Position numbers and translations under genes: made by a program
Source of the DNA: Clostridia bacterium
Lineage (GTDB): Bacteria > Bacillota > Clostridia > Lachnospirales > Lachnospiraceae
Assembly: GCA_910574835.1 (NCBI GenBank)
Contig: CAJTDE010000008.1
Coordinates: 62,001 to 126,000 of the forward strand
Direction of reading: 5' to 3'
Length of the DNA stretch: 64,000 nucleotides
The notes under the pieces: model-generated
What the model saw: only the letters and a program-made list of their open reading frames with translations
The model's database searches: none
What the model was told of the DNA's origin: nothing
Shown: in pieces, positions 1 to 64,000 of the stretch
How positions within the stretch are numbered: position 1 is the stretch's first letter
Layout: every line of letters begins with the position of its first letter

Positions 1-384
1 GCGATTAACATTGAGGCAAGATCAATGATTGACATTGCGAGCAAGCATATCATTCCTGCTGTTTTGCAGTATACTACGGCCCTTGCAACTTCTATTAATC
101 AGATTCGTGAAGCCTGCAAGGAGGCAAATATCAGCGTTCAGATTGAGCTTTTGAAAGAGTGCTCTTCGCTGCTGGCGGCTACCAAGGCGGCGCTGCATAA
201 GCTGACGGAGGTAACGGATGCTTCCCGGCAGATAAAGGAGGGGAGAAGCCGTGCCGTGCATTTTCAGGATGCGGTAGTTCCGGCTATGGAAGCTCTGCGT
301 CAGCCGGTGGATAAGCTTGAAATGCTTGTAGCGAAGGATATGTGGCCGATGCCTTCCTACGGAGATTTGCTGTTTGAGGTATAG
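1..384 (+). CDS. glnN: Glutamine synthetase type III, C-terminal fragment (5' end outside window)
   Basis: The frame is open from base 1 and ends at a TAA at 384, so only the last 127 residues are present. The text INIEARSMIDIASKHIIPA and the ending MLVAKDMWPMPSYGDLLFEV are typical of the C-terminal helical extension of the large type III glutamine synthetases (about 700 residues), which make glutamine from glutamate, ammonia and ATP in the cytoplasm. The catalytic domain lies upstream of the window. A terminator follows directly. The ATG at 25 is internal, not a start. Confidence 0.9.
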   Translation, partial: AINIEARSMIDIASKHIIPAVLQYTTALATSINQIREACKEANISVQIELLKECSSLLAATKAALHKLTEVTDASRQIKEGRSRAVHFQDAVVPAMEALRQPVDKLEMLVAKDMWPMPSYGDLLFEV

Positions 385-393
385 AGATAAAGT

Positions 394-428
394 AAATGGG
401 TGCCGGACTTTTCCGACACCCATTTTGG
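394..428. terminator. Bidirectional terminator between convergent glnN and bactofilin genes
   Basis: ATGGGTGCCGGA and TCCGACACCCAT form a near-perfect stem with a short loop, followed by TTTT. An A-run on the left serves the minus-strand bactofilin gene. Confidence 0.8.
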
Positions 429-462
429 GAATTATTATGTAAAAATTCAATGGAGAACCATT

Positions 463-918
463 TTAATACTTATCTGCGCTTGCCTTTCCGTCTTCCTTAG
501 CGCTTTCTTCCGGCTCTTCTTCCTCAATCTCCAAAGCGGCGGCATGGTTGGTTACCATAGCACATCTGCCGTCGAAGAATGCGTCCTCGTCAATGACAAG
601 AGAGCGGGCCGTAATGTTGCCGGACAGCTTTCCGGTAGAAAGCAGCTCCAGCTTTCCGGAGGAATCCACATCGCCTACGACCTTACCGGAAAGAATGACA
701 TTCTGTGCTTTGATATTGCCTTTGATCTGTCCTTCCGTTCCAAGAATCAGATTGCCCTTACATTCACAGTTGCCCGTAAGTGATCCGTCAATGCGGATAG
801 CTTCCGGTGCGGTGATATCGCCCTTAAACACAGCTCCCGGGCCGATGATGGTGCCGATCTTGGCTGTCTGTGTCTCTACCGTAGAGGTAGTGGTGTTTGA
901 TTTGCTTTTTCCTAACAT
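463..918 (-). CDS. Bactofilin-family polymer-forming cytoskeletal protein
   Basis: A protein of 151 residues whose central part (about 25-115) is the bactofilin beta-helix: repeating short strands with regular hydrophobic positions and glycines (GAVFKGDI, IRIDGSLTGN, GQIKGNI, VVGDVDSSG, GKLSGNI). Bactofilins polymerise without nucleotide at the membrane and position cell-wall enzymes. The N-terminus is short and Ser/Thr-rich, and the C-terminus is acidic (EIEEEEPEESAKED). It lies 41 bp downstream of the LytM-like gene on the same strand, an arrangement common for bactofilins and M23-family proteins. A GGAGGA ribosome binding site precedes the ATG. Confidence 0.88.
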   Translation of the reverse strand: MLGKSKSNTTTSTVETQTAKIGTIIGPGAVFKGDITAPEAIRIDGSLTGNCECKGNLILGTEGQIKGNIKAQNVILSGKVVGDVDSSGKLELLSTGKLSGNITARSLVIDEDAFFDGRCAMVTNHAAALEIEEEEPEESAKEDGKASADKY

Positions 919-959
919 GATAAAATCCTCCTTAACTTATCCGCAGCATCTGCTGCTGT

Positions 960-1700
960 TTATCCTTTTGCATCAATAACAGAAAGCGGATCGATGGGTT
1001 CGTCGTTTAACAGAACCTGATAATCCAACTGACAGTCATCGGATGTAATGGTCATTAACGTATCCCCGGCTTCAACCTGAGCGCCTTGTTCTGTGTTTAC
1101 CTCACAGTCCTGAAGAAGCAGGTAGCGTGTTTTATAGCCCCCTTCATGTTCAACCTCAATAATGTGAGCATAAGTATCATCGGAACTGACGACTGTCACA
1201 GTTCCGCTTCCGGCCGCGATGATATGGCCGTCCGTATAGGCGCTGATGGCGATATAAGGCTGCTCTTCGGAATAAGCCGTTTTCAGGATACCTGCGCCGT
1301 CGGAAGGATAAAGGCTGGGAACGGAAGGATCTGTTTCCTCTTTTGATTTCTCCTCCTGCGGGGCTTCCTCCGGTGCGGCAGCTGCTTCGGTTTGCTGGCG
1401 CAGAGCTTCGTTCTCTGCCGCAAGTGTCAATTTATCTTTTGTCAGGTCTTCCCGTTCTGCCTCAAGCGCCGTCAGCTGTTCCTTTAATGAGGCGACCTCC
1501 TGGCGGAGTACCTGCCGAACTCCGTCGGCTACGGAAGCTTGGTAGATGAGCCAGCCTATCACAAGGCAGAGTACAACTACCAAACTGGCACAAAAACGAA
1601 GTGTAAAAGCGGATACCTGAAATTGTTTGCTTTTTCCATCTGTGTTGGAGACCATAAGAACGGAATAGATTTCTTTACGTTTATGTCTCTGGTTTTTCAT
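960..1700 (-). CDS. Membrane-anchored coiled-coil protein with a degenerate LytM (M23-like) domain
   Basis: A protein of 246 residues with a basic cytoplasmic N-terminus, one membrane segment around 31-50, a coiled coil at about 58-105 (LKEQLTALEAEREDL), an Ala/Glu/Pro-rich linker, and a C-terminal LytM-like fold from about 150 (GTVTVVSSDDTYAHIIEVEHEGGYKTRYLLL). Active M23 enzymes carry an HxH near the end; here that region reads LDYQVLL with no histidines, so zinc binding and hydrolysis are unlikely. It resembles EnvC/FtsB-like regulatory LytM proteins. The linked bactofilin suggests a role as a cell-wall scaffold or activator (inference). Confidence 0.75.
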   Translation of the reverse strand: MKNQRHKRKEIYSVLMVSNTDGKSKQFQVSAFTLRFCASLVVVLCLVIGWLIYQASVADGVRQVLRQEVASLKEQLTALEAEREDLTKDKLTLAAENEALRQQTEAAAAPEEAPQEEKSKEETDPSVPSLYPSDGAGILKTAYSEEQPYIAISAYTDGHIIAAGSGTVTVVSSDDTYAHIIEVEHEGGYKTRYLLLQDCEVNTEQGAQVEAGDTLMTITSDDCQLDYQVLLNDEPIDPLSVIDAKG

Positions 1701-1751
1701 AGATCAACCTCCTATGTCACCCATTGTAACATATTATAACGAAAAAGAAAA

Positions 1752-3578
1752 CTATTTATGATTCATTGCGGCCCTTTTTCGAAGGGTGGGGTCCAGGATC
1801 TTTTTACGGATTCTTAAGGACTTGGGCGTGATTTCTAAAAGCTCATCCGTGTCAATAAATTCAAGACACTGCTCCAGACTCAGAACTCGGGGCGGCGTCA
1901 GCTTCAGGGCCTCGTCCGCACTGGAGGATCGGGTGTTGGTCAGCTTCTTCGTCTTGCACACATTTAATTCAATATCTTCCGTCTTACCGTTCTGTCCGAT
2001 CACCATGCCGGCATAGACCTTTTCTCCGGGTCCGATAAAGAGGGCGCCGCGTTCCTGTGCATTGAAGAGACCGTAAGTGATGGCGTCACCCGCCTCAAAA
2101 GCAATCAGAGATCCCTGTTTGCGGTACTGAATATCACCTTTATAGGGACCATAGCCTTCGAAAATGGTATTTAATACGCCGGTGCCCTTTGTATCCGTGA
2201 GAAATTCGCCCCGATACCCGATAAGCCCCCGCGCCGGAATCAGAAATTCCAGCCGTGTAGAGCCGCTTCCGTTGCTGTTCATATTCAGCAGCTCTCCCTT
2301 GCGCTCCCCAAGTTTTTGAATGACATTTCCCGAATATTCGTCGTCCACATCAATGTAGGCGCGTTCCATAGGCTCCAGCTTATGCCCCTTTTCATCCGTG
2401 CGGTAGAGGACCTCTGCCTTGCTTACGGCAAATTCATAACCCTCCCGCCGCATATTCTCTATCAGGACGGATAAATGCAGCTCGCCACGGCCCGATACCT
2501 TGAAGCATTCGGTAGTTTCCGTTTCCTCAACCCGAAGGCTCACATCCGTATTCAGCTCCCGAAACAGACGGTCGCGCAGATGACGGGAGGTCACATATTT
2601 CCCTTCCTTTCCGGCAAGAGGGCTGTCGTTTACCAGAAAATGCATAGCGATGGTCGGCTCGGAGATCTTCTGAAAAGGAATTGGCTTTGGCTGATCCGGG
2701 GAACACAGGGTATCTCCAATATGGATATCCGCAATGCCGGAGATAGCAACGATGGAGCCGATTCCGGACTCGGTTACATCCACCTTATTCAAGCCGTCAA
2801 ATTCATAGAGCTTGCTGATTTTTACCTTTTTGCACTGGTCGGGAGCATGGTGATTGACCATAACCATCTCCTGGTTCACGCGGATGGAGCCGTTGTCTAC
2901 CTTTCCCACGCCGATGCGGCCTACATATTCATTGTAATCAATCGTGCTGATCAGAACCTGCGTTCCGGCTTCCGGATCGCCCTCCGGAGCGGGAATAGCA
3001 TTGACAATTGTATCAAAAAGGGGCGTCATGTCCTTGGGTTCATCCTCAAGATTTAAGAGCGCATATCCGTCTCTGGCGGAGGCAAATACAAAGGGACAGT
3101 CAAGCTGGGCGTCGGAGGCGTCCAAATCCATGAGAAGCTCCAGCACTTCGTCAATTACCTCCGTAGGCCGGGCTTCCGGGCGGTCGATCTTGTTGATACA
3201 CACAATCACGGGAAGCTCCAGCTCCAATGCCTTACGAAGCACGAACTTTGTCTGGGGCATAGAGCCTTCAAAGGCGTCTACCACCAGAATAACGCCGTTG
3301 ACCATCTTAAGAACACGCTCCACCTCTCCGCCGAAATCTGCGTGGCCGGGAGTATCGATAATGTTGATTTTAATATCCTTGTACGTAACTGCCGTGTTTT
3401 TAGACAGGATAGTGATTCCGCGCTCTCGTTCAATGTCGCCGGAATCCATAACACGTTCGGCGACGGCCTGGTTAGCCCGGAATACGCCGCTCTGCTTCAA
3501 AAGCTCGTCTACCAGTGTTGTTTTACCATGATCCACATGGGCAATGATTGCAATATTTCGAATATCTTCTCTTTTCAT
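1752..3578 (-). CDS. typA: Ribosome-associated GTPase TypA/BipA
   Basis: A full-length protein of 608 residues in the translation-factor GTPase family. G1 is AHVDHGKTTL (about 14-23), the switch region contains RERGITI, G3 is DTPGHADF and G4 is NKID. EF-G-like domains follow, then the BipA-specific C-terminal domain (RGLIGYRGEFLTDTKGTG). It binds the 70S ribosome and assists large-subunit assembly and stress adaptation. It is the first gene of a minus-strand group with the LytM-like and bactofilin genes, about 50 bp upstream of the former; shared transcription is possible but not shown. Confidence 0.97.
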   Translation of the reverse strand: MKREDIRNIAIIAHVDHGKTTLVDELLKQSGVFRANQAVAERVMDSGDIERERGITILSKNTAVTYKDIKINIIDTPGHADFGGEVERVLKMVNGVILVVDAFEGSMPQTKFVLRKALELELPVIVCINKIDRPEARPTEVIDEVLELLMDLDASDAQLDCPFVFASARDGYALLNLEDEPKDMTPLFDTIVNAIPAPEGDPEAGTQVLISTIDYNEYVGRIGVGKVDNGSIRVNQEMVMVNHHAPDQCKKVKISKLYEFDGLNKVDVTESGIGSIVAISGIADIHIGDTLCSPDQPKPIPFQKISEPTIAMHFLVNDSPLAGKEGKYVTSRHLRDRLFRELNTDVSLRVEETETTECFKVSGRGELHLSVLIENMRREGYEFAVSKAEVLYRTDEKGHKLEPMERAYIDVDDEYSGNVIQKLGERKGELLNMNSNGSGSTRLEFLIPARGLIGYRGEFLTDTKGTGVLNTIFEGYGPYKGDIQYRKQGSLIAFEAGDAITYGLFNAQERGALFIGPGEKVYAGMVIGQNGKTEDIELNVCKTKKLTNTRSSSADEALKLTPPRVLSLEQCLEFIDTDELLEITPKSLRIRKKILDPTLRKRAAMNHK

Positions 3579-3605
3579 AACTGCTTCCTCATAACTACTG
3601 TTTTT

Positions 3606-3642
3606 CTGCTGCCGTTCACTCTGTGACCGGCAGCGTTTTTCT
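3606..3642 (+). terminator. Terminator-like hairpin upstream of typA, oriented rightward
   Basis: GCTGCCG and CGGCAGC pair around a 13-nt loop and are followed by GTTTTTC on the plus strand. The only gene to its left runs on the minus strand, so it would stop antisense transcription through typA, or else be a 5'-UTR hairpin of the typA mRNA. Confidence 0.5.
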
Positions 3643-3810
3643 TACCATTAACTTATACAGTTTACCACATTTATGCGGGAATACAACAGGAAAATAGGAC
3701 AGGAAATAAAAAAAATATTAATTTTACAAAAAATGGTTCTAAAGTTATTTTCTCCGTCATATATATCTAAAGATACTAAAATACAAGAAGAAGAAGGGAG
3801 AACTTGCGTA

Positions 3811-4440
3811 ATGTCAGATAAGGTCATTGAAAACAACCAGGTGTCGGTAATTGGAGAAATTGTTTCGGAATTTACATTCAGCCATGAGGTTTTTGGGGAA
3901 GGCTTTTACATGATGGATGTGCTGGTCAGGAGGCTGAGTGATTCGGCGGATATTATTCCGGTTATGATTTCGGAACGGCTAATCAATGTGGGAGAAGATT
4001 ATTCCGGAGAATATATCCGGGTTGCCGGTCAGTTCCGCTCCTACAACAGACACGAAGAGAAGAAAAACAGGCTGGTGCTGTCTGTGTTTGCCAGGGAGGT
4101 GGAATTTCTGGAGGACGAGGTAGAAAATGCAAAGACAAATCAGATTTATCTGGATGGTTACATATGTAAAGCGCCTGTTTACCGAAAAACGCCTCTGGGA
4201 AGAGAGATTGCGGACCTGTTGATAGCAGTTAACCGCCCTTATGGAAAGTCAGATTATATTCCCTGTATCTGCTGGGGCAGAAACGCCCGTTTTGCATCGG
4301 GCTTTGAGGTGGGAGGCCATGCCCAAATCTGGGGACGGATTCAGAGCAGAGAATATGTGAAAAAAATAGATGAGGAAGAATCGGAAAAGCGCATTGCCTA
4401 TGAGGTGTCTGTCAGCAAGCTGGACTACGAGGAAAATTAG
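3811..4440 (+). CDS. Single-stranded DNA-binding protein-like, two OB-fold segments
   Basis: A protein of 209 residues. The ATG at 3811 is chosen because the preceding open frame is AT-rich and a GAAGGGAG site lies about 10 nt upstream. Two stretches look like successive OB folds: about 12-95 (VSVIGEIVSEFTFSH through LVLSVFAREVEFLE) and about 108-205 (NQIYLDGYICKAPVYRKTPLGREIADLLIAVNRPYGKSDYIPCICWGR). The second closely resembles SSB cores. This two-domain SSB relative occurs in Clostridia outside the replication operon. No acidic C-terminal tip of the DDDIPF type is present, so it is probably not the housekeeping SSB. Confidence 0.7.
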   Translation: MSDKVIENNQVSVIGEIVSEFTFSHEVFGEGFYMMDVLVRRLSDSADIIPVMISERLINVGEDYSGEYIRVAGQFRSYNRHEEKKNRLVLSVFAREVEFLEDEVENAKTNQIYLDGYICKAPVYRKTPLGREIADLLIAVNRPYGKSDYIPCICWGRNARFASGFEVGGHAQIWGRIQSREYVKKIDEEESEKRIAYEVSVSKLDYEEN

Positions 4441-4446
4441 AAAAAT

Positions 4447-4475
4447 TTGCAATTCCTGCATAATTGGTGTATGAT
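4447..4475 (+). promoter_or_regulatory. SigA-type promoter upstream of the BtuR-like gene
   Basis: TTGCAA at 4447-4452, a 17-nt spacer and TATGAT at 4470-4475, about 80 bp before the coding region. Confidence 0.55.
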
Positions 4476-4554
4476 AGATGCATTAAACGTCAATATTACA
4501 ACACGACATACAATGCTCCCTCTTTGATTCCGGGAGCCGGAAAGGAGTGCAGGG

Positions 4555-5040
4555 ATGGAGAAGGGACAGATTATGATCATCTGCGGCGAGGGAAAGGGCA
4601 AGACCTCAGCGGCCATTGGACGGGGAATTTCCGGCGCCAGTAAGGGAAAGTCGGTAATTATCATTCGTTTTCTCAAGGGAAAGGTGAAGGAGAAGGATGA
4701 GTTTATCAAGCGTCTGGAGCCGGAGATTAAGGTGTTTTCCTTTGAAAAGTGGGATGTGGATTACGAGTCCTTGTCGCCGGAGCAGCAGCAGGAGGAGGCG
4801 GTCAACATCCGCAATGGTATGAATTTTGCCAGAAAAGTCATGACGACGGACGGCTGCGACCTTTTGATATTGGATGAAGTGCTGGGACTGGTGGACAGAG
4901 AGATTATCACGGAGGAGGAGCTGAAAGCCCTGGTAGAGACCAAGGACGAGAGTATGGAACTGGTTCTCACGGGAATCAATATGTGCGAATCTCTGTATCC
5001 CTATGCCGACGATGTAGTGAAGATTGACACTTTGAAATAA
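4555..5040 (+). CDS. BtuR/CobO-like corrinoid adenosyltransferase-family ATPase
   Basis: A protein of 161 residues with the P-loop GEGKGKTSAAIGRG at about 10-23, IIIRFLKG, and the Walker B-like DLLILDEVLGLVD, all characteristic of the BtuR/CobO family that adenosylates cob(I)alamin or cobyrinic acid diamide. It is slightly shorter than typical members (170-200 residues), and no other cobalamin genes are nearby. The family call is firm; the corrinoid substrate is inferred. A GGAAAGGAG site precedes the ATG. Confidence 0.8.
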   Translation: MEKGQIMIICGEGKGKTSAAIGRGISGASKGKSVIIIRFLKGKVKEKDEFIKRLEPEIKVFSFEKWDVDYESLSPEQQQEEAVNIRNGMNFARKVMTTDGCDLLILDEVLGLVDREIITEEELKALVETKDESMELVLTGINMCESLYPYADDVVKIDTLK

Positions 5041-5065
5041 GTCTTTAAAAACGGAGGAAATTTCG

Positions 5066-5094
5066 TTGACAATCAAATAGCCTTGTGGTACAGT
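5066..5094 (+). promoter_or_regulatory. Promoter of the dapAB leader
   Basis: Consensus TTGACA at 5066-5071, a 17-nt spacer and TACAGT at 5089-5094, placing transcription start about 20 nt before the riboswitch. Confidence 0.75.
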
Positions 5095-5122
5095 AAGGCT
5101 GTTATAGATAATTTAAGAAAAA

Positions 5123-5286
5123 TGATAGAGGTTGCGTTCTCCAAGAGTACCTTTTCGGATATGGCAGACATAGAGGAAGGAAAGGAAAAGGGGCGGACGC
5201 CGAAAGAAGCGGTTTTCTGCAGGCGGTTTCTTGGGCATATGCCAAAGAGGTATATGACTGTCATCAGACACTGATGGGGCGCTATC
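5123..5286 (+). promoter_or_regulatory. Lysine riboswitch (L-box)
   Basis: The leader carries the conserved L-box landmarks in order: GATAGAGGTTGC opening P1/P2, AAGAGTA, AAAGGAAAAGGGGCGGACGC with CGAAAGAAGCGG (the P3 region with GCCGAAG-like core), GACTGTCA near 5257, and closing GGGGCGCTATC. GATAG (5124-5128) pairs with CTATC (5282-5286) to form P1. A terminator follows, and the next gene is dapA. When lysine is bound, transcription should stop before dapA. A 63-codon ORF overlapping this leader (5083-5274) is not a gene. Confidence 0.93.
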
Positions 5287-5318
5287 AAAAAGGATTCATG
5301 GTAAAAGAGCGATTCTTT

Positions 5319-5356
5319 AGGGGCGGACTTCGTAAGGGTCAGCCCCTCTTTTGTCT
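5319..5356 (+). terminator. Riboswitch expression-platform terminator
   Basis: AGGGGC at 5319-5324 pairs with GCCCCT at 5342-5347, followed by CTTTTGT. It lies 33 nt after P1 of the lysine riboswitch and before the dapA ribosome binding site, the usual position for transcription attenuation. Confidence 0.85.
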
Positions 5357-5384
5357 CGTAAGATTTAAAACCAGGAGGTAGGGT

Positions 5385-6275
5385 ATGGCTATTTTTAAGG
5401 GAGCGGCGGTGGCGATTGTCACGCCATTTACAGAGAACAAAGAGATCAATTTTCCAAAGCTTGCGGAGCTTTTGGACTATCAGATTGAAAATCACACGGA
5501 TGCCATTGTGATCTGCGGTACGACGGGGGAGTCGTCCACGCTGACACATGAGGAACATCTTGAGGCAATCAAATTTACCATTGACCATGTGGCGGGCAGG
5601 GTTCCGGTCATTGCGGGCGCCGGGTCCAATTGTACGGAGACGGCAATCTACCTGTCCGCAGAGGCGGAAAAGTATGGGGCGGATGCCCTGCTGATTGTTA
5701 CGCCTTACTACAATAAGGCTACTCAGAAGGGACTGATCGCACACTATACGGCCATTGCCGATTCCGTAAAGCTGCCGATTATTATGTACAATGTACCCAG
5801 CCGGACGGGCTGCAATATTCAGCCCCAGACGGCCGTAGAGCTTGCTAAGAATGTGAAGAATATTGTCGGAATCAAGGAAGCAAGCGGCAATATTTCACAG
5901 GTGGCGAAGCTGATGGAGCTTGCTGACGGATGCATTGAGCTGTATTCCGGCAATGACGATCAGGTGGTTCCCCTTCTGTCACTGGGCGGTTACGGCGTGA
6001 TCTCCGTGCTTTCCAATGTGGCGCCTAAGGAAACCCACGATATGGTGGCGAAATTCCTGGAGGGTGATGTGGCGGGCAGCCGTGAGATTCAGCTTCGGGC
6101 GATTCCCCTTGTGGATCAGCTGTTCTGTGAGGTGAATCCTATCCCTGTAAAGGCGGCGCTCAATATGATGGGAATGGAGGCCGGACCCTTGCGGATGCCC
6201 CTTACGGAGATGGAACCGGAGCACCGGGAGAATCTTAAGAAAGCAATGATTGATTTCGGAATCGAGGTTAAATAG
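5385..6275 (+). CDS. dapA: 4-hydroxy-tetrahydrodipicolinate synthase
   Basis: A full-length protein of 296 residues. It condenses pyruvate with aspartate semialdehyde, the first committed step to diaminopimelate and lysine. Visible features are the pyruvate-binding GTTGESSTL, the YYNKATQKG loop, the tyrosine in MYNVPSRTGCN and the Schiff-base lysine in GIKEASG. AGGAGGT lies 7 nt upstream of the ATG. It is under the lysine riboswitch and directly followed by dapB, whose ATG comes immediately after its stop codon. Confidence 0.97.
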   Translation: MAIFKGAAVAIVTPFTENKEINFPKLAELLDYQIENHTDAIVICGTTGESSTLTHEEHLEAIKFTIDHVAGRVPVIAGAGSNCTETAIYLSAEAEKYGADALLIVTPYYNKATQKGLIAHYTAIADSVKLPIIMYNVPSRTGCNIQPQTAVELAKNVKNIVGIKEASGNISQVAKLMELADGCIELYSGNDDQVVPLLSLGGYGVISVLSNVAPKETHDMVAKFLEGDVAGSREIQLRAIPLVDQLFCEVNPIPVKAALNMMGMEAGPLRMPLTEMEPEHRENLKKAMIDFGIEVK

Positions 6276-7031
6276 ATGATTAGAGTACTGATGCACGGCT
6301 GTAACGGCCGGATGGGACAAATGATTGCGGGCCTGCTTCTGGAAGATGAGGAAGCAAAGATTGTGGCAGGCGTGGATACCTTTGACGGCGTGTCCAATCC
6401 ATTTCCCGTATTTGCAAATATTGGGGACTGCGATGTGGAGGCGGATGTGGCGATTGATTTTTCCAACGCAGGCGCGGTGGAAGGGCTGCTTGACTATTGC
6501 GTATCCAGGAAGCTTCCGGTGGTTCTGTGTACAACAGGGCTTTCCGGCGAACAGCTTGAGAAGGTAGAGGAGGCGGCCAGGGAGACAGCCGTTCTCAAGT
6601 CCGCGAATATGTCCGTGGGGATTAATCTTCTTTTGAAGCTATTGAAGGAGGCGGCGCCGGTTTTGTCGGAGGCGGGCTTTGATATTGAGATTGTGGAGAA
6701 GCATCACAATCAAAAGCTGGATGCGCCCAGCGGAACGGCCATTGCCCTTGCGGACGCCATCAATGAGGCCGAGGACGGAGCTTATACCTATGTATATGAC
6801 AGAAGCCAGGTGCGTAAAAAGCGCGGGGCCAAGGAGCTTGGCATCTCGGCGGTGCGCGGGGGAACTATTGTAGGGGATCACGATGTGATTTTCGCAGGAA
6901 CGGATGAGGTATTGACCTTTGAGCATCGGGCTTATTCCAGAGCGGTCTTTGGAAAGGGAGCCGTACAGGCGGCAAAGTTCCTGGCAGGAAAGCCTGCGGG
7001 CCGGTATGATATGAGCGATGTGATTGGGTGA
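6276..7031 (+). CDS. dapB: 4-hydroxy-tetrahydrodipicolinate reductase
   Basis: A full-length protein of 251 residues. The N-terminal nucleotide-binding motif is GCNGRMGQ, and the catalytic/substrate-binding stretch is EKHHNQKLDAPSGTA with the conserved His pair and Lys. It reduces the DapA product with NAD(P)H. Its start codon abuts the dapA stop, so the two form an operon regulated by lysine, and a terminator follows. Confidence 0.97.
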   Translation: MIRVLMHGCNGRMGQMIAGLLLEDEEAKIVAGVDTFDGVSNPFPVFANIGDCDVEADVAIDFSNAGAVEGLLDYCVSRKLPVVLCTTGLSGEQLEKVEEAARETAVLKSANMSVGINLLLKLLKEAAPVLSEAGFDIEIVEKHHNQKLDAPSGTAIALADAINEAEDGAYTYVYDRSQVRKKRGAKELGISAVRGGTIVGDHDVIFAGTDEVLTFEHRAYSRAVFGKGAVQAAKFLAGKPAGRYDMSDVIG

Positions 7032-7058
7032 ACCGGAAAAAACGGAGCTGAAATTAAG

Positions 7059-7106
7059 AACCTTGCCAATGTTCGAGAGGGATCTTGAGGGTTGGCGAGG
7101 TTTTTG
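7059..7106 (+). terminator. Terminator of dapAB
   Basis: AACCTTGCCAA (7059-7069) pairs with TTGGCGAGGTT (7092-7102), with one G-T wobble, followed by TTTTT. Confidence 0.85.
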
Positions 7107-7141
7107 ACATCTGAAAGCTGTTATATGGAGGATAGAATCTT

Positions 7142-7783
7142 ATGAAAAAAGGCAGTCTTATAATTCATACCGCATTAGCTCTTATTTTAACACTGACCAT
7201 TATTTCCGTATCTGTGGTGTTTACACTGGCTTTTCGCCCGCTCTACTATCTGGATATATCCGCGCTGAATATACCGGAAGAGTCCGGGTATTCCGAAGAG
7301 GAGATTCGGGAAAATTATGATGTGCTGATTGATTATAACATGTCCTTTGGCGGCGGACGCTTGGAGTTTCCAAGCCTGGCCATGTCAGAGCCGGGGAGGA
7401 TTCATTTTGAAGAGGTGCGGGCTATCTTTAATTTATTTAAATATATGGCGATGGCCGGCGCCGTATTAAGTATTGCGGGCATTGTGTTTTGTATCCGCAG
7501 AAGAGAATATAGATATCTGAAGCTGACCTCGATTTTAGCCGTGGCCTTGCCGGCCGTGTTGGGGATTCTGGTAGCGCTGAATTGGGATTGGGCTTTTGTA
7601 ACTTTTCATCATCTGGCATTTAACAATGATTACTGGATTTTTGATCCGGCGACAGATCCGGTGATCACCATTTTGCCGGATACCTTTTTTATGCATTGTG
7701 CGCTGATGATTTTAGTGTGTGTGGCGCTGGGAAGCATTATCTGCGGTCTGCTTTACCGCAGATGCGGCCGTCCAAGGAGTTAA
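7142..7783 (+). CDS. TIGR01906 (DUF1461) family integral membrane protein
   Basis: A protein of 213 residues with about four membrane segments (residues roughly 8-30, 100-120, 128-150 and 183-205) and a large extracytoplasmic loop after the first. The loop motif FRPLYY, then the stretch up to NYDVLIDYN, and the later HHLAFNNDYWIFDPATDPVI match the TIGR01906 family, widespread in Firmicutes and of unknown function. TATGGAGGATAG provides the ribosome binding site. The gene stands between the dap terminator and the promoter of the next gene. Confidence 0.8.
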   Translation: MKKGSLIIHTALALILTLTIISVSVVFTLAFRPLYYLDISALNIPEESGYSEEEIRENYDVLIDYNMSFGGGRLEFPSLAMSEPGRIHFEEVRAIFNLFKYMAMAGAVLSIAGIVFCIRRREYRYLKLTSILAVALPAVLGILVALNWDWAFVTFHHLAFNNDYWIFDPATDPVITILPDTFFMHCALMILVCVALGSIICGLLYRRCGRPRS

Positions 7784-7854
7784 AGCCGGTTATTCGCACG
7801 GAGTGAACAGCAGCGAAAGCCGTAAGCTTTTACGGCCGGGAAAAGCAAACTTTC

Positions 7855-7883
7855 TTGTATTTCATAGCTGCGGTTGCTATAAT
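7855..7883 (+). promoter_or_regulatory. Promoter of first GT-C-like paralog
   Basis: TTGTAT (7855-7860), a 17-nt spacer and TATAAT (7878-7883), 34 nt before the chosen start. Confidence 0.7.
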
Positions 7884-7916
7884 ATCCATATCTTGAGTTT
7901 ACAGAGGATAAAACCA

Positions 7917-9326
7917 ATGAAAAAATTTGCAAAAGACAATTGGCGTGAGCTGCTGTTTGTGACGTTTATTCTAAGCATGTGGCTTATCTGGGCATGGATA
8001 CTGCCTTTTAATGAGGGACCGGATGAGTATATGCGTTCCAGAATTGTGGAATATATCATAGGATACGGGAAGCTTCCGACCGGTTATCAGCAGGAAATTA
8101 TGGATTATTCCTGGGGATTTACCTATGGGTTTCGGCCGATTCTTCCCCAGATTGCGGAGGCTCTTTTGATCCGCATCGGAATGTTTTTTACGAGGGATGC
8201 ATTTACACTGCTGTTCATCGGCAGGCTGGCCAGCGTGTTATGTGGGCTTGTTTTTATTGGCTATGTGCGTGCAATTGGAAGAAGGCTGTTTGAGGCGGAG
8301 TCTGTTCAATGGCTGTTTCTTTTCCTGGTTGTCTGCCTTCCCCAAGCGGGTTTTTTATTTACCTATCTGAATTGTGATTCTATGGCTTTGATGGCTACGG
8401 CAATGATTGTTTATTATCTGCTGAAAGGGATGGAGGATTCCTTTTCGGTTCCCACTTGTATTTGGCTGGCTGTCAGCCTGTCCGTGTGCGTGCTGTCCTA
8501 TTATAACGCTTATGGCTTTTTGATTAGCAGCGTGCTGATCTTTGGCGGAAGCTTTTTGGAGCGCAGCCGGCAGGGAGAAAAGTGCTGGGGAGAGTTTTGG
8601 AAAAAAGGATTTTTCATTCTCGGCATTGTGCTGCTTTTGGCAGGCTGGTGGTTTGTGCGGAATTACATATTATATGAGGGAGATATTTTAGGACTTCGGA
8701 CACAGAACGAGTATGCCGAGCATTATGCAATGGATGTCTTAAAGCCCTCAAATCGCCGGACATACCGGAATCAGGGGCTTTCCATGTGGGATATGCTGAT
8801 TCATTCCGATTGGGCAGGCTCCGTATTAAAAAGCTTTATCGGAGTGCTGGGTCCGCTCTGGTATGCGCTGCGCTGGTGGATGTACGCAGGCTACGAGGCT
8901 TTGTTTTTGGCCGGCTGTTTGGGTATCCTGGCAAAAATAGCTGAAAAGATAAAGAATTGGCGGCATGCAGGAAAAGGAGGCTCCTTAAATTTTGCCCGCT
9001 GGTCGCTGCATGCAGGCTTCGGCATTGCTGTCTTGATTCCCAATCTTTTAAACTTCTGGTATTCCTACGCCACAGATTACCAGCCCCAGGGGCGCTATAG
9101 CATGCCGATGCTGATACCGTTTATGTATTACATAGTTTTGGGGCTGTCCTTTTGGATGGAAAAGCTTCGGAGCCGCCTGATTCCTGCGTTGATTCGTTTG
9201 GCGTGTATATGGATTGCCGGAGTGTTCTTATTCTGCGTGGTGAGGATTATGTGGCCGGCTTATCGCGATGTGGAGGATAAATCAGTGGTAAAAATATATA
9301 CAATGGAGGAGCTTTTTGGAGATTAA
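7917..9326 (+). CDS. Polytopic membrane protein, GT-C glycosyltransferase-like (paralog 1)
   Basis: A protein of 469 residues with about ten membrane segments. The ATG at 7917 is chosen because AGAGGA precedes it and it aligns with the neighbouring paralog; the frame is open further upstream but crosses the promoter. The first extracytoplasmic loop holds LPFNEGPDEYMR, a Pro-Asp-Glu motif like that of DUF2142/ArnT-type GT-C proteins, where an Asp in this loop is catalytic. Those enzymes transfer sugars from lipid-linked donors outside the membrane. Donor and acceptor cannot be told from sequence. The C-terminus (VKIYTMEELFGD) is nearly identical in the paralog. Confidence 0.65.
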   Translation: MKKFAKDNWRELLFVTFILSMWLIWAWILPFNEGPDEYMRSRIVEYIIGYGKLPTGYQQEIMDYSWGFTYGFRPILPQIAEALLIRIGMFFTRDAFTLLFIGRLASVLCGLVFIGYVRAIGRRLFEAESVQWLFLFLVVCLPQAGFLFTYLNCDSMALMATAMIVYYLLKGMEDSFSVPTCIWLAVSLSVCVLSYYNAYGFLISSVLIFGGSFLERSRQGEKCWGEFWKKGFFILGIVLLLAGWWFVRNYILYEGDILGLRTQNEYAEHYAMDVLKPSNRRTYRNQGLSMWDMLIHSDWAGSVLKSFIGVLGPLWYALRWWMYAGYEALFLAGCLGILAKIAEKIKNWRHAGKGGSLNFARWSLHAGFGIAVLIPNLLNFWYSYATDYQPQGRYSMPMLIPFMYYIVLGLSFWMEKLRSRLIPALIRLACIWIAGVFLFCVVRIMWPAYRDVEDKSVVKIYTMEELFGD

Positions 9327-9395
9327 CGTGAAAAATCTTAAGATTTTATGAAGAATTTTGACGAAAAACGAAAGAATTACAGAAGAAAAGCTGTC

Positions 9396-9424
9396 TTGTG
9401 CATCCTGCCAAAAATTGTTATAAT
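9396..9424 (+). promoter_or_regulatory. Promoter of second GT-C-like paralog
   Basis: TTGTGC (9396-9401), a 17-nt spacer and TATAAT (9419-9424), the same distance from the start codon as the promoter of the first paralog. Confidence 0.7.
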
Positions 9425-9457
9425 TGCGGCATCTCAATTCTTGGGAAGGTGATGCAT

Positions 9458-10909
9458 ATGAAAAGGCTTGCAAAAGAAATGCGGATGGAGGCTGTCTTTT
9501 TCGCCTTTGTACTCGGCATATGGCTTTTGTGGGCTTTTATTTTGCCCTTAAATGAAGGACCGGACGAAAATATGCGCCTGCAGATAGCGCAGTTTATACT
9601 AAAATACGGGAAGCTGCCCACAGGCGATCAGAAAGAAATCATGGATTATACCTGGGGCTTTACCTATGCCTTTCGTCCGATTCTGCCGCAAATGCTGGAA
9701 GCGCTCTTTATACGGATTGCCATGATTTTTACCCAAGATGCCTTTGCGCTGTTGTTTGCCGGGCGGCTGGTCAGCGTGTTTAGCGGAGCCGTCTTTTTCT
9801 GGTACGTGAAGGCATTGGGGGACATGCTGTTTGAGAGGAAAAGCTTGCGGTGGTTATTTCTGATTCTGAATGTCTGCCTGCCCCAGTCAAGTTTTTTATT
9901 TACCTATTTAAACTGCGACTCAATGGCTTTGATGGCGTCGGCTATGATCCTTTATTATCTGCTGAAAGGCATGAGAGATACTTTTTCAGTCCGAACCTGT
10001 ATCTGGCTGGGAGTGAGCCTTTCGATTTGCGTGCTTTCTTATTATAACGCATATGGATTTTTGATCACAGCTGCTTTTATATTTACAGGCTGCTTCTTGG
10101 AGCGGGCCAGAAGAGGAGAAAGCTGTAAAGCGGAATTTGGAAGAAAGGGCCTGCTGATTGGCGGAATTGTACTGTTTTTGGCCGGCTGGTGGTTTGTGCG
10201 GAATTATGTGCTGTACGACGGGGATTTTCTGGGACTGCGGACACAGGAGGAATGTGCCCAGCAGTATGCACTTGACATGTTTAAACCCTCCGGGAGACGG
10301 AACTGTATTAATATGGGGATTTCCATGACAGATATGTTATTCCGTTCCAATTGGGCCTTTTTGGTGTTTAAGAGCTTTGTGGGAATACTGGCGCCTCTGA
10401 CAAAGGCTCACAGGGCATGGATCTTTGCAGGATACGGCCTTTTGTTTCTGGCAGGGGGCACGGGAGTTCTTAGAGAATGTATCCGTAGTTTTAGCAGGAG
10501 ATACGGTACAAAAAATGAGGAGAACATAAAGAAAAAGGAAGCCGTAGATGTGTCGCGATTCATGCTTCATGTGGGTCTTGTGATGGCCGTGCTGCTTCCG
10601 AATGTTATGAATATCTGGTATTCTTATTCTAACGATTATCAGCCCCAGGGACGCTATAGTATGCCGATGCTGGTGCCCTTTATGTACTATGTAACCAGAG
10701 GAATTGGTTATTGGGGCAGCCGGCTGGCATCCGGGCAAAGAAATACAAATATTCAGATAAGAAAGATTGCAGGATATCTACTCTGCCTATGGATGATTAC
10801 GGCCCTGGGATACTGTACGGTAAAAATTATGTGGCCGGCCTACCGAAATGTGGAGAATAAGGCAGAAGTACGGACATATACGATGGAAGAGCTTTTCGGA
10901 GAGGAATAG
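9458..10909 (+). CDS. Polytopic membrane protein, GT-C glycosyltransferase-like (paralog 2)
   Basis: A protein of 483 residues, clearly a tandem duplicate of the preceding gene: shared LPLNEGPDENMR, YGKLPTG, FLFTYLNCDSMALMA, LSYYNAYGFLI, LAGWWFVRNY, NDYQPQGRYSMPML and the terminal TYTMEELFGEE. The start at 9458 has GGAAGG 8 nt upstream; the ATG at 9452 is possible. It differs mainly in a loop near residues 345-370 that carries an insertion rich in Lys and Glu. The two copies have separate promoters, which suggests different expression or substrates. Confidence 0.65.
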   Translation: MKRLAKEMRMEAVFFAFVLGIWLLWAFILPLNEGPDENMRLQIAQFILKYGKLPTGDQKEIMDYTWGFTYAFRPILPQMLEALFIRIAMIFTQDAFALLFAGRLVSVFSGAVFFWYVKALGDMLFERKSLRWLFLILNVCLPQSSFLFTYLNCDSMALMASAMILYYLLKGMRDTFSVRTCIWLGVSLSICVLSYYNAYGFLITAAFIFTGCFLERARRGESCKAEFGRKGLLIGGIVLFLAGWWFVRNYVLYDGDFLGLRTQEECAQQYALDMFKPSGRRNCINMGISMTDMLFRSNWAFLVFKSFVGILAPLTKAHRAWIFAGYGLLFLAGGTGVLRECIRSFSRRYGTKNEENIKKKEAVDVSRFMLHVGLVMAVLLPNVMNIWYSYSNDYQPQGRYSMPMLVPFMYYVTRGIGYWGSRLASGQRNTNIQIRKIAGYLLCLWMITALGYCTVKIMWPAYRNVENKAEVRTYTMEELFGEE

Positions 10910-10922
10910 CGGAGGATATACG

Positions 10923-10977
10923 AAATGGCAAAGAAGTACGATTGGATGTAAGCATCCACCGCACTTCTTTGCCATTT
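10923..10977. repeat. Perfect 15-bp inverted repeat
   Basis: AAATGGCAAAGAAGT (10923-10937) is exactly repeated in reverse complement at 10963-10977, with a 25-nt loop. No T-run follows, so it is a weak terminator at best. It comes 14 bp after the second paralog. Confidence 0.7.
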
Positions 10978-11010
10978 CTATGCCCTGCTCATAACCCCAT
11001 AAATGGGAGG

Positions 11011-11042
11011 ATGCCAGGCAGCTAGTCTGCCTGGCATTTATT
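11011..11042 (+). terminator. Terminator downstream of the paralog pair
   Basis: ATGCCAGGCAG (11011-11021) and CTGCCTGGCAT (11027-11037) form a perfect 11-bp stem with a 5-nt loop, followed by TTATTA. Confidence 0.75.
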
Positions 11043-11467
11043 ATGAAAAAGTTTATTCGAAAAATAGTAATTGCTTACTAGGGGCTGTCATGTTGTGTTG
11101 TTTTTGTCTTGCTTTATCTTATGGTCTTATTATATGGAACAGAAATGAATGGATTATGTTAATCAATTTAACGTTTTTTAAAAGAAGTGTGAATAAAATA
11201 TGAACGCGGATAAGGTTGGGATTAGCTGGAGAGTATAGATGTATTTTGTGTATTTATGTAAAAACCTCTTTTCCGGATTTTTTGTCCCTATGACAAGAAA
11301 TGAATATTATACAAAATGTGAAAAATACAAACATATCACCAAAACAAATAATGTAAATAATCACAAATATTTAGAATATCCCCCTGTAAATTTGGATGAT
11401 ACAATAAAAAAGTAAACAAAATCAATAGAATTTTGTACAAAAAGCAAAAACAGGAGGAAAACAAAAA
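11043..11467 (+). promoter_or_regulatory. AT-rich regulatory region before the sugar ABC operon
   Basis: 425 bp without a convincing gene; the 66-codon ORF at 11003-11203 has no family features and overlaps the terminator. An extended -10, TGATACAAT, ends at 11405, with no good -35 upstream. This fits a promoter needing an activator such as the YesN regulator encoded at 18022. AACAGGAGGAAA precedes the start at 11468. Confidence 0.45.
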
Positions 11468-12610
11468 ATGAAAAAGAAAGCATTAGCCCTATTGCTCGTT
11501 GTATGTATGGCAGCGCTTACCGCCTGCAGCTCCGGTAAGGCCGAAGAGCCTGCGGCAGCGCCGTCAGAAGAAGCCGCCGGCGAAACAGAGGCCCCGGCAG
11601 AAGGCTCCGAAGAACCTGCGGCTCCCGCGGCAGGAGAAGCGGTAGCAGGCGTCGTATGGTATAACTTTGCAGACACTTTCATCTCCAACGCCCGCCAGAC
11701 CTTGCTGAACATCGGAAATGCGGACGGAACCATCACCATCACCGATGCGGACAGCACCAACGACGTAGGAACACAGACAAGCAACATGAACAACTTCTTC
11801 ACTCAGGAAGTAGATTACCTGGTACTGAACAACATCAACACTGGCGCTATTTCCGAGATCTGCGATCAGATCTTAGAGGAAGGCTGCTACGGCATCTTCG
11901 CCAATACGGACACACCTACCGATGATGATTTTGCAAAAAATGACAAGCTCTACAGCGTATCTTCCGTAGCAACCCAGTCCGGCACTATCATGGGAGAAGC
12001 CCTTGCCGAGTATTGGACGGCACATCCGGAAGCAGACCGCAACGGAAACGGCAAGCTGGACTATGTAATGCTTCTTGGCATCCAGGGTCACTACGATACA
12101 ACCGTACGTTCCCAGTATTCCGTACAGGCCCTTGAGGATGCGGGAATCGAAGTAAACAACATCGGCGGCGAGATCATTGCAGATTACAGCCGTGCAACCG
12201 CACAGGAAAAAGTAGCGGCGCTTCTGGCAAACTACAGCGACGACATTGACGCAGTTATTGCCTGCAACGACGATATGGCGCTGGGCGCTATCGAAGCCCT
12301 GAAAGCCGGCGGCTTCTTTGCAGGAGACGATAGTTACATCCCGGTTTGCGGCGTAGACGCTACCGTAAACGGCTGCCAGGCCATCAAGGACGGCACCATG
12401 CTGGTAACAGCCATGAACAATCCGGTAACCTTGGCAAAGGCAATCTACAAGGTAATGTACCTGACAAATCAGGGAGAGGAAGTTACCACCGAAACCGTAA
12501 ATCTGGACGGCGTATTTGTAGAAGGCCACAGAGTATGGATTGACTACTCCCCGGTAAACAGTGAAAACGTAGACGAAGCAACCTACGATATTAACGATAC
12601 TGCATTTTAA
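11468..12610 (+). CDS. Sugar ABC transporter substrate-binding lipoprotein
   Basis: A protein of 380 residues. A lipoprotein signal ends at LTAC with Cys20, followed by an Ala/Glu/Pro-rich linker and a type 1 periplasmic-binding fold of the RbsB/MglB/ChvE kind (VWYNFADTFISNARQTLL, ITDADSTNDVGTQTSNMNNF, DAVIACNDDMALGAIEALKAGG). It delivers a sugar to the ATPase and permease encoded next. Codon use is C-ending and more biased than in its neighbours, suggesting high expression. A terminator follows, so the binding protein is probably made in excess over the membrane components. Confidence 0.92.
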   Translation: MKKKALALLLVVCMAALTACSSGKAEEPAAAPSEEAAGETEAPAEGSEEPAAPAAGEAVAGVVWYNFADTFISNARQTLLNIGNADGTITITDADSTNDVGTQTSNMNNFFTQEVDYLVLNNINTGAISEICDQILEEGCYGIFANTDTPTDDDFAKNDKLYSVSSVATQSGTIMGEALAEYWTAHPEADRNGNGKLDYVMLLGIQGHYDTTVRSQYSVQALEDAGIEVNNIGGEIIADYSRATAQEKVAALLANYSDDIDAVIACNDDMALGAIEALKAGGFFAGDDSYIPVCGVDATVNGCQAIKDGTMLVTAMNNPVTLAKAIYKVMYLTNQGEEVTTETVNLDGVFVEGHRVWIDYSPVNSENVDEATYDINDTAF

Positions 12611-12618
12611 GGAAAAAG

Positions 12619-12655
12619 GCTTCGGTACTGCACGGCGGCGCCGAAGCTCTTTTTT
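12619..12655 (+). terminator. Terminator after the binding-protein gene
   Basis: GCTTCGG (12619-12625) pairs with CCGAAGC (12641-12647), followed by TCTTTTTT. It lies inside the ABC operon and probably reduces read-through to the ATPase gene. Its T-run merges with the first repeat fragment of array A. Confidence 0.8.
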
Positions 12656-12860
12656 ACCCTATAGTGCTGTCGCGCGGCGACTATATAATAGTCCGGCTAA
12701 GAAATGTCAAGTAATTCTGAGAAATATTTTTTGCTGGATGGTAAAGTCGCAAAGGCGCACGAGAGAAACTTTCATGAGTGCCCTTTCGAATGAAAGTTTC
12801 TCTCAATACAGGTGCGTCGAAGTGACTTTACCCTTTAGTGCCATCGCGCAGCGATTTTAA
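12653..12860 (+). repeat. Structured mosaic repeat, array A
   Basis: A tail module (TAGTGCTGTCGCGCGGCGAC), then a small stem with arms GTCCGGC and GCTGGAT, then the core hairpin at 12741-12831, then a second tail with GCGCAGCGA. In the core, GTAAAGTCGC pairs with GTGACTTTAC, GGCGCAC with GTGCGTC, and GAGAGAAACTTTCAT perfectly with ATGAAAGTTTCTCTC. The same modules recur near 35.6 and 50.6 kb. The array sits between the terminator of the binding-protein gene and the ribosome binding site of the ATPase gene. Confidence 0.85.
12774..12860 (+). CDS. Candidate 28-codon leader ORF inside repeat array A
   Basis: The ATG at 12774 has GAGAG 8-9 nt upstream, buried in the inner stem. The product begins MSALSNESFSQYRCVEV and ends SAIAQRF. 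The stop TAA (12858-12860) is followed by ATA and then by GGAGG of the ATPase gene, 13 nt before that start codon. The same frame is open in copies B and C2. Differences between copies show no third-position bias, so coding is unproven; translational coupling or attenuation is an inference. Confidence 0.35.
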   Translation: MSALSNESFSQYRCVEVTLPFSAIAQRF

Positions 12861-12873
12861 ATAGGAGGTACTT

Positions 12874-14439
12874 ATGGAAACAGGCAAATATGTTCTTGAG
12901 ATGCGGCACATTTCCAAGAGCTTTCCGGGAGTAAAGGCACTGGATGACGTATCGCTGACCATAAAGGCAGGCACGGTACACGCGCTGATGGGGGAAAATG
13001 GAGCAGGAAAATCCACATTGATGAAATGCGCCTTTGGACTCTATCAGCCGGACGAGGGAGAGATAAGCATCGAGGGGAAAACAGTGGCGCTGCCCAATCC
13101 CAAGGCAGCTATGGTAGAAGGCGTGTCTATGATTCACCAGGAGCTGAACCCCATATTGACCCGGAATGTAATGGAAAATATCTGGGTAGGCAGAGTTCCG
13201 TATAAGAAAATTGCAGGCGTTCACTGGGCGGACGACAAGAAAATGTATGAGGATACAAAAAATCTTTTTGCTGATTTGGGCATTGACATAGATCCAAAGG
13301 AAAGCGTAAGCAGGCTGTCCGTATCCCACTGTCAGCTACTGGAGATTGTCCGGGCCGTATCCTACGGAGCTAAGGTAATTATTATGGATGAGCCAACCTC
13401 ATCCCTGACAGAAAGCGAATCGGAGCTTCTATTTGCAATTATAAAAAAGCTGACAGCCCAGGGAGTAGCCATTATCTATATCTCCCACAAAATAGAAGAG
13501 GTATTGGATATCACGGACGAGGTTACGGTGTTGCGCGACGGTCAGCTTGTAGGAAGCTGGCCCACCAGAGAGCTTGATATGGACAGTATCGTAAGCAAAA
13601 TGGTAGGCCGCGAGATGACGAACCGCTTTCCGGAGCTTACCCATACGCCGGGTGAAATATTTTTAGAGGTTTCTCATCTGACCTCTGCCAATCCTCATTC
13701 CTTTGTGGACGTAAGCTTTACCCTTCGCCGGGGTGAGATCCTTGGGGTGGGAGGACTGGTGGGAGCGCAGCGGACAGAGCTGATGGAAAGCATTTTCGGC
13801 TTGCGTCCCATAGCCTCGGGAACCATTTACATTGACGGGCAGGAGGTAAAGATCAAGAATCCACGGCAAGCGATTGCTCATAAAATCGCTTTGCTCACAG
13901 AGGAGCGCCGTGCTACGGGAATCGTTCCTATGCTGTCGGTAGGGGAAAATATTGTTCTGGCAAATCAGACGGCAAATCATGCCCGCTATACAGGGGGGAA
14001 GGGACTGTTGAATTACGCATCCAGAAATGAGGATGCGCAGAGATATGTAGATTCCCTGTCCATCAAAACACCGGGACTGAAAACACAGATTCAATACCTT
14101 TCCGGCGGCAATCAGCAGAAAGCGCTGCTGGGACGCTGGATGCTGCTGGAGCCGGATATTTTGATTATGGATGAGCCTACGAGGGGAATTGACGTAGGGG
14201 CAAAATATGAGATCTACTGTCTGATGGAGGAAATGGTACAAAAGGGAAAATGCGTCATTATGATCAGTTCTGAGATGCCGGAGCTGATGGGAATGTCCGA
14301 TCGGGTTATGGTTATGTGCGAGGGCCATCTGTCCGGTATCCTTACAAGAGAAGAAACTTCGGATGAGCGTATTATGTATCTTGCCAGCACCTATGAAAAG
14401 GGAGAGAGGAGCAACACAAATGCAAATAAAGAGATTTAA
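12874..14439 (+). CDS. Sugar ABC transporter ATPase (MglA/RbsA/XylG type)
   Basis: A protein of 521 residues with two fused ABC domains. The first has Walker A GENGAGKSTLM, an atypical signature LSVSHCQ and Walker B VIIMDEPTSSLTE. The second has the usual degenerate nucleotide site of this family (GGLVGAQRTELMES), with a good signature LSGGNQQKALLGRW and LIMDEPTRGIDVGA. It energises uptake through the next gene's permease. TAGGAGGT precedes the ATG, and the start overlaps the end of repeat array A's influence. The permease gene overlaps its 3' end by 20 nt. Confidence 0.95.
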   Translation: METGKYVLEMRHISKSFPGVKALDDVSLTIKAGTVHALMGENGAGKSTLMKCAFGLYQPDEGEISIEGKTVALPNPKAAMVEGVSMIHQELNPILTRNVMENIWVGRVPYKKIAGVHWADDKKMYEDTKNLFADLGIDIDPKESVSRLSVSHCQLLEIVRAVSYGAKVIIMDEPTSSLTESESELLFAIIKKLTAQGVAIIYISHKIEEVLDITDEVTVLRDGQLVGSWPTRELDMDSIVSKMVGREMTNRFPELTHTPGEIFLEVSHLTSANPHSFVDVSFTLRRGEILGVGGLVGAQRTELMESIFGLRPIASGTIYIDGQEVKIKNPRQAIAHKIALLTEERRATGIVPMLSVGENIVLANQTANHARYTGGKGLLNYASRNEDAQRYVDSLSIKTPGLKTQIQYLSGGNQQKALLGRWMLLEPDILIMDEPTRGIDVGAKYEIYCLMEEMVQKGKCVIMISSEMPELMGMSDRVMVMCEGHLSGILTREETSDERIMYLASTYEKGERSNTNANKEI

Positions 14440-15421
14440 TATGAAAGAATTTTTGATGAATTATGCGCTGTATCTTATTATGCTGCTCATCGTAATTGTG
14501 ATCGCATGCATTTCACCAAAATTTATTTCCCTTCGGGTAATACGTGACATTTTAACTCAAAGCTCTACCAGAATACTGGTAGCTCTCGGATGTATGTTTA
14601 TCATCGTATCCGGCTCGGCCGACCTGTCCGGAGGCCGTGTAGTCGGACTGGCCGCCGTAGTGTCCGGCTCTCTGGCGCAGCAGGCGACATACAGCAACCG
14701 GTTCTGGCCTCAGTTTGGCGAGCTTCCTGTGATTGTACCCATTCTGGCGTCTGTTCTGGTGGGACTTCTGGTAGGCGTGTGCAATGGTTATGCGGTAGCA
14801 AAGCTGAAGGTTCCGGCATTTCTGGCAACTCTTGGAATGCAGATGATTGCATACGGCGTGAACTGTCTTTACTTTAACAAAGCGCCGAACAATTCCCAGC
14901 CCTTGGGCGGCTACAAGGAATCCTTTGGAAATCTGGGAACAGGAGCTATAGCAGGAATTCCGATCTTGGTCATCATAGCTTTAAGCATATGTTTGGTCGT
15001 ATGGGTGGTACAGACCAGAACCTGTCTTGGCCGTGAGATCTTTGCCACAGGCGGCAACCCCAACGCGGCGCGGGTATCCGGTATTAATGTATTTAAGATT
15101 CTCATGATCACGTATATGATTGCCGGCGCCCTTTATGGCTTTGCCGGATGCCTGGAGGCGGCCAGGACGGGAAGCGCCACCAGCTCCTATGGCTTAAGCT
15201 ATGAGCTTGACGCTATTGCTTCCTGTATCGTGGGCGGCTGCTCCGCAGGCGGCGGAATCGGAACCGTGCCGGGCGTTATCGCAGGCGTATTGATATTCAA
15301 TGTTATCAATTATGGCCTGACTTTTATCGGACTTAGCTCCTACTGGCAGTTTGTGGTAAAGGGCCTGATTATCATTATTGCAGTGGCGATTGACGTAAGA
15401 AAATATGCTGGGAAAAATTAA
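14420..15421 (+). CDS. Sugar ABC transporter permease (MglC/RbsC family)
   Basis: A protein of 333 residues with about nine or ten membrane segments. The signature region VSGSADLSGGRVVGLAAVVSG and the EAA-like loop GREIFATGGNPNAARVSGIN are typical of monosaccharide permeases. The start at 14420 is used because GAGAGGAG lies about 10 nt upstream; it overlaps the ATPase gene. The overlap indicates translational coupling. Confidence 0.93.
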   Translation: MQIKRFNMKEFLMNYALYLIMLLIVIVIACISPKFISLRVIRDILTQSSTRILVALGCMFIIVSGSADLSGGRVVGLAAVVSGSLAQQATYSNRFWPQFGELPVIVPILASVLVGLLVGVCNGYAVAKLKVPAFLATLGMQMIAYGVNCLYFNKAPNNSQPLGGYKESFGNLGTGAIAGIPILVIIALSICLVVWVVQTRTCLGREIFATGGNPNAARVSGINVFKILMITYMIAGALYGFAGCLEAARTGSATSSYGLSYELDAIASCIVGGCSAGGGIGTVPGVIAGVLIFNVINYGLTFIGLSSYWQFVVKGLIIIIAVAIDVRKYAGKN

Positions 15422-15561
15422 TCAGGTATGATAAGATAAAGCATCTACAGGAAACGGCAAATCTATTTGCAGTTTTTGTAATAGAGAAAATGAATGTAGA
15501 GAAGGCAGGCATAAAGAACGTCATGTCTGCCTTTTACATAGGCATAAAGGAGTATTTGGCC

Positions 15562-16524
15562 ATGAAAAAAAGGAGCGGGTTTCGGCTTGCGGTTATTCTA
15601 TTGATTCTTCTTGCCATAGGAATGAGTGGTGCATGTCTATTACAAAAACAGCATAAGACGGACGTCAGCGAGCGGGTGCGGATAACGGCGATTCTGCCTC
15701 ACAATGATTATGGCTATTGGACAATAGTCAGAGACGGGATAGTGGAAGGCGGATTGGAATACGATGTTGATGTTAAGGTTGTGCTGCCCCGGATGAATTA
15801 TGATGTGCCTCAGATGACAGAGCTGATTCGGCAGGAGATAGCCGCCAAGACGGATGCTATCATTGTTCAGGGAATTGATAATGAAGATTATCTGGAAGCG
15901 CTGCAAAAAGCGGAAAGCCAGGGGATATTAATTGCATTGATTGATACTGATGTGGAAGAGCGCTTTCCCCATTTATATGTGGGAACAGATAACTATGCGG
16001 CGGGAATCCGGATCGGCGAGGCGGTGGTTCAGGCTACGGGCGGCTGCGGCACCATAGCGATTTTGTCCGGAGCGGAAAACTATCCGAACCTGGAGGAGCG
16101 CTGTGCCGGGATTCGGGAAGCAATCAAAGAGTATCCGGAGCTTACTATAGCATGTACGGAGTACAATCAGTATGATTCTCTGAGAGTCATAGAGAAGTAT
16201 TATACCATTGCCCGGGAGTATCCCAAGGCAGACACACTGGTATGCATAGAAGGAACCGGCGGACTGACACTAGGCCCTCGGTTGTCCGAGGAAACGCCTC
16301 TGTTCGAGCATATCGTGGTATTTGATATGACGGAGGAGAGCGCTCAGGGACTTTGCTCCGGAGCCTTTGACGGAATCATGACACAGCAGCAGAAAGAAAT
16401 GGGACGGATTGCTGTCAGGGAGATTCATGATTATCTGGAAAACGGCGGTGAATGGAATCGAAAAATATTGACGGATACGGAGTGGATTACCATAGAAGAT
16501 CTGGAGGAACAGCCGGATGAATAG
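15562..16524 (+). CDS. Membrane-anchored sugar-binding sensor protein (XylFII-like)
   Basis: A protein of 320 residues. The ATG at 15562 has AAAGGAG 8 nt upstream. An N-terminal hydrophobic segment (RLAVILLILLAIGMSGAC) could be a lipoprotein signal or anchor. The rest is a type 1 periplasmic-binding fold (ITAILPHNDYGYWTIVRDGIVEGG, DAIIVQGIDNEDYLEALQKAES). It overlaps a LytS/YesM kinase gene by 8 nt, which indicates that it senses a sugar for the kinase rather than transporting it, as described for XylFII-LytS-YesN of clostridia (inference). Confidence 0.8.
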   Translation: MKKRSGFRLAVILLILLAIGMSGACLLQKQHKTDVSERVRITAILPHNDYGYWTIVRDGIVEGGLEYDVDVKVVLPRMNYDVPQMTELIRQEIAAKTDAIIVQGIDNEDYLEALQKAESQGILIALIDTDVEERFPHLYVGTDNYAAGIRIGEAVVQATGGCGTIAILSGAENYPNLEERCAGIREAIKEYPELTIACTEYNQYDSLRVIEKYYTIAREYPKADTLVCIEGTGGLTLGPRLSEETPLFEHIVVFDMTEESAQGLCSGAFDGIMTQQQKEMGRIAVREIHDYLENGGEWNRKILTDTEWITIEDLEEQPDE

Positions 16525-18010
16525 GGGACAGAGCGGATCGATCAGCGTGCAGTATAAGAGGGGCTACTATATTATATTCGGCTGCGTCATCTTAATGTTT
16601 GCGGCAGCCTATCTCGGCAACTGGATGTTAAGCCGGGGTTATCAGAGTATGCTGGATGAGCTTTTAGAGCTGAATCAACTCTTTGTAGAGGTAGAGACTA
16701 CCAATATGAGTATCACGGACGCCTATCTGTATCTGCGGGAAAACAGTATAGAGGGATACCAGGGTGGAAAGGAAAATATTCAAAGGCAATCCCAGTTGGT
16801 AGAGCAGCAGGTGAAAAACGAATATTCCCGGGCGAAAATGGATTTGACCTGTATGACAGACACCTATCTGGAGGAATGTGATAAGCTGCTCCAAATGCTG
16901 GAAAGCTATCTTTCCAAGGAAAATCCCCAGGAGATCAGCAATGCCGACATAGACAGCCAGTATAGGGCGACACAGGAAATTATCAATTATATCAATACAA
17001 GCTTCAAGGATATCTACTCACTGGAGCTTACTGTTTCTCAAAAAAGAGAACAGGAAATGGAAAAGGTAAGCCGGAATATCAGCATCTTACAGGTGGGCCT
17101 TCTGCTGATGGTGCTGGTGATTTACTTAAAGCATAATCTCAAAATTATCCGGAATATTTCTGAGAGCCTAAGCCAGATGACTCAATTTGTGGAGCATATC
17201 AAAGGAAACCTGTATCATGGAGAACGGCTGGAGCTTAAGGCCGGAGAGGAGTTGTTTTTACTTGCCGATACCATCAATGATATGCTGGATATTATCCAGG
17301 AACAGGTAGGACAGCTGGAACAGGATAATCAGATACGGCAGCAGATTAAGGAAATGGAGATTGACAATCTCCGCCTGAAAAATGAGCTTCAAAGCAGTCA
17401 GATGGACTTGCTTCAGTCCAGGATAAACCCGCATTTCTTATTTAACACCTTAAATATGATCTCCAATTCCGCAGTGATGGAGGATGCGGAGCAGACCCGG
17501 ACGCTTATTGACATCACGGCCGAATATCTGCGTTACAATCTGGACAAGCTGACGAAAACCGTTTCTCTGAAAGAGGAGTTGGACAATCTGAAGGATTATA
17601 TTTATATTCAGAAATGCCGCTTTGAAGAGCGGTACGAGTTTGTGTTTCAACTGGACGCCCGGTGTGCGGATCAGAGGATGCCCTGTATGATTTTACAGCC
17701 CCTGGTGGAAAACTCCTTAAAACACGGGATTCACGATATGGTCAGCGGAGGAAGAGTTATCATTCGTACCCAGGCAGAGGACGCCTGCACTGTGATGGAA
17801 ATAGAGGATAACGGAATAGGCTTTCCGCAGGAATATCTTGCAAAGCTGCAAAGCGGAGAGTTTGAATATGAGAAGGATAACCATGTGGGGATTCGAAATA
17901 TCTATATGAGGCTCAAGCTGTTTTATAAAGGGAAGGTACAATTTAAGATAGAAAGTCACACAGGAAGAACGGTACTCCATATTGAAGTTCCATGTCAGGC
18001 AGGAACATGA
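16517..18010 (+). CDS. Sensor histidine kinase, YesM/LytS family
   Basis: A protein of 497 residues. Membrane segments lie at about 15-37 and 192-212, enclosing a mostly helical extracytoplasmic region. A cytoplasmic coiled coil follows, then the His_kinase domain (QSRINPHFLFNTLNMIS, phospho-acceptor His in NPHF) and a HATPase_c domain (LVENSLKHGI, IEDNGIGFP, GIRNIYMRL). It pairs with the response regulator 11 nt downstream, and its start overlaps the sugar-binding sensor gene. Confidence 0.93.
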   Translation: MNRGQSGSISVQYKRGYYIIFGCVILMFAAAYLGNWMLSRGYQSMLDELLELNQLFVEVETTNMSITDAYLYLRENSIEGYQGGKENIQRQSQLVEQQVKNEYSRAKMDLTCMTDTYLEECDKLLQMLESYLSKENPQEISNADIDSQYRATQEIINYINTSFKDIYSLELTVSQKREQEMEKVSRNISILQVGLLLMVLVIYLKHNLKIIRNISESLSQMTQFVEHIKGNLYHGERLELKAGEELFLLADTINDMLDIIQEQVGQLEQDNQIRQQIKEMEIDNLRLKNELQSSQMDLLQSRINPHFLFNTLNMISNSAVMEDAEQTRTLIDITAEYLRYNLDKLTKTVSLKEELDNLKDYIYIQKCRFEERYEFVFQLDARCADQRMPCMILQPLVENSLKHGIHDMVSGGRVIIRTQAEDACTVMEIEDNGIGFPQEYLAKLQSGEFEYEKDNHVGIRNIYMRLKLFYKGKVQFKIESHTGRTVLHIEVPCQAGT

Positions 18011-18021
18011 AGGAGGGTGAA

Positions 18022-19326
18022 ATGTATCGATTGATCATAGCAGACGATGAGAAGGCAGCCTGCAAGCGGCTGGAGTTGTTTACCAAACAGGAATTTCCGG
18101 AAATAGAGATTGCGGATATTGTAAATGACGGTTATGAACTGGTGCGCAGAGTGGAGGAACTGAAACCGGATATTGCGATCGTAGATGTGAATATGCCGGG
18201 AATGAATGGAATTGAGGCCATCAAGCTTCTTCATGAGAGGGAGGTAAAGACAAGATTTATCATTAATACGGCTTATGATGAATTTGATTATGTGAAGCAG
18301 GCTTTGGATCTAAAGGTGGATGCCTATCTGCTCAAGCCAGAGCGGAAAGAAAACTTTTTGGAAACGATTCGGAAGATATGTGAGAGTATTCGAAAGGAAC
18401 AAGAAGAGACAGATACAAAGATGCAGAGGGAACTTTTGCTGCTGGATATGCAGGAGGTATTGGAAAGTGATATTGTCTATTCAATCCTTATGGGCGAGAC
18501 GCCCGGAAAAAGTATGTCTATGTATTGTGAGCTGCATGACCTTACATTTTGCGGAGCTTCGGTAGTGACCATTCTCCCCCTGGGATTTGAGGAAGAATCA
18601 GGGCGGCAGGTGAGGGCGGCATGGAAGGAAATCGTTCATCGCGCCTTAGAGGGACTTTGCAACGGAATCGTCCATGTAACAGAGCACGGAATCAGCCTGG
18701 TAGTGCTGGTGCGGAAACATTCGGAAGAGCAGCCGAATATCAGGGAGTGGCTGCAGGATCTTGTCTATCTGGCTGTAGAGGAGTTAAATCAGAGCTATCC
18801 GCGGCTGCATTTTCGCGTAGGAATCGGGGGCGTCTATGAAAATCCGGAGGAGCTTCCTCGTTCCTATCAGGAAAGCCTTGAGCAGCTTTACAACCGAACA
18901 GGCAGCGAACAGGCCGAAGAGCCGGAGGGAAAACTGGAAAAATGGCAAGAGCAGCTTAAAGAGATCGGGTACAAATGCAAAAGAGGACAGGTATCCAATT
19001 ATGTACAGGAGGCAGTCCGCTATATAGAACAAAATTATGTAAAAGACATTGCCCTGGACAATGTGTCAGAAGCCATCGGCATTAGTCCATCCTATGTAAG
19101 CCGCCTGTTCAGTCAGGAGCTTGGAATCACATTTGTAGAATACCTGACAGAGCTTCGGATCGTAGAGGCGGCAAAGTTCGCAGCCTCTTCGAAGCTGTCT
19201 CTAAAGCAGATAGCCGAACAGACCGGATATCCCAATACGGCCTATCTGTGCCGGGTATTCAAGCGTTACACCGGAAAAACAATCGGCCAAGTGCGAAAGG
19301 AAGCCCAGAGCGGGACTGTCAGATAG
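18022..19326 (+). CDS. Response regulator with AraC-type DNA-binding domain (YesN family)
   Basis: A protein of 434 residues. The start at 18022 is chosen because GGAGGG is 5-8 nt upstream and the product opens MYRLIIADDEK. The receiver domain has the acidic DDE, the phospho-acceptor Asp in IAIVDVNMPGMNG and Lys in LLKPERK. The C-terminal 100 residues are an AraC helix-turn-helix pair (ALDNVSEAIGISPSYVSRLF, LKQIAEQTGYPNTAYLCRVFKRYTG). It most likely activates the upstream ABC operon, whose promoter has a poor -35. Confidence 0.93.
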   Translation: MYRLIIADDEKAACKRLELFTKQEFPEIEIADIVNDGYELVRRVEELKPDIAIVDVNMPGMNGIEAIKLLHEREVKTRFIINTAYDEFDYVKQALDLKVDAYLLKPERKENFLETIRKICESIRKEQEETDTKMQRELLLLDMQEVLESDIVYSILMGETPGKSMSMYCELHDLTFCGASVVTILPLGFEEESGRQVRAAWKEIVHRALEGLCNGIVHVTEHGISLVVLVRKHSEEQPNIREWLQDLVYLAVEELNQSYPRLHFRVGIGGVYENPEELPRSYQESLEQLYNRTGSEQAEEPEGKLEKWQEQLKEIGYKCKRGQVSNYVQEAVRYIEQNYVKDIALDNVSEAIGISPSYVSRLFSQELGITFVEYLTELRIVEAAKFAASSKLSLKQIAEQTGYPNTAYLCRVFKRYTGKTIGQVRKEAQSGTVR

Positions 19327-19384
19327 CCTCAAGAACATTTCATATATCAGCAAAAGAGCAGAAAAAGACGAAAGGATAACAGAT

Positions 19385-20509
19385 ATGAAAACATATAAGG
19401 AATTGTTAGAGAGCTTAAAAGATAATGCGGAACAAATCAGGGTAGACGGCCTGGATATAGAGGTGCGCAGCTGCTCCGACCGGGAGAAAGGACGCCCGGA
19501 CCCAAGAAGCGCGGCGGCAAGCAACCTTACCAGAGATGATTATGCAAAAAGAAAAGAGACTCTCCACCCTGAGCTGTGGGCAAATGAAACACATCTTCTG
19601 GGCTTAGAGAACAAAGAGGGGAAGACTCAGCTAGAGCTGCTGCGCGCTCAATTCGGCTGGATCAGCAGCGACAAATCTACCGGAATACGCACCATACGCC
19701 GGACTCTTGAGGGGTTAAAGGAAGAATTTTATCTCTACCAATACGAAGCGCCCTCCTCTGAAAAAGAGCGTCCGTGCCTGGTATTCATCCACGGAGGAGG
19801 CTATTTTGGCGGAGATATAGCAACAGTGGAAAACCAGTGTAAGCTCTTAGCGCAAATGATAAATGGAGTTGTATTCTCCGTAGACTACCCCTTAAGCCCG
19901 GAGCACCCATATCCGGAAGGCTTTGAGGCCTGTTACCGCTCCGTAAAATGGGTCTATGCCCATGCCGAAGAACTAGGCATCAGCCAAAAAAAGATCGGAA
20001 TAAGCGGAGACTCCGCAGGAGGAACCTTCTCACTGGCCTGTACGCTGCGGGATCGGGCGGAAGGCAGCCGTATGATCTCCTATGAGGCCCTCATATACCC
20101 GGGCGTCAACTTGTCAGAAAACATAGAACAGCCTACTTACTGGAAAGAAGAAAACTACGAGAATCCTCACCAGGATCCCCTGATCAGCGCAGAGATCCGC
20201 ACTATCGGAAAAATGTCTCCCAGCGTACTGGAGTGGTATCTCCCGGCAGGGACCGACACCAGCCAGCCCTATATAAGCCCTCTGCTGGCAGACTTGTCCG
20301 CGCTTCCCAAAACCCTGGTATTCACTGCCGAATACGACTTCTTACGCGGAAGCTGCGAAGCTCTGTCAAGAAAGCTAAATGAATCCGGTGTAGAAAACCG
20401 CCACATCCGCTACGGAGGAATCTTCCACGGCACCTTTGACCGCCTGGGCTATGCGCCTCAAGTGGAAGATATGCTTCGGGAAATAGCGAAAGATCTGGAG
20501 TCTTTATAA
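19385..20509 (+). CDS. Alpha/beta hydrolase, HSL-type (acetyl) esterase
   Basis: A protein of 374 residues with the hormone-sensitive-lipase oxyanion motif HGGG near 134 (FIHGGGYFGGD), the nucleophile elbow GDSAGG near 207, an Asp in AEYDFLRG and a His in GIFHGTFDR. The family hydrolyses short acyl esters, for example acetyl groups on sugars or xylan. It has about 120 extra N-terminal residues before the hydrolase fold. It lies 58 bp after the YesN gene, so carbohydrate de-esterification linked to the transporter is plausible. No signal peptide is seen, so it is cytoplasmic. Confidence 0.88.
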   Translation: MKTYKELLESLKDNAEQIRVDGLDIEVRSCSDREKGRPDPRSAAASNLTRDDYAKRKETLHPELWANETHLLGLENKEGKTQLELLRAQFGWISSDKSTGIRTIRRTLEGLKEEFYLYQYEAPSSEKERPCLVFIHGGGYFGGDIATVENQCKLLAQMINGVVFSVDYPLSPEHPYPEGFEACYRSVKWVYAHAEELGISQKKIGISGDSAGGTFSLACTLRDRAEGSRMISYEALIYPGVNLSENIEQPTYWKEENYENPHQDPLISAEIRTIGKMSPSVLEWYLPAGTDTSQPYISPLLADLSALPKTLVFTAEYDFLRGSCEALSRKLNESGVENRHIRYGGIFHGTFDRLGYAPQVEDMLREIAKDLESL

Positions 20510-20544
20510 TTTTATACCCAAAACTGTAATTACAATACCAGGAG

Positions 20545-20609
20545 CAGCCGCAAACCGGGCGAATACGGATTTTTCCATGTCCGTGTTCGCCCGGTTTGCG
20601 GCTGTTTTG
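20545..20609 (+). terminator. Strong terminator after the esterase gene
   Basis: CAGCCGCAAACCGGGCG and its near-exact reverse complement CGCCCGGTTTGCGGCTG form a stem of about 25 bp when the flanking TACGGA/TCCGTG pairs are included, followed by TTTTGT. Confidence 0.9.
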
Positions 20610-20635
20610 TCTGTCCTTACATCCTCCATACATAC

Positions 20636-20689
20636 TTTACACACATTTTACAAATACTTCGACTGTATTTTACACTCCCCTGCTATCCT
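20636..20689 (+). promoter_or_regulatory. Candidate PhoP box and promoter of the phosphate operon
   Basis: TTTACA occurs at 20636, 20647 and 20669, exactly 11 bp apart if a degenerate TTCGAC at 20658 is counted. This is the TT(A/C/T)ACA direct-repeat layout of the Bacillus PhoP box. An extended -10, TGCTATCCT, ends at 20689 with no good -35, as in activated promoters. The operon encodes its own PhoR/PhoP pair, so autoregulation is likely. Confidence 0.65.
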
Positions 20690-20725
20690 CATAAGAAAAG
20701 GTAAAGTACAATCGGAGGACCCAAA

Positions 20726-22381
20726 ATGTCACACATCGAAATGCTGTTCCGCTTCATCGGCGGCCTTGGAATGTTCCTGTACGGAATGAACGTCATGGCA
20801 GACGGCCTGCAGAAATCTGCCGGCGGCCGCATGCGCCACCTTCTGGGCGTTTTAACAAAAAACCGCATCCTGGGAATCCTGTTAGGCGCCGCCGTCACTG
20901 CCGTCATCCAAAGCAGTTCCGCCACAACCGTTATGGTCGTAGGCTTCGTAAACGCCGGCCTGATGAATCTTACCCAGGCTGCCGGCATCATCATGGGCGC
21001 CAATATCGGAACCACCATCACCGCATGGGTCGTGTCCATGAGCGAATGGGGAAGCATCTTAAAGCCGGAATTTTTCGCCCCCTTACTCATTGGAATCGGC
21101 GCATTTTTAGTCCTGTTTTCCAAAAAAGAAAAACCACGTGAGCTAAGCGAGATCCTTATCGGCTTCGGTCTCCTGTTCATCGGCTTAAGCTTCATGTCCG
21201 GCGCCATCACCCCCTACCGGGATGCCCCCGTCTTCTCCGAAGCATTCCGCATCCTGGGCGGCAGTCCCGTGCTGGGCATCCTGACCGGCCTGGTGGTGAC
21301 GGCTGTCATTCAAAGCTCCTCTGCCTCCGTGGGTATCCTTCAAACCCTGGCGGCAAACGGCGTCGTAACCTGGAACTCCGCTATCTACATCACTTTGGGA
21401 CAAAACATCGGAACCTGCGTAACAGCCCTTTTGTCAAGCCTGGGCGCACACCGCACGGCCAGGCGTGCGGCCGTTATCCATCTGCTATTCAACGTAATGG
21501 GAGCCGTCCTGTTTGGAGGAATCATGTTCGGCCTGTTCTCCCTGAACCGGACCTGGGCGGCAGCTTCGATCAACAGTGTGCAGATATCCGTATTTCACAC
21601 GGTATTCAACGTGACAAACACAATCATACTCTTCCCGTTTGCCAACTGGCTTGTAAAAATGTCCGGAATTTTGGTAAAGGGAGAGGAAGAGGAGGAGCCG
21701 GAGGAAGCGGCCTCCATGCAGCTACCCCATCTGGACGAGCGTATTCTGGAGACGCCTTCCTTTGCGGTAGAGTACGCGGCAAAAGAGGTGGTGCGTATGG
21801 GAGAGCTTTCCTGGCAGCACGCGAAGCTTGTATTTGAGGCAGTCCGCACGGGCAGTCAAAAACGAGTTGACAAAGCATACCAAATAGAAGAAACTATGAA
21901 TAAATACGAAAGGCAGATAGCAGAATATCTGGCGAAAATCAGCAAAACCTCCCTCACCGATCACCAAAGACTTGTGGTGGGAAATCTGCTCTATACGGTG
22001 GGCGATATTGAGAGAATGAGCGATCACTGTGATAACATTGCGGAAATGGCGGAGCAGATGATACGGGAGCGGCTGACCTTTTCCCTGGAGGCCATCGAAG
22101 GTCTGCAGGAAATCGAGAGCCTGGCTCTGGATTCCATGAAAGCATCCATCCTGGCCCGGCAGACAGAGAAAATGGCCTATGTGCAGCAGACCATACAGAT
22201 TGAGGATGAGATTGACGATCTGGAGGAAGAGCTTCGGGAAAAGCATATCGAACGTCTGGCCCGCAATCAGTGCTCTGCGGCCAAGGGTGTGATTTATCTT
22301 GATATACTGAATAACATTGAACGGATTTCCGATCACGCCGACAACATAGCCGGCTATGTGGCGGATGAGATACAGCAGTGA
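20726..22381 (+). CDS. Na+/phosphate cotransporter family protein with PhoU-like domain
   Basis: A protein of 551 residues. The membrane part (about 1-315) has the two inverted Na/Pi_cotrans repeats with signature QSSS motifs (AVTAVIQSSSATTVMVVG and VVTAVIQSSSASVGILQ). An acidic linker (EEEEEPEEA) leads to a C-terminal helical PhoU-like domain (about 345-545; IERMSDHCDNIAEMAEQM, IERISDHADNIAGYV). It probably imports phosphate using the sodium gradient. It is the first gene of an operon with PhoR- and PhoP-like genes and starts 37 bp after the Pho-box promoter. Confidence 0.92.
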   Translation: MSHIEMLFRFIGGLGMFLYGMNVMADGLQKSAGGRMRHLLGVLTKNRILGILLGAAVTAVIQSSSATTVMVVGFVNAGLMNLTQAAGIIMGANIGTTITAWVVSMSEWGSILKPEFFAPLLIGIGAFLVLFSKKEKPRELSEILIGFGLLFIGLSFMSGAITPYRDAPVFSEAFRILGGSPVLGILTGLVVTAVIQSSSASVGILQTLAANGVVTWNSAIYITLGQNIGTCVTALLSSLGAHRTARRAAVIHLLFNVMGAVLFGGIMFGLFSLNRTWAAASINSVQISVFHTVFNVTNTIILFPFANWLVKMSGILVKGEEEEEPEEAASMQLPHLDERILETPSFAVEYAAKEVVRMGELSWQHAKLVFEAVRTGSQKRVDKAYQIEETMNKYERQIAEYLAKISKTSLTDHQRLVVGNLLYTVGDIERMSDHCDNIAEMAEQMIRERLTFSLEAIEGLQEIESLALDSMKASILARQTEKMAYVQQTIQIEDEIDDLEEELREKHIERLARNQCSAAKGVIYLDILNNIERISDHADNIAGYVADEIQQ

Positions 22382-22440
22382 GCGGCAGGAATCAACAGGA
22401 TGGGCGGGAAAGAGCATTACGGAATTGGAAAAGGAGCAAT

Positions 22441-23706
22441 ATGGACTTGAAAAAGAAATTTCTCATCGGCTACGCAGTAGCGGCTGTGGTCGCTCTGCTG
22501 GCCTTTCAATACGCCTTTTGGAGCAATGGATTTTCCTATCTGGAAAAGCAGAGCGAGGCGGGGTATCTGACACAGGCGGAAATGCTCCGCGATATTTTGC
22601 TGGCGGAGATGGAAAAGTATGCGGACCAGACGGAGGCTTTGGAAGAGTTTGCAGGGCGGTATGGGGAAAAATACGGGATACGCATTACCATTATAGATGA
22701 GGAGGGAAATGTCCTCGGAGAATCCGGAGGACCGGGGCCGGCATTGAGCAATCACCTGGATCGGGAGGAGGTCCGTAAAGCCCTGGCGGGAGAGAGCAAC
22801 AGCATCATCCGGCGCTCCGCCACCTTTGGCCTGGATTACTGCTACTGTGCGGTTCCGCTGACGGCAGGAGGTTTTCGGGGAGTGATTCGGACAGCGATTC
22901 CTATGGAAGAGCTGCGGAACATGGACGATGAATTTCTGCGTTCCACCCTGTTTGCCGCCGCGATCCTGTTGCTGCTGGTGCTTTCCCTTGTTATGTATTT
23001 CCGAAAATACGTATCGGCTATGAAGGCGGTTGAGAAGCAGCGGCGGGAATTTGTATCCAATGTGACCCATGAGCTGAAAACGCCGCTGACCTCTATCCGG
23101 GGTTTTGTGGAAACTTTAAAGAACGGAGCTATAGAGGATGTCGACTGTGCGGGAAGATTTCTCGATATCATTGACATTGAGACGGAGCGCCTGGGAAATC
23201 TGATTGACGACACGCTGCTGCTCTCCGAGATTGAAAATAAAAAGGATGTGCGGCAGGAGCCTTGCGATGTCAATGAGGTAATCGGGGAAGTTACGGAGCT
23301 TTTGGCGCCGAGGGTAAAGCCCCATGTACGCCTGATATTTACGCCGGACCCCGGGGTGCGCCCTTTTACCTGCAACCGGGATCGGCTCAAGCAGCTTCTT
23401 ATTAATCTGGTGGACAATGGGCTGAAGGCTACGGAATTTGGCGCGGTGACGATTGTCTGCAAAAGTACGGCCAGTCATCTCATTCTGGAGATTTCCGATA
23501 CGGGAATCGGTATGGAGGCGGAGCAGACGGAGCGCATCTTTGAGCGGTTTTACCGTGTGGACAAGGGAAGATCCCGGGCACAGGGCGGTACGGGGCTGGG
23601 CCTGTCCATTGTAAAGCATATTGCGGAGCTGTATCGGGGCAGTATCCGGGTGGAGAGTAAATTGGGGGAAGGGAGTACATTTCGGGTGGAGCTGCCCTAT
23701 TTTTAA
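22441..23706 (+). CDS. phoR: PhoR-like sensor histidine kinase
   Basis: A protein of 421 residues. The ATG at 22441 has AAAGGAG 5 nt upstream. Membrane segments lie near 8-25 and 176-196, with a small extracytoplasmic sensor region between. The H-box is FVSNVTHELKTPLTSIRGFVETL, the N-box LINLVDNGLKAT, and the G-boxes DTGIGME and GTGLGLSIVKHI. Its position between a phosphate symporter and a PhoB/PhoP-type regulator identifies it as the phosphate sensor kinase. Kinase before regulator is the reverse of the usual phoPR order. Confidence 0.85.
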   Translation: MDLKKKFLIGYAVAAVVALLAFQYAFWSNGFSYLEKQSEAGYLTQAEMLRDILLAEMEKYADQTEALEEFAGRYGEKYGIRITIIDEEGNVLGESGGPGPALSNHLDREEVRKALAGESNSIIRRSATFGLDYCYCAVPLTAGGFRGVIRTAIPMEELRNMDDEFLRSTLFAAAILLLLVLSLVMYFRKYVSAMKAVEKQRREFVSNVTHELKTPLTSIRGFVETLKNGAIEDVDCAGRFLDIIDIETERLGNLIDDTLLLSEIENKKDVRQEPCDVNEVIGEVTELLAPRVKPHVRLIFTPDPGVRPFTCNRDRLKQLLINLVDNGLKATEFGAVTIVCKSTASHLILEISDTGIGMEAEQTERIFERFYRVDKGRSRAQGGTGLGLSIVKHIAELYRGSIRVESKLGEGSTFRVELPYF

Positions 23707-23792
23707 CGGCGGTCTTTTAGATTACTCAGCAATTGATACCTTCTGTGATCCCCTGTATACTGAGGGTAAAGATGTATGAAAAGGAAAAGCAC

Positions 23793-24494
23793 ATGGAAAA
23801 AAAGATTATTTTAGCGATTGACGATGAGCCTCATATCCTGGAGCTTTTGGAATACAATCTGACGAAGGCCGGCTACAAGGTTCTTCGGGCGGAGACGGGA
23901 GAAAAGGGTTTGGAGATTTTGAGGAGCGCACGGGTAGATCTGGTGCTCCTGGACCGTATGCTTCCGGGGATGGACGGCATGGAGGCGCTTCGGGAGATTC
24001 GCTCTGACTTGCGGATTTCCGCGGTGCCGGTGATGATGCTGACGGCAAAGGGGGAGGAGATTGATAAGGTTCTGGGCCTGGAGCTTGGGGCGGACGACTA
24101 TCTGAGCAAACCTTTTGGCATCCGGGAGCTGGAGGCCAGGGTGAAAGCCCTTCTGCGCAGAAGCGCGCAGGCTTACAGAGAAGCGCAGCCGGAGGAACGG
24201 TTTGAGACAGGCGGCCTGGCGGTAAACCATGCGGCCCGGGAGGTTACCCTGCAGGGTGTGACCGTGGCGCTCTCGCGAAAGGAATATGAGCTGCTCCACA
24301 TTCTCATCAGCCACCCGAACCAGGTATTTACCAGAGAGCAGTTATTGGATCAGATATGGGGATATGAGTATTTTGGCGAGACTCGGACGATTGACGTACA
24401 TATCCGCAGTCTGCGCAGAAAGCTGGAGGAAAACCCGGAGCAGCCGCAGTATATTCGGACGGTCAGGGGGATTGGGTATAAGTTTGTGAAGTAA
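23793..24494 (+). CDS. phoP: OmpR/PhoB-family response regulator
   Basis: A protein of 233 residues. The start at 23793 gives a standard receiver N-terminus (KKIILAIDDEPHILELLEYN); an ATG at 23772 is possible. The phospho-acceptor Asp is in LVLLDRMLPGMDG, with Thr in MLTAKG and Lys in LSKPFG. The C-terminal winged helix has LSRKEYELLHIL and RTIDVHIRSLRRKLE with VRGIGYKF. It is probably the regulator that binds the TTTACA repeats upstream of the symporter gene. Confidence 0.88.
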   Translation: MEKKIILAIDDEPHILELLEYNLTKAGYKVLRAETGEKGLEILRSARVDLVLLDRMLPGMDGMEALREIRSDLRISAVPVMMLTAKGEEIDKVLGLELGADDYLSKPFGIRELEARVKALLRRSAQAYREAQPEERFETGGLAVNHAAREVTLQGVTVALSRKEYELLHILISHPNQVFTREQLLDQIWGYEYFGETRTIDVHIRSLRRKLEENPEQPQYIRTVRGIGYKFVK

Positions 24495-24513
24495 GAGATA
24501 GAGGTGATATGTT

Positions 24514-24541
24514 TGGCCGGTATATATGACCGGCCATTTTC
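24514..24541 (+). terminator. Terminator of the phosphate operon
   Basis: TGGCCGGT (24514-24521) pairs with ACCGGCCA (24529-24536), followed by TTTTCCG. Confidence 0.85.
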
Positions 24542-24588
24542 CGTTATTTAAAAAGTAACTGGGTGGATTTTACAAAAAATATAAAATA

Positions 24589-24617
24589 TTGACACTTATT
24601 TGTTTTCATGTTAAGAT
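24589..24617 (+). promoter_or_regulatory. Promoter upstream of the first PD-(D/E)XK gene
   Basis: TTGACA (24589-24594), a 17-nt spacer and TAAGAT (24612-24617). This leaves a leader of about 195 nt before the coding region with no further recognised element. Confidence 0.65.
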
Positions 24618-24817
24618 AACACTATCAATTATATTTCGGGATTCCGGCGGATTCTCGCCACCTTTTCCAAAATGATTGAAACACATTTGATTTTTTGAAA
24701 CAACAGCCCTTTAAACAGTACCAAGCAGTTTATGGGAAGACATTTTTTGAACGGAAATTCTTCGGGACGTGAAGGACTGTATAAGAGGCTGCGGAACAGG
24801 AACGGAGGTATTGGATT

Positions 24818-25873
24818 TTGAAACAAAAACAAGCAATAGCACATTGGAACGGCCCAAAGCAATCGGAGGAGGTGGTGTTGGAAAACTTGAAAACGGTTCC
24901 CAAACTATACGGACGCTATTCCCGGATGGAACAGGACTGGAGAGAGAGGTTTATAGATTTCTGCTGTGGAAGAAAGACACTTCCTTTTACCTATGATCCA
25001 TTTTTTAAAAAGATTTTTCATCCGGACAACCATCCCGAACGGTTATCGCGTCTGATATCCGCTTTGATAAAAAGGAATGTCAAGGTAAGGGGAATCCTGC
25101 CGGGCGAGGACAGCATGATGGATGGGGAATCTCTGCTGATACTGGATATTCTGGTGGAATTGGAGGACGGCTCCCTGAGCAATATCGAAATTCAGAAATG
25201 TCCTTACGCTTTTCCGGCGGAGCGCATGTCCTGTTATTCCTCAGATTTGGTTATGCGCGAATATACCCGGATAAAGGGCAGGCTGGGGAAAAATTTTACA
25301 TACAGGGATATGAAAAAGGTGTATACGATTATACTGTTTGAGGAGAGTACCGGTGCATTTCACATGGAGCCGCCCTGTTATATTCATTATGGAAGCGTCA
25401 AATTTAATACGGGGCTTGAGCTGGAACTATTACAGGAATATTGTCTGATTGCCCTTGACGAATTTCGAAAATACCCGTATCCTAAAATCAGAAGTGAACA
25501 GACGGCATGGCTGTCATTCCTGGTTACGGAGGACATCGGGGAAGCGGATAGGCTGATAGAGGAATATCCCTGGCTGGAGGAGATATACCGGGAGGCGGCA
25601 GGCTTGCGAACGAAGCCGGAGGAGGTGTTGGGGATGTATTCGGAGGCATTGCGGATATTGGATCGAAGTACGGTGCATTATATGATCGATGAGCAGAAAA
25701 AAGTGATTGAACAGCAGAAAACCAGAATAAAAGAACAGGAACAAGAGTTTCGGAAAGCAATTGGAGAGAGGGATATGGCGCTTCAAGAAAAAGAAACCCA
25801 ATTAGAGGAACAAAACAGAGTAATCGAAGAATTAAAACGGAAATTAGAACTCCTGGATCAGAAAGATAAATAA
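24818..25873 (+). CDS. Rpn/PD-(D/E)XK nuclease-family transposase-like protein
   Basis: A protein of 351 residues. The start is a TTG with GGAGG 9 nt upstream; a later start within about 25 codons cannot be excluded. From about 60 it matches the Rpn family: TYDPFFKKIFHPDNHPERL, then LILDILVELEDGSLSNIEIQK, giving the D and E-x-Q of a PD-(D/E)XK core, then FPAERMSCYSSDLVMREYT and the FEESTGAFHM-type strand. Family members promote RecA-independent recombination; many Lachnospiraceae carry dozens. The last 65 residues are a coiled coil (IEQQKTRIKEQEQEF). No terminal inverted repeats are visible at its ends. Confidence 0.85.
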   Translation: MKQKQAIAHWNGPKQSEEVVLENLKTVPKLYGRYSRMEQDWRERFIDFCCGRKTLPFTYDPFFKKIFHPDNHPERLSRLISALIKRNVKVRGILPGEDSMMDGESLLILDILVELEDGSLSNIEIQKCPYAFPAERMSCYSSDLVMREYTRIKGRLGKNFTYRDMKKVYTIILFEESTGAFHMEPPCYIHYGSVKFNTGLELELLQEYCLIALDEFRKYPYPKIRSEQTAWLSFLVTEDIGEADRLIEEYPWLEEIYREAAGLRTKPEEVLGMYSEALRILDRSTVHYMIDEQKKVIEQQKTRIKEQEQEFRKAIGERDMALQEKETQLEEQNRVIEELKRKLELLDQKDK

Positions 25874-25884
25874 TTTTATAGAAA

Positions 25885-25925
25885 GATGCTTCCGAAAAGT
25901 ATGAAATCACTTTAGGAGGCATTTT
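25885..25925 (+). terminator. Terminator after the PD-(D/E)XK gene
   Basis: GATGCTTCC pairs with GGAGGCATT (one wobble) across a 20-nt loop, followed by TTTTCTG. Confidence 0.65.
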
Positions 25926-26044
25926 CTGCTTACTCAGACAAACTTTCGCATACAAAAGAAACAAAGCCTCTCATTTTCTAAAACAGCTTCTTCATTGCGT
26001 CCGACACCCCGCCGGATTCCAACCCCTCCCAATTCCATCGAAAT

Positions 26045-26065
26045 TTCTTAAAATTGTTTTAAGAA
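26045..26065. promoter_or_regulatory. AT-rich palindrome upstream of the VTT/glycosyltransferase operon
   Basis: TTCTTAAAA, TTG, TTTTAAGAA form a perfect 9-bp inverted repeat about 120 bp before the VTT gene. There is no T-run after it, so an operator is as likely as a terminator. The rest of 25926-26187 shows nothing else recognisable. Confidence 0.4.
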
Positions 26066-26187
26066 TCAAAAAAATACCGAAAATTATGAAGAAATTAGAG
26101 TAGAATAATCGTTTAGAAGGATAGAAGCAGTAAAAAAGTAAACAAAAACGGGAAAAATACAAAATGACAGCAGGGGAGGAGAGAAGC

Positions 26188-26781
26188 ATGACCCAAAGAA
26201 AACAGTATATCATCAACCTAATCACCTGGTGCTCTATGGGGGCACTTCTCATATTTACCATCTACGGAATCAAAACAGGAATCTTCACAGACCGGAGTCA
26301 GATGGAAGCCCTGGTATCAAGATGCGGAATCTACGGTCCGCTGCTCTTTGTGCTGATTCAGATTATCCAGGTAGTGATCCCCATCATTCCCGGCGGAATC
26401 ACCTGCGCGGTTGGCGTGGTGCTGTTCGGAGCATGGGAGGGACTTCTCTGCAATTATATCGGAATCGTCATCGGCTCATTTATCAACTTCTATCTGGCAA
26501 GACGCTACGGGAAATGCTTTGTGCAATCTCTCGTAAAGGAAGAAACCTACGAGAAATACGCCGGCTGGCTGGAAAGGGGAAAAAAGTTTGACCGGTTCTT
26601 TGCCCTGGCAATTTTCTTTCCCTGCGCGCCGGACGATTTTCTGTGTATGCTGGCAGGACTTACCCGTATGTCCTGGAAAAAATTCGGCACAATTATATTA
26701 CTGGGAAAGCCCGCTTCCATTGCCGCCTACAGCCTGGCACTGGTCTATGCGGGAACCTGGATGGGAGGATTATTGACATGA
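26188..26781 (+). CDS. TVP38/TMEM64 (VTT-domain) membrane protein
   Basis: A protein of 197 residues; GGGGAGGAG lies 5 nt upstream of the ATG at 26188. About five or six membrane segments with the VTT/DedA-like re-entrant motif (IPGGITCAVGVVLFGAWEG, IGSFINFYLARRYGK) and FALAIFFPCAPDDFLCMLAGLTRMSWKKF. VTT/DedA relatives are implicated in lipid movement across membranes. Its stop overlaps the start of the glycosyltransferase gene (ATGA), so the three genes probably act together on glycolipids. Confidence 0.88.
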   Translation: MTQRKQYIINLITWCSMGALLIFTIYGIKTGIFTDRSQMEALVSRCGIYGPLLFVLIQIIQVVIPIIPGGITCAVGVVLFGAWEGLLCNYIGIVIGSFINFYLARRYGKCFVQSLVKEETYEKYAGWLERGKKFDRFFALAIFFPCAPDDFLCMLAGLTRMSWKKFGTIILLGKPASIAAYSLALVYAGTWMGGLLT

Positions 26782-28013
26782 AAATACTGATCACAACAGA
26801 TTTATTTCGTTCTACTATCAATGGCGTAGTGACTTCGGTTCTGAATTTGGAGGAGGAGCTTCAACGGCAGGGCCATGAGGTGCGGATTCTGACCGTTTCC
26901 GACACAGGGAAGGCTTATCAGGAGGGAAATGTGTGGTATCTGCGCTCCATACCTTCCGGAATTTATCCGGGCGTGCGTATTCCGGTTCCCGGAGACGGAG
27001 CCTACCGCCGGGAGCTGACGGAGTGGATGCCTGACGTGGTGCATAGTCAGTGCGAGTTCTGTACCTTCAGTTATGGAAAACAAATTGCGGAGGACACGGG
27101 AGCCGTTTTCATACATACCTGCCATACCCTGTATGAACAGTATACAAAATACATTCCGATGGGAAAATATTTGGGAACTGCCGCTGTAGCCGCCTGTATG
27201 CGCTGGAGACTTCGGCCGGTAAACCGTATCATTGCCCCGACCAAAAAGGTAGAGAGGACCTTTTTAAGCTATGGCGTGCAAAAGAAGACAGCCATTATAC
27301 CTACGGGAATCAAATTGGAGACATTTACCAATCCCGTTTCCAAAGAAAAGCTTGAAAAGCTTCGGGAGGAATGCGGCATCCGCCCCGGCGTTCGGGTGGC
27401 TCTGAGCCTGGGACGCTTAGGCTTTGAAAAACAGGTGGACGAGCTTTTGTACGGATGGAAAGAGTCCGAAATACCCGGCGGGGAGGCGGTGCTTCTAATC
27501 GTGGGAGGAGGTCCGGCAGAGGCAAGCCTTAGAAAGCTTTCCGAAGAGCTTGGACTTTCGGACAAGGTATGCTTCTATGGAATGGCAGAGCCTAAGATGG
27601 TTCCCATGTTCTACCAGATGGCGGATCTCTTTGTCTGTGCATCCACCAGTGAGACACAAGGACTTACCTATGTGGAGGCTCTGGCAAGCGGCCTGCCTCT
27701 GGTGTGCAGGCGCGATCCCTGCCTGGCCGGAGTACTGGAGCATGGAATCAACGGCTATTCCTTTCGGGAAAGGGGCGAGCTTGGCAGCTATGTAAAAGAA
27801 GTTCTTTTTCATAAGGAAAAACAGCAAAGGATGAGCGCCCGCAGCCGGGAGCTGGCAAAGGCTTTCGGGACAGAAGCTTTCGGACGGGCAGTAAATGATT
27901 TATATAAAAAGGAGGTACGTCTTCATGAGGGTGCTTTTGTATTCGAAGAATCAGAAGCTGCTATCCCGGAGTGGAATTGGACGGGCTATGCAGATGCAAA
28001 GAGATTCCCTTGA
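26778..28013 (+). CDS. GT4-family glycosyltransferase, probable diacylglycerol glucosyltransferase
   Basis: A protein of 411 residues starting at an ATGA overlap. It is a GT-B fold enzyme: N-terminal MKILITTDLFRSTINGVVTSVLNL, PTGIKLETF in the middle, and the donor-binding C-terminal half with SLGRLGFEKQVDELL and the E-x7-E motif in ASTSETQGLTYVEALASGLPLV. Similar proteins make monoglucosyl-diacylglycerol in Firmicutes, with a CpoA-like partner adding the second sugar. The neighbouring VTT protein and second GT4 gene support a membrane glycolipid role (inference). Confidence 0.85.
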   Translation: MKILITTDLFRSTINGVVTSVLNLEEELQRQGHEVRILTVSDTGKAYQEGNVWYLRSIPSGIYPGVRIPVPGDGAYRRELTEWMPDVVHSQCEFCTFSYGKQIAEDTGAVFIHTCHTLYEQYTKYIPMGKYLGTAAVAACMRWRLRPVNRIIAPTKKVERTFLSYGVQKKTAIIPTGIKLETFTNPVSKEKLEKLREECGIRPGVRVALSLGRLGFEKQVDELLYGWKESEIPGGEAVLLIVGGGPAEASLRKLSEELGLSDKVCFYGMAEPKMVPMFYQMADLFVCASTSETQGLTYVEALASGLPLVCRRDPCLAGVLEHGINGYSFRERGELGSYVKEVLFHKEKQQRMSARSRELAKAFGTEAFGRAVNDLYKKEVRLHEGAFVFEESEAAIPEWNWTGYADAKRFP

Positions 28014-28926
28014 AGAAAATGGGGTGGAGGTTACCACCAATCCTGAGGACGATTATGACATTGTACATCTGAACAGCATTTTCCCAAGTGATTATCGAAT
28101 GGCAAAAAAGGCAAAGAGGGCAGGGAAAAAAGTCATTTACCATGCCCATTCCACACGGGAGGACTTTAAGGATTCCTTTATAGGCTCCAATATCTTGGCG
28201 CCTCTGTTTCAGCACTGGCTTATCAAATGCTATGAACTGGGAGATTTGATATTAACGCCCACACCGTATTCACGCTCTCTGCTGATGCGATACGGTATCC
28301 GCAAGCCGATTGCCGTGATTTCCAATGGGGTGGATACCTTCCGCTTTCAGAAAAATATGGCGGTGCGGAGCAGATTTCGCAGAGAATACGGCTTTACGGA
28401 GACGGATCGTGTGATTCTGTCCGTGGGCCTTTACTTTGAGCGGAAGGGGATTCTGGACTTCGTGGAGCTGGCCCAGAGGATGCCGGAATATCAGTTTATC
28501 TGGTTCGGTTACACGCCGGACATTCAGATTCCGGGAAAAGTACGAAAGGCCGTGCGCACGCGCCTGCCCAATCTGACCTTCGCAGGCTATGTGACCCCGG
28601 AGCAGCTTCGGGAGGCGTACAGCGGAAGCGATCTGTTTTTCTTTCCCTCCTATGAAGAGACGGAAGGCATTGTGGTTCTTGAGGCCCTTTCCTGCGAGAT
28701 ACCGGTTCTGCTCCGCGATATTCCCGTTTACCAGGACTGGCTGAAAAACAGGAAGGATGTATACAAAGGAAGCCGCCAGGAGGAGTTCGAGCGGCTGATT
28801 GGGCAGATTTTGGAGGGAGAGCTTCCGGATCTTACCGTAAGCGGTCGGCAGAGAGCCGTGGAACGTGATATCTTCCATCAGGCAGGAAAGCTCTTCAATC
28901 TGTATCAGAGGGCGGCGGCTCTCTAA
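27925..28926 (+). CDS. GT4-family glycosyltransferase, CpoA-like
   Basis: A protein of 333 residues starting at 27925 behind AAGGAGGT, so it overlaps the preceding gene by 89 nt. It opens MRVLLYSKNQKLLSRSGIGRA, reminiscent of pneumococcal CpoA, and has SNGVDTFRF, SVGLYFERKGILDF and SYEETEGIVVLEALSCEIPVLL (E-x7-E). It is shorter than its partner, as CpoA-type enzymes are. It probably extends a monoglycosyl-diacylglycerol with a second sugar (inference). Confidence 0.82.
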   Translation: MRVLLYSKNQKLLSRSGIGRAMQMQRDSLEENGVEVTTNPEDDYDIVHLNSIFPSDYRMAKKAKRAGKKVIYHAHSTREDFKDSFIGSNILAPLFQHWLIKCYELGDLILTPTPYSRSLLMRYGIRKPIAVISNGVDTFRFQKNMAVRSRFRREYGFTETDRVILSVGLYFERKGILDFVELAQRMPEYQFIWFGYTPDIQIPGKVRKAVRTRLPNLTFAGYVTPEQLREAYSGSDLFFFPSYEETEGIVVLEALSCEIPVLLRDIPVYQDWLKNRKDVYKGSRQEEFERLIGQILEGELPDLTVSGRQRAVERDIFHQAGKLFNLYQRAAAL

Positions 28927-29141
28927 AAGCCGGAAAAGCCGGTATATGTGCCCGCATGGTGAAAAATGGAAACATTCGGGAAAATTTAATTGGAAAAATG
29001 ATTTTTCTTCATAAAAAATTAAGGTGTTACTGCTATGCTTGTGTAAAAGGGCAAGAGTAGTAATGCCTTAATTTTTTCTTGATATATGGAGTTGGAGCAG
29101 AAAGGCTTGCGGAACTGAAATAAGAAAGAGAGGTGAGAGCC

Positions 29142-30272
29142 GTGAAAAGGAACCTGCTTTTAGGGGGAGTATTGATTCTGATGCTGTTATTGTCTGCCTG
29201 CGGCAAAAAGGAGCGGGCGGGGGCGGAAGGGTCCGCTTTGGCAGCCCGGGAAGGCGGGGCTTCCGCAAAAGAGACGGAAAACACAGGCTCTTCCGGAATA
29301 CCCATCCGCATTTACCACAGCGACGACAGCGGGGAGAATCTCTGTGTAAGCATGGCCCGGACGGAAGAGATCACACCGGAAATTCTCTTTTTAAACCTCT
29401 CCTTTTATCATATGGTGCCGGATACTATGACAATACGGGATTTCGGAACGAAAAAGCAGGAGGACGGTCTTCTGCTGACCCTGGATCTTCCGGCAGACTT
29501 CGGGAAATATCTCTCCGGTCTGGACGCACCGGGAGAAGCGCTTGTACTGGGAAGCGTGGTAAATACATTTCTGGATGCATATGAGGGGACGGCCATTCTC
29601 ATTACGGTGGAGGGCGCCGCCCTGAACACGGTTCACAGCACTTACGCGGAGGCCCTTGAGCGGTATTCATATCTGGAAGCCTCCTACCAGATCGAGGAAA
29701 AGGAGCTTCTAAAGGGGCAAATACAGATTTCATATCCGCAGATTACAGGGCTTTTGGACGAGGAGATTCAGGAAAAATGGAATGAAATTATCAGCGGCCA
29801 TGCAAAAAAGGCTTTGGAAGATGCGGAGGAAGGAAGCAGCCTGGAGGTGGGCTACTCCGTAAAAACCATGAACGATCAGCTTCTTTCTATCTTAATCGAG
29901 GGCTACTACAGCACTCCGGACGGCGCTTATCCCACACGCTTTCGGTACACCTATAATATTGATATAAGCTCCGGCGAAAGCGTGCGCCTGGCTTATTATC
30001 AAAGTCCTGATGAACTGGCGGAGGCGCTTCTGGCCGGTGAAGGCTATACGGTGGAGGGAGAGCTTGGGCAGGAGCTGAAAGAGCGGCTGTCGATTCTCTA
30101 CGGAACGGCGGAGCAGCTGGCCGATGTGCTGCGGGATTTTGACTACGGCGATAACCGGGAGACTCCCAGCGGCTTCTCGTATCAGGAAAACGGTCAGACT
30201 CATCTGTGCATCGAAGTGCCTCATGCTCTGGGGGACAATGTGGACGTGGTTCTTGACCGGCCAGATGATTAA
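29142..30272 (+). CDS. Lipoprotein with GerMN and DUF3298/DUF4163-like domains
   Basis: A protein of 376 residues with GTG start; AGAGAGG lies 8 nt upstream. The lipobox is LLSAC (Cys20). Residues about 80-165 resemble the GerMN (spore germination/sporulation) domain (LLLTLDLPADFGKYLSG, NTFLDAYEGTAILITVEGAAL). The C-terminal half (about 180-375) resembles DUF4163/DUF3298 extracellular domains found in RsiV-type proteins (ISYPQITGLLDEEIQEKWNEII). It is a cell-surface protein of unknown function, monocistronic, with no terminator-like hairpin recognised after it. Confidence 0.7.
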   Translation: MKRNLLLGGVLILMLLLSACGKKERAGAEGSALAAREGGASAKETENTGSSGIPIRIYHSDDSGENLCVSMARTEEITPEILFLNLSFYHMVPDTMTIRDFGTKKQEDGLLLTLDLPADFGKYLSGLDAPGEALVLGSVVNTFLDAYEGTAILITVEGAALNTVHSTYAEALERYSYLEASYQIEEKELLKGQIQISYPQITGLLDEEIQEKWNEIISGHAKKALEDAEEGSSLEVGYSVKTMNDQLLSILIEGYYSTPDGAYPTRFRYTYNIDISSGESVRLAYYQSPDELAEALLAGEGYTVEGELGQELKERLSILYGTAEQLADVLRDFDYGDNRETPSGFSYQENGQTHLCIEVPHALGDNVDVVLDRPDD

Positions 30273-30391
30273 AAACTGCACAAAATTAATAGAATATTCT
30301 TGAAAATTAAAATAATTAATAAAAAATAACAAAATAAAACAATTAATAACGAAAAAAATAGAAAAAATTTAAAATTTTTTTGAAAAAAGTG

Positions 30392-30420
30392 TTGACAAAC
30401 GCAAATTGACGAGTTATAAT
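30392..30420 (+). promoter_or_regulatory. Perfect consensus SigA promoter of the purine-rich RNA
   Basis: TTGACA (30392-30397), a 17-nt spacer and TATAAT (30415-30420): both hexamers match consensus exactly. A/T-tract DNA lies immediately upstream (30340-30388) in UP-element position. It is the strongest promoter in the window by inspection, yet no protein gene follows within 800 bp. Confidence 0.85.
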
Positions 30421-30426
30421 GATTTC

Positions 30427-30990
30427 AACATAAGAAATACAAAACACCACATAATCTAAACGATATATAAATATATATTTAATATAGATGTGAGGTGAAA
30501 AATTAAGAAAGAGAGGTACGGACCAACAAAAACTTAACGAATTACCTCATAATTTAAGAAAAGGAGGTACGGACCAAAGTACAGTTAGGTTAGACCTTCT
30601 ACTATAAAATAAGAAAAGGATGTAACGCACATCCCAATCAAAAAAATATAGTAAGAAGAAGGTCAGGGAAAAAAGTTCGACGAGAATCGGTAAAGTAGAA
30701 GCAGCCGGAAAAGAAGTAAAAAGAAGAAGAAAAAATAACCGGAAAAGAAAATCTTATGATTACAGAGGGGAAAAGCCGAGCACAGAAGAAGTCGAACGGA
30801 AGGAGTCGAAAGGACTTCAAAAAAATTACCAACTGAAGAAAAAATTTTCAGAGGCAATTGTTTTTGGAAGAAAAATTCAGAATGGTAACCGCAACTTGAA
30901 AACAAACACAAAGAAAAGAGGTAAAAGTCCAATGGACAGCATAGTTTAACAGAGGGTATCAGATGACAACAAGTACTGATACCCTCTAAT
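30427..30990 (+). ncRNA. Candidate purine-rich structured non-coding RNA
   Basis: About 560 nt between a perfect promoter and a terminator, with no plausible ORF on the plus strand. The 5' part has two copies of TAAGAAA followed by GAGGTACGGACCAA (near 30505 and 30556), and a third hairpin, GGATGT-AACGC-ACATCC (30618-30634), again preceded by TAAGAAAA. GAGGTA at 30513 can pair with TACCTC at 30543. The 3' part (30650-30945) is strongly A/G-rich and ends with AAGAAAAGAGGTAAAAGTCC, a divergent copy of the motif. The exact transcript ends are inferred. Confidence 0.55.
30951..30990 (+). terminator. Terminator of the purine-rich RNA
   Basis: AGAGGGTATCAG (30951-30962) and CTGATACCCTCT (30976-30987) form a perfect 12-bp stem with a 13-nt loop; the following AATTCTGT is a weak T-tract. 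Confidence 0.7.
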
Positions 30991-31244
30991 TCTGTCTACA
31001 GGAACAGGATTGAATATTGCGGTTGAAAAAGAGAGAAGAATCACGGGACGGATTCATAGGCGCCAGGCTTTTGGATCGGTCTTTTTTTATGCCTTGCGGA
31101 CGAAGCCTGCCGTTCAGACAAAGGATGTTTTTTATGTATATTTTTCCTGAGTTCTTTGGGATGACTTCCGGATGTATTTATGCTACACTTAGATGCATAG
31201 GTGCAGAATGGCTGTTGAAATCTGAGAATAGAAAGAGGTTTGTC

Positions 31245-31949
31245 TTGGCGCATTTCGTAGAATTAAAACAGGTGAAAAAGATATATCAGATGGGGGAAGT
31301 TACCATTCCGGCTGTGGATAGGATTGATTTTGAAATTGAAAAGGGAGAGTTTGCGGTAATTGTGGGCCCCAGCGGAGCAGGAAAAACGACAGTGCTCAAC
31401 ATTCTGGGCGGAATGGATACTTGTACCTCCGGGGAGGTATGGGTGGACGGAAAGGATATCAGCGGCTTTAAGGGAAAGGCTCTGACTGCTTACCGCCGTG
31501 ACGATATCGGCTTTGTGTTTCAGTTTTACAATCTGGTCCAAAATCTCACCGCCCTGGAAAATGTGGAGCTGGCCCTGCAGATCTGCAAGGACCCTCTGGA
31601 TGCGGAGCAGGTGCTTAAAGAAGTTGGACTGGAGGGACGCAAGGGAAATTTCCCGGCGCAGCTTTCCGGCGGGGAGCAGCAGCGGGTGGCCATTGCAAGA
31701 GCGCTGGCGAAGAATCCCAAGCTGCTGCTCTGTGACGAGCCTACGGGCGCTTTGGACTATAATACGGGCAAGGCGATCTTAAAACTCCTGCAGGATACCT
31801 GCCGGGAAAAAGGAATGACCATAATTGTGATTACTCATAATCAGGCCATTGCGCCGATGGCGGATCGGGTGATTAAGATTAAAAACGGCCGGGTAAGCCG
31901 GATGGAGAAAAACGAGGCTCCGGTTTCCGTTGAAACCATTGAGTGGTAG
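31245..31949 (+). CDS. ABC transporter ATPase, MacB/LolD type
   Basis: A protein of 234 residues. The TTG at 31245 is preferred: GAAAGAGGT is 6 nt upstream, a promoter-like TTGGGA-17-TATGCT lies just before, and the length then fits the family; the open frame extends to 31017 without family sequence. Walker A is [12 protein letters not shown], the signature [15 protein letters not shown] and Walker [14 protein letters not shown]. It partners the FtsX-like permease encoded 66 bp downstream. Confidence 0.9.
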
Positions 31950-32015
31950 CTTTCAATTCCATTTTGAGAAACAGATGGACTTAGGAGCAGGTTTCCTTGA
32001 ATTGCGGAGATGATT

Positions 32016-35000
32016 ATGAGAAAACGTGCCTTAAAAAAAGAATTTTATATGGAAATTCGGAGAACTTTGAACCGTTTTCTGTCAATTCTTCTAATCAATG
32101 CCCTGGGTGTGGCTTTTTTTGCCGGTGTGCGGGCTTCCAAGCCGGATATGCGGCTGTCGGCGGATGCCTTTTTTGACGAGAGCAACCTTATGGATATCCG
32201 GGTAATGGGAACTCTGGGCATGACAGAGGAGGACGCTGAGGCGATTGCGGCGGTGGAAGGCGTGAAGGAGGTTATGCCTGTCCGTTCCGTGGATATGTTT
32301 GGTCAGCTTGGGGATCGTCAGCTGAATCTCCAGGTTATGTCACAGCCGGAAGAAATGAACCGGATTCATGTGAGAGAGGGACGGCTTCCAAAAGAGAAAA
32401 ATGAGTGTCTTGTGGACTACAATCTGCTGACCTCCGGCCTCTGCGTCATAGGAGAGGAGATTACCCTGGCATCCGGCACGGAGGATGAGACTTCGGACTT
32501 GGTGAACCAGGAGAGCTTTACCATTGTGGGGGCGGGGACCACTTCCTATTATATGTCTCTTGACCGGGGAACCACCGGTATCGGAAGCGGGAGCCTGGAC
32601 GGATTTCTGATTGTGCGCCCGGAGGTTTTTGAGCAGGATTATTATACCCAGATCTGCGTGACTGCGGAAGGGGCCTATGAGCTGACTTGCTATACGGAGG
32701 AATACGACAATCTGGTGGATGATCTGGTGGAGCGGATTGAGTCCATTGAAAAGGAGCGGTGCGATATCCGCTATGCAGAGATCCAGGAGGAAGGACAGGA
32801 AAAGATTGCGGATGCGGAAAAGGAAGTAGCCGACGGAGAGCAGAAGCTGAAAGATGCCAAGGAAGAGCTTGAGGATGCAAGGGTGAAGCTTGCGGACGCG
32901 GAAGAGAAGCTTGCCGACGGCAAAAAAGAGCTTGCTGACGGAGAGGCGGAATTTGCCGATAAGGAAAAGGAATTTCTGGACGGAAAGCAGGAGGTGGCCG
33001 ACGGCTGGAAGGAGCTGAATGAGGCGAAGGAAGAGCTGGTAAAGGCGACCTATCAGATACAGAAAGGCTATGCCGAATATGAGAAAAATAAGGCGGAGGT
33101 GGACGCAGGCTATGCGCAGCTTGCACCGTTTCAGGAGCAGCTTGTACAGATAGAGGATGGTCTTAGTCAGATAGGAGAGGGACTTGCTAAGGTTGAGAAC
33201 GGGATTGCTCAGGCAGAAGGCGGCCTTTTGGAGATTCAAGGTCAACTGCTTAAGATAGAAGAGGCCAGAAAAAGATTCGCAGATCTTTCTAATAAGCCGT
33301 CGGATCAGCTGACAGAGGACGAGAAAAAGGAATTGCTCCAATTGGCAGCAGAGGAACCTTATTGGGATGAGTCAGAAAAAAAGCTTGAGGAGAAGCAGAC
33401 AGAAATAGAGGCTCAACAGGCCGGTCTTGCGGCCCAACAGACCGAGCTTAAGGCCCGGCAGACCGAGCTTCTTTCAGCTCAGGCTCAGCTATCCCCCATA
33501 GTACAGGAAAACAAAGCAAAGCTGGACGCCGGAGCAGCCGCCTTAGCGGAGGGCAAGCGCAAGCTGGACGCAGGAAGCGATGAGGTAGACGCCGGAAACA
33601 GCAAGGCTTATGAGGCGGAACAGGAATTGCTGGAGGCAGAGGAAGAGCTTGCCGACGGCGAGAAAAAGTTAGCCGACGGACGCTCCGAGCTTGCGGATGC
33701 CCGCCAGACCTTAAAAGATGCGGAAACCGAGCTTGCGGATGCCAAGGCGGAATTTGCCGACGGGGAGGCAGAATATGAAGAAGCTCTGGAGGAAAATGAA
33801 GAGACCCTTGCGGATGCCAGGGTAAAGATTGCAGATGCCAAACAGGAGCTTGCGGATTTAAAGCAGCCGGAGTGGTATGTACTGGACCGCCAGTACATTC
33901 AGACCTATGTGGAGTACGGCAATGACGCAGACCGCATCGGAGCTATCGGAGAGGTATTCCCGGCCATTTTCTTTTTGGTCGCTGCTCTTGTAAGCCTTAC
34001 TACCATGACACGCATGGTGGAGGAACAGCGCACCCAGATCGGAACCTTGAAGGCATTGGGCTATGGAAAGGGTTCCATTGCCTCCAAATATATTTTGTAT
34101 GCCCTGCTGTCAAGTCTTTTGGGAAGCCTCATCGGACTTGTGGCCGGACAGAAGATTCTCCCGGCAGTCATTATAAGCGCCTATAAGATTCTCTACAACA
34201 ATCTGCCCGACATCCTGACGCCGCTGAATCCGGAATATTCCGTAACGGCCGCCGCCGTTGCCGTTTCCTGCACCACTCTTGCCGCTGTTGCCGCCTGCTA
34301 CAGGGAGCTGAACGCAGTTCCGGCGAATCTGATGCGCCCGGCCGCTCCGAAGTCCGGGAAACGTGTGTTTCTGGAATATATCGGTTTTCTCTGGAGGCAT
34401 CTGACATTCAGTCAGAAAGCGGCGGTCCGCAATCTGGTGCGTTACAAAAAGCGGTTCTTTATGACCATTTTCGGAATCGGCGGCTGTATGGCGCTGCTTT
34501 TGGTGGGCTTTGGGATTAAGGACTCCATTCTTCATATTGGAAACGGACAGTTTGGGAATGTATTTGATTATGACGGGTCTATCGGCATAGATAAGGATGC
34601 GGACGCTCAGGAGCGTGAGGAGCTTGTAAAGCAGATTGAGGGCGACGAACGTATCCTCCACCATATGAGGGTTTTGGAGACCGCCGTGGATGCGGAGGCC
34701 GGAGGAGCGCCCCGAAGCGCCTATTTGATAGTACCGGAGTTTGAAGAAGAGCTTGACACCTACATTCATCTGCGGAATCGGACAACAAGAGAACACTACG
34801 CACTGGACAGCCAGGGCATTGTCATCACAGAAAAGCTTGCACGGCTTCTCGGGGTATCAAAGGGAGATACGATTGTCTTGAAGGAGGATGATACCAAGGC
34901 CGTTGAAGTAAGAGTGGCTCATATCACAGAGCAGTATTTTATGCATTATGTGTATATGAGCCGGGAGCTTTATGAAAGCCTCTATGGGGAAGCACCGGAA

Positions 35001-35546
35001 TGGAATCAGTGGCTTATAAAAAATGACCGGCAGGACGAAGCCTTTGAAGAAGAGCTGCGGACAGAGTATATCCGGTATGACGCAGTGGCGGACGTAGACT
35101 TTATCAGCGGTACGGCGGAACGTGTAGCGGATATGCTCAAAAGTATGGATTTGATCATCTATGTTCTGGTGATTGCGGCGGGGCTTCTTGCCTTTGTGGT
35201 GCTCTATAATCTCAATAACATCAACATCAATGAGCGCAGGAGGGAGCTTGCCACCTTGAAGGTACTTGGTTTCTTCGATCAGGAGGTTTCCGCCTACGTG
35301 AACCGGGAAAATGTACTGCTCACGGTGATCGGAACCGGAGTTGGCGTAGGTCTTGGAATCCTGCTCCACCGCTTTGTGGTTCAGACGGCGGAGATTGATA
35401 TGCTGATGTTCGGAAGAGACATTGCACCTGCGAGCTATGTTTACAGTGTACTTTTAACCTTCGTATTCTCCGCATTTGTGAACGGGGTCATGTTCTTTAA
35501 GCTGCGGAAGATTGATATGGTGGAATCCCTAAAAAGCGTAGAATAA
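32016..35546 (+). CDS. Giant FtsX-like ABC permease with a 370-residue coiled-coil insertion
   Basis: A protein of 1176 residues; the ATG at 32016 has CGGAG 6 nt upstream. A first membrane helix near 20-40 is followed by an extracytoplasmic MacB-like region, then a coiled coil from about 248 to 621 made of imperfect repeats such as ELADGEAEFADKEKEF and KKLADGRSELADARQ. The FtsX core follows with helices near 645 and 690-750, a second extracytoplasmic domain, and helices near 1045, 1105 and 1150. Such proteins export or sense peptides or lipids at the envelope. The stop codon lies inside a fragment of repeat array B. Confidence 0.85.
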   Translation: MRKRALKKEFYMEIRRTLNRFLSILLINALGVAFFAGVRASKPDMRLSADAFFDESNLMDIRVMGTLGMTEEDAEAIAAVEGVKEVMPVRSVDMFGQLGDRQLNLQVMSQPEEMNRIHVREGRLPKEKNECLVDYNLLTSGLCVIGEEITLASGTEDETSDLVNQESFTIVGAGTTSYYMSLDRGTTGIGSGSLDGFLIVRPEVFEQDYYTQICVTAEGAYELTCYTEEYDNLVDDLVERIESIEKERCDIRYAEIQEEGQEKIADAEKEVADGEQKLKDAKEELEDARVKLADAEEKLADGKKELADGEAEFADKEKEFLDGKQEVADGWKELNEAKEELVKATYQIQKGYAEYEKNKAEVDAGYAQLAPFQEQLVQIEDGLSQIGEGLAKVENGIAQAEGGLLEIQGQLLKIEEARKRFADLSNKPSDQLTEDEKKELLQLAAEEPYWDESEKKLEEKQTEIEAQQAGLAAQQTELKARQTELLSAQAQLSPIVQENKAKLDAGAAALAEGKRKLDAGSDEVDAGNSKAYEAEQELLEAEEELADGEKKLADGRSELADARQTLKDAETELADAKAEFADGEAEYEEALEENEETLADARVKIADAKQELADLKQPEWYVLDRQYIQTYVEYGNDADRIGAIGEVFPAIFFLVAALVSLTTMTRMVEEQRTQIGTLKALGYGKGSIASKYILYALLSSLLGSLIGLVAGQKILPAVIISAYKILYNNLPDILTPLNPEYSVTAAAVAVSCTTLAAVAACYRELNAVPANLMRPAAPKSGKRVFLEYIGFLWRHLTFSQKAAVRNLVRYKKRFFMTIFGIGGCMALLLVGFGIKDSILHIGNGQFGNVFDYDGSIGIDKDADAQEREELVKQIEGDERILHHMRVLETAVDAEAGGAPRSAYLIVPEFEEELDTYIHLRNRTTREHYALDSQGIVITEKLARLLGVSKGDTIVLKEDDTKAVEVRVAHITEQYFMHYVYMSRELYESLYGEAPEWNQWLIKNDRQDEAFEEELRTEYIRYDAVADVDFISGTAERVADMLKSMDLIIYVLVIAAGLLAFVVLYNLNNININERRRELATLKVLGFFDQEVSAYVNRENVLLTVIGTGVGVGLGILLHRFVVQTAEIDMLMFGRDIAPASYVYSVLLTFVFSAFVNGVMFFKLRKIDMVESLKSVE

Positions 35547-35785
35547 AAGTTACTCTCATTACAGGTGCGCCGAAGCGACTTTACCCTTTAGAGCCGTCGC
35601 GCAGCGGTTATAATAGTCCAGCTAAGAAAAGTCAAGTGTTTATAAGAAATACCTTTGGCTGGACAGTAAAGTCGCAAAGGCGCACGAGAGGAACTTTTAT
35701 GAGCGCCCTTTCGAATAAAAGTTACTCTCATTACAGGTGTGTCGAAGCGACTTTACCCTTTAGTGCCGTCACGCAGCGACTATAG
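35541..35785 (+). repeat. Structured mosaic repeat, array B
   Basis: It starts with the 3' half of a core hairpin (GAATAAAAGTTACTCTC onward), overlapping the stop codon of the permease gene, then a tail module, then a stem with perfect arms GTCCAGC and GCTGGAC, then a full core hairpin (35666-35756; GTAAAGTCGC with GCGACTTTAC, GGCGCAC with GTGTGTC) and a final tail ending ACGCAGCGAC. It ends 13 nt before the addB start codon. Confidence 0.85.
35699..35785 (+). CDS. Candidate 28-codon leader ORF inside repeat array B
   Basis: ATG at 35699 with GAGAGG 7 nt upstream, in the hairpin stem. The product begins MSALSNKSYSHYRCVEA and ends SAVTQRL, with stop TAG 13 nt before the addB start, the same distance as in array A. 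The truncated half-copy at 35542-35612 is also open in this frame. It may be a leader peptide coupled to addB or simply a by-product of a conserved repeat. Confidence 0.35.
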   Translation: MSALSNKSYSHYRCVEATLPFSAVTQRL

Positions 35786-35798
35786 AATAGGAATAAGT

Positions 35799-38700
35799 AT
35801 GTCATTACAATTTATTTTCGGTAATTCGGGTTCAGGGAAATCCTATACCCTCTATCAAAGCATTATCCAAGAATCAAGAGAGCATCCGGATCAGAAAATC
35901 CTGGTCCTGGTGCCGGAGCAGTTTACCATGCAGACCCAGAAAGATCTGGTAACCATGCACCCCGACGGAGGCATCCTGAATATTGATGTCTTAAGCTTCC
36001 AGCGCCTTGCCTACCGCGTATTTGAGGAAACAGGAATCCAGGTGGGAAAGATTCTGGAGGAGACGGGAAAAAATCTGGTACTCCGAAAAGTTGCCCAGGA
36101 GCACAAGGACGAGCTGAAAATCCTCGGCGGAAATTTAAAAAAGACCGGCTACATCAACGAAATCAAATCCCTTATCTCAGAGCTTACCCAATACGCAGTA
36201 ACGGAGGACGAGCTTGAAAAATTCACGGAAGTCAGCAAAAACAAACCTCACCTCTACTGGAAGCTTCGGGATCTCCAGGTACTTTACAAGGCTTTTCACG
36301 CATACCTGGCGGATCAATACATCACGGCGGAGGAGCTGTTGGAGGTGCTTTGCCAGGCTGTGGATCGCTCGGAGCTTATAGGCAGCAGCGAAATAGTACT
36401 GGACGGCTTCACCGGCTTTACCCCCATCCAGAATAAATTAATGCAGAAGCTGATGCAGTATGCAAAAAAAGTAACGGTAACAGTTACCATAGACAGCCGG
36501 GAAGACCCTTACCGCATCCAGGGCGAGCATCAGCTTTTTTACATGAGCCGGAAAACCATTGCAGCTTTGACGAATCTGGCAGGGGAGGCGGGCGTTTCCG
36601 TAGAGGAGCCTGTCATCGTCCGTCCCTCCGGACAGTCCCGATTTGCGGAAAATGGCGCCCTCTTTGCCCTGGAGCAGAATCTGTTCCGCCTGCACCGCAG
36701 AGCCTTTGAGGAGAAGCCGGATCAGATAAGCCTTCATCTTCTGCGCAATCCTTCGGAGGAAACCGCCTGGACAGCCGCACAGATCCGCCGTCTTATCCGG
36801 GAACAGGGATATCACTACCGGGACTTTGCGGTGATTACGGGAAATATGGAGGCTTACGGCCATTGCCTGGAACGGATTTTCCCGGAATACGGGATTCCCT
36901 GTTTCCTGGATTACAAGCGAAGCGTTCTGAACAATCCTTTCGTAGAATTTTTACGTGCGCTTTTGGAAATGACGGAGCAGGATTTTACCTATGAGACGGT
37001 ATTTCGCTTTCTCCGAAGCGGCCTGTCCGGTATGCGGCGGGAAGAAACGGATCTTCTGGAGAATTACGTACTGGCTCTGGGAATCCGGGGCCGGAAGAAA
37101 TGGGGCGGCCGTTTTATCCGAAGCTATAAAGGGCTGACCGAGGAAGCGCTTTTGGAGATTGACAGCCTGCGTCAGCAATTTGCGGAAATTGTCCTTCCCT
37201 TTGACGAAGCGGTGCGGAAAAAGGGCGTGGATGTGCGGACACGGACCACAGCGCTGTACCGCCTGATTGAAAAACTGGAGATTCAAAAAAAGCTTTCCGT
37301 CTTTGAAGAGCGTTTTCAAAGAGAGGGAAATCAGGTTTTGGCAAAGGAATATCACCAGATTTATCCGATTGTCATGGATTTGCTGGATAAGCTGGTGGAT
37401 CTTCTGGGCGATCAGAAGCTTACCGCCAGAGAGTACCGGGAGATTTTGGAGGCCGGCTTTGCGGAGGCCAGAGTAGGCGTGATTCCTCCGGGCGTGGATC
37501 AGGTAGTGGCCGGCGATATGGAGCGCACCCGCCTTAAGGATGTAAAGGTACTGTTTTTCCTGGGAGTAAATGAGGGAAGCGTGCCGAAAAATACCGGACG
37601 CACCGGTCTTCTGTCGGATATGGAGCGGGAACAGCTTAAGGCCCAGGGAATGGATCTGGCTCCTACGGCAAGAGAGCAGGGCTATATCCAGAGGTTTTAT
37701 CTGTATCTTAATCTGACTAAGCCTTCCAAGAGGCTCTATGTGTGCTGCAGCCTTCTGGATGGCAGCGGTAAGGCTCTGCGGCCCTCTTATCTGATGAATG
37801 TGCTTAAGGGATTATTCCCGGAAATGGAGCTGAAAAAGGAAGAGGGATGGCAGCAGGAGCTTCCGGCAACGCCGAAGGAGGGATTGCGCCTTTTGATAGA
37901 GGGACTCCGTACATACCGGGCAGGGGAGGAAAATAAGAAGTTTTATGAGCTTTACCGCTGGTATGCTGCCCGGGAGCAGTATGAGGAAAAGCTTGGGGAG
38001 CTTATGGAGGCCGCATTTTCCCGCCATACGGACAGCCGTCTGGGAAGGGCGGTGGCTCATGCCCTCTACGGAACGGTTCTGGAAAACAGTGTGACCAGAC
38101 TGGAGCAGTATGCGGCCTGCGCCTACGCTCATTTTCTGATGTACGGCCTGAAGCTTTCGGAGCGGGCAAAGTACGAATTTGCCCCGGTGGATATGGGAAA
38201 TATTTTTCATAAGACTTTGGAGCTTTTCTCCAAACGTCTTGAGGACAGCAGCTATACCTGGCGGGACATTCCCGAGGAGGTTCAGGGGGCCTGGGTGGAA
38301 GAGTGCATGGATCTGGTGACAGCGGACTACGGGAATACCGTCCTCCGGAGCACGGCCCGCAATGCCTACGCAGCGGAGCGGATGAAGCGGATGATGAAGC
38401 GGACCATCTGGGCGCTTGGGCGGCAAATTCAGAAAGGTTTGTTTGTGCCGGAGAATTATGAGATTTCCTTTTCAGGGGTGTCGGATCTGGAGGCGGTGAA
38501 TATCTCTCTTTCGCCGGAGGAGGAGCTTCGTCTTAAGGGGCGTATTGACCGGATGGATACGTGTGAGGAGGAGAAAAACGTCTATGTAAAGGTTATTGAC
38601 TATAAATCAGGAAGTACTTCTTTTCAGCTTTTGTCTCTGTATCATGGCTTGCAGCTTCAATTGGTGGTGTATCTGAACGCGGCTATGGAGCTGGCGGCAA

Positions 38701-39203
38701 GGGAGCATCCGGGCAAGGAGATACATCCGGCAGGAATCTTTTACTACCAGATACAGGACCCGGTGCTGGATCTGGAGCCGGGGGAAGAGGGCATGGATTT
38801 GAATGAGCGGGTGATGGAAAAGCTGAAGCTCAGCGGCCTGGTCAACAAAGATCCGGAGATTATTCAAAAGCTTGACCAGGATATGCCCGGAAAATCCTCC
38901 GTGCTGCCCCTGTCCTACAATAAGGACGGCAGCCTGCGGGCCGGGTCCTGTGTGGCGGCGGAGCGGCAGTTTCGGGATCTGTCCGCCTTTGTGAATCGGA
39001 AGATACAAAAGCTTGGTTCTGAAATTCTGGAGGGGCGGGCGGATGTGAACCCCTATGAGCTAAAGGGGAAGACAGCCTGTGATTACTGTGCTTACAGAGG
39101 CGTATGCGGCCTGGACCCCAAGGATGAGGGATATGGGATGCGGCGGCTGAAGGCATTTGCGGACGCGGAGATCTGGGAGCGGATTGAGGAAGAAATGAAA
39201 TAG
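35799..39203 (+). CDS. addB: ATP-dependent helicase/nuclease subunit B
   Basis: A protein of 1134 residues. The start at 35799 (MSLQFIFGNSGSGKSYTLYQ) gives the expected N-terminal P-loop; upstream codons in the open frame belong to repeat array B. The C-terminal nuclease domain contains VKVIDYKSGS and the iron-sulfur cysteines: one in EQYAACAYAHFLMYGL (about 773) and three in TACDYCAYRGVCGLDP near 1093. With AddA it resects double-strand breaks and recognises Chi. The ribosome binding site is weak (AGGA), unlike that of addA. Confidence 0.95.
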   Translation: MSLQFIFGNSGSGKSYTLYQSIIQESREHPDQKILVLVPEQFTMQTQKDLVTMHPDGGILNIDVLSFQRLAYRVFEETGIQVGKILEETGKNLVLRKVAQEHKDELKILGGNLKKTGYINEIKSLISELTQYAVTEDELEKFTEVSKNKPHLYWKLRDLQVLYKAFHAYLADQYITAEELLEVLCQAVDRSELIGSSEIVLDGFTGFTPIQNKLMQKLMQYAKKVTVTVTIDSREDPYRIQGEHQLFYMSRKTIAALTNLAGEAGVSVEEPVIVRPSGQSRFAENGALFALEQNLFRLHRRAFEEKPDQISLHLLRNPSEETAWTAAQIRRLIREQGYHYRDFAVITGNMEAYGHCLERIFPEYGIPCFLDYKRSVLNNPFVEFLRALLEMTEQDFTYETVFRFLRSGLSGMRREETDLLENYVLALGIRGRKKWGGRFIRSYKGLTEEALLEIDSLRQQFAEIVLPFDEAVRKKGVDVRTRTTALYRLIEKLEIQKKLSVFEERFQREGNQVLAKEYHQIYPIVMDLLDKLVDLLGDQKLTAREYREILEAGFAEARVGVIPPGVDQVVAGDMERTRLKDVKVLFFLGVNEGSVPKNTGRTGLLSDMEREQLKAQGMDLAPTAREQGYIQRFYLYLNLTKPSKRLYVCCSLLDGSGKALRPSYLMNVLKGLFPEMELKKEEGWQQELPATPKEGLRLLIEGLRTYRAGEENKKFYELYRWYAAREQYEEKLGELMEAAFSRHTDSRLGRAVAHALYGTVLENSVTRLEQYAACAYAHFLMYGLKLSERAKYEFAPVDMGNIFHKTLELFSKRLEDSSYTWRDIPEEVQGAWVEECMDLVTADYGNTVLRSTARNAYAAERMKRMMKRTIWALGRQIQKGLFVPENYEISFSGVSDLEAVNISLSPEEELRLKGRIDRMDTCEEEKNVYVKVIDYKSGSTSFQLLSLYHGLQLQLVVYLNAAMELAAREHPGKEIHPAGIFYYQIQDPVLDLEPGEEGMDLNERVMEKLKLSGLVNKDPEIIQKLDQDMPGKSSVLPLSYNKDGSLRAGSCVAAERQFRDLSAFVNRKIQKLGSEILEGRADVNPYELKGKTACDYCAYRGVCGLDPKDEGYGMRRLKAFADAEIWERIEEEMK

Positions 39204-39336
39204 CAATAATCGGACAGTGTGGAAGGATTTACAGATATATGCCGTTGAGTTTGCGGATCTTCTTGGATAAGAATGCCTGGAAGAGCAGGGCATAGCTGGA
39301 ATCGATATGAAATAAGTACCGGAACGGAGAATAGCA

Positions 39337-42300
39337 ATGGGTGTGAATTGGACGGAAGAACAGAAAAAGGTCATTGATGTGCGGAACAAGGACATCCTGG
39401 TGTCGGCGGCAGCAGGATCGGGAAAAACAGCCGTACTGGTGGAGCGGATTCTATCCTTGGTCTGCGGTGATAAAGAAGAGGATACGCCTGTAGATGTGGA
39501 CAGGCTTCTTGTAGTGACCTTTACCAATGCGGCAGCCGCGGAAATGCGGGAGCGGATCGGTGCGGCTCTCGCAAAGCGCCTGGAAGCGGAGCCGGAAAGC
39601 GTGCATCTGCAAAAGCAGCAGACCTTGATTCACAATGCTCAGATCACCACGATCCACAGCTTCTGCCAGTATGTGATACGCAATTATTTTCACCAGTTGG
39701 ATCTGGACCCGTCTTTCCGCATCGGAGACGAGGGAGAGCTGAAACTTCTGAAAGGGGAGGTCCTTGAGGAGCTTCTTGAGGATCGCTATGGGGAGAACAG
39801 TCCGGAGTTTGTGAGCTTTGTGGAAACCTACGCGGTGGGGAAGAGCGATGCTCCTATTGAGGACTTAATTTTACAGCTTTATGAGTTTTCTGTCAGCTAC
39901 CCCTATCCCGGGCGGTGGCTGGAAGGGTGTATGGAGACTTATGGTGCGGAATGTGAGGAAGATCTGAATCGGAGCAGATGGATGAAATTCCTTCTGGATT
40001 TTGCAGGAAGGCTTATGGAAGGCTGGCGGACGGAAGTAAAGGCTGCGCTTGCACTCTGCCGGGAGATCGACGGGCCTTATATGTATCAGCAGGCGCTTCT
40101 GGAGGATTTGGAGCAGATAGAGGCCCTCTGCGGCTGCCGCGTCTATGAGGAATATCAGGAAGCTCTGGAGCATTTGACATTTGCAAGGCTTTCCGCCAAA
40201 CGGGACGGCCAGGTGGACGAGGGAAAGAAGGCCCATGTAAAGGCCCTCCGGGAACGGATGAAAAAGAGCCTGAAGGATTTGAAAGAGCGCTATTTTTCAT
40301 GTTCGCTTACGGATGTTTTTGAGCTGCTTCAAATGGCGGCTTCTCCCACAAGGGTGCTGATTTCTCTTACGGCGGAATTTGCGGACCGCTATCAGGAGAA
40401 GAAACGGAATAAAAATCTGGCGGATTTTTCGGATCTGGAGCATTTGGCACTGGAAATTCTGGTGGGGGATGTGAAAGAAGAGGAGGGCGGCTTTGCGGTG
40501 ACGGTTACGGATGCGGCGAAGGAGCTTTCGGAGCGTTACGTGCAGATTATGATTGACGAGTACCAGGACAGCAATCTCATTCAGGAGATTATTTTAAACA
40601 GTGTGAGCCGGAGAGAGGCGGGCAGTCCTAATGTATTTATGGTGGGGGATGTGAAGCAGAGCATCTACCGGTTCCGTCTGGCCCGGCCGGAGCTTTTTAT
40701 GGAGAAATATCACACCTATCCCCAGACAGAGGAGGGGGAGGCTATGCGGATTGATCTTCACAGGAACTTCCGAAGCCGGGAGGAGGTGCTTCATGGAGTA
40801 AATGAGATATTTTACCGCCTTATGACGCCCGGGGTGGGAGGAATCCGCTACGATGAAGCGGCGGCGCTTTATCCGGGAGCCTCCATGCCGGAGCCTGATG
40901 AAGAGATGAACGGGCCGGAGCTTTTGCTTCTTGACGGGGACGCACCGGAACTTTCCGACGGGGAGGCGGAGCTTACGGCGAGGGAGATGGAAGCCTATGC
41001 CGCGGCGGAGCGGATCCGGGAGCTTTTGGCTTATCAGCTGGTGTGGGATGGAAGGAAGGAGGTGTTCCGGCCCGCTTCTTATGGGGATATTGTGATTCTG
41101 CTCCGCAGTCTTACGGGATGGGGGGATGTATATGCAAGGGTGCTGACCGAGGCGGGAATCCCGGCCCATACGGAATCCCGGACAGGGTATTTTACGACGG
41201 TTGAGATTCAGACGCTTCTGAATCTTCTTCGGGTGGTGGACAATCCCAGGCAGGATATCCCTCTGGCGGCGGTGCTTAAGTCTATGGTTGGGGGATTTTC
41301 CGATGTGGAGCTGGCTCTTGTGAAAAGCCGGTATCCGAACAGGCCCTTTTGTGAGGCCTGCGTAAGCTTTTATCAGGAGAGAACGGAGCAGGGAATAAGC
41401 TCTGAAAATGATAAAGATTCTCAAATGGAGGGATTTTCGGAGATTAAGGAAGAAGCCGTACTTGCTGCCAGGATGAAGGCCTTTTATCAAAAATTAGACC
41501 GCTACCGCAGTAAGGCGGACTATCTTTCTATCCATGAATTTCTGTGGTTTATTCTGGAGGATACGGGCTACGGCGATTATCTGGCGGCGCAGCCGGGAGG
41601 ACAGCAGCGGGAGGCCAATGTACGGATGCTGATTGAGCGGGCCATTTCCTTTGAGAAGACAAGCTATCGGGGGCTGTTTCATTTTGTGCGTTATATGGAG
41701 CAGCTTCAGAGCTATCAGGAGGATTTCGGAGAGGCGGGCATTACCGGGGAAAATGAGGACGCGGTGCGGATTATGACCATTCACAAGAGTAAGGGTCTGG
41801 AATTTCCCATTGTGATTGTGGGCGGTCTTGGGAAGAGCTTTAACAGGCAGGACACGAAAAGCCGGGTGGTGATTCATCCGGATCTGGGTCTTGGCGTGGA
41901 TTTTGTGGATACAAAACGGCGGGTGAAGATTCCCCTTCTGCCCAAAAAGGTATTGCAGAAAGCTCTGGATCTGGAAATGTTGGGAGAAGAGCTTCGGGTG
42001 CTTTATGTGGCATTTACCAGGGCAAAGGAAAAGCTGATTCTTCTGGGAAGTGCAAAAAAGCTCAGCGAAAAACTGGAAGCCTGTCAGGGGGCGGAGGACA
42101 GCGGGCCTCTTTCCTTTTCAATAATTTCTTCCGCCGGAACTTATTTGGACTGGATACTGCCTGCGGCGGCCGGGAGCAGCTTTGCTTTGTCCCAGGTGCG
42201 GCCGGAGCTTTTGCTTGAGGAGGCGGTGGGACAGCAGATTTCTATGGAAGAGCTGAGGGAACGGCTGTGTCACCCGGAGGAGCTTTCGGAGGGAGACGAA

Positions 42301-43041
42301 GCTTTTGCGGAGGAGATTGAGAAGCAATTTGGGGAGCGGTATCCTTATGAGGAGGAGATTTCTCTTCGGGTAAAGGTCAGCGTATCGGAGCTTAAGAAGG
42401 CCGGACAGACGGAGGATGAGGATGTGGATACGCTTTTGTATCCTCAGGAGGAGATTGTCCCGTATATTCCGCGCTTTATGCAGGAGGAGGAGCCGGTCAG
42501 CGGAGCGGCCAGGGGTACGGCTTACCATCGGGTATTGGAGTGCCTGGATCTTTCCGGACTCTATCACTCGGATAAGGTGCGGGAGGCTGTGGAGAAGCTT
42601 GTGGAGGAAGGCAGGCTGACAAGGGCGCAGGCGGATGCGGTGCAGCCTTATGATATCTATGCTTTTGGGAAGACGGATCTGGCGAAGCGCATGACGGCGG
42701 CCAGGAGGAAGGGAAAGCTGTATACGGAGCAGCCCTTTGTGATTAAGCTTCCGGCCCGTGAACTGGATCTGGGGTACAAAAGCTCGGAGCCGGTGCTGAT
42801 TCAGGGAATTATTGATGCCTACTTTTATGAGGAGGACGGCATTGTGGTGGTGGATTATAAGACGGATTATGTGAAGCAGGGGGAGGAGCTGCTGGAGAAG
42901 TATGGGCGGCAGCTTGATTATTATGAGATTGCTCTGGAAAAGCTGACCGGGAGGCGGGTGAAGGAGAAGGTGATTTATTCCTTTTGCCTTAGGGAATGCG
43001 TGGAGCGGCGGACGGAGAATAAAGAGAGCTTGTTAAGGTAA
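39337..43041 (+). CDS. addA: ATP-dependent helicase/nuclease subunit A
   Basis: A protein of 1234 residues. UvrD/Rep-type helicase motifs are visible: Walker A VSAAAGSGKTAVLVERI (about 27-43), IMIDEYQDSN, VGDVKQSIYRFRLARP, TIHKSKGLEFPIVI and LYVAFTRAKEKLIL. The C-terminal RecB-like nuclease shows GTAYHRVLE, IQGIIDAYF and VVVDYKTDYV. It forms the AddAB complex with the upstream product and is probably cotranscribed with addB (134-bp gap, no terminator seen). Confidence 0.97.
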   Translation: MGVNWTEEQKKVIDVRNKDILVSAAAGSGKTAVLVERILSLVCGDKEEDTPVDVDRLLVVTFTNAAAAEMRERIGAALAKRLEAEPESVHLQKQQTLIHNAQITTIHSFCQYVIRNYFHQLDLDPSFRIGDEGELKLLKGEVLEELLEDRYGENSPEFVSFVETYAVGKSDAPIEDLILQLYEFSVSYPYPGRWLEGCMETYGAECEEDLNRSRWMKFLLDFAGRLMEGWRTEVKAALALCREIDGPYMYQQALLEDLEQIEALCGCRVYEEYQEALEHLTFARLSAKRDGQVDEGKKAHVKALRERMKKSLKDLKERYFSCSLTDVFELLQMAASPTRVLISLTAEFADRYQEKKRNKNLADFSDLEHLALEILVGDVKEEEGGFAVTVTDAAKELSERYVQIMIDEYQDSNLIQEIILNSVSRREAGSPNVFMVGDVKQSIYRFRLARPELFMEKYHTYPQTEEGEAMRIDLHRNFRSREEVLHGVNEIFYRLMTPGVGGIRYDEAAALYPGASMPEPDEEMNGPELLLLDGDAPELSDGEAELTAREMEAYAAAERIRELLAYQLVWDGRKEVFRPASYGDIVILLRSLTGWGDVYARVLTEAGIPAHTESRTGYFTTVEIQTLLNLLRVVDNPRQDIPLAAVLKSMVGGFSDVELALVKSRYPNRPFCEACVSFYQERTEQGISSENDKDSQMEGFSEIKEEAVLAARMKAFYQKLDRYRSKADYLSIHEFLWFILEDTGYGDYLAAQPGGQQREANVRMLIERAISFEKTSYRGLFHFVRYMEQLQSYQEDFGEAGITGENEDAVRIMTIHKSKGLEFPIVIVGGLGKSFNRQDTKSRVVIHPDLGLGVDFVDTKRRVKIPLLPKKVLQKALDLEMLGEELRVLYVAFTRAKEKLILLGSAKKLSEKLEACQGAEDSGPLSFSIISSAGTYLDWILPAAAGSSFALSQVRPELLLEEAVGQQISMEELRERLCHPEELSEGDEAFAEEIEKQFGERYPYEEEISLRVKVSVSELKKAGQTEDEDVDTLLYPQEEIVPYIPRFMQEEEPVSGAARGTAYHRVLECLDLSGLYHSDKVREAVEKLVEEGRLTRAQADAVQPYDIYAFGKTDLAKRMTAARRKGKLYTEQPFVIKLPARELDLGYKSSEPVLIQGIIDAYFYEEDGIVVVDYKTDYVKQGEELLEKYGRQLDYYEIALEKLTGRRVKEKVIYSFCLRECVERRTENKESLLR

Positions 43042-43113
43042 GATTGCCTTATTAAAAAAATGGTTGGAAGGAATTTGGTGAAAAGAATTTGCTCCGGTTA
43101 TTGAATTTAGACC

Positions 43114-43141
43114 TTGCATAATCCTATGTTTATGGTATAAT
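43114..43141 (+). promoter_or_regulatory. Promoter of the suf-like operon
   Basis: TTGCAT (43114-43119), a 16-nt spacer and TATAAT (43136-43141). Confidence 0.65.
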
Positions 43142-43144
43142 AAA

Positions 43145-43171
43145 TAAATCCGAGTATAATAGTCGGATTTA
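43145..43171 (+). promoter_or_regulatory. Candidate Rrf2/IscR-type operator
   Basis: TAAATCCGA and TCGGATTTA form a perfect inverted repeat around GTATAATAG. Compared with the E. coli type 1 IscR consensus, 20 of 25 positions agree by my count (43146-43170). It lies directly downstream of the -10 of a promoter driving iron-sulfur assembly genes, the right place for a repressor. No IscR gene is in the window. Confidence 0.55.
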
Positions 43172-43207
43172 TACCGAATTTACCATAGAGAACTGGAGAT
43201 GATAAAC

Positions 43208-43981
43208 ATGCTTGAAGTAAAGCACCTGACCTATGAGGTCATGGAAAACGGAGCAAAGCGCAGACTGGTAGATGACGTGAGCTTTTCCGTGAAGGACGGG
43301 GAAATGCTTGTGATCACCGGCCCCAACGGAGGCGGGAAATCCACCATAGCGAAGCTTCTGATGGGAATTGAAAAAGCGGACGGTGGCGAGATTCTTTTGG
43401 ATGGCCGCAATCTTTCCGCTATGAACGTAGACGAAAGGGCCAACGCCGGTATCGGCTACGCCTTTCAGCAGCCCCCGGCCTTCAAGGGAATGACCGTGGA
43501 GCGTCTTTTGAATCTGGCAGCCGGCGAGCCCCTCCCGGAAGCCGTCTGCTGCGAGCTGTTAAGCAGTGTTGGCATGTGCGCCAGAGAATATTTAAAACGG
43601 GAGGCCGACGCCACACTCTCCGGCGGTGAGCGCAAGCGGATTGAGATTGCGACGGTTTTGGCAAAGTCCCATAAAATCTGTATCTTTGACGAGCCGGAGG
43701 CCGGCATTGACTTGTGGAGCTTTTCCATGCTTGTGGATCAGTTTGAGCGGATTCATGAGAAAAAGAAGGAAAGCCTTCTTCTAATCTCCCATCAGGAACG
43801 GATTATCCGAATGGCGGATCGGATTCTGGTGGTTAATGACGGACGTATTGAGGACGGAGGCAGCAGGGAAGAGATGCTGCCGAAGCTGTTCCCGGAGGAG
43901 AGCGGCTGTGCCTGTCGGAATGAAAGTGCGGGAAGGGAGGAAGGAAGCTGTGAGTGTGAAGCTGGATGCGGCGGCAGATAA
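43208..43981 (+). CDS. sufC: SufC-type iron-sulfur assembly ATPase
   Basis: A protein of 257 residues; GGAG is 8 nt before the ATG at 43208. Walker A is GPNGGGKSTIAK, the Q-loop region GIGYAFQQPPAFKGMTV, the signature LSGGERKRIEIATVL and Walker B KICIFDEPEAGIDLWS, all SufC-like. SufC powers the SufB/D scaffold for Fe-S cluster assembly. The last 25 residues are unusually Cys-rich (SGCACRNESAG and GSCECEAGCGGR), encoded partly in the overlap with the next gene. Confidence 0.85.
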   Translation: MLEVKHLTYEVMENGAKRRLVDDVSFSVKDGEMLVITGPNGGGKSTIAKLLMGIEKADGGEILLDGRNLSAMNVDERANAGIGYAFQQPPAFKGMTVERLLNLAAGEPLPEAVCCELLSSVGMCAREYLKREADATLSGGERKRIEIATVLAKSHKICIFDEPEAGIDLWSFSMLVDQFERIHEKKKESLLLISHQERIIRMADRILVVNDGRIEDGGSREEMLPKLFPEESGCACRNESAGREEGSCECEAGCGGR

Positions 43982-44879
43982 GGTACTGAAGGTGATTGAT
44001 AAATCCGTGGCGGAGCAAAAGGGCGCTTACAATGTGCGTTACAACGGACAGCCTCTGTGTCACGGGGACAGTGAGCACATTAAGATACGCAGAAAAGAGG
44101 ATAAGCAGGGAATTGACGTGTACATTGACAAGGACACCAGGGGGGAGCAGGTGCATATCCCTGTGGTGGTATCTGTGTCCGGCATCACGGACATTGTGTA
44201 CAATGATTTCTATGTGGAGCCGGGGGCGGAGGTTGTGATTGTGGCCGGCTGCGGGATTCACAATTCCGGCTGCGACTCCGCAAGGCATGACGGAATCCAT
44301 GCTTTTCACATCGGAAAGGGCGCCAATGTGCGCTATGAGGAAAAGCATTACGGTGAGGGCGAGGGAAGCGGCGAGCGGATCTTAAACCCGGTGACGAAGA
44401 TTTATATGGAGGAGGATTCCGTATTTACGCTGGATACGGCTCAGATACGCGGCGTGGATTCCACCGTCCGGGAGACAGAGGTGGTGATGGGAGCGGGAGC
44501 CAGGCTTCAGGTGACGGAGCGTCTGATGACCCATGACAAGCAGACGGCGGTTTCCAATATGGAAGTAAAGATGAACGGCGACGGAAGCTCGGCGCAGATT
44601 ATATCCCGTTCCGTGGCGAAGGGCAGCTCCGTGCAGACCTTCCATCCCAAGGCGGTAGGAAATGCAGGCTGCCATGCTCATATACAGTGTGATTCCATTA
44701 TTATGGATCAGGCGGAGGTATGCTCTATTCCGGAAATCAATGCAAGGCATATTGATGCGCAGATTATCCATGAGGCGGCTATCGGGAGAATCAATGACGA
44801 GCAGCTTCTGAAGCTTCGCAGCCTTGGGCTTACGGAGGAAGAGGCGGAAGCGGTGATTATTGAGAATTTTTTGCAGTAG
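43950..44879 (+). CDS. SufB/SufD-like Fe-S scaffold protein, short form
   Basis: A protein of 309 residues from a GTG at 43950, chosen because GGGAGGAAGG lies 8 nt upstream; an ATG at 43920 is an alternative. The beta-helix core of SufB/SufD is visible (VYNDFYVEPGAEVVIVAGCGIHNSG, SSAQIISRSVAKGSSVQTF, AHIQCDSIIMD, IPEINARHIDAQIIHEAAIGRI, and the end LGLTEEEAEAVIIENFL). At 309 residues it is much shorter than SufB (about 465). With SufC alone it matches two-gene SufBC-type minimal systems of anaerobes; no SufS or SufU is adjacent. Confidence 0.83.
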   Translation: MSVKLDAAADKVLKVIDKSVAEQKGAYNVRYNGQPLCHGDSEHIKIRRKEDKQGIDVYIDKDTRGEQVHIPVVVSVSGITDIVYNDFYVEPGAEVVIVAGCGIHNSGCDSARHDGIHAFHIGKGANVRYEEKHYGEGEGSGERILNPVTKIYMEEDSVFTLDTAQIRGVDSTVRETEVVMGAGARLQVTERLMTHDKQTAVSNMEVKMNGDGSSAQIISRSVAKGSSVQTFHPKAVGNAGCHAHIQCDSIIMDQAEVCSIPEINARHIDAQIIHEAAIGRINDEQLLKLRSLGLTEEEAEAVIIENFLQ

Positions 44880-44980
44880 AAATGCAGTAAAAGGATGGAA
44901 TTATTGAATACCGGATTCCGGTGTGTGACGTACCATAGTATCTGCGGCTTTCTGCTGATGAAAAGGATTGAGTAAACATT

Positions 44981-45033
44981 AAAAAAGAGACTGTAGATAA
45001 ATGAAGCTGTTTGGCTTCTCTACAGTCTTTTTT
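44981..45033. terminator. Bidirectional terminator between suf-like and ROK genes
   Basis: GACTGTAGA (44989-44997) pairs with TCTACAGTC (45019-45027) and GAAGC with GCTTC inside. An A-run precedes and a T-run follows, so it serves both convergent units. Confidence 0.85.
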
Positions 45034-45043
45034 GATTTTGTAT

Positions 45044-46210
45044 TCAGAATGGCTTTTCCGGGGGCTTTCGAAGCTTCAGATGCTGAATCCCCAGAAACTG
45101 CCGGATACACAGGCAGGCGGCCCCCAGAAGAATGGAGGTATCCTGCAGGCCGGAGGGAACCAGGATACAGTGCATCCGCATCCGGTTTTGCAGACGGTTC
45201 TGGATTTGCCGCAATACCTCCGGGAAATAGGTGGTGAAGGAGCTGTTGATCACGATCATATCCGGGTTGAAGGTATTGAGAAGGTTGTTGATTCCGTAGG
45301 ACATGTATCGGATAAAGTCGTCAAGAAGGGACAAGGCATCGTCATCCTGCTTGTGGCAGGCGGCTACGAAGGTGTCGATGTCCGCATGATCCAGGCCCTT
45401 TAAAGCGGCAAATTGCTTTAAAATGGAACGCTCGGAGGCGTACTGCTCCAAACAGCCGGAGTTGCCGCAGGGACAGGGGCGGCCGTCTGGTTCTATGATG
45501 GAATGGCCGAACTCTCCCGCATTTCCGTTGGCTCCGGTGTAGAGCTGGCTGTTGATAAGGATTCCTACACCGATTCCGGTGTGGATGCTGATCCCGATGA
45601 GATTTGGGGTGTGATAGTAGAAGGTGTGCTCTCCGATGACGGAAAGGTTGGCTTCATTTTCCAGATAGATCGGGATACCAAATTCCTGTTCCAATATCTC
45701 ACGGAAGGGGAGGTGTTCGTAGGGGGAGTAGGGGGTAAAGGTTACCTGGTTTTCGTACACGGTTCCGTGGATGCCGAGGCCGATGCCTACTACGCCGTAA
45801 GGGGTAGAGTCTGAGGAAGAGATCATGTCGCGGATGATGGTGATGAGCAGGGGAATGATTTCTTCGCGGCCGGCGTGGTTGGGGTATAGCTTTAAGCGGC
45901 AGTTTTCGCCTTTTAGGTTGCAGATCATGGCGGAGATGGTGTTGGCGTTTACGTCTATGGACAGGGCGCGGCCGCAGTTGGCGTGGAAGGTTAAAAGGAT
46001 GGGTTTGCGGCCCAGAGAGGTGTTGTCGTTTCCTACTTCTATGACCAGGTTTTGTTCTATGAGTTTTTGGACGATGGCGGAAACGGTGGCTTTGGTGAGG
46101 CCGGAGGTTTTGGATAGGGCGGCTCTGGAGATGGTGCCTTCTTTTAGGATCATCTCTAAGATTAGGTGGCTGTTCATGTCGCGTATTAGTTCTTTGCTTC
46201 CGGTTATCAT
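45044..46210 (-). CDS. ROK-family transcriptional regulator (NagC/XylR type)
   Basis: A protein of 388 residues. The N-terminal winged helix-turn-helix (ILEMILKEGTISRAALSKTSGLTKATVSAIVQKLIEQ, written here in part) precedes the ROK sugar-kinase-like fold with IGLGIHGTVYENQV, the zinc motif CPCGNSGCLEQYAS and SIHTGIGVG. It probably represses sugar genes, but the target is not evident: it is convergent with the suf genes and divergent from a PD-(D/E)XK gene 263 bp away. That gap (46211-46473) holds no other gene. Confidence 0.9.
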   Translation of the reverse strand: MITGSKELIRDMNSHLILEMILKEGTISRAALSKTSGLTKATVSAIVQKLIEQNLVIEVGNDNTSLGRKPILLTFHANCGRALSIDVNANTISAMICNLKGENCRLKLYPNHAGREEIIPLLITIIRDMISSSDSTPYGVVGIGLGIHGTVYENQVTFTPYSPYEHLPFREILEQEFGIPIYLENEANLSVIGEHTFYYHTPNLIGISIHTGIGVGILINSQLYTGANGNAGEFGHSIIEPDGRPCPCGNSGCLEQYASERSILKQFAALKGLDHADIDTFVAACHKQDDDALSLLDDFIRYMSYGINNLLNTFNPDMIVINSSFTTYFPEVLRQIQNRLQNRMRMHCILVPSGLQDTSILLGAACLCIRQFLGIQHLKLRKPPEKPF

Positions 46211-46473
46211 AAGGGGGTCTCTTTCTTTTTTGGATTGTTTGTGTTTAAGTATAATACATGTTTGGGGTTTAGTAAATATGTAATAGGGTTCGTTGAAGGG
46301 GTGTTGGCTGCGGGATTGTTTGCGATTCGGCGGGGGAGGACCCGCCCCGCACCTGACCTGTGGGGACGGGAGGATGGAGGGTGGAACGCTGTGTGGTTTT
46401 TTGTAGGTGATTGGTGGTTGTAAATGGGAGGGAAGATGTTATAATTAGTAATATAGAGGGAGAGGAGTTTTTG

Positions 46474-47460
46474 ATGAAGGATAGAAAAATACAGTGGCAT
46501 CCGGGGTTTGTGGCGGCTATGAATTTGGAATTTGAAGAAAATAGGATGGATCTTGTTTATGAGAAGGAATATAATTTGAATACAAAGCCGCTGGAGATCG
46601 ATCTTCTGGTGATTAAGAAGGAGCCGGAGGTTGTGCTGGTGAATGAGATTGGAAAGCTGTTTCGGGGGCATAATATTGTGGAGTATAAGTCGCCGTTGGA
46701 TGGACTGGATATTGACTCTTTTTATAAGGCGGGGGCGTATGGATGTCTTTATAAGGCTTTGGGAAGCTCGGTTGATGAAAGGGCGGCTGATGATATTACT
46801 GTTTCTATTATACGTGATACAAGGCCGGAAGGGTTGTTTCGCTATTTTGAGGAGCATGGTATTGAGGTGCTGAATCCCTATGCGGGTATTTATTATGTTT
46901 TGGGGGCGGTTTTGTTTCCGACGCAGATTGTTGTGGGAAGAGAGCTGGAAAGGGATGGACATATATGGATTAAGGCCCTTTCGGATAGGGTGGAGAAGCA
47001 AGAGATGAAGGAGTTCCTGAAGAAAGTAAATTGTCTTACGCAAAAATTTGATCGGGAGCTTGCGGATTCTGTGTTGGAAGTCAGTATACGGGCAAATAGG
47101 CAGGTGGTAGGAGAGTTGAGAGGAGAGGATGGCATGTGTGAAGCATTGTTGGAAATTATGGCGCCGGAGATTAATCAGATTGTTTTGGAAGAAACTCAGA
47201 AAGTAGCACAGGAAGTGACGCAGAAAGTAACACAGAAAGTAACGCAAGAAGTAACAAAAGAGGTAACTCGGGAAGTAACACAAGAAGTAACTCGGGAAGT
47301 AACTCGGGAAGTAACACAAGAAGTAACTCGGGAAGTGACAAGAGACTTATCAAGAGAAACAGCAAGTAAGATGTTGAAATCCGGGAAGTTTACGGTGGAG
47401 GAGATTCATGAGTATGTTCCCAAGCTTTCCATTGAAGAAATTCGGGCATTGGAAGAATGA
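46474..47460 (+). CDS. PD-(D/E)XK-like protein with a C-terminal EVT(R/Q) repeat tail
   Basis: A protein of 328 residues; the ATG at 46474 follows GAGGGAGAGGAG by 6 nt. The N-terminal domain has the possible nuclease core LEIDLLVIKKEP and LFRGHNIVEYKSP (D, then E-x-K). Residues about 240-290 are a run of four-residue units, EVTQ, EVTR or KVTQ, predicted to be helical, followed by a conserved tail (MLKSGKFTVEEIHEYVPKLS). I recognise it as a family common in Lachnospiraceae without assigned function. It is monocistronic with a terminator 100 bp downstream. Confidence 0.6.
   Translation: MKDRKIQWHPGFVAAMNLEFEENRMDLVYEKEYNLNTKPLEIDLLVIKKEPEVVLVNEIGKLFRGHNIVEYKSPLDGLDIDSFYKAGAYGCLYKALGSSVDERAADDITVSIIRDTRPEGLFRYFEEHGIEVLNPYAGIYYVLGAVLFPTQIVVGRELERDGHIWIKALSDRVEKQEMKEFLKKVNCLTQKFDRELADSVLEVSIRANRQVVGELRGEDGMCEALLEIMAPEINQIVLEETQKVAQEVTQKVTQKVTQEVTKEVTREVTQEVTREVTREVTQEVTREVTRDLSRETASKMLKSGKFTVEEIHEYVPKLSIEEIRALEE
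47194..47345 (+). repeat. In-frame 12-bp tandem repeat
   Basis: About twelve copies of a unit close to GAAGTAACNCRR encode the EVTR/EVTQ tetrapeptide repeat. The middle copies (GAAGTAACTCGG and GAAGTAACACAA) are nearly identical, which points to slippage-driven length change without frameshift. Confidence 0.9.
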
Positions 47461-47557
47461 ATGGAATGTTTTGCTGTTTAGAATGAAAAGCGGTATTTAA
47501 AAAAATGGTATTATGGTTTTGCCAATAGGCGGAGTTTTCACTTTTATAGAAAATTTT

Positions 47558-47606
47558 AAAGCCCTGTCCGTAAGCTTGATTTGAGCATAACGGACAGGGC
47601 TTTTGT
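47558..47606 (+). terminator. Terminator after the PD-(D/E)XK-like gene
   Basis: AAAGCCCTGTCCGT (47558-47571) pairs exactly with ACGGACAGGGCTTT (47590-47603), followed by TGTTTTT. Confidence 0.9.
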
Positions 47607-47754
47607 TTTTGCAATGAGTGGGGTGGACAGATACACTCCGGGTCATTTTTCTTATGTATGAGTTCTGCTTGCTCGGATAGATCGTCTGACGAAGGATTTA
47701 TTATAGAGGGGTGAAAGGATGAAAGGCGGAATACAGTGATTTTTTTGGTATTAC

Positions 47755-47783
47755 TTGCCTTTGAGTTTTGCAGGTGATACTAT
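47755..47783 (+). promoter_or_regulatory. Probable promoter of the second sensor operon
   Basis: TTGCCT (47755-47760), a 17-nt spacer and TACTAT (47778-47783), both partial matches, about 105 bp before the binding-protein start. Confidence 0.4.
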
Positions 47784-47889
47784 TATATAAATTAATTTAA
47801 TGAGTGAACAAAGTGCGGCGTTCTGTTTTTGCATTGTGCTGCGGCGTTTGAGGGATAGTGAGAAAGAAAAAGGCGAGGCGGAAGAATAT

Positions 47890-48921
47890 ATGGCGGAGAG
47901 AAATGAAAAAAAGAAGATGACAGCGGTTCTGCTTGTGCTTCTGCTCACAGGACTGGGGATTTACGGGCTGGTGGTGTTTTTGGGAAGGCTTCAGGTGACG
48001 GCTATGGAGTCGCCTAAGAAGAATGAGATTTACGGTGCGTATTATGTGCTGATTGAGGACGGGCATGACAGTACGCTTTGGGATTCGATCTATGAGGGAG
48101 CCAGAAAGGAAGGGGAGGAGAACTGCAATGCTTATGTGGAGTATCTTGGGAAAAACCTGACGGCGGATTATACGGTGCAGGATAAGCTGCGGATTGCCAT
48201 TGATTCGGGTGTGGACGGGATTATTTTAAATGGGGGCAGCTCGGAAGAAACGGACCGGCTTCTGGAGGAGGCGGTGGGAAAGGGGATTCCGGTGGTGACT
48301 GCTCTGGATGACAGCGCCTACAATCTGCGGAAGTGTTTTGTGGGGGTGAATAATTATATTCTGGGGCAGGAGTACAGCCGGCTTTGCTTTGAGCTACTCT
48401 CGGAGAATCCAAGGGACAGCCGTGTGGTGGTTTTGATGGATTCGTCGTCTACGGGGACCGGGAAGAATACCATGTTCTGGGGGATGCGGGAAACGTTGGA
48501 TGAGAAGATCCGGGAAACAGGATGGGGATATGAGATTAAGGTGCAGGCGGTTTCCATTGACAGCAGCAATGCATTTATGACGGAGGAAACCATAAGAAAA
48601 CTCCTGGTGACTGAGGGGGAGCATCCGGATATTTTGATTTGCCTGAGTGAGACGGATACGCGCCGGGCTTATGAGGCTGTGGTGGATTATATTAAGGTGG
48701 GGGAGGTTCGGATTCTGGGATATTATCAATCCGATGGGATTTTGGATGCGATTCAAAAGAAGATTATTTCCTCTACGGTCGTTGTGGACGGGGAGCAGCT
48801 TGGGCGCTTTTGTGTGCAGGCCCTTACGGAATACCGGGAGACAGGGTACGTAAATGGGTACTTTCCAATAGATACGTATGTGATTGACGAAACCAATGTG
48901 GGACAGTATCTTGTGCCGTAA
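47890..48921 (+). CDS. Membrane-anchored sugar-binding sensor protein
   Basis: A protein of 343 residues from the ATG at 47890. A single N-terminal membrane helix (TAVLLVLLLTGLGIYGLVVFL) has no lipobox, so the domain is anchored outside. The rest is a type 1 periplasmic-binding fold (DSTLWDSIYEGARKEGEE, VDGIILNGGSSEETDRLLEEAVGKGIPVV is its central part, and VVVLMDSSSTGTGKN). It precedes a HAMP-type YesM kinase by 100 bp, matching a sensory role like that of the protein at 15562. Confidence 0.78.
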   Translation: MAERNEKKKMTAVLLVLLLTGLGIYGLVVFLGRLQVTAMESPKKNEIYGAYYVLIEDGHDSTLWDSIYEGARKEGEENCNAYVEYLGKNLTADYTVQDKLRIAIDSGVDGIILNGGSSEETDRLLEEAVGKGIPVVTALDDSAYNLRKCFVGVNNYILGQEYSRLCFELLSENPRDSRVVVLMDSSSTGTGKNTMFWGMRETLDEKIRETGWGYEIKVQAVSIDSSNAFMTEETIRKLLVTEGEHPDILICLSETDTRRAYEAVVDYIKVGEVRILGYYQSDGILDAIQKKIISSTVVVDGEQLGRFCVQALTEYRETGYVNGYFPIDTYVIDETNVGQYLVP

Positions 48922-49021
48922 AAGCAAGAGAACTTTGGATAAAACTGCTGCGGATTTGAAACGGTCGGAATGATGGAAGCTTTTGAAATGGTATTTTTAC
49001 GGAGGACGGGGAGTAAAGCGC

Positions 49022-50515
49022 ATGAAGAAATGGAAGAATCTGTCTATTCAATTGAAGCTGATTGCAGCGTTCCTGCTTACTTTTTTTCTTATTTTTTTCG
49101 TGAATCTTATTTTATATGCCAATATTAATTATATGTCGGGGAGAATCGATCAGGTTTACCAGAGCAACAGCAGCCTCAATGAGCTGTCGGAGGCTTTAAG
49201 CGCCGTACACGGCAGTATGACAGAGTATTTGAATGTGAAAAGCTCGGACACTCTGGATTCTTATTACCGGAACAGCCAGGAATTGAATGGGCGGCTTCAG
49301 GAGCTGAATACGGAGATTTGCAGCGATGAGCTTTTGATGATGGAGCGCAATATCCGCAATATGACTCTGGAATATCTGCATATCACGGACGAGGCGACCC
49401 AGGCAAAGCGCGGCCGGAATATTGAAAAATACCGCCTGCGCTATGAGGAAGCCGTAGAGCGGTTTGAGTATATCAATACATATATTTACAGCCTGAATAA
49501 CCGCAGATTTAAGACGAATACCAACAGCTATGAAGCCCTTGCCAGAGCCTTGAGCCGGTTTGAACTGGTGGGGACGGTGATTCTGGCGGCTGCGGGCGTG
49601 TTGATTACGGCTTTGATTTATGCCATTACTAAGAGTATTACGGGGCCTTTGAGCCATTTGGCCCTGAGAGCCAATGAGGTTGCGGAGGGAAATCTGGAGG
49701 TGGATCTGGTTCCGGTACGGAGCATGGACGAGGTGGGCATTGTGACTGCGGCTTTTAACCAGATGGTGTCAAGCATCCGTATTCATATGGAACGGATTAA
49801 GGAAAATATGGAAAAGGAAGCGGCCATGAAGGAGAAGGAGCTTATGATGGAGGGGCATTTGAAGGATGCGCAGCTTAAGTATCTCCAGGCCCAGATCAAT
49901 CCCCATTTTCTGTTTAATACGCTGAATGCGGGGGCGCAGCTCGCTATGATGGAGGGAGCGGACAAGACCTGTCTTTTTGTGGAAAATATGGCGGATTTCT
50001 TCCGGTACAATGTGAAGAAGATTAACCAGGATGCGACCATACGGGAGGAATTGGAGCTGGTGGACAGCTATCTTTATATTCTGAATGTGCGCTTCGGGGG
50101 TGAGATTCACTTTCGGAAGCAGGTGGATGAGACCCTTCTTGACCTGCGCGTTCCAAGCATGATTCTGCAGCCCATTGTGGAAAATGCGGCTAATTACGGT
50201 ATCCGGGGCATTGACTGGGAGGGATGGATTGAGCTTCTTCTTTACCGGGAGCCGGAGCGTATCTGTATCTCCATTCGGGACAACGGCGTTGGAATGAGCA
50301 AGGAGAAGATTCGGGAGATTATGGAGGGAAAGGTCCGGGAGGCGGATTTGTCCAGAAATTCCACGGGTATCGGTCTGGGAAATGTGATCAGCCGGCTGCG
50401 GCTTTATTATAACCGGGAAGAGGTTTTTGAGATTCAAAGCGACGGGGAAGGCAAAGGGACGCAGGTGTTACTGTATCTTCCCTTGGAGGATATTGCGGAG
50501 CTTGGAAAACAGTAG
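49022..50515 (+). CDS. Sensor histidine kinase, YesM family with HAMP domain
   Basis: A protein of 497 residues from the ATG at 49022 (GGGGAG 9 nt upstream). Membrane helices lie near 13-35 and 178-200, with a helical extracytoplasmic region between. A HAMP domain (about 200-255) leads into a short coiled coil and the His_kinase domain (LQAQINPHFLFNTLNAGAQ). The ATPase part has PIVENAANYGIRG, RDNGVGMSKE and GIGLGNVISRLRLYY. Its TAG stop overlaps the first base pairs of repeat array C, which separates it from its response regulator gene. Confidence 0.93.
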   Translation: MKKWKNLSIQLKLIAAFLLTFFLIFFVNLILYANINYMSGRIDQVYQSNSSLNELSEALSAVHGSMTEYLNVKSSDTLDSYYRNSQELNGRLQELNTEICSDELLMMERNIRNMTLEYLHITDEATQAKRGRNIEKYRLRYEEAVERFEYINTYIYSLNNRRFKTNTNSYEALARALSRFELVGTVILAAAGVLITALIYAITKSITGPLSHLALRANEVAEGNLEVDLVPVRSMDEVGIVTAAFNQMVSSIRIHMERIKENMEKEAAMKEKELMMEGHLKDAQLKYLQAQINPHFLFNTLNAGAQLAMMEGADKTCLFVENMADFFRYNVKKINQDATIREELELVDSYLYILNVRFGGEIHFRKQVDETLLDLRVPSMILQPIVENAANYGIRGIDWEGWIELLLYREPERICISIRDNGVGMSKEKIREIMEGKVREADLSRNSTGIGLGNVISRLRLYYNREEVFEIQSDGEGKGTQVLLYLPLEDIAELGKQ

Positions 50516-50801
50516 TGACTTTACCCTTAAGTGCTGTCGCGTAGCGACTCTACCGGTAAAGTCGCAAAGGCACACGAGAGGAACTTTTATGAGTGCCCTT
50601 TCGAATAAAAGTTTCTCTCATTAACAGGTGTGCCGAAGTGACTTTACCCTTTAGTGCCGTCGCGCAGCGGCTCTACCGGTAAAGTCGCAAAGACGCACGA
50701 GAGGAACTTTTATGAGTGCCCTTTCGAATAAAAGTTTCTCTCAATACAGGTGCGTCGAAGTGACTTTACCCTTAAGTGCTGTCGCGCAGCGACTTAGATA
50801 G
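50514..50801 (+). repeat. Structured mosaic repeat, array C (two core hairpins)
   Basis: Order: end of a core hairpin (AGTGACTTTACCC), tail (GTCGCGTAGCGAC), core C1 (50555-50648), tail (GTCGCGCAGCGG), core C2 (50678-50770), tail (GTCGCGCAGCGAC). Both cores are preceded by CTCTACC instead of the GTCC stem seen in arrays A and B. The middle stem is GGCACAC with GTGTGCC in C1 and GACGCAC with GTGCGTC in C2, so paired positions change together. It lies between kinase and regulator genes. Confidence 0.88.
50712..50801 (+). CDS. Candidate 29-codon leader ORF inside repeat array C
   Basis: ATG at 50712 with GAGAGG 7 nt upstream. It begins MSALSNKSFSQYRCVEV and ends SAVAQRLR; the G of its TAG stop is the first G of the GGAGG of the response regulator gene. 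The matching ORF in core C1 (50589-50624) is cut to 11 codons by a one-base insertion. Coding status is unproven. Confidence 0.35.
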   Translation: MSALSNKSFSQYRCVEVTLPLSAVAQRLR

Positions 50802-50811
50802 GAGGACAAGC

Positions 50812-52407
50812 ATGTATAAAATTATGTTGGCTGACGATGAGGGAATTGTAATTGACTCACTGACTTATATCATTCGTCAGAATTTTGACGGGGAATGTCA
50901 GGTCGAATCCGCAAAGACAGGGCGCAGCGTGATCGAGCTTGCGGAAGGCTACCGGCCGGATATTGCATTTATGGATATTCAGATGCCAGGAATCAACGGC
51001 ATTGAGGCCATGAAGGAGATCCGGAAGAACAATCCCAATCTCATTTTTATCGTGATGTCCGCCTACGACAAGTTTGACTATGCCCAGGAAGCTATCAACC
51101 TCGGTGTTCTGGAATACCTTCACAAGCCGGTGAACCAGAAAAAGATTGTGGAGGTGATTCGAAAGGCTATGAGCATGGTGGACAGCCGAAGGGAAAAGCG
51201 GAGCCGTGATCTGGAGACAAAGGAAAAGCTGGAGATTGTGGTTCCCATGCTGGAGCAGGGCTTTATTATGGCAGGACTGCTGCAGGCCCAGGACAGGCCG
51301 GGGCTTGAAAATTACAAAAGTCTTCTGGGCATAAGCGAGAGCCATATGTTTACCCTGGTTCTGGAATTTGGGGATGAGAAAAAGGAGCAGGGGGTTACGA
51401 ATCCGGTGGGAGCCGGCGTCCGCCTCCAGGGGAGCTATCAGCAGATCCGCAGCATGATTAAGGAATACTATACCTGCTATGTGGGGCCTCTGATGAATAA
51501 TCGTCTGGTGTGCTGCGTGCCTACGGATATGGAGCAGGGAGATTATGAGAGCCGGGCAAGGGATGTGGAGAGGTGCCGCCAGATGATGGAGCGCATCTCC
51601 GGCGTCTGCGGCCTTACCTGCCGTGTGGGTGTGGGCAGTATCCTGCCGGTGGACAAACTGGAGAAATCCTATGAGGATGCTTCCAAGGCTCTCGGCAATT
51701 CCGACGGAAGCGTGGCCCATTGCCGGGATCTGCCTATTTTCTGTGAGTATGAGGAGGATTATCCTCTGGGACTGGAGGAGCAGCTTTTTGACTGCGTAAG
51801 GGCCGGAAAAGGGAAAGAGACCAGAAATGCCGCAGAAGCCTTCTTTGACTGGATGGCGGAAACCCAGACAGACTATATGCCGAATATCCGCTTAAAGGTA
51901 CTGGAATTTGTACTCTTTATGGAATATGTGGCATACAAGAGCGGAGGTATGATGTACCGCTTCCGGGATCGCTCCGAATATCTGGATGTGGTCCGCACAG
52001 GTTCTTTGGAGGAAATGCGCCGCTGGTTTTTGAAAAAGGCGGAGGAAGCGGCTGCAAATGTATCCGACAAAAAGAAGGAATATTCCCATGAGGTTATTGA
52101 GAAGGCCAGGGTGTATATCAGCCGGAATTATAAAAAGGATTTGTCTCTGGAGAGCATGTCCAGGGAGATGGATATGAGCCCGTATTATTTCAGCAAGCTT
52201 TTTAAAGAGGTAACGGGGACGAATTTTGTGGAGTATGTGACAAGTATCCGTATCCGCCGTGCCAAGGAGCTTTTAAGGGAGGGCAAAAGCTCCGTAAAAC
52301 AGATTTGCCAGGAGATCGGTTATGGGGACCCCAACTATTTCAGCCGTATTTTTAAGAAATGGACAGGCCAGACGCCCACGGAGTTTAAGGAGGGAAATGA
52401 GGAATGA
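50812..52407 (+). CDS. Response regulator with AraC-type DNA-binding domain (YesN family)
   Basis: A protein of 531 residues; TAGGAGG lies before the ATG at 50812. The receiver domain opens MYKIMLADDEG with the phospho-acceptor Asp in IAFMDIQMPGING, and Lys in LHKPVNQ. A long central region (about 140-420) separates it from the AraC domain (DLSLESMSREMDMSPYYFSKLF, VKQICQEIGYGDPNYFSRIFKKWTG). Its stop overlaps the start of the next binding-protein gene (ATGA). It probably activates the carbohydrate genes that follow. Confidence 0.92.
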   Translation: MYKIMLADDEGIVIDSLTYIIRQNFDGECQVESAKTGRSVIELAEGYRPDIAFMDIQMPGINGIEAMKEIRKNNPNLIFIVMSAYDKFDYAQEAINLGVLEYLHKPVNQKKIVEVIRKAMSMVDSRREKRSRDLETKEKLEIVVPMLEQGFIMAGLLQAQDRPGLENYKSLLGISESHMFTLVLEFGDEKKEQGVTNPVGAGVRLQGSYQQIRSMIKEYYTCYVGPLMNNRLVCCVPTDMEQGDYESRARDVERCRQMMERISGVCGLTCRVGVGSILPVDKLEKSYEDASKALGNSDGSVAHCRDLPIFCEYEEDYPLGLEEQLFDCVRAGKGKETRNAAEAFFDWMAETQTDYMPNIRLKVLEFVLFMEYVAYKSGGMMYRFRDRSEYLDVVRTGSLEEMRRWFLKKAEEAAANVSDKKKEYSHEVIEKARVYISRNYKKDLSLESMSREMDMSPYYFSKLFKEVTGTNFVEYVTSIRIRRAKELLREGKSSVKQICQEIGYGDPNYFSRIFKKWTGQTPTEFKEGNEE

Positions 52408-53447
52408 GATTGAAAAACGGACGGCTCAGAAGAATTTTTGAACTGGCTTTCTGCATGGTTCTGTTCTGCGGGTGCGGCGGTGCGGAAACGGAGACGGCAG
52501 GGGAGGCAGCCCGGGAGGATAAGGGGATTCGCATAGGCTTAAGCTTTGACTCCTTTATTATTGAGCGGTGGCAGCGGGACAGAGACGCTTTTGTGGCAAG
52601 AGCCTCGGAGCTTGGGGCGGAGGTCAACGTTCAGTGTGCCAACGGAGAAGCAAGGGAGCAGGCGGCTCAGATCGAATATCTGATTGAGAAGGATATGGAT
52701 GTGATTGTCATTATTGCCACGGACTATACGGCACTGAGCGAGCCGGTACGCAAGGCAAAGCGGGAGGGCATCAGGGTGATTGCCTATGATCGTCTGATTA
52801 AAGATGCGGATGTGGATCTGTACATTACCTTTGACAATGAGCGTGTGGGGGAAATGATGGCGGAGGCGATTCTGGCCCGGACTCAGGAGAACGGAAAGAT
52901 TTTTATGATGTGCGGCTCTCCCGAGGACAATAATGTGTCCCTTGTGATGGACGGCTTTCACGGGATGATTGACCGGACGGATCGGGAGATTGTGGCGACG
53001 GCATATGCGGATAACTGGCTTTCGGAGATTGGATTTAACGAGGTCAGCGCTTATCTGGACGGCGGCGGAGAGGCGGACGCCATTATGTGCGGAAATGATG
53101 ATATTGCAAGCCAGGTGATACGCGCCCTTTCCGAGCGGAGGATGGCCGGGGAGGTGTGCGTGGTGGGGCAGGACGCGGATCTGGGAGCCTGCCAGAGAGT
53201 GGTGGAGGGAACTCAGGCCATGACGGTCTACAAGCCCGTGGAAAAACTGGCAAGACGCGCGGCGGAATGTGCGGTGACTCTGGCTAGGGGGGAGGAGCTT
53301 AAGACAGCCGGAACCTTTTTTGACGGCGCTCAGGAGGTTCCCTATATCGGACTGGAGCCGGTAGCCGTGACAGCGGGCAATATGGATGTGATTATTGAGG
53401 ACGGGTTTCATCTGCGGGAGGATATTTATCTGAATGTGGGGGAATAA
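52404..53447 (+). CDS. Sugar-binding lipoprotein, XylF-like
   Basis: A protein of 347 residues starting in a 4-nt overlap with the regulator gene. A signal peptide ends near Cys24 (VLFCGCGG, an imperfect lipobox). The type 1 binding fold shows IRIGLSFDSFIIERWQRDRDAF, VIVIIATDYTALSEPV, RVIAYDRLIKDADVDLYITFDN and ADAIMCGNDDIASQVI, close to the D-xylose-binding protein XylF. No ATPase or permease gene is adjacent, so it either serves a transporter elsewhere or acts as a second sensor for the kinase. Confidence 0.85.
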   Translation: MRLKNGRLRRIFELAFCMVLFCGCGGAETETAGEAAREDKGIRIGLSFDSFIIERWQRDRDAFVARASELGAEVNVQCANGEAREQAAQIEYLIEKDMDVIVIIATDYTALSEPVRKAKREGIRVIAYDRLIKDADVDLYITFDNERVGEMMAEAILARTQENGKIFMMCGSPEDNNVSLVMDGFHGMIDRTDREIVATAYADNWLSEIGFNEVSAYLDGGGEADAIMCGNDDIASQVIRALSERRMAGEVCVVGQDADLGACQRVVEGTQAMTVYKPVEKLARRAAECAVTLARGEELKTAGTFFDGAQEVPYIGLEPVAVTAGNMDVIIEDGFHLREDIYLNVGE

Positions 53448-53476
53448 AACCGATTTCTTCCCGCACAGCCCCGGCT

Positions 53477-53656
53477 ATGCTCGGCCAGCTTGCCACACTG
53501 ATCTATAATCTGGCGGACATCTATTTTGTATCACTGACAAAGATTGCGGAGAGTGTTTTGACCGTAATCTGCCTGATTATGTACCGTATTTCTTCTCCGA
53601 AGAAGATTATGAGTGTTAAAACAAATAAAAATATTATTTCGCAGCAGTCGGCATAA
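53477..53656 (+). pseudogene. Remnant resembling a MATE-family efflux transporter
   Basis: A 59-codon frame reads MLGQLATLIYNLADIYFVSL, like the first membrane helix of MATE transporters (IYNxAD-FFV), then runs into an unrelated-looking or C-terminal piece (ESVLTVICLIMYRISSPKK). There is no ribosome binding site, and the protein is far below the usual 450 residues. It is probably a decayed internal-deletion remnant; the rest of 53448-53763 shows no gene. Confidence 0.45.
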
Positions 53657-53763
53657 AAATAGCAAATTAGTCCACCTAAAAACGTAAATGAAGGAATATG
53701 CGCCTACGGAAAATGCGGTATATTGGTTCTATCAAAGCAGAACTTAGAATGGAGGTAACTAAA

Positions 53764-54798
53764 ATGTCAAAATTCAAATTTTCCGTAGGCCCCTGGAATG
53801 TACATACGGGAGCAGATTCCTACGGACCCGAAACAAGAAAGGAAATTCCCTTTGAAGAAAAGGTAAAGAAATTTGCCGAGATGGGCTTTTCCGCTATCCA
53901 ATTCCACGATGACGACGCAGTTCCCAATATCAACGACTACACCGAAGAAGAAATCAAAGTAAAGGCCCGGGAGCTGAAAAAGCTTCTGGACAAATACAAC
54001 ATGGCCGCAGAGTTCGTAGCCCCCAGGCTCTGGATGGACGGACACACCATTGACGGCGGCTTTATGAGCACCTCAGCAAAGGACAGGGAATATGCCATGT
54101 GGCGCGCCTACCGCTCCATTGACATTGCAAATGAGCTGGGCTGCGACATGATAGTACTCTGGCTTGCAAGAGAAGGAACCCTCTGCGCCGAATCCAAGTC
54201 CCCCGTATGGGCGACGAAAATGCTCATTGAGGCAATCAACAAAATGCTGGAATACGATCCGAAGATCCGCGTCTGCATCGAGCCGAAGCCCAACGAGCCG
54301 ATTGACCGCAGCATCTGCGGAACAATGGGCCATGTGATGGCCGTGTCCGCCGCAACCATCGACCCGGCCAGAGTAGGCGGCAACCTGGAAAGCGCCCATG
54401 CGGTACTGGCAGGACTGGATCCCACCCACGAGATTGGCTTTGCGATGGCAATGGGCAAGCTGATGACCGTACATCTCAACGACCAGAACGGCATGAAGTA
54501 CGACCAGGATAAATCCTTTGGCGTGGAAAATCTGCGTTCCGCCTTTAATCAGGTAAAGGTGCTGAAAGAGAATGGCTACGGCGATCACGGCGAATATGTG
54601 GGCCTGGACGTAAAGGCTATGCGTACCACCACGGACGCAGACAGCTACAAGCATCTGGAAAACAGCCTCAAGATTTTCAGGGCGCTGGAAGCAAAGGTAG
54701 ACAAATTCGACTATGATTTCCAGAAAAAATGCGTGGAGAACCGGGACTTTGAAGGACTTGAGATGTATGTGATGAACCTGTTGATGGGAGTAGAGTAG
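53764..54798 (+). CDS. Xylose isomerase-family sugar isomerase, divergent
   Basis: A protein of 344 residues; GGAGGT precedes the ATG at 53764. Alignment from memory with actinobacterial xylose isomerases is clear: GPWNVHTG (W11), FHDDD (H48, D51), VLWLAREG (W133), CIEPKPNEP (E173, K175), E209, H212 and YDQD (D247, D249). The position of metal ligand D245 is His237 (VHLNDQNG), and the N-L-F-T-H pocket is replaced by a stretch with R88 and W90. It lacks the C-terminal arm of true xylose isomerases (about 390 residues). It is probably an aldose-ketose isomerase or epimerase of a different sugar. Confidence 0.8.
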   Translation: MSKFKFSVGPWNVHTGADSYGPETRKEIPFEEKVKKFAEMGFSAIQFHDDDAVPNINDYTEEEIKVKARELKKLLDKYNMAAEFVAPRLWMDGHTIDGGFMSTSAKDREYAMWRAYRSIDIANELGCDMIVLWLAREGTLCAESKSPVWATKMLIEAINKMLEYDPKIRVCIEPKPNEPIDRSICGTMGHVMAVSAATIDPARVGGNLESAHAVLAGLDPTHEIGFAMAMGKLMTVHLNDQNGMKYDQDKSFGVENLRSAFNQVKVLKENGYGDHGEYVGLDVKAMRTTTDADSYKHLENSLKIFRALEAKVDKFDYDFQKKCVENRDFEGLEMYVMNLLMGVE

Positions 54799-54809
54799 GA
54801 GGTGCAAAA

Positions 54810-55946
54810 ATGGCAAAACTGCGTTACGGAATGGTAGGCGGAGGACCCGGAGCCTTTATCGGAGATGCCCACCGCAAAGCAATCAGTCTGGATGGCACCG
54901 CAGAGCTTGCGGCAGGATGCTTTTCCCGGACGCCTGAAAAGACGGCGGAACAGGGAGCGGCCCTTGGAATTGCCCCGGACAGATGCTATAAGGATTACAA
55001 GGAAATGGCCGCAGCGGAAGCGGCCCGTGAGGACGGAATTGATTTTGTGGTAGTCGTTACGCCCAACAGCACCCACTATGAGATATCCAAAGCCTTTTTA
55101 GAGGCAGACATCCATGTGGCCTGCGACAAGCCTCTGGTGACCACATCCGCCGAGGCGGAGGAGCTTAAGAGCATTGCCGATGAAAAGGGACTTCTTTTCA
55201 TGGTTACTTATACCTATACCGGACATGTGACCATGAAATTTATGCGGGATCTCGTTGCCGGAGGCGAGATTGGAACCATCCGCACCGTTATGGCGGAATA
55301 TCCCCAGGGATGGCTGTACGATGAAAACGACTGGGGCGGCAAACAGGGAGAGTGGCGCTGCGATCCGGCACAGTCGGGAAGAGTCAACTGTCTGGGCGAT
55401 CTGGGCACCCATGTGGAAAATGCGGTAGCAACTGTTACCGGCTTAAAGATCAAAAGAGTTCTGGCCAAAATGGATGTGGTTGTGCCTGGCAGAAAATTGG
55501 ACGACAATGATCAGATTCTTGTGGAATATGAGGGAGGAGCAACCGGCGTCAACTGGACCAGTCAGTTTGCAATCGGATGCGACAACAGCCTGCGCCTTCG
55601 CATTTACGGCTCCAAAGGCTCTTTGCTCTGGTTCCAGGAGTCGCCGGAGGAAGTTACCTTAATACATGAGGACGGAATCCCCCATATCATAAAGCGCGGA
55701 TATGGAGCCGTGACACCAAAGGCCGCAAAGTACGGCAGGCTTCCCGCCGGCCACACGGAAGGCTGGTTAGAGGCTATGGGAAATCTGTATGACAGCTTCG
55801 GCGCCTGTGTACAGGCAAAAAGGGACGGAAGTTTCAAAGAGGAATTGATTGATTACCCCACCATTGAGGAAGGAATTGCCGGACTTAAGTATGTGGAGGC
55901 GTGTCTGGAAAGCAATGAAAAGGGGAATATCTGGGTGACACTGTAG
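54810..55946 (+). CDS. Gfo/Idh/MocA-family oxidoreductase
   Basis: A protein of 378 residues 11 bp after the isomerase gene, behind GGAGGTG. The Rossmann motif is GMVGGGPGAFIGDAHR; the EKP motif reads CDKPL, keeping the Lys; GDLGTHVEN supplies the conserved D and H. This family oxidises sugars, inositols or glycosides with NAD(P). The GAFIG-HR variant and the neighbouring YcjR-like gene suggest C3 oxidation of a glycoside, as in YcjS or DgpA-type enzymes (inference). Confidence 0.87.
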   Translation: MAKLRYGMVGGGPGAFIGDAHRKAISLDGTAELAAGCFSRTPEKTAEQGAALGIAPDRCYKDYKEMAAAEAAREDGIDFVVVVTPNSTHYEISKAFLEADIHVACDKPLVTTSAEAEELKSIADEKGLLFMVTYTYTGHVTMKFMRDLVAGGEIGTIRTVMAEYPQGWLYDENDWGGKQGEWRCDPAQSGRVNCLGDLGTHVENAVATVTGLKIKRVLAKMDVVVPGRKLDDNDQILVEYEGGATGVNWTSQFAIGCDNSLRLRIYGSKGSLLWFQESPEEVTLIHEDGIPHIIKRGYGAVTPKAAKYGRLPAGHTEGWLEAMGNLYDSFGACVQAKRDGSFKEELIDYPTIEEGIAGLKYVEACLESNEKGNIWVTL

Positions 55947-55962
55947 TAGGGAGGTATTTGAC

Positions 55963-56964
55963 ATGGCAAGACCCGTAACATTATTTACCATTCAGTGGGG
56001 AGACCTTCCCCTGGAGGAGATTTGCAGGCTGGCTAAGCAGATGGGATATGAGGGATTGGAGCTGGCAAAGGACGCTCATTTTGACGCGAGAAAAGCGGCG
56101 GAGGACCCAGGCTATGTGCAGGAAGTTAAGGATACTCTGGCAAAATATGATCTGGGCTGCTGGGCTGTCAGCGCGCATTTGACAGGACAGTGCGTGACGG
56201 ATGCTTTACAGTGGGCATACGATCCCCGTTTGGACGGTTTTGCGCCCTCTCATCTGGCGGGAAAGCCGGAGGAGATTCAGAAATGGGCCGTCGAAGAGAT
56301 GAAAATAACGGCTCATGGAGCGAAGGCTATGGGGGTGGATGTAGTTACCTTCTTTATGGGATCTCCGATTTGGAAGTTCTGGTACTCTTTCCCGCAGACT
56401 AGCGAGGAAATGGTGGAGGAAGGCTTTCAGAAGGTGAAGGAGCTTTGGAGTCCGATTTTTGATGAGTATGATAAGTGCGGCGTGAAGCTGGCCTTGGAGG
56501 TGCATCCCACGGAGATTGCCTTTGATTACTGGAGTACGAAGAAACTTTTGGAGACCTTTGACTATCGGCCTACGCTTGGAATTAATTTTGATCCCAGTCA
56601 TTTGATTTGGCAGGGAGTGGACCCGGCTGTGTTCCTCTTTGATTTTGCTGACAGAGTGTATCATGTGCATATTAAGGATACGAAGGTGAATTTAAATGGG
56701 AGAAATGGGATTCTGGGGTCTCATATTACATTTGGGGATCAGAGAAGAGGTTGGAACTTTGTGTCTCCGGGGCACGGGGATGTGGACTTTGATAATATTA
56801 TTCGGGTGCTGAATCAGAAAGGCTATGCTGGGCCGCTTTCGATTGAATGGGAGGATAGCGGTATGGAGCGTGTCTTTGGGGGGACTGAGGCTTGTGAGTT
56901 CACGAAGAAGATTAATTTTTCGGCTTCGGAGATTGCGTTTGATGATGCTTTGAAGAACGGGTAG
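55963..56964 (+). CDS. Sugar phosphate isomerase/epimerase-type TIM-barrel protein (YcjR-like)
   Basis: A protein of 333 residues behind GGGAGGT. AP-endonuclease-2-like TIM barrel with the metal-site pattern LALEVHPTE, INFDPSHLIWQG, YHVHIKDTKV and SIEWEDSG. The segment HITFGDQRRGWNFVSPGHGDV is typical of proteins paired with Gfo/Idh/MocA oxidoreductases, such as E. coli YcjR and C-glycoside deglycosidase catalytic subunits. The small DUF6379-type partner of the latter is not found nearby, so epimerisation or elimination of a 3-keto sugar is favoured. Confidence 0.83.
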   Translation: MARPVTLFTIQWGDLPLEEICRLAKQMGYEGLELAKDAHFDARKAAEDPGYVQEVKDTLAKYDLGCWAVSAHLTGQCVTDALQWAYDPRLDGFAPSHLAGKPEEIQKWAVEEMKITAHGAKAMGVDVVTFFMGSPIWKFWYSFPQTSEEMVEEGFQKVKELWSPIFDEYDKCGVKLALEVHPTEIAFDYWSTKKLLETFDYRPTLGINFDPSHLIWQGVDPAVFLFDFADRVYHVHIKDTKVNLNGRNGILGSHITFGDQRRGWNFVSPGHGDVDFDNIIRVLNQKGYAGPLSIEWEDSGMERVFGGTEACEFTKKINFSASEIAFDDALKNG

Positions 56965-56971
56965 TGGTGAG

Positions 56972-57180
56972 GGGCTGCCGCAAAAGAAGCCGGCAGCCAT
57001 TTCCATATCCTGTGTTCGGACGGTTCACGTACACGTGTCTGCTTTGAGCGTACATTGTCCTTTGGGGTTTGTTAGAGCGTGGGTTTTTGGCGGCCAATGT
57101 TCGCACAAATCAGACACGCGTACGCGAACAGCCGGACACCGGATATCGGAAAAGTCTGCCGGCTTCTTTTGCGGCAGCCC
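56972..57180. repeat. Long imperfect palindrome, about 209 bp
   Basis: The outer 23 bases (56972-56994) are exactly repeated in reverse complement at 57158-57180. Pairing continues inward: TTTCCATATCC with GGATATCGGAAAA, GTTCACGTACACGTGTCTG with CAGACACGCGTACGCGAAC, and GCGTACATTG with CAATGTTCGC, leaving a loop of about 35 nt. Mismatches are mixed in type. It occupies most of the gap between the TIM-barrel and PfkB genes, encodes nothing evident, and has no T-run. Confidence 0.88.
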
Positions 57181-57284
57181 TGCCGGAAGGTTTGTTGGCA
57201 GGAGGTGTAGTGTGAAAGGAAGTAGACTTTCATTACTATTTGTGCCGCCAATTGAAAGGCGGCGGAATGGAGGTTTTTATGGAG

Positions 57285-58295
57285 ATGATGGAGAGAAGCG
57301 GAATTTGTGCGGCGGGGAATCTTCTTGTGGATATTACTTATCCGATTGAGAGGTGGCCCGGACAAAGTGAGCTTACGACGATTACGGAGGGGATTACGCG
57401 ATCGGTTGGCGGGGCTGTGTGTAATGTGATTTTGGATTTGGCAAAATTGGATTCGGAACTGCCTTTGGAGGCGCTGGGGGTTGTTGGGGAGGATTCGGAA
57501 GGGGAGTTTATTCTTGAGCAGCTTGGCGCTCATAGGAATGTGGATGTGAGTTTGCTGAAGAGGAAGGGGAAGACCTCTTTTACGGCTGTGATGAGTGATA
57601 ATGATACGAAGAAGAGGACGTTTTTTCAGTATCGGGGAGCGAATGCTTTGTTTGATGAAAGCTGCATTGACTGGGACCGGATGAAGGGGGAGCTTCTTCA
57701 TGTGGGGTATATTCTTTTGCTGGATGCACTGGATCGGAAGGATGCGGAGTATGGGACGAAGATGGCAAGACTTCTGGCGGAAGCGAAAAGGCGTGGGATC
57801 AAGACCTCGGTTGATGTGGTGAGTGAAGCGGGGGAGCGGTTCCGTGCTCTTGTACCGCCTGCGCTGAAGTATACGGACTACTGTGTAATCAATGAACTGG
57901 AAGCCCAGCAGATTACAGGAGTGCTTCTGCGTGATGAGGAAGAAAAGCTGTATGCGGAGCATATGGAGGAGGCTCTTCGCAAAATGAAGGAGCTTGGAGT
58001 GTCTGCCTGGGCGGTGATCCATTGTCCTGAGGGCGGCTATGGGTTAGACGAGAACGGCGTCTTTGTAAGCATGAACAGTTTAAGCCTTCCGAAAGACTAT
58101 ATTAAAGGAACTGTGGGAGCCGGTGACGCCTTCTGTGCCGGTGTGCTCTATGGAGCGCAGAAAAAGTGGAACCTTGCGGAAAGTATCCGCTTAGGGATCT
58201 GTACTGCCGCGGCTTCACTGTCAGAGCCTGGGGCTACCGAAGGAGTAGGGACTTTGGAAGATGTGATGAAGCTTGGGGAACGGTTTCAGGGATAG
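57285..58295 (+). CDS. PfkB-family carbohydrate kinase
   Basis: A protein of 336 residues. The ATG at 57285 has GGAGGT 9 nt upstream; the frame is open to 57240. PfkB signatures: N-terminal CAAGNLLVDITYPI, SVGGAVCNVILDLAKL, and C-terminal GTVGAGDAFCAGVLYG with the catalytic Asp. It phosphorylates a sugar or nucleoside with ATP. Lying after the isomerase/oxidoreductase genes, it may phosphorylate their product; fructose is another candidate because a sucrose locus follows, though ScrB-type pathways often have their own fructokinase. Confidence 0.85.
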   Translation: MMERSGICAAGNLLVDITYPIERWPGQSELTTITEGITRSVGGAVCNVILDLAKLDSELPLEALGVVGEDSEGEFILEQLGAHRNVDVSLLKRKGKTSFTAVMSDNDTKKRTFFQYRGANALFDESCIDWDRMKGELLHVGYILLLDALDRKDAEYGTKMARLLAEAKRRGIKTSVDVVSEAGERFRALVPPALKYTDYCVINELEAQQITGVLLRDEEEKLYAEHMEEALRKMKELGVSAWAVIHCPEGGYGLDENGVFVSMNSLSLPKDYIKGTVGAGDAFCAGVLYGAQKKWNLAESIRLGICTAAASLSEPGATEGVGTLEDVMKLGERFQG

Positions 58296-58432
58296 GAATA
58301 CTATGGAACCGGAATCAGCAACTTATTATATCGAATCAATTGATGTACGGACGTATGCACTTGAGATTGGAATTTGATTTGGCAGTAACTATATTTGGAA
58401 GAAATATTATGGAATTGGAATAGGAGAAGCTT

Positions 58433-59644
58433 ATGAAAGCAGTCATGTACGGCGCCGGCAACATTGGCCGGGGCTTTATCGGTATGCTCTTTTCGGCATC
58501 CGGCTATGAAGTAACCTTTATTGATGTAGCGGAAAAGCTGATAGACGCTTTAAACCGCGAAAAAACATACCCGGTCCGCATTGTCTCCAATGAGGGCTTT
58601 GAGGATATAGACGTAGAACGCATATGTGCAGTAAACGGAAATAACACGGAGGCGGCAGCACAGGCAATTGCAGAGGCAGACATTATGGCAACGGCCGTAG
58701 GCGTCAATATTTTAAAATATATTGTACCGAATCTGGCAGCAGGCATCCGAAAAAGGATACGGGCCGGCGGCAGCCCTTTAAACATCATTATCTGTGAAAA
58801 CCTCATAGACGCCGATAAGCTTCTGGCAAAGCTTATCCGGGCAGAGCTGTCAGAACCGGAACAGGACTGGTTTGACAAAAACATCGGCCTGGTAGAAGCC
58901 TCCATCGGCCGCATGGTTCCGGTACAGACCGAAGAAATGAAAGCCGGAAATCCCTTAAGAATCTGTGTGGAGCAATATGATTTTCTGCCGGTGGACAAAG
59001 CAGCCTTCAAAGGTGAAATGCCGGATATCAAAAACATGGTTCCTTTCGAACCATTTGATTTTTACATCAAAAGAAAGCTCTATGTCCACAACATGGGCCA
59101 CGCCATCTGCGCCTACCTGGGACTCTACACGCACAAAGATTACATATACGAAGCAATCGACGACATAAACATCCAAAGCATTGTACAAAACGCCATGCTG
59201 GAAAGCGCAATGGCCCTCACCCACAAATACCGCATGCCCACAGAAGATCTGGTAAAACACTTCCAAAACCTCCTATACCGCTTCACCAACAAAGCCCTAA
59301 AAGATACCTGCAAACGAGTAGGAGCAGACCCCAAACGGAAGCTGTCACCAACAGATCGCCTCATCGGAGCCTCCCAGCTATGCCTGGAAGGAAACATATC
59401 CCCCGTATTCATCAGCATCGGAACAGCCGCAGCCATCTACGAATATATTTGGGAAAACAATCTGCCCCAAAGCACGGAGCAGGCGGAAAAGGTCCTGGAG
59501 AGTATATCCGCACTGAAAAAAGATCACCCCATATACACTTACGCTCTACCCGTTTATCATCGATTCCTAAGCGGCGTAAGCATCCGTGAGATCCGTCAGT
59601 TTGCGGAAGGTCTGAGGGAAAAAGAACAAAAAGCAGTTATTTAA
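58433..59644 (+). CDS. mtlD: Mannitol-1-phosphate 5-dehydrogenase family protein
   Basis: A protein of 403 residues behind AGGAG. The N-terminal NAD site is YGAGNIGRGFIG; the polyol dehydrogenase catalytic motif is KRKLYVHNMGHA (Lys, Asn and His). MtlD interconverts mannitol 1-phosphate and fructose 6-phosphate. No mannitol PTS genes are in the window, and the 137-bp gap before it holds two similar stretches (TACTATGGAACCGGAAT near 58293 and TATTATGGAATTGGAAT near 58406). Tagaturonate/fructuronate reductases are related, but the length and motif favour MtlD. Confidence 0.85.
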   Translation: MKAVMYGAGNIGRGFIGMLFSASGYEVTFIDVAEKLIDALNREKTYPVRIVSNEGFEDIDVERICAVNGNNTEAAAQAIAEADIMATAVGVNILKYIVPNLAAGIRKRIRAGGSPLNIIICENLIDADKLLAKLIRAELSEPEQDWFDKNIGLVEASIGRMVPVQTEEMKAGNPLRICVEQYDFLPVDKAAFKGEMPDIKNMVPFEPFDFYIKRKLYVHNMGHAICAYLGLYTHKDYIYEAIDDINIQSIVQNAMLESAMALTHKYRMPTEDLVKHFQNLLYRFTNKALKDTCKRVGADPKRKLSPTDRLIGASQLCLEGNISPVFISIGTAAAIYEYIWENNLPQSTEQAEKVLESISALKKDHPIYTYALPVYHRFLSGVSIREIRQFAEGLREKEQKAVI

Positions 59645-59790
59645 AAGCGATTGGCTGCTTGCAATAACATTCATATCTATATGAGACTGCCGCACCGAAA
59701 AGTCTGCAGCTTGTTAAGCCGATTTTTATAAGGATGAATTTTTGTCAACTTGCATAAAAATACTCTTTTAAATTTGTTGACATTTCATAA

Positions 59791-59820
59791 TTGACAGGGG
59801 ACACATAATCGTTGTAGTAT
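59791..59820 (+). promoter_or_regulatory. Promoter of the lacI-type regulator gene
   Basis: TTGACA (59791-59796), an 18-nt spacer and TAGTAT (59815-59820). TATAGT at 59818 is an overlapping alternative. The operator begins 13 bp downstream. The preceding stretch from 59645 shows only a weak hairpin. Confidence 0.55.
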
Positions 59821-59832
59821 AGTGACAGAACT

Positions 59833-59850
59833 TGTGAATACGTATTCACA
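59833..59850. promoter_or_regulatory. LacI-family operator 1
   Basis: TGTGAATACGTATTCACA is a perfect 18-bp palindrome with central CG, the usual LacI-family form, lying just after the promoter of the regulator gene. The same 16-bp core recurs before scrB. Confidence 0.88.
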
Positions 59851-59922
59851 GCGTAAGGAACGGATGAAAAAGGCTGTACGATTCGTTTCAAATATTTCTA
59901 AAATTCAATGGCGGAGGCTTTT

Positions 59923-60909
59923 ATGATTACAATGACCGAAATCGCAAAACTGACCGGTGTATCCCAGCCGACGGTTTCCCGTGTGCTGAATGGAAACCAG
60001 GCTGTGAACCCGGAGGTAAGGGAACGTGTGACGGCCTGCGCCAGAGAGCATGGTTATCAGCCGAATGTAATGGCTCAGAGCCTTGCGGGGAGCAGAACAC
60101 ATCTCATCGGTGTGATTCTTACGGATATTTCCAATGCTTTTTTTGCGGATTTGGTAAAGCATATTGAGCAGGAGGCAGGAAAAAACGGTTACCGTCTGAT
60201 TCTATTTAACACCAATTATCATCCGGAACGTGAGCAGGAATGTCTGGAGGTGGTACAGCGCTATCGGGTTGACGGCCTTGTGGTGGTTCCGGTACAGGAG
60301 GAAACTGCGGAGTGGAGAGACAGGGTCCGCAGACTTCATATTCCTGCCGTAGTGATTACCCGGCGGGCAAAAGGGCTGGACAGTGTTTACGTAGATCACA
60401 GGGAGGCGGGGAGCCAGGTTGGACGCCATCTCCATGAACAGGGCTGTGAGAGCTATGTGTTTTTTGGAAATATGGCGGATGAAAAGTATGAGGGCTTTAT
60501 GGAGGCTGTTGAAAAGCTTGCCCCTGCCAATCGGAAGCATTTTACTAATATAGTGACAAAGGAGCCTGCGGCCATTGAAAAGCATCTGGCAAAGCATCTG
60601 GAACAATACCCGGGCCGTGCGGGAATCTTTGCTTATAACGACAGAAGGGCCTTACAGATTCTCGGAATTTTGCAGAGGATGGGAATTGAGGTTCCGGGCC
60701 GTGCGGCATTGGTGGGCTTTGACAATACCTATATGTGTGAATATCTCTATCCCAGGCTTTCCAGCGTGTCTCAGCCCAATGAGGCTATGGCAGCGAAGGC
60801 TGTGGAGCTGCTTCTGCACAGAATTGAGCAGCCGGAGGAGCTTCAAGGGGAGGCTCATCCTATGCATGCCCGGCTGATTCCGAGAAGCAGCTCTGTAATT
60901 GCTTTGTGA
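59923..60909 (+). CDS. LacI-family transcriptional regulator, probable sucrose repressor
   Basis: A protein of 328 residues; the ATG at 59923 has GGAGG 6 nt upstream. The N-terminal helix-turn-helix is MTEIAKLTGVSQPTVSRVLNG, followed by the hinge (PNVMAQSLAGSRTHLIG) and a type 1 binding fold effector domain (GIFAYNDRRALQILGIL, ALVGFDNTYMCEYLYP). Palindromes with the same core before this gene and before scrB indicate autoregulation and control of the sucrose genes, analogous to ScrR. Confidence 0.88.
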   Translation: MITMTEIAKLTGVSQPTVSRVLNGNQAVNPEVRERVTACAREHGYQPNVMAQSLAGSRTHLIGVILTDISNAFFADLVKHIEQEAGKNGYRLILFNTNYHPEREQECLEVVQRYRVDGLVVVPVQEETAEWRDRVRRLHIPAVVITRRAKGLDSVYVDHREAGSQVGRHLHEQGCESYVFFGNMADEKYEGFMEAVEKLAPANRKHFTNIVTKEPAAIEKHLAKHLEQYPGRAGIFAYNDRRALQILGILQRMGIEVPGRAALVGFDNTYMCEYLYPRLSSVSQPNEAMAAKAVELLLHRIEQPEELQGEAHPMHARLIPRSSSVIAL

Positions 60910-60943
60910 AAAGGATTTGCAGGCAGTATATTGTTTAAAAAAT

Positions 60944-60995
60944 AGGGCTTGAAATATTTGCTGTTTTGAGGGCGGATTTCAAATGGCCCTTTTTA
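60944..60995 (+). terminator. Terminator after the LacI-type gene
   Basis: AGGGCTTGAAAT pairs with ATTTCAAATGGCCCT with small bulges, followed by TTTTTAT. Confidence 0.65.
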
Positions 60996-61005
60996 TACCC
61001 CAAGC

Positions 61006-61021
61006 GTGAATACGTATTCAC
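61006..61021. promoter_or_regulatory. LacI-family operator 2, before scrB
   Basis: GTGAATACGTATTCAC, identical in the 16-bp core to the operator at 59833, about 100 bp before the scrB start. Confidence 0.88.
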
Positions 61022-61118
61022 ATCGAGAATATGGAAACAAATGCGGGATGAAAGAAAAGAATAGAAGGAAAAAACAAAGAAAGTCAGCTTAAAGCTTGAA
61101 AGGAGCAGGAGGAATCCT

Positions 61119-62540
61119 ATGAACGCACTTTCCCGTTTATGGAAGCAGTTAATTGAAAAGGAACTGAAGCAGGGGGAAACGGAAAAGACCCGTTGGCGTC
61201 CAAAGCTTCACATCGCACCGCCCGCAGGATGGCTCAACGATCCCAACGGACTTTGTCAGTATCAGGGCGTTTATCATGCGTTTTATCAGTTTTCACCCTT
61301 TCAGCCGGAGGGCGGCTTAAAGTTTTGGGGACATTGCACCAGCCGGGATCTGCTTCACTGGACTTTTGAGGGCGTGCCTCTGATGCCGGATCAGCAAGAG
61401 GACTGTCATGGAGCCTACTCGGGATCTGCTATTGCGGAAGAGGGGGAAATGTACCTGTACTATACGGGAAACGTAAAAGAGACAGGCGATTATGACTTTA
61501 TAAATGCAGGCAGGAGATCCTATACCATGCTTGCCGTAAGCAAAGACGGCAGGGAAATCGAGACAAAGGAGGTTTTGATGAACAGATGTGATTACCCGTC
61601 TGATCTGACCTGCCATGTCAGAGATCCAAAGGTTTGGAAGCAGGAAGGTATCTATTATATGGTGCAGGGAGCCAGAACAAAGGAGGACAAAGGCATAGCG
61701 CTGCTATATTCTTCTGAGGATAAAAGGCATTGGCACCTTCTTGGCCGTTTTGAGTCGGAGGAGGATTTTGGCTATATGTGGGAATGTCCGGATATCTATG
61801 AATTGGAAGGGAGGACCGTTCTTTGCATTTCTCCTCAGGGGGTAGCGGAGCAAGGATTGAAATACGCCAATGTGTATCAGAGTGTTACCTGCTTTATAGA
61901 AGGAGATTTCCGTAAGGGAGCGCAGGTAAGAGAATTTCGGGAGCTGGACGGCGGATTTGATTTTTATGCGCCCCAGACCTTTCTTGCAGATGACGGGAGA
62001 AGGATTCAGATTGCATGGATGGGAATGCCGGATGCGGAGGAGTTTTATGTCAATCCTACGGTGGAGGACGGCTGGCAGCATATCATGACGATTCCAAGAG
62101 AACTGTCCATACGACACGGCGTGCTTTGCCAGAATCCGGTAAGAGAGCTGACAGAATGGTGGAACTGTTCACATTCCTTTGAAGGAAACTTTGAGGGAAA
62201 GGTGGAATCCTGTTGCGCATTTGAGCTGAATACGGCGGGAGAGGACCTGCAGATTCTTTTGGCGGGAGGCTTAAGACTGCGCTACAGCCCGGAGGAAAAA
62301 ATATTTTGGATGGAATTTACGGATTCCGCACTTGGAGCAGGAAGGACTTTGCGGGGCAGGGAAGTGAATAAGCTTGAGCGCCTGCGGCTTTTGATTGATG
62401 TCTCCGGCGCAGAGGTGTTCTTAAATGAAGGAGAGGACGTATTTTCCACACGCTTTTACCCAAAAGAGGATGCTTTTACCATCCGGATAGAGGCACCGAA
62501 CAGTAAGGGAACTTATTCTTATCATTTGGAAGAGGCATAA
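61119..62540 (+). CDS. scrB: Sucrose-6-phosphate hydrolase (GH32)
   Basis: A protein of 473 residues. The GH32 active site is complete: the nucleophile Asp41 in WLNDPNG, HVRDPKVW for the transition-state stabiliser, and WECPDIYEL for the acid/base Glu. A beta-sandwich C-terminal domain ends the protein. No signal peptide is present, consistent with cytoplasmic cleavage of sucrose 6-phosphate made by the downstream PTS transporter. The gene is preceded by GCAGGAGGAA and the operator at 61006. Confidence 0.95.
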   Translation: MNALSRLWKQLIEKELKQGETEKTRWRPKLHIAPPAGWLNDPNGLCQYQGVYHAFYQFSPFQPEGGLKFWGHCTSRDLLHWTFEGVPLMPDQQEDCHGAYSGSAIAEEGEMYLYYTGNVKETGDYDFINAGRRSYTMLAVSKDGREIETKEVLMNRCDYPSDLTCHVRDPKVWKQEGIYYMVQGARTKEDKGIALLYSSEDKRHWHLLGRFESEEDFGYMWECPDIYELEGRTVLCISPQGVAEQGLKYANVYQSVTCFIEGDFRKGAQVREFRELDGGFDFYAPQTFLADDGRRIQIAWMGMPDAEEFYVNPTVEDGWQHIMTIPRELSIRHGVLCQNPVRELTEWWNCSHSFEGNFEGKVESCCAFELNTAGEDLQILLAGGLRLRYSPEEKIFWMEFTDSALGAGRTLRGREVNKLERLRLLIDVSGAEVFLNEGEDVFSTRFYPKEDAFTIRIEAPNSKGTYSYHLEEA

Positions 62541-62658
62541 TAAGCATAACAGTAAAATTGACCGCAGGGCAAAACAGGAAAAAGGTTCAGACGATGTGAA
62601 AGCGGCTGCGGTTAATATAAAAAACGGCCCAGGGGCCTAAAAAAGAAAGGGGAACGTT

Positions 62659-64000
62659 ATGGATTACAGAAAAACGGCGGAAGCGATTTACGAAAAGGTC
62701 GGGAAAAGGGAAAATCTGATTTCCGCGGCTCATTGTGCCACGCGTCTTCGTCTGGTACTGGCGGACAATGCGAAATGCGATGTGAAGGCAGTAGAGGAGA
62801 TCGACGGCGTAAAGGGGGTATTCAGCGCGTCCGGCCAGCTTCAAATTATTCTGGGAACCGGGACGGTCAACAAGGTATATGACGAATTTTTGTCCGTATC
62901 CGGTCTGACCGCAGCCAGCAAGGAGGATGCCAAGGCTGCAGCGGCGGCTAAGCAGCCGTTTTACAAGCAGGCCATCAAGACTTTGGGAGATATTTTCGTG
63001 CCTATTATTCCGGCGATTGTAGCAAGCGGATTTTTGATGGGAATCATGGAAGCCCTCAATTTTATGGTAAATAACGGATTCCTGAACATCAATACCTCCG
63101 GTTCTATCTTCGTATTTGCCAATCTCTTTGCAAATACGGCTTATGTGTTCCTGCCGATTCTCATTGCCTACAGCGCGGCGAAGGTGTTCGGAGGCAATCC
63201 CTATTTGGGAGCGGTCATCGGTATGCTGATGATTCACCCGGATCTTCAAAACGCCTGGACAGTAGCAAGCGAGGGTGTTCTGAGGACACAGAAGGTTTGG
63301 TTCGGACTTTATGAAGTGGATTTGGTGGGCTACCAGGGCCATGTGATTCCGGTTATTATTGCAGTTTTTGTGATGTGCATGATTGAAAAGAAGCTGCACA
63401 AAATCGTTCCTGCTATGTTTGATTTGTTTGTAACGCCTTTGGTGAGCGTATTTGCAACAGGGTATCTTACCTATTCGGTTATCGGACCGGTATTTGTAGC
63501 CATTGAAAACGGAATCATCGGCGGAGTACAGCAGTTGATTGCATTGCCGATGGGAATCGGAAGCTTTTTGATGGGCGGTCTCTACTCGACAACGGTGGTG
63601 GCAGGCGTTCATCATATGTATACGGTGATTGATGTGGGACAGCTTGGACTTTACGGCGTTACTTACTGGCTGCCTCTGGCGTCTGCGGCCAATATCGCCC
63701 AGGGTGCGGCTACTTTGGCAGTTGCCTTAAAAACAAAAAATCAGAGAACAAAGTCTATGGCAGTACCTTCCGCAATGTCCTGCTTTATGGGAATTACGGA
63801 GCCGGCAATCTTCGGCGTGAACCTGCGTTTCTTTAAGCCCTTTATCTGCGGAGCCATAGGAGGAGCCTGCGGAGCGCTCTATGCTTCTATTGTAGGTCTT
63901 GGGGCGTCAGGGACAGGTGTGACCGGCATTTTTGGCCTGCTGTTATGTCTGCACGATCCTTTAAACTATATTATAATGTTCCTTATTGCGGCAGGGGCGT
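62659..64000 (+). CDS. scrA: Sucrose-type PTS transporter, EIIBC (3' end outside window)
   Basis: The frame is open from the ATG at 62659 (AAAGGGGAA upstream) to the window edge, 447 codons. The N-terminal IIB domain has the phospho-Cys26 in AAHCATRLRLVL and the usual VKGVFSASGQLQIILG. An Ala/Lys linker leads to the IIC membrane domain (PIIPAIVASGFLMGIMEALNF, GGLYSTTVVAGVHHMYTVID, GITEPAIFGVNLR). This is the glucose/sucrose-type EII family. It imports and phosphorylates sucrose for ScrB and is probably cotranscribed with it. Confidence 0.93.
   Translation, partial: MDYRKTAEAIYEKVGKRENLISAAHCATRLRLVLADNAKCDVKAVEEIDGVKGVFSASGQLQIILGTGTVNKVYDEFLSVSGLTAASKEDAKAAAAAKQPFYKQAIKTLGDIFVPIIPAIVASGFLMGIMEALNFMVNNGFLNINTSGSIFVFANLFANTAYVFLPILIAYSAAKVFGGNPYLGAVIGMLMIHPDLQNAWTVASEGVLRTQKVWFGLYEVDLVGYQGHVIPVIIAVFVMCMIEKKLHKIVPAMFDLFVTPLVSVFATGYLTYSVIGPVFVAIENGIIGGVQQLIALPMGIGSFLMGGLYSTTVVAGVHHMYTVIDVGQLGLYGVTYWLPLASAANIAQGAATLAVALKTKNQRTKSMAVPSAMSCFMGITEPAIFGVNLRFFKPFICGAIGGACGALYASIVGLGASGTGVTGIFGLLLCLHDPLNYIIMFLIAAGA

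Follow-up and report, generated by a model that had tools for sequence, protein, structure and literature searches.

Structured repeats of a Lachnospiraceae genome that probably integrate inside Shine–Dalgarno sequences

The window analysed here is a stretch of 64,000 nucleotides from a Clostridia bacterium of the Lachnospiraceae (contig CAJTDE010000008.1, positions 62,001–126,000), and the genome carrying it, an assembly of 5.01 Mb in 133 contigs, is called G000 below. The window contains three arrays of a repeat that we call family 1. A sequence-only reading of this DNA had placed these arrays at 12653–12860, 35541–35785 and 50514–50801 and had given the middle stems of four cores as GGCGCAC/GTGCGTC, GGCGCAC/GTGTGTC, GGCACAC/GTGTGCC and GACGCAC/GTGCGTC; the sequence bears out the positions, and the four stems read exactly so. 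It made no mention of the fact that, in gene orientation, every array of the window runs into a Shine–Dalgarno sequence (SD) and a start codon. The features are as follows:

12653–12681, + strand: solo tail hairpin left over from an older unit (tail profile match)
12690–12739, + strand: left module with the stem GTCCGGC/GCTGGAT (profile match with E 4e-16; fold); AG at 12690–12691 is the junction dinucleotide
12740–12855, + strand: core hairpin and tail hairpin, a 116-nt unit (profile/alignment)
12856–12868, + strand: linker, AATAG junction and SD AGGAGG at 12863–12868 (sequence)
12874–12876, + strand: start codon after the first array, sugar ABC transporter ATPase (family scan)
35541–35616, + strand: 3′ half-unit and tail, overlapping the upstream gene's stop codon and ending in AATAG (sequence)
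35617–35664, + strand: left module (profile match)
35665–35780, + strand: core and tail unit (profile/alignment)
35781–35792, + strand: linker, AATAG and a weak SD (AGGA) (sequence)
35799–35801, + strand: start codon of addB, downstream of the second array
50516–50548, + strand: solo tail hairpin adjoining the stop codon of the upstream gene at 50513–50515 (tail profile match)
50555–50671, + strand: core and tail, unit 1 of a pair arranged head-to-tail and lacking a left module (alignment)
50678–50793, + strand: core and tail unit 2 of the same pair (alignment)
50794–50805, + strand: linker, ATAG and SD AGGAGG at 50800–50805 (sequence)
50812–50814, + strand: start codon of the gene after the third array (sequence)
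58338–58414, + strand: degenerate copy of a second repeat family (family 2, see below), followed by TTGGAATAGGAG and ATG (weak profile match, E 8.6e-4)

Thus the second and third arrays (35541 and 50516) adjoin the stop codon of their upstream gene. The gene starting at 50812 gave no NCBIfam family at 1e-20 when its first 300 residues were scanned. The earlier reading had not recognised the repeat family, and indeed Rfam 15 gave no family at the gathering score within the repeats, the sole match in the window being a lysine riboswitch at 5118–5292. A search of 12600–12900 up to E 1 returned only an unrelated microRNA family (E 0.86, below gathering). A known RNA family is therefore ruled out as the identity of the repeat.

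A full family-1 unit has about 175 nt and consists of a left hairpin (module type GTCCGGC...GCCGGAC), a three-part core hairpin with stems of 11, 7 and 15 pairs, and a small tail hairpin (GTCGC-GCA-GCGAC). In 87 of the 102 distinct units core and tail add up to 116 nt, and just one of the 15 units of other length differs by a multiple of three. The 14-mer GTAAAGTCGCAAAG of the core, with at most one mismatch, matches the genome at 132 places (71+61) as compared to 0+2 for the reversed pattern, which is far beyond chance. Our array set comprises 71 regions around 100 of these 132 places and around nine further places, which are partly the same copies; three more regions lie in the window, and the remaining 32 matches lie outside the set. 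In the regions taken, 112 cores (E 1e-10 or better) form 85 arrays, of which 65 have a single unit, 15 two units, three have three and two have four. Within the arrays the units follow head-to-tail on one strand, whereby the clustering joined only copies of the same strand. Units with a left module can come after the AATAG of the previous unit, and tandem core and tail units without left module (for example at 50555 and 50678) are linked by other short linkers. The repeats had been described as a mosaic of shuffled modules as in BIME/REP elements; the mosaic holds, but the likeness to BIMEs does not, given the head-to-tail order on one strand and the docking at SDs.

The proposed fold was scored with 38 base pairs in an alignment of the 102 distinct units. 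Standard pairs occupy 98.4% of the cells, and two-sided changes were found in 89 cells compared to a mean of 27.7 in shuffles. The covariation score of 0.138 (shuffles 0.103, sd 0.003) was not reached by any of 500 shuffles; for these statistics the repeat copies are related by descent. When all pairs of columns with a distance of four or more were ranked by a G-test with APC, the top five were pairs of the stems (105–117, 34–53, 17–78, 16–79 and 1–94), and hence the covarying stems claimed from four cores persist in the larger alignment. In the window the stretch 12685–12895 folds with −74.4 kcal/mol compared to −47.2 in shuffles (z −7.1). The wobble pairs are asymmetric: there are 238 G·U or U·G cells and only 40 A·C or C·A cells, which would be wobbles on the opposite strand, and among 29 pairs with either wobble G·U is the more frequent in 21 and A·C in four. 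The predominance of G·U over A·C suggests that the fold belongs to the sense strand, and the consensus folds with −46.3 kcal/mol on this strand as compared to −19.1 on the reverse. Part of the G·U excess may be mutational, as the unpaired columns are also skewed (107 C/T versus 28 A/G changes). With this reservation we conclude that it is the sense (mRNA) strand that folds, either as mRNA or as top-strand single-stranded DNA. The earlier proposal of selection on RNA or DNA structure stands in this respect and is narrowed to one strand.

For 77 of the 85 arrays, the first 45 nt downstream hold both an SD-like motif and a start codon in the same orientation. ORFs were called in a simple way and the SD criterion was permissive for this count, and the loci, here as throughout except for the gene-start survey of G007 and part of the empty-site comparison described below, were chosen for having the repeat. 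The motif AG^GAG (^ marks the junction) is found within 16 nt after the tail in 74 of 83 cases, 70 of them at a distance of 8–9 nt, and the bases preceding GAGG are conserved within the unit. A complete AGGAGG follows the tail in 60 of 83 cases, compared to 219 of the 1,281 starts in the related genome G007 at which no repeat end is present (odds ratio 12.7, p 5e-26), arrays and background starts being taken from different genomes. Among the eight arrays that miss the combination of SD and start codon, just two have AGGAG after the tail (L042 and L047).

The downstream genes scanned, 20 of the 77, have no common theme; six gave no family at 1e-20, and the 14 families found include addB, ilvD, glmS, hisS, glutamate racemase, prephenate dehydrogenase, DAHP synthase, a xylulokinase-like kinase, two PTS subunits and an ABC ATPase. 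The repeat does not appear to mask the SD: across 75 arrays the predicted accessibility of the SD is 0.477 with the repeat, 0.473 with native upstream sequence and 0.390 with shuffled repeat, the real repeat exceeding its shuffled version in 48 of 75 arrays. Masking is thus ruled out by an accessibility equal to that of native sequence, and this equality fits an element that keeps the gene usable.

The most direct evidence for insertion comes from a comparison with G007, the closest relative of G000 as judged by addB and ilvD. At one clean empty site (site 9) the flanks in G007 are 100% and 97% identical to those in G000. Here G007 reads TTTTTACAG^GAGGATTAG and G000 reads TTTTTACAG^TCCGGC...AATAG^GAGGATTAG, so that the repeat lies inside the SD at AG^GAGG. 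The native GAGGATTAG is retained and there is no second GAGG. As this SD is located within the last codons of the upstream gene, the end of the upstream protein changes from LQED-stop to LQSG-stop, with the stop supplied by the repeat. At a second site, of 82% identity, the empty sequence is TGTAAAG^GAGG and the filled one TGCAAAG^TCTAG...ATTAG^GAGG, and the upstream protein ends in CKGGVL-stop or CKV-stop, respectively. This copy is common to G000 and G007 and hence should be an older insertion. The native GAGG survives at both sites. A clean insertion in a near-identical pair was found at one site only, in draft genomes; many other apparent empty pairs proved to be artefacts from the antisense strand, duplicates or remnants of tails, or were too divergent for the junction to be located, and were left out of the junction claim.

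A broader comparison, made by eye and at various identities, covers 14 family-1 sites (at least 14 among the matches listed) for which a repeat-free relative can be read, and 13 of the 14 relatives have GGAG shortly before the start codon. The remaining site is addB of the window and is mixed: G002 has GTAAGCGTTTATG and G012 has GTAATCGTATG, both without AGGAG, and G006 has AAAGGAG. This speaks against a native SD at addB. The AATAGGA there may have come with the repeat or with a rearrangement, and the array itself may be rearranged, to judge from its beginning with a half unit fused to a stop codon. Species of the genus also differ in whether they carry the repeat at addB, glmS and ilvD, and where they do the arrays are not the same. 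Orthologous arrays in G000 and G007 could be compared for 34 of the 85; 12 are of equal length, eight differ by 1–9 nt and 14 by more than 20 nt. Most of the differences are gains or losses of units, which are explicable by recombination and were left out of the insertion count. Left ends outside arrays begin with AG in 22 of the 27 listed, a count that is partly circular, as the profile was built from ends picked to begin with AGTC, and in which three pairs are orthologous. The AG at both junctions may stem from the target or from the element.

Of the 16 genomes of the genus, seven are rich in copies (G000, G002, G004, G005, G007, G012 and G013, each with at least 19–26 matches); four weak matches occur in G006, and the other eight lack any. 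A further 25 genomes from the family and order likewise gave no match. A search of family genomes with a covariance model, as the earlier reading had proposed, gave matches in three of 250 under stricter filters, namely the genome of origin itself, G044 from a different genus with 14 scored copies, and G215 with one weak partial match. In all four G044 copies that were read AGGAGG follows the tail. A phage or plasmid as vehicle is ruled out by the absence of matches in viral contigs (exact pattern) and in plasmids and phages (blastn).

A shared mobility enzyme was sought among Y1 (RAYT-type) transposases, Y2 transposases as in IS91/Helitron-like elements, and reverse transcriptases as expected for a retroelement or group II intron derivative. 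Each is missing in at least one of the seven carriers, which is weak evidence as the genomes are incomplete drafts. No Y1 protein (PF01797) was found in the draft genomes of the carriers G004 (94% complete) and G007 (97% complete), members being present in the non-carriers G001, G008 and G015; one Y1 locus of G000, read by eye, looks like an ordinary IS200 copy. Y2 (PF04986) is found in one of the seven carriers (G002) and also in the non-carriers G003 and G011. In these drafts reverse transcriptase (PF00078) occurs in six of the seven carriers, being absent in G012, and also in the non-carriers G001, G010, G014 and G015. Likewise, no autonomous copy was recognised among the left and tail modules of 1.595 Mb of G007 and the G000 loci. 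In this material one of 63 left ends stands without a core and 19 tails are solo; behind the solo left end, the next ORFs of at least 80 residues among those beyond 2487 are first on the opposite strand.

The unit contains a small ORF with the SD GAGAGG and an ATG in the inner stem. This ATG is kept in 84 of 85 last units, and the frame is open to within 20 nt of the gene start or beyond in 68 of 76 cases, compared to one and four of 76 for the other two frames. Nevertheless, the substitutions in 87 units (19 synonymous, 53 non-synonymous and 3 stop) match the neutral null (20.7, 51.4 and 3.0) and reveal no coding selection. Despite the open frame we therefore do not claim a coding role; the frame may simply be inherited.

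Family 1 is not the only repeat at this site. In 1.595 Mb of G007 we called 1,406 gene starts, and comparing their 250-nt upstream regions all against all yielded clusters of 32, 27, 12, 10 and 4 members, whose labels rest on up to six members each. The cluster of 27 is family 1 and that of 12 has no common register. Two further distinct repeat families also adjoin SDs: the cluster of 32 (family 2) reads CAGTAATATCC...GGATATTACGGAACTGGAAT followed by GGAGG or AGGAGG, and the cluster of 10 (family 3) reads GAAACACCCTGCGGGTATACC...AAGGAAA followed by GGAG. Family 2 covaries in 21 of 31 pairs (score 0.314 versus 0.161 in shuffles, 56 copies from several species) with a strand bias in the same direction (126 versus 19), and family 3 forms two small hairpins (z −2.0 to −2.6 in four copies folded). 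In G007, GGAG stands within 16 nt downstream of 27 of 39 family-2 and nine of 22 family-3 units, and seven and nine units, respectively, run into an apparent next unit; after family-2 units GGAG is found in nine of 21 cases in G000 and in 30 of 48 in other species. Family 2 occurs in five of 250 family genomes. Six of its loci were read in G044, G204, G215 and G276; GGAG closes four of them, and the remaining two continue into other repeats. In one pair of loci with 89–92% identity (L244/L243) a family-2 unit is present or absent directly before TGGAGG, and the empty site retains a family-2-like end. One sample each of families 2 and 3 gave just eukaryotic families in Rfam, below the gathering score.

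On this evidence we suggest that the family-1 arrays probably are non-autonomous mobile repeats which integrate in one orientation, on the mRNA strand, inside SDs at AG^GAGG. The suggestion is based on the observed copy number, orientation and junction, on the covarying fold of the sense strand, on the polymorphism between relatives and on the native GAGG at two sites. The unit would leave the native GAGG in place and add a new AATAG upstream of it. The downstream gene would thereby retain a working SD, and operons would tolerate a structured insert. Where a left module stands between units, the array would have arisen by re-insertion at the regenerated SD, and a left-module unit after AATAG is indeed what is expected if a new copy enters there, whereas the tandem core and tail arrays without left module look, by their arrangement, like recombination products. 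A putative integration activity acting in trans would recognise the SD, the fold would be needed for mobility or for harmless transcription, and the element would be mainly selfish.

One could object that insertion is random, that the unit brings its own AATAGG(AGG) and that only those copies survive which leave a working SD. This would explain why nearly all copies lie before genes and why the unit shows conserved bases ahead of GAGG, and the two repeat-free relatives without AGGAG at addB agree with it. It is nevertheless unlikely, since at the clean site GAGGATTAG is native and stands without a second GAGG, since GAGG is present in the empty relative of the 82% site, since left ends outside arrays begin with AG (a partly circular count) and since AGGAG is found even after two arrays for which no gene was called. 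Even less likely, in our view, is a cis-regulatory leader RNA that defines a regulon, with hairpins that bind a protein, a metabolite or the ribosome and that were spread by ordinary duplication. The 14 family-assigned downstream genes share no theme, the repeat is missing before orthologous genes in sister species and the accessibility of the SD equals that of native upstream sequence, although the fixed position and orientation at the SD, the covariation on the sense strand and an accessibility above that of shuffled repeats in 48 of 75 arrays would all suit such a leader.

The asymmetric hairpin ends and the lack of a clear target duplication recall REP/RAYT- or IS200-type elements, which are moved as single-stranded DNA. 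Y1 transposases of this kind cut after CT, and CT indeed stands at both junctions on the bottom strand. That family 1 moves in this way is as improbable to us as the leader RNA, for PF01797 is absent in the carriers G007 and G004 and present in three non-carriers, the preferred fold is on the top strand, and the G000 Y1 locus read resembles ordinary IS200. The kept ATG and the frame open far more often than the other two could also mean that the small ORF is translated and coupled to the downstream gene, as in a MIRU-like coding element. We rate this no higher than random insertion, because the substitution classes match the null, because 14 of the 15 units of unusual length would shift the frame and because the open frame may be inherited.

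As for the mechanism of the preferred SD integration, we lean weakly towards a step at the RNA level or linked to nascent mRNA rather than a classical transposase, because of the sense-strand fold and because distinct families have the site in common. A wider idea, which is tentative and rather doubtful, is a general SD-integration route used by at least three distinct structured families, which may work through RNA copied at the complementary CCTCCT. Copying of an AGGAGG transcript at CCTCCT would explain the single target of distinct elements, the sense orientation, the sense fold and the lack of a shared transposase.

By analogy the closest known kind of element is the mycobacterial MIRU. 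In the parts of a 2025 review used here (PMC12548453), MIRUs are apparently mobile units at the translation start of the downstream gene, whose expression is little disturbed; their insertion point is the start codon, and their ORF is coupled at −4 nt. Family 1, compared with this description and not with MIRU sequences, is likewise found at translation starts, in the same orientation (77 of 85); its internal frame, open in 68 of 76 cases, might couple to the gene. It differs in that its junction lies inside the SD (AG^GAGG, two sites) and not at a start codon with coupling at −4 nt, and in being a covarying multi-hairpin of a Lachnospiraceae host whose ORF is without coding selection. The pneumococcal BOX repeats are, as far as the sections of PMC3049150 drawn upon go, modular, structured, multi-copy, intergenic and partly co-transcribed, and over-represented between convergent genes. 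Family 1 shares the first four of these properties, but is placed at the SD, ahead of genes and in a single orientation; again the comparison is with the description and not with the boxA-boxB-boxC sequence. REP/BIME elements and REPINs with RAYT are, in the passages taken from PMC3116915 and PMC3733652, palindromic miniature mobile repeats in clusters, REPs having 20–40 nt, often opposite orientation and a position mainly downstream of coding regions. Family 1 likewise consists of clustered palindromic miniature repeats that are probably mobile, yet its units of 116–175 nt are arranged head-to-tail at SDs, and a Y1 gene was not found in two carriers (drafts). We found no SD-targeting repeat in the open-licence literature searched, which does not prove absence, and passages of PMC8040213 and PMC2267715 describe no repeat of this kind.

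An element that lands in SDs could colonise operons cheaply, and in the course of a lineage it would alter a large number of 5′ ends and also some C-termini. SDs would then be possible integration hot spots, which bears on the evolution of bacterial 5′ untranslated regions, and the repeats offer a natural series of hairpin leaders as well as an integration specificity that can be tested. Among the matches listed, the named carriers are mostly MGBC isolates, which we take to come from the mouse-gut catalogue, and Lachnospiraceae MAGs.

The gene starts of G007, the closest relative by addB and ilvD of the genome containing the window (G000), hold a second structured repeat family that adjoins the Shine-Dalgarno sequence (SD) and whose copies are often arranged in tandem. 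This family 2 repeat shows strong covariation and was found in 5 of 250 Lachnospiraceae genomes.

L305:18121-18328, G007 stretch, family 2 copy (example locus)
L315:12216-12500, G007 stretch, family 2 copy (example locus)
Window 58338-58414, degenerate family 2 copy

A third SD-abutting repeat, family 3, has the pattern GAAACACCC...AAGGAAAGGAG and consists of tandem units of ~50 nt, each with two small hairpins; 23 matches lie in stretches from G007.

L265:4623-4780, G007 stretch, family 3 (example)

A longer repeat ending in ATTCAGATTGGAGG or similar is located immediately 5′ of gene starts in four stretches (L328, L336, L311, and L309) that cluster together by sequence, and may be either a fourth family or a piece of a duplicated gene cassette.

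As to family 1, the main structured repeat, only one of 63 left modules stands without a core (L304 of G007, position 2606), and the nearest ORFs after it are on the opposite strand. In G215, another genome of this bacterial family, an element at about 1512-1600 of stretch L346 matches the family 1 model weakly and is followed by GGAACCGGAATAGGAG.

At most of the sites compared, G000 and G007 share 97-100% identity, but around glmS (L195/L197), a gene downstream of a family 1 array, the figure is about 75% upstream and 85% downstream, which suggests that this region has undergone recombination or replacement.

The window also contains a lysine riboswitch.

Window 5118-5292, match to RF00168 (118 bits)

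The 12-nt tandem repeats forming an in-register run at 47189-47344 are probably coding, and two stretches of repeats spaced at multiples of 21 nt upstream of addB (32789-33857) are probably heptad-like coding repeats. At 56972-57180 two arms of 33 nt with 94% complementarity are spaced 143 nt apart.
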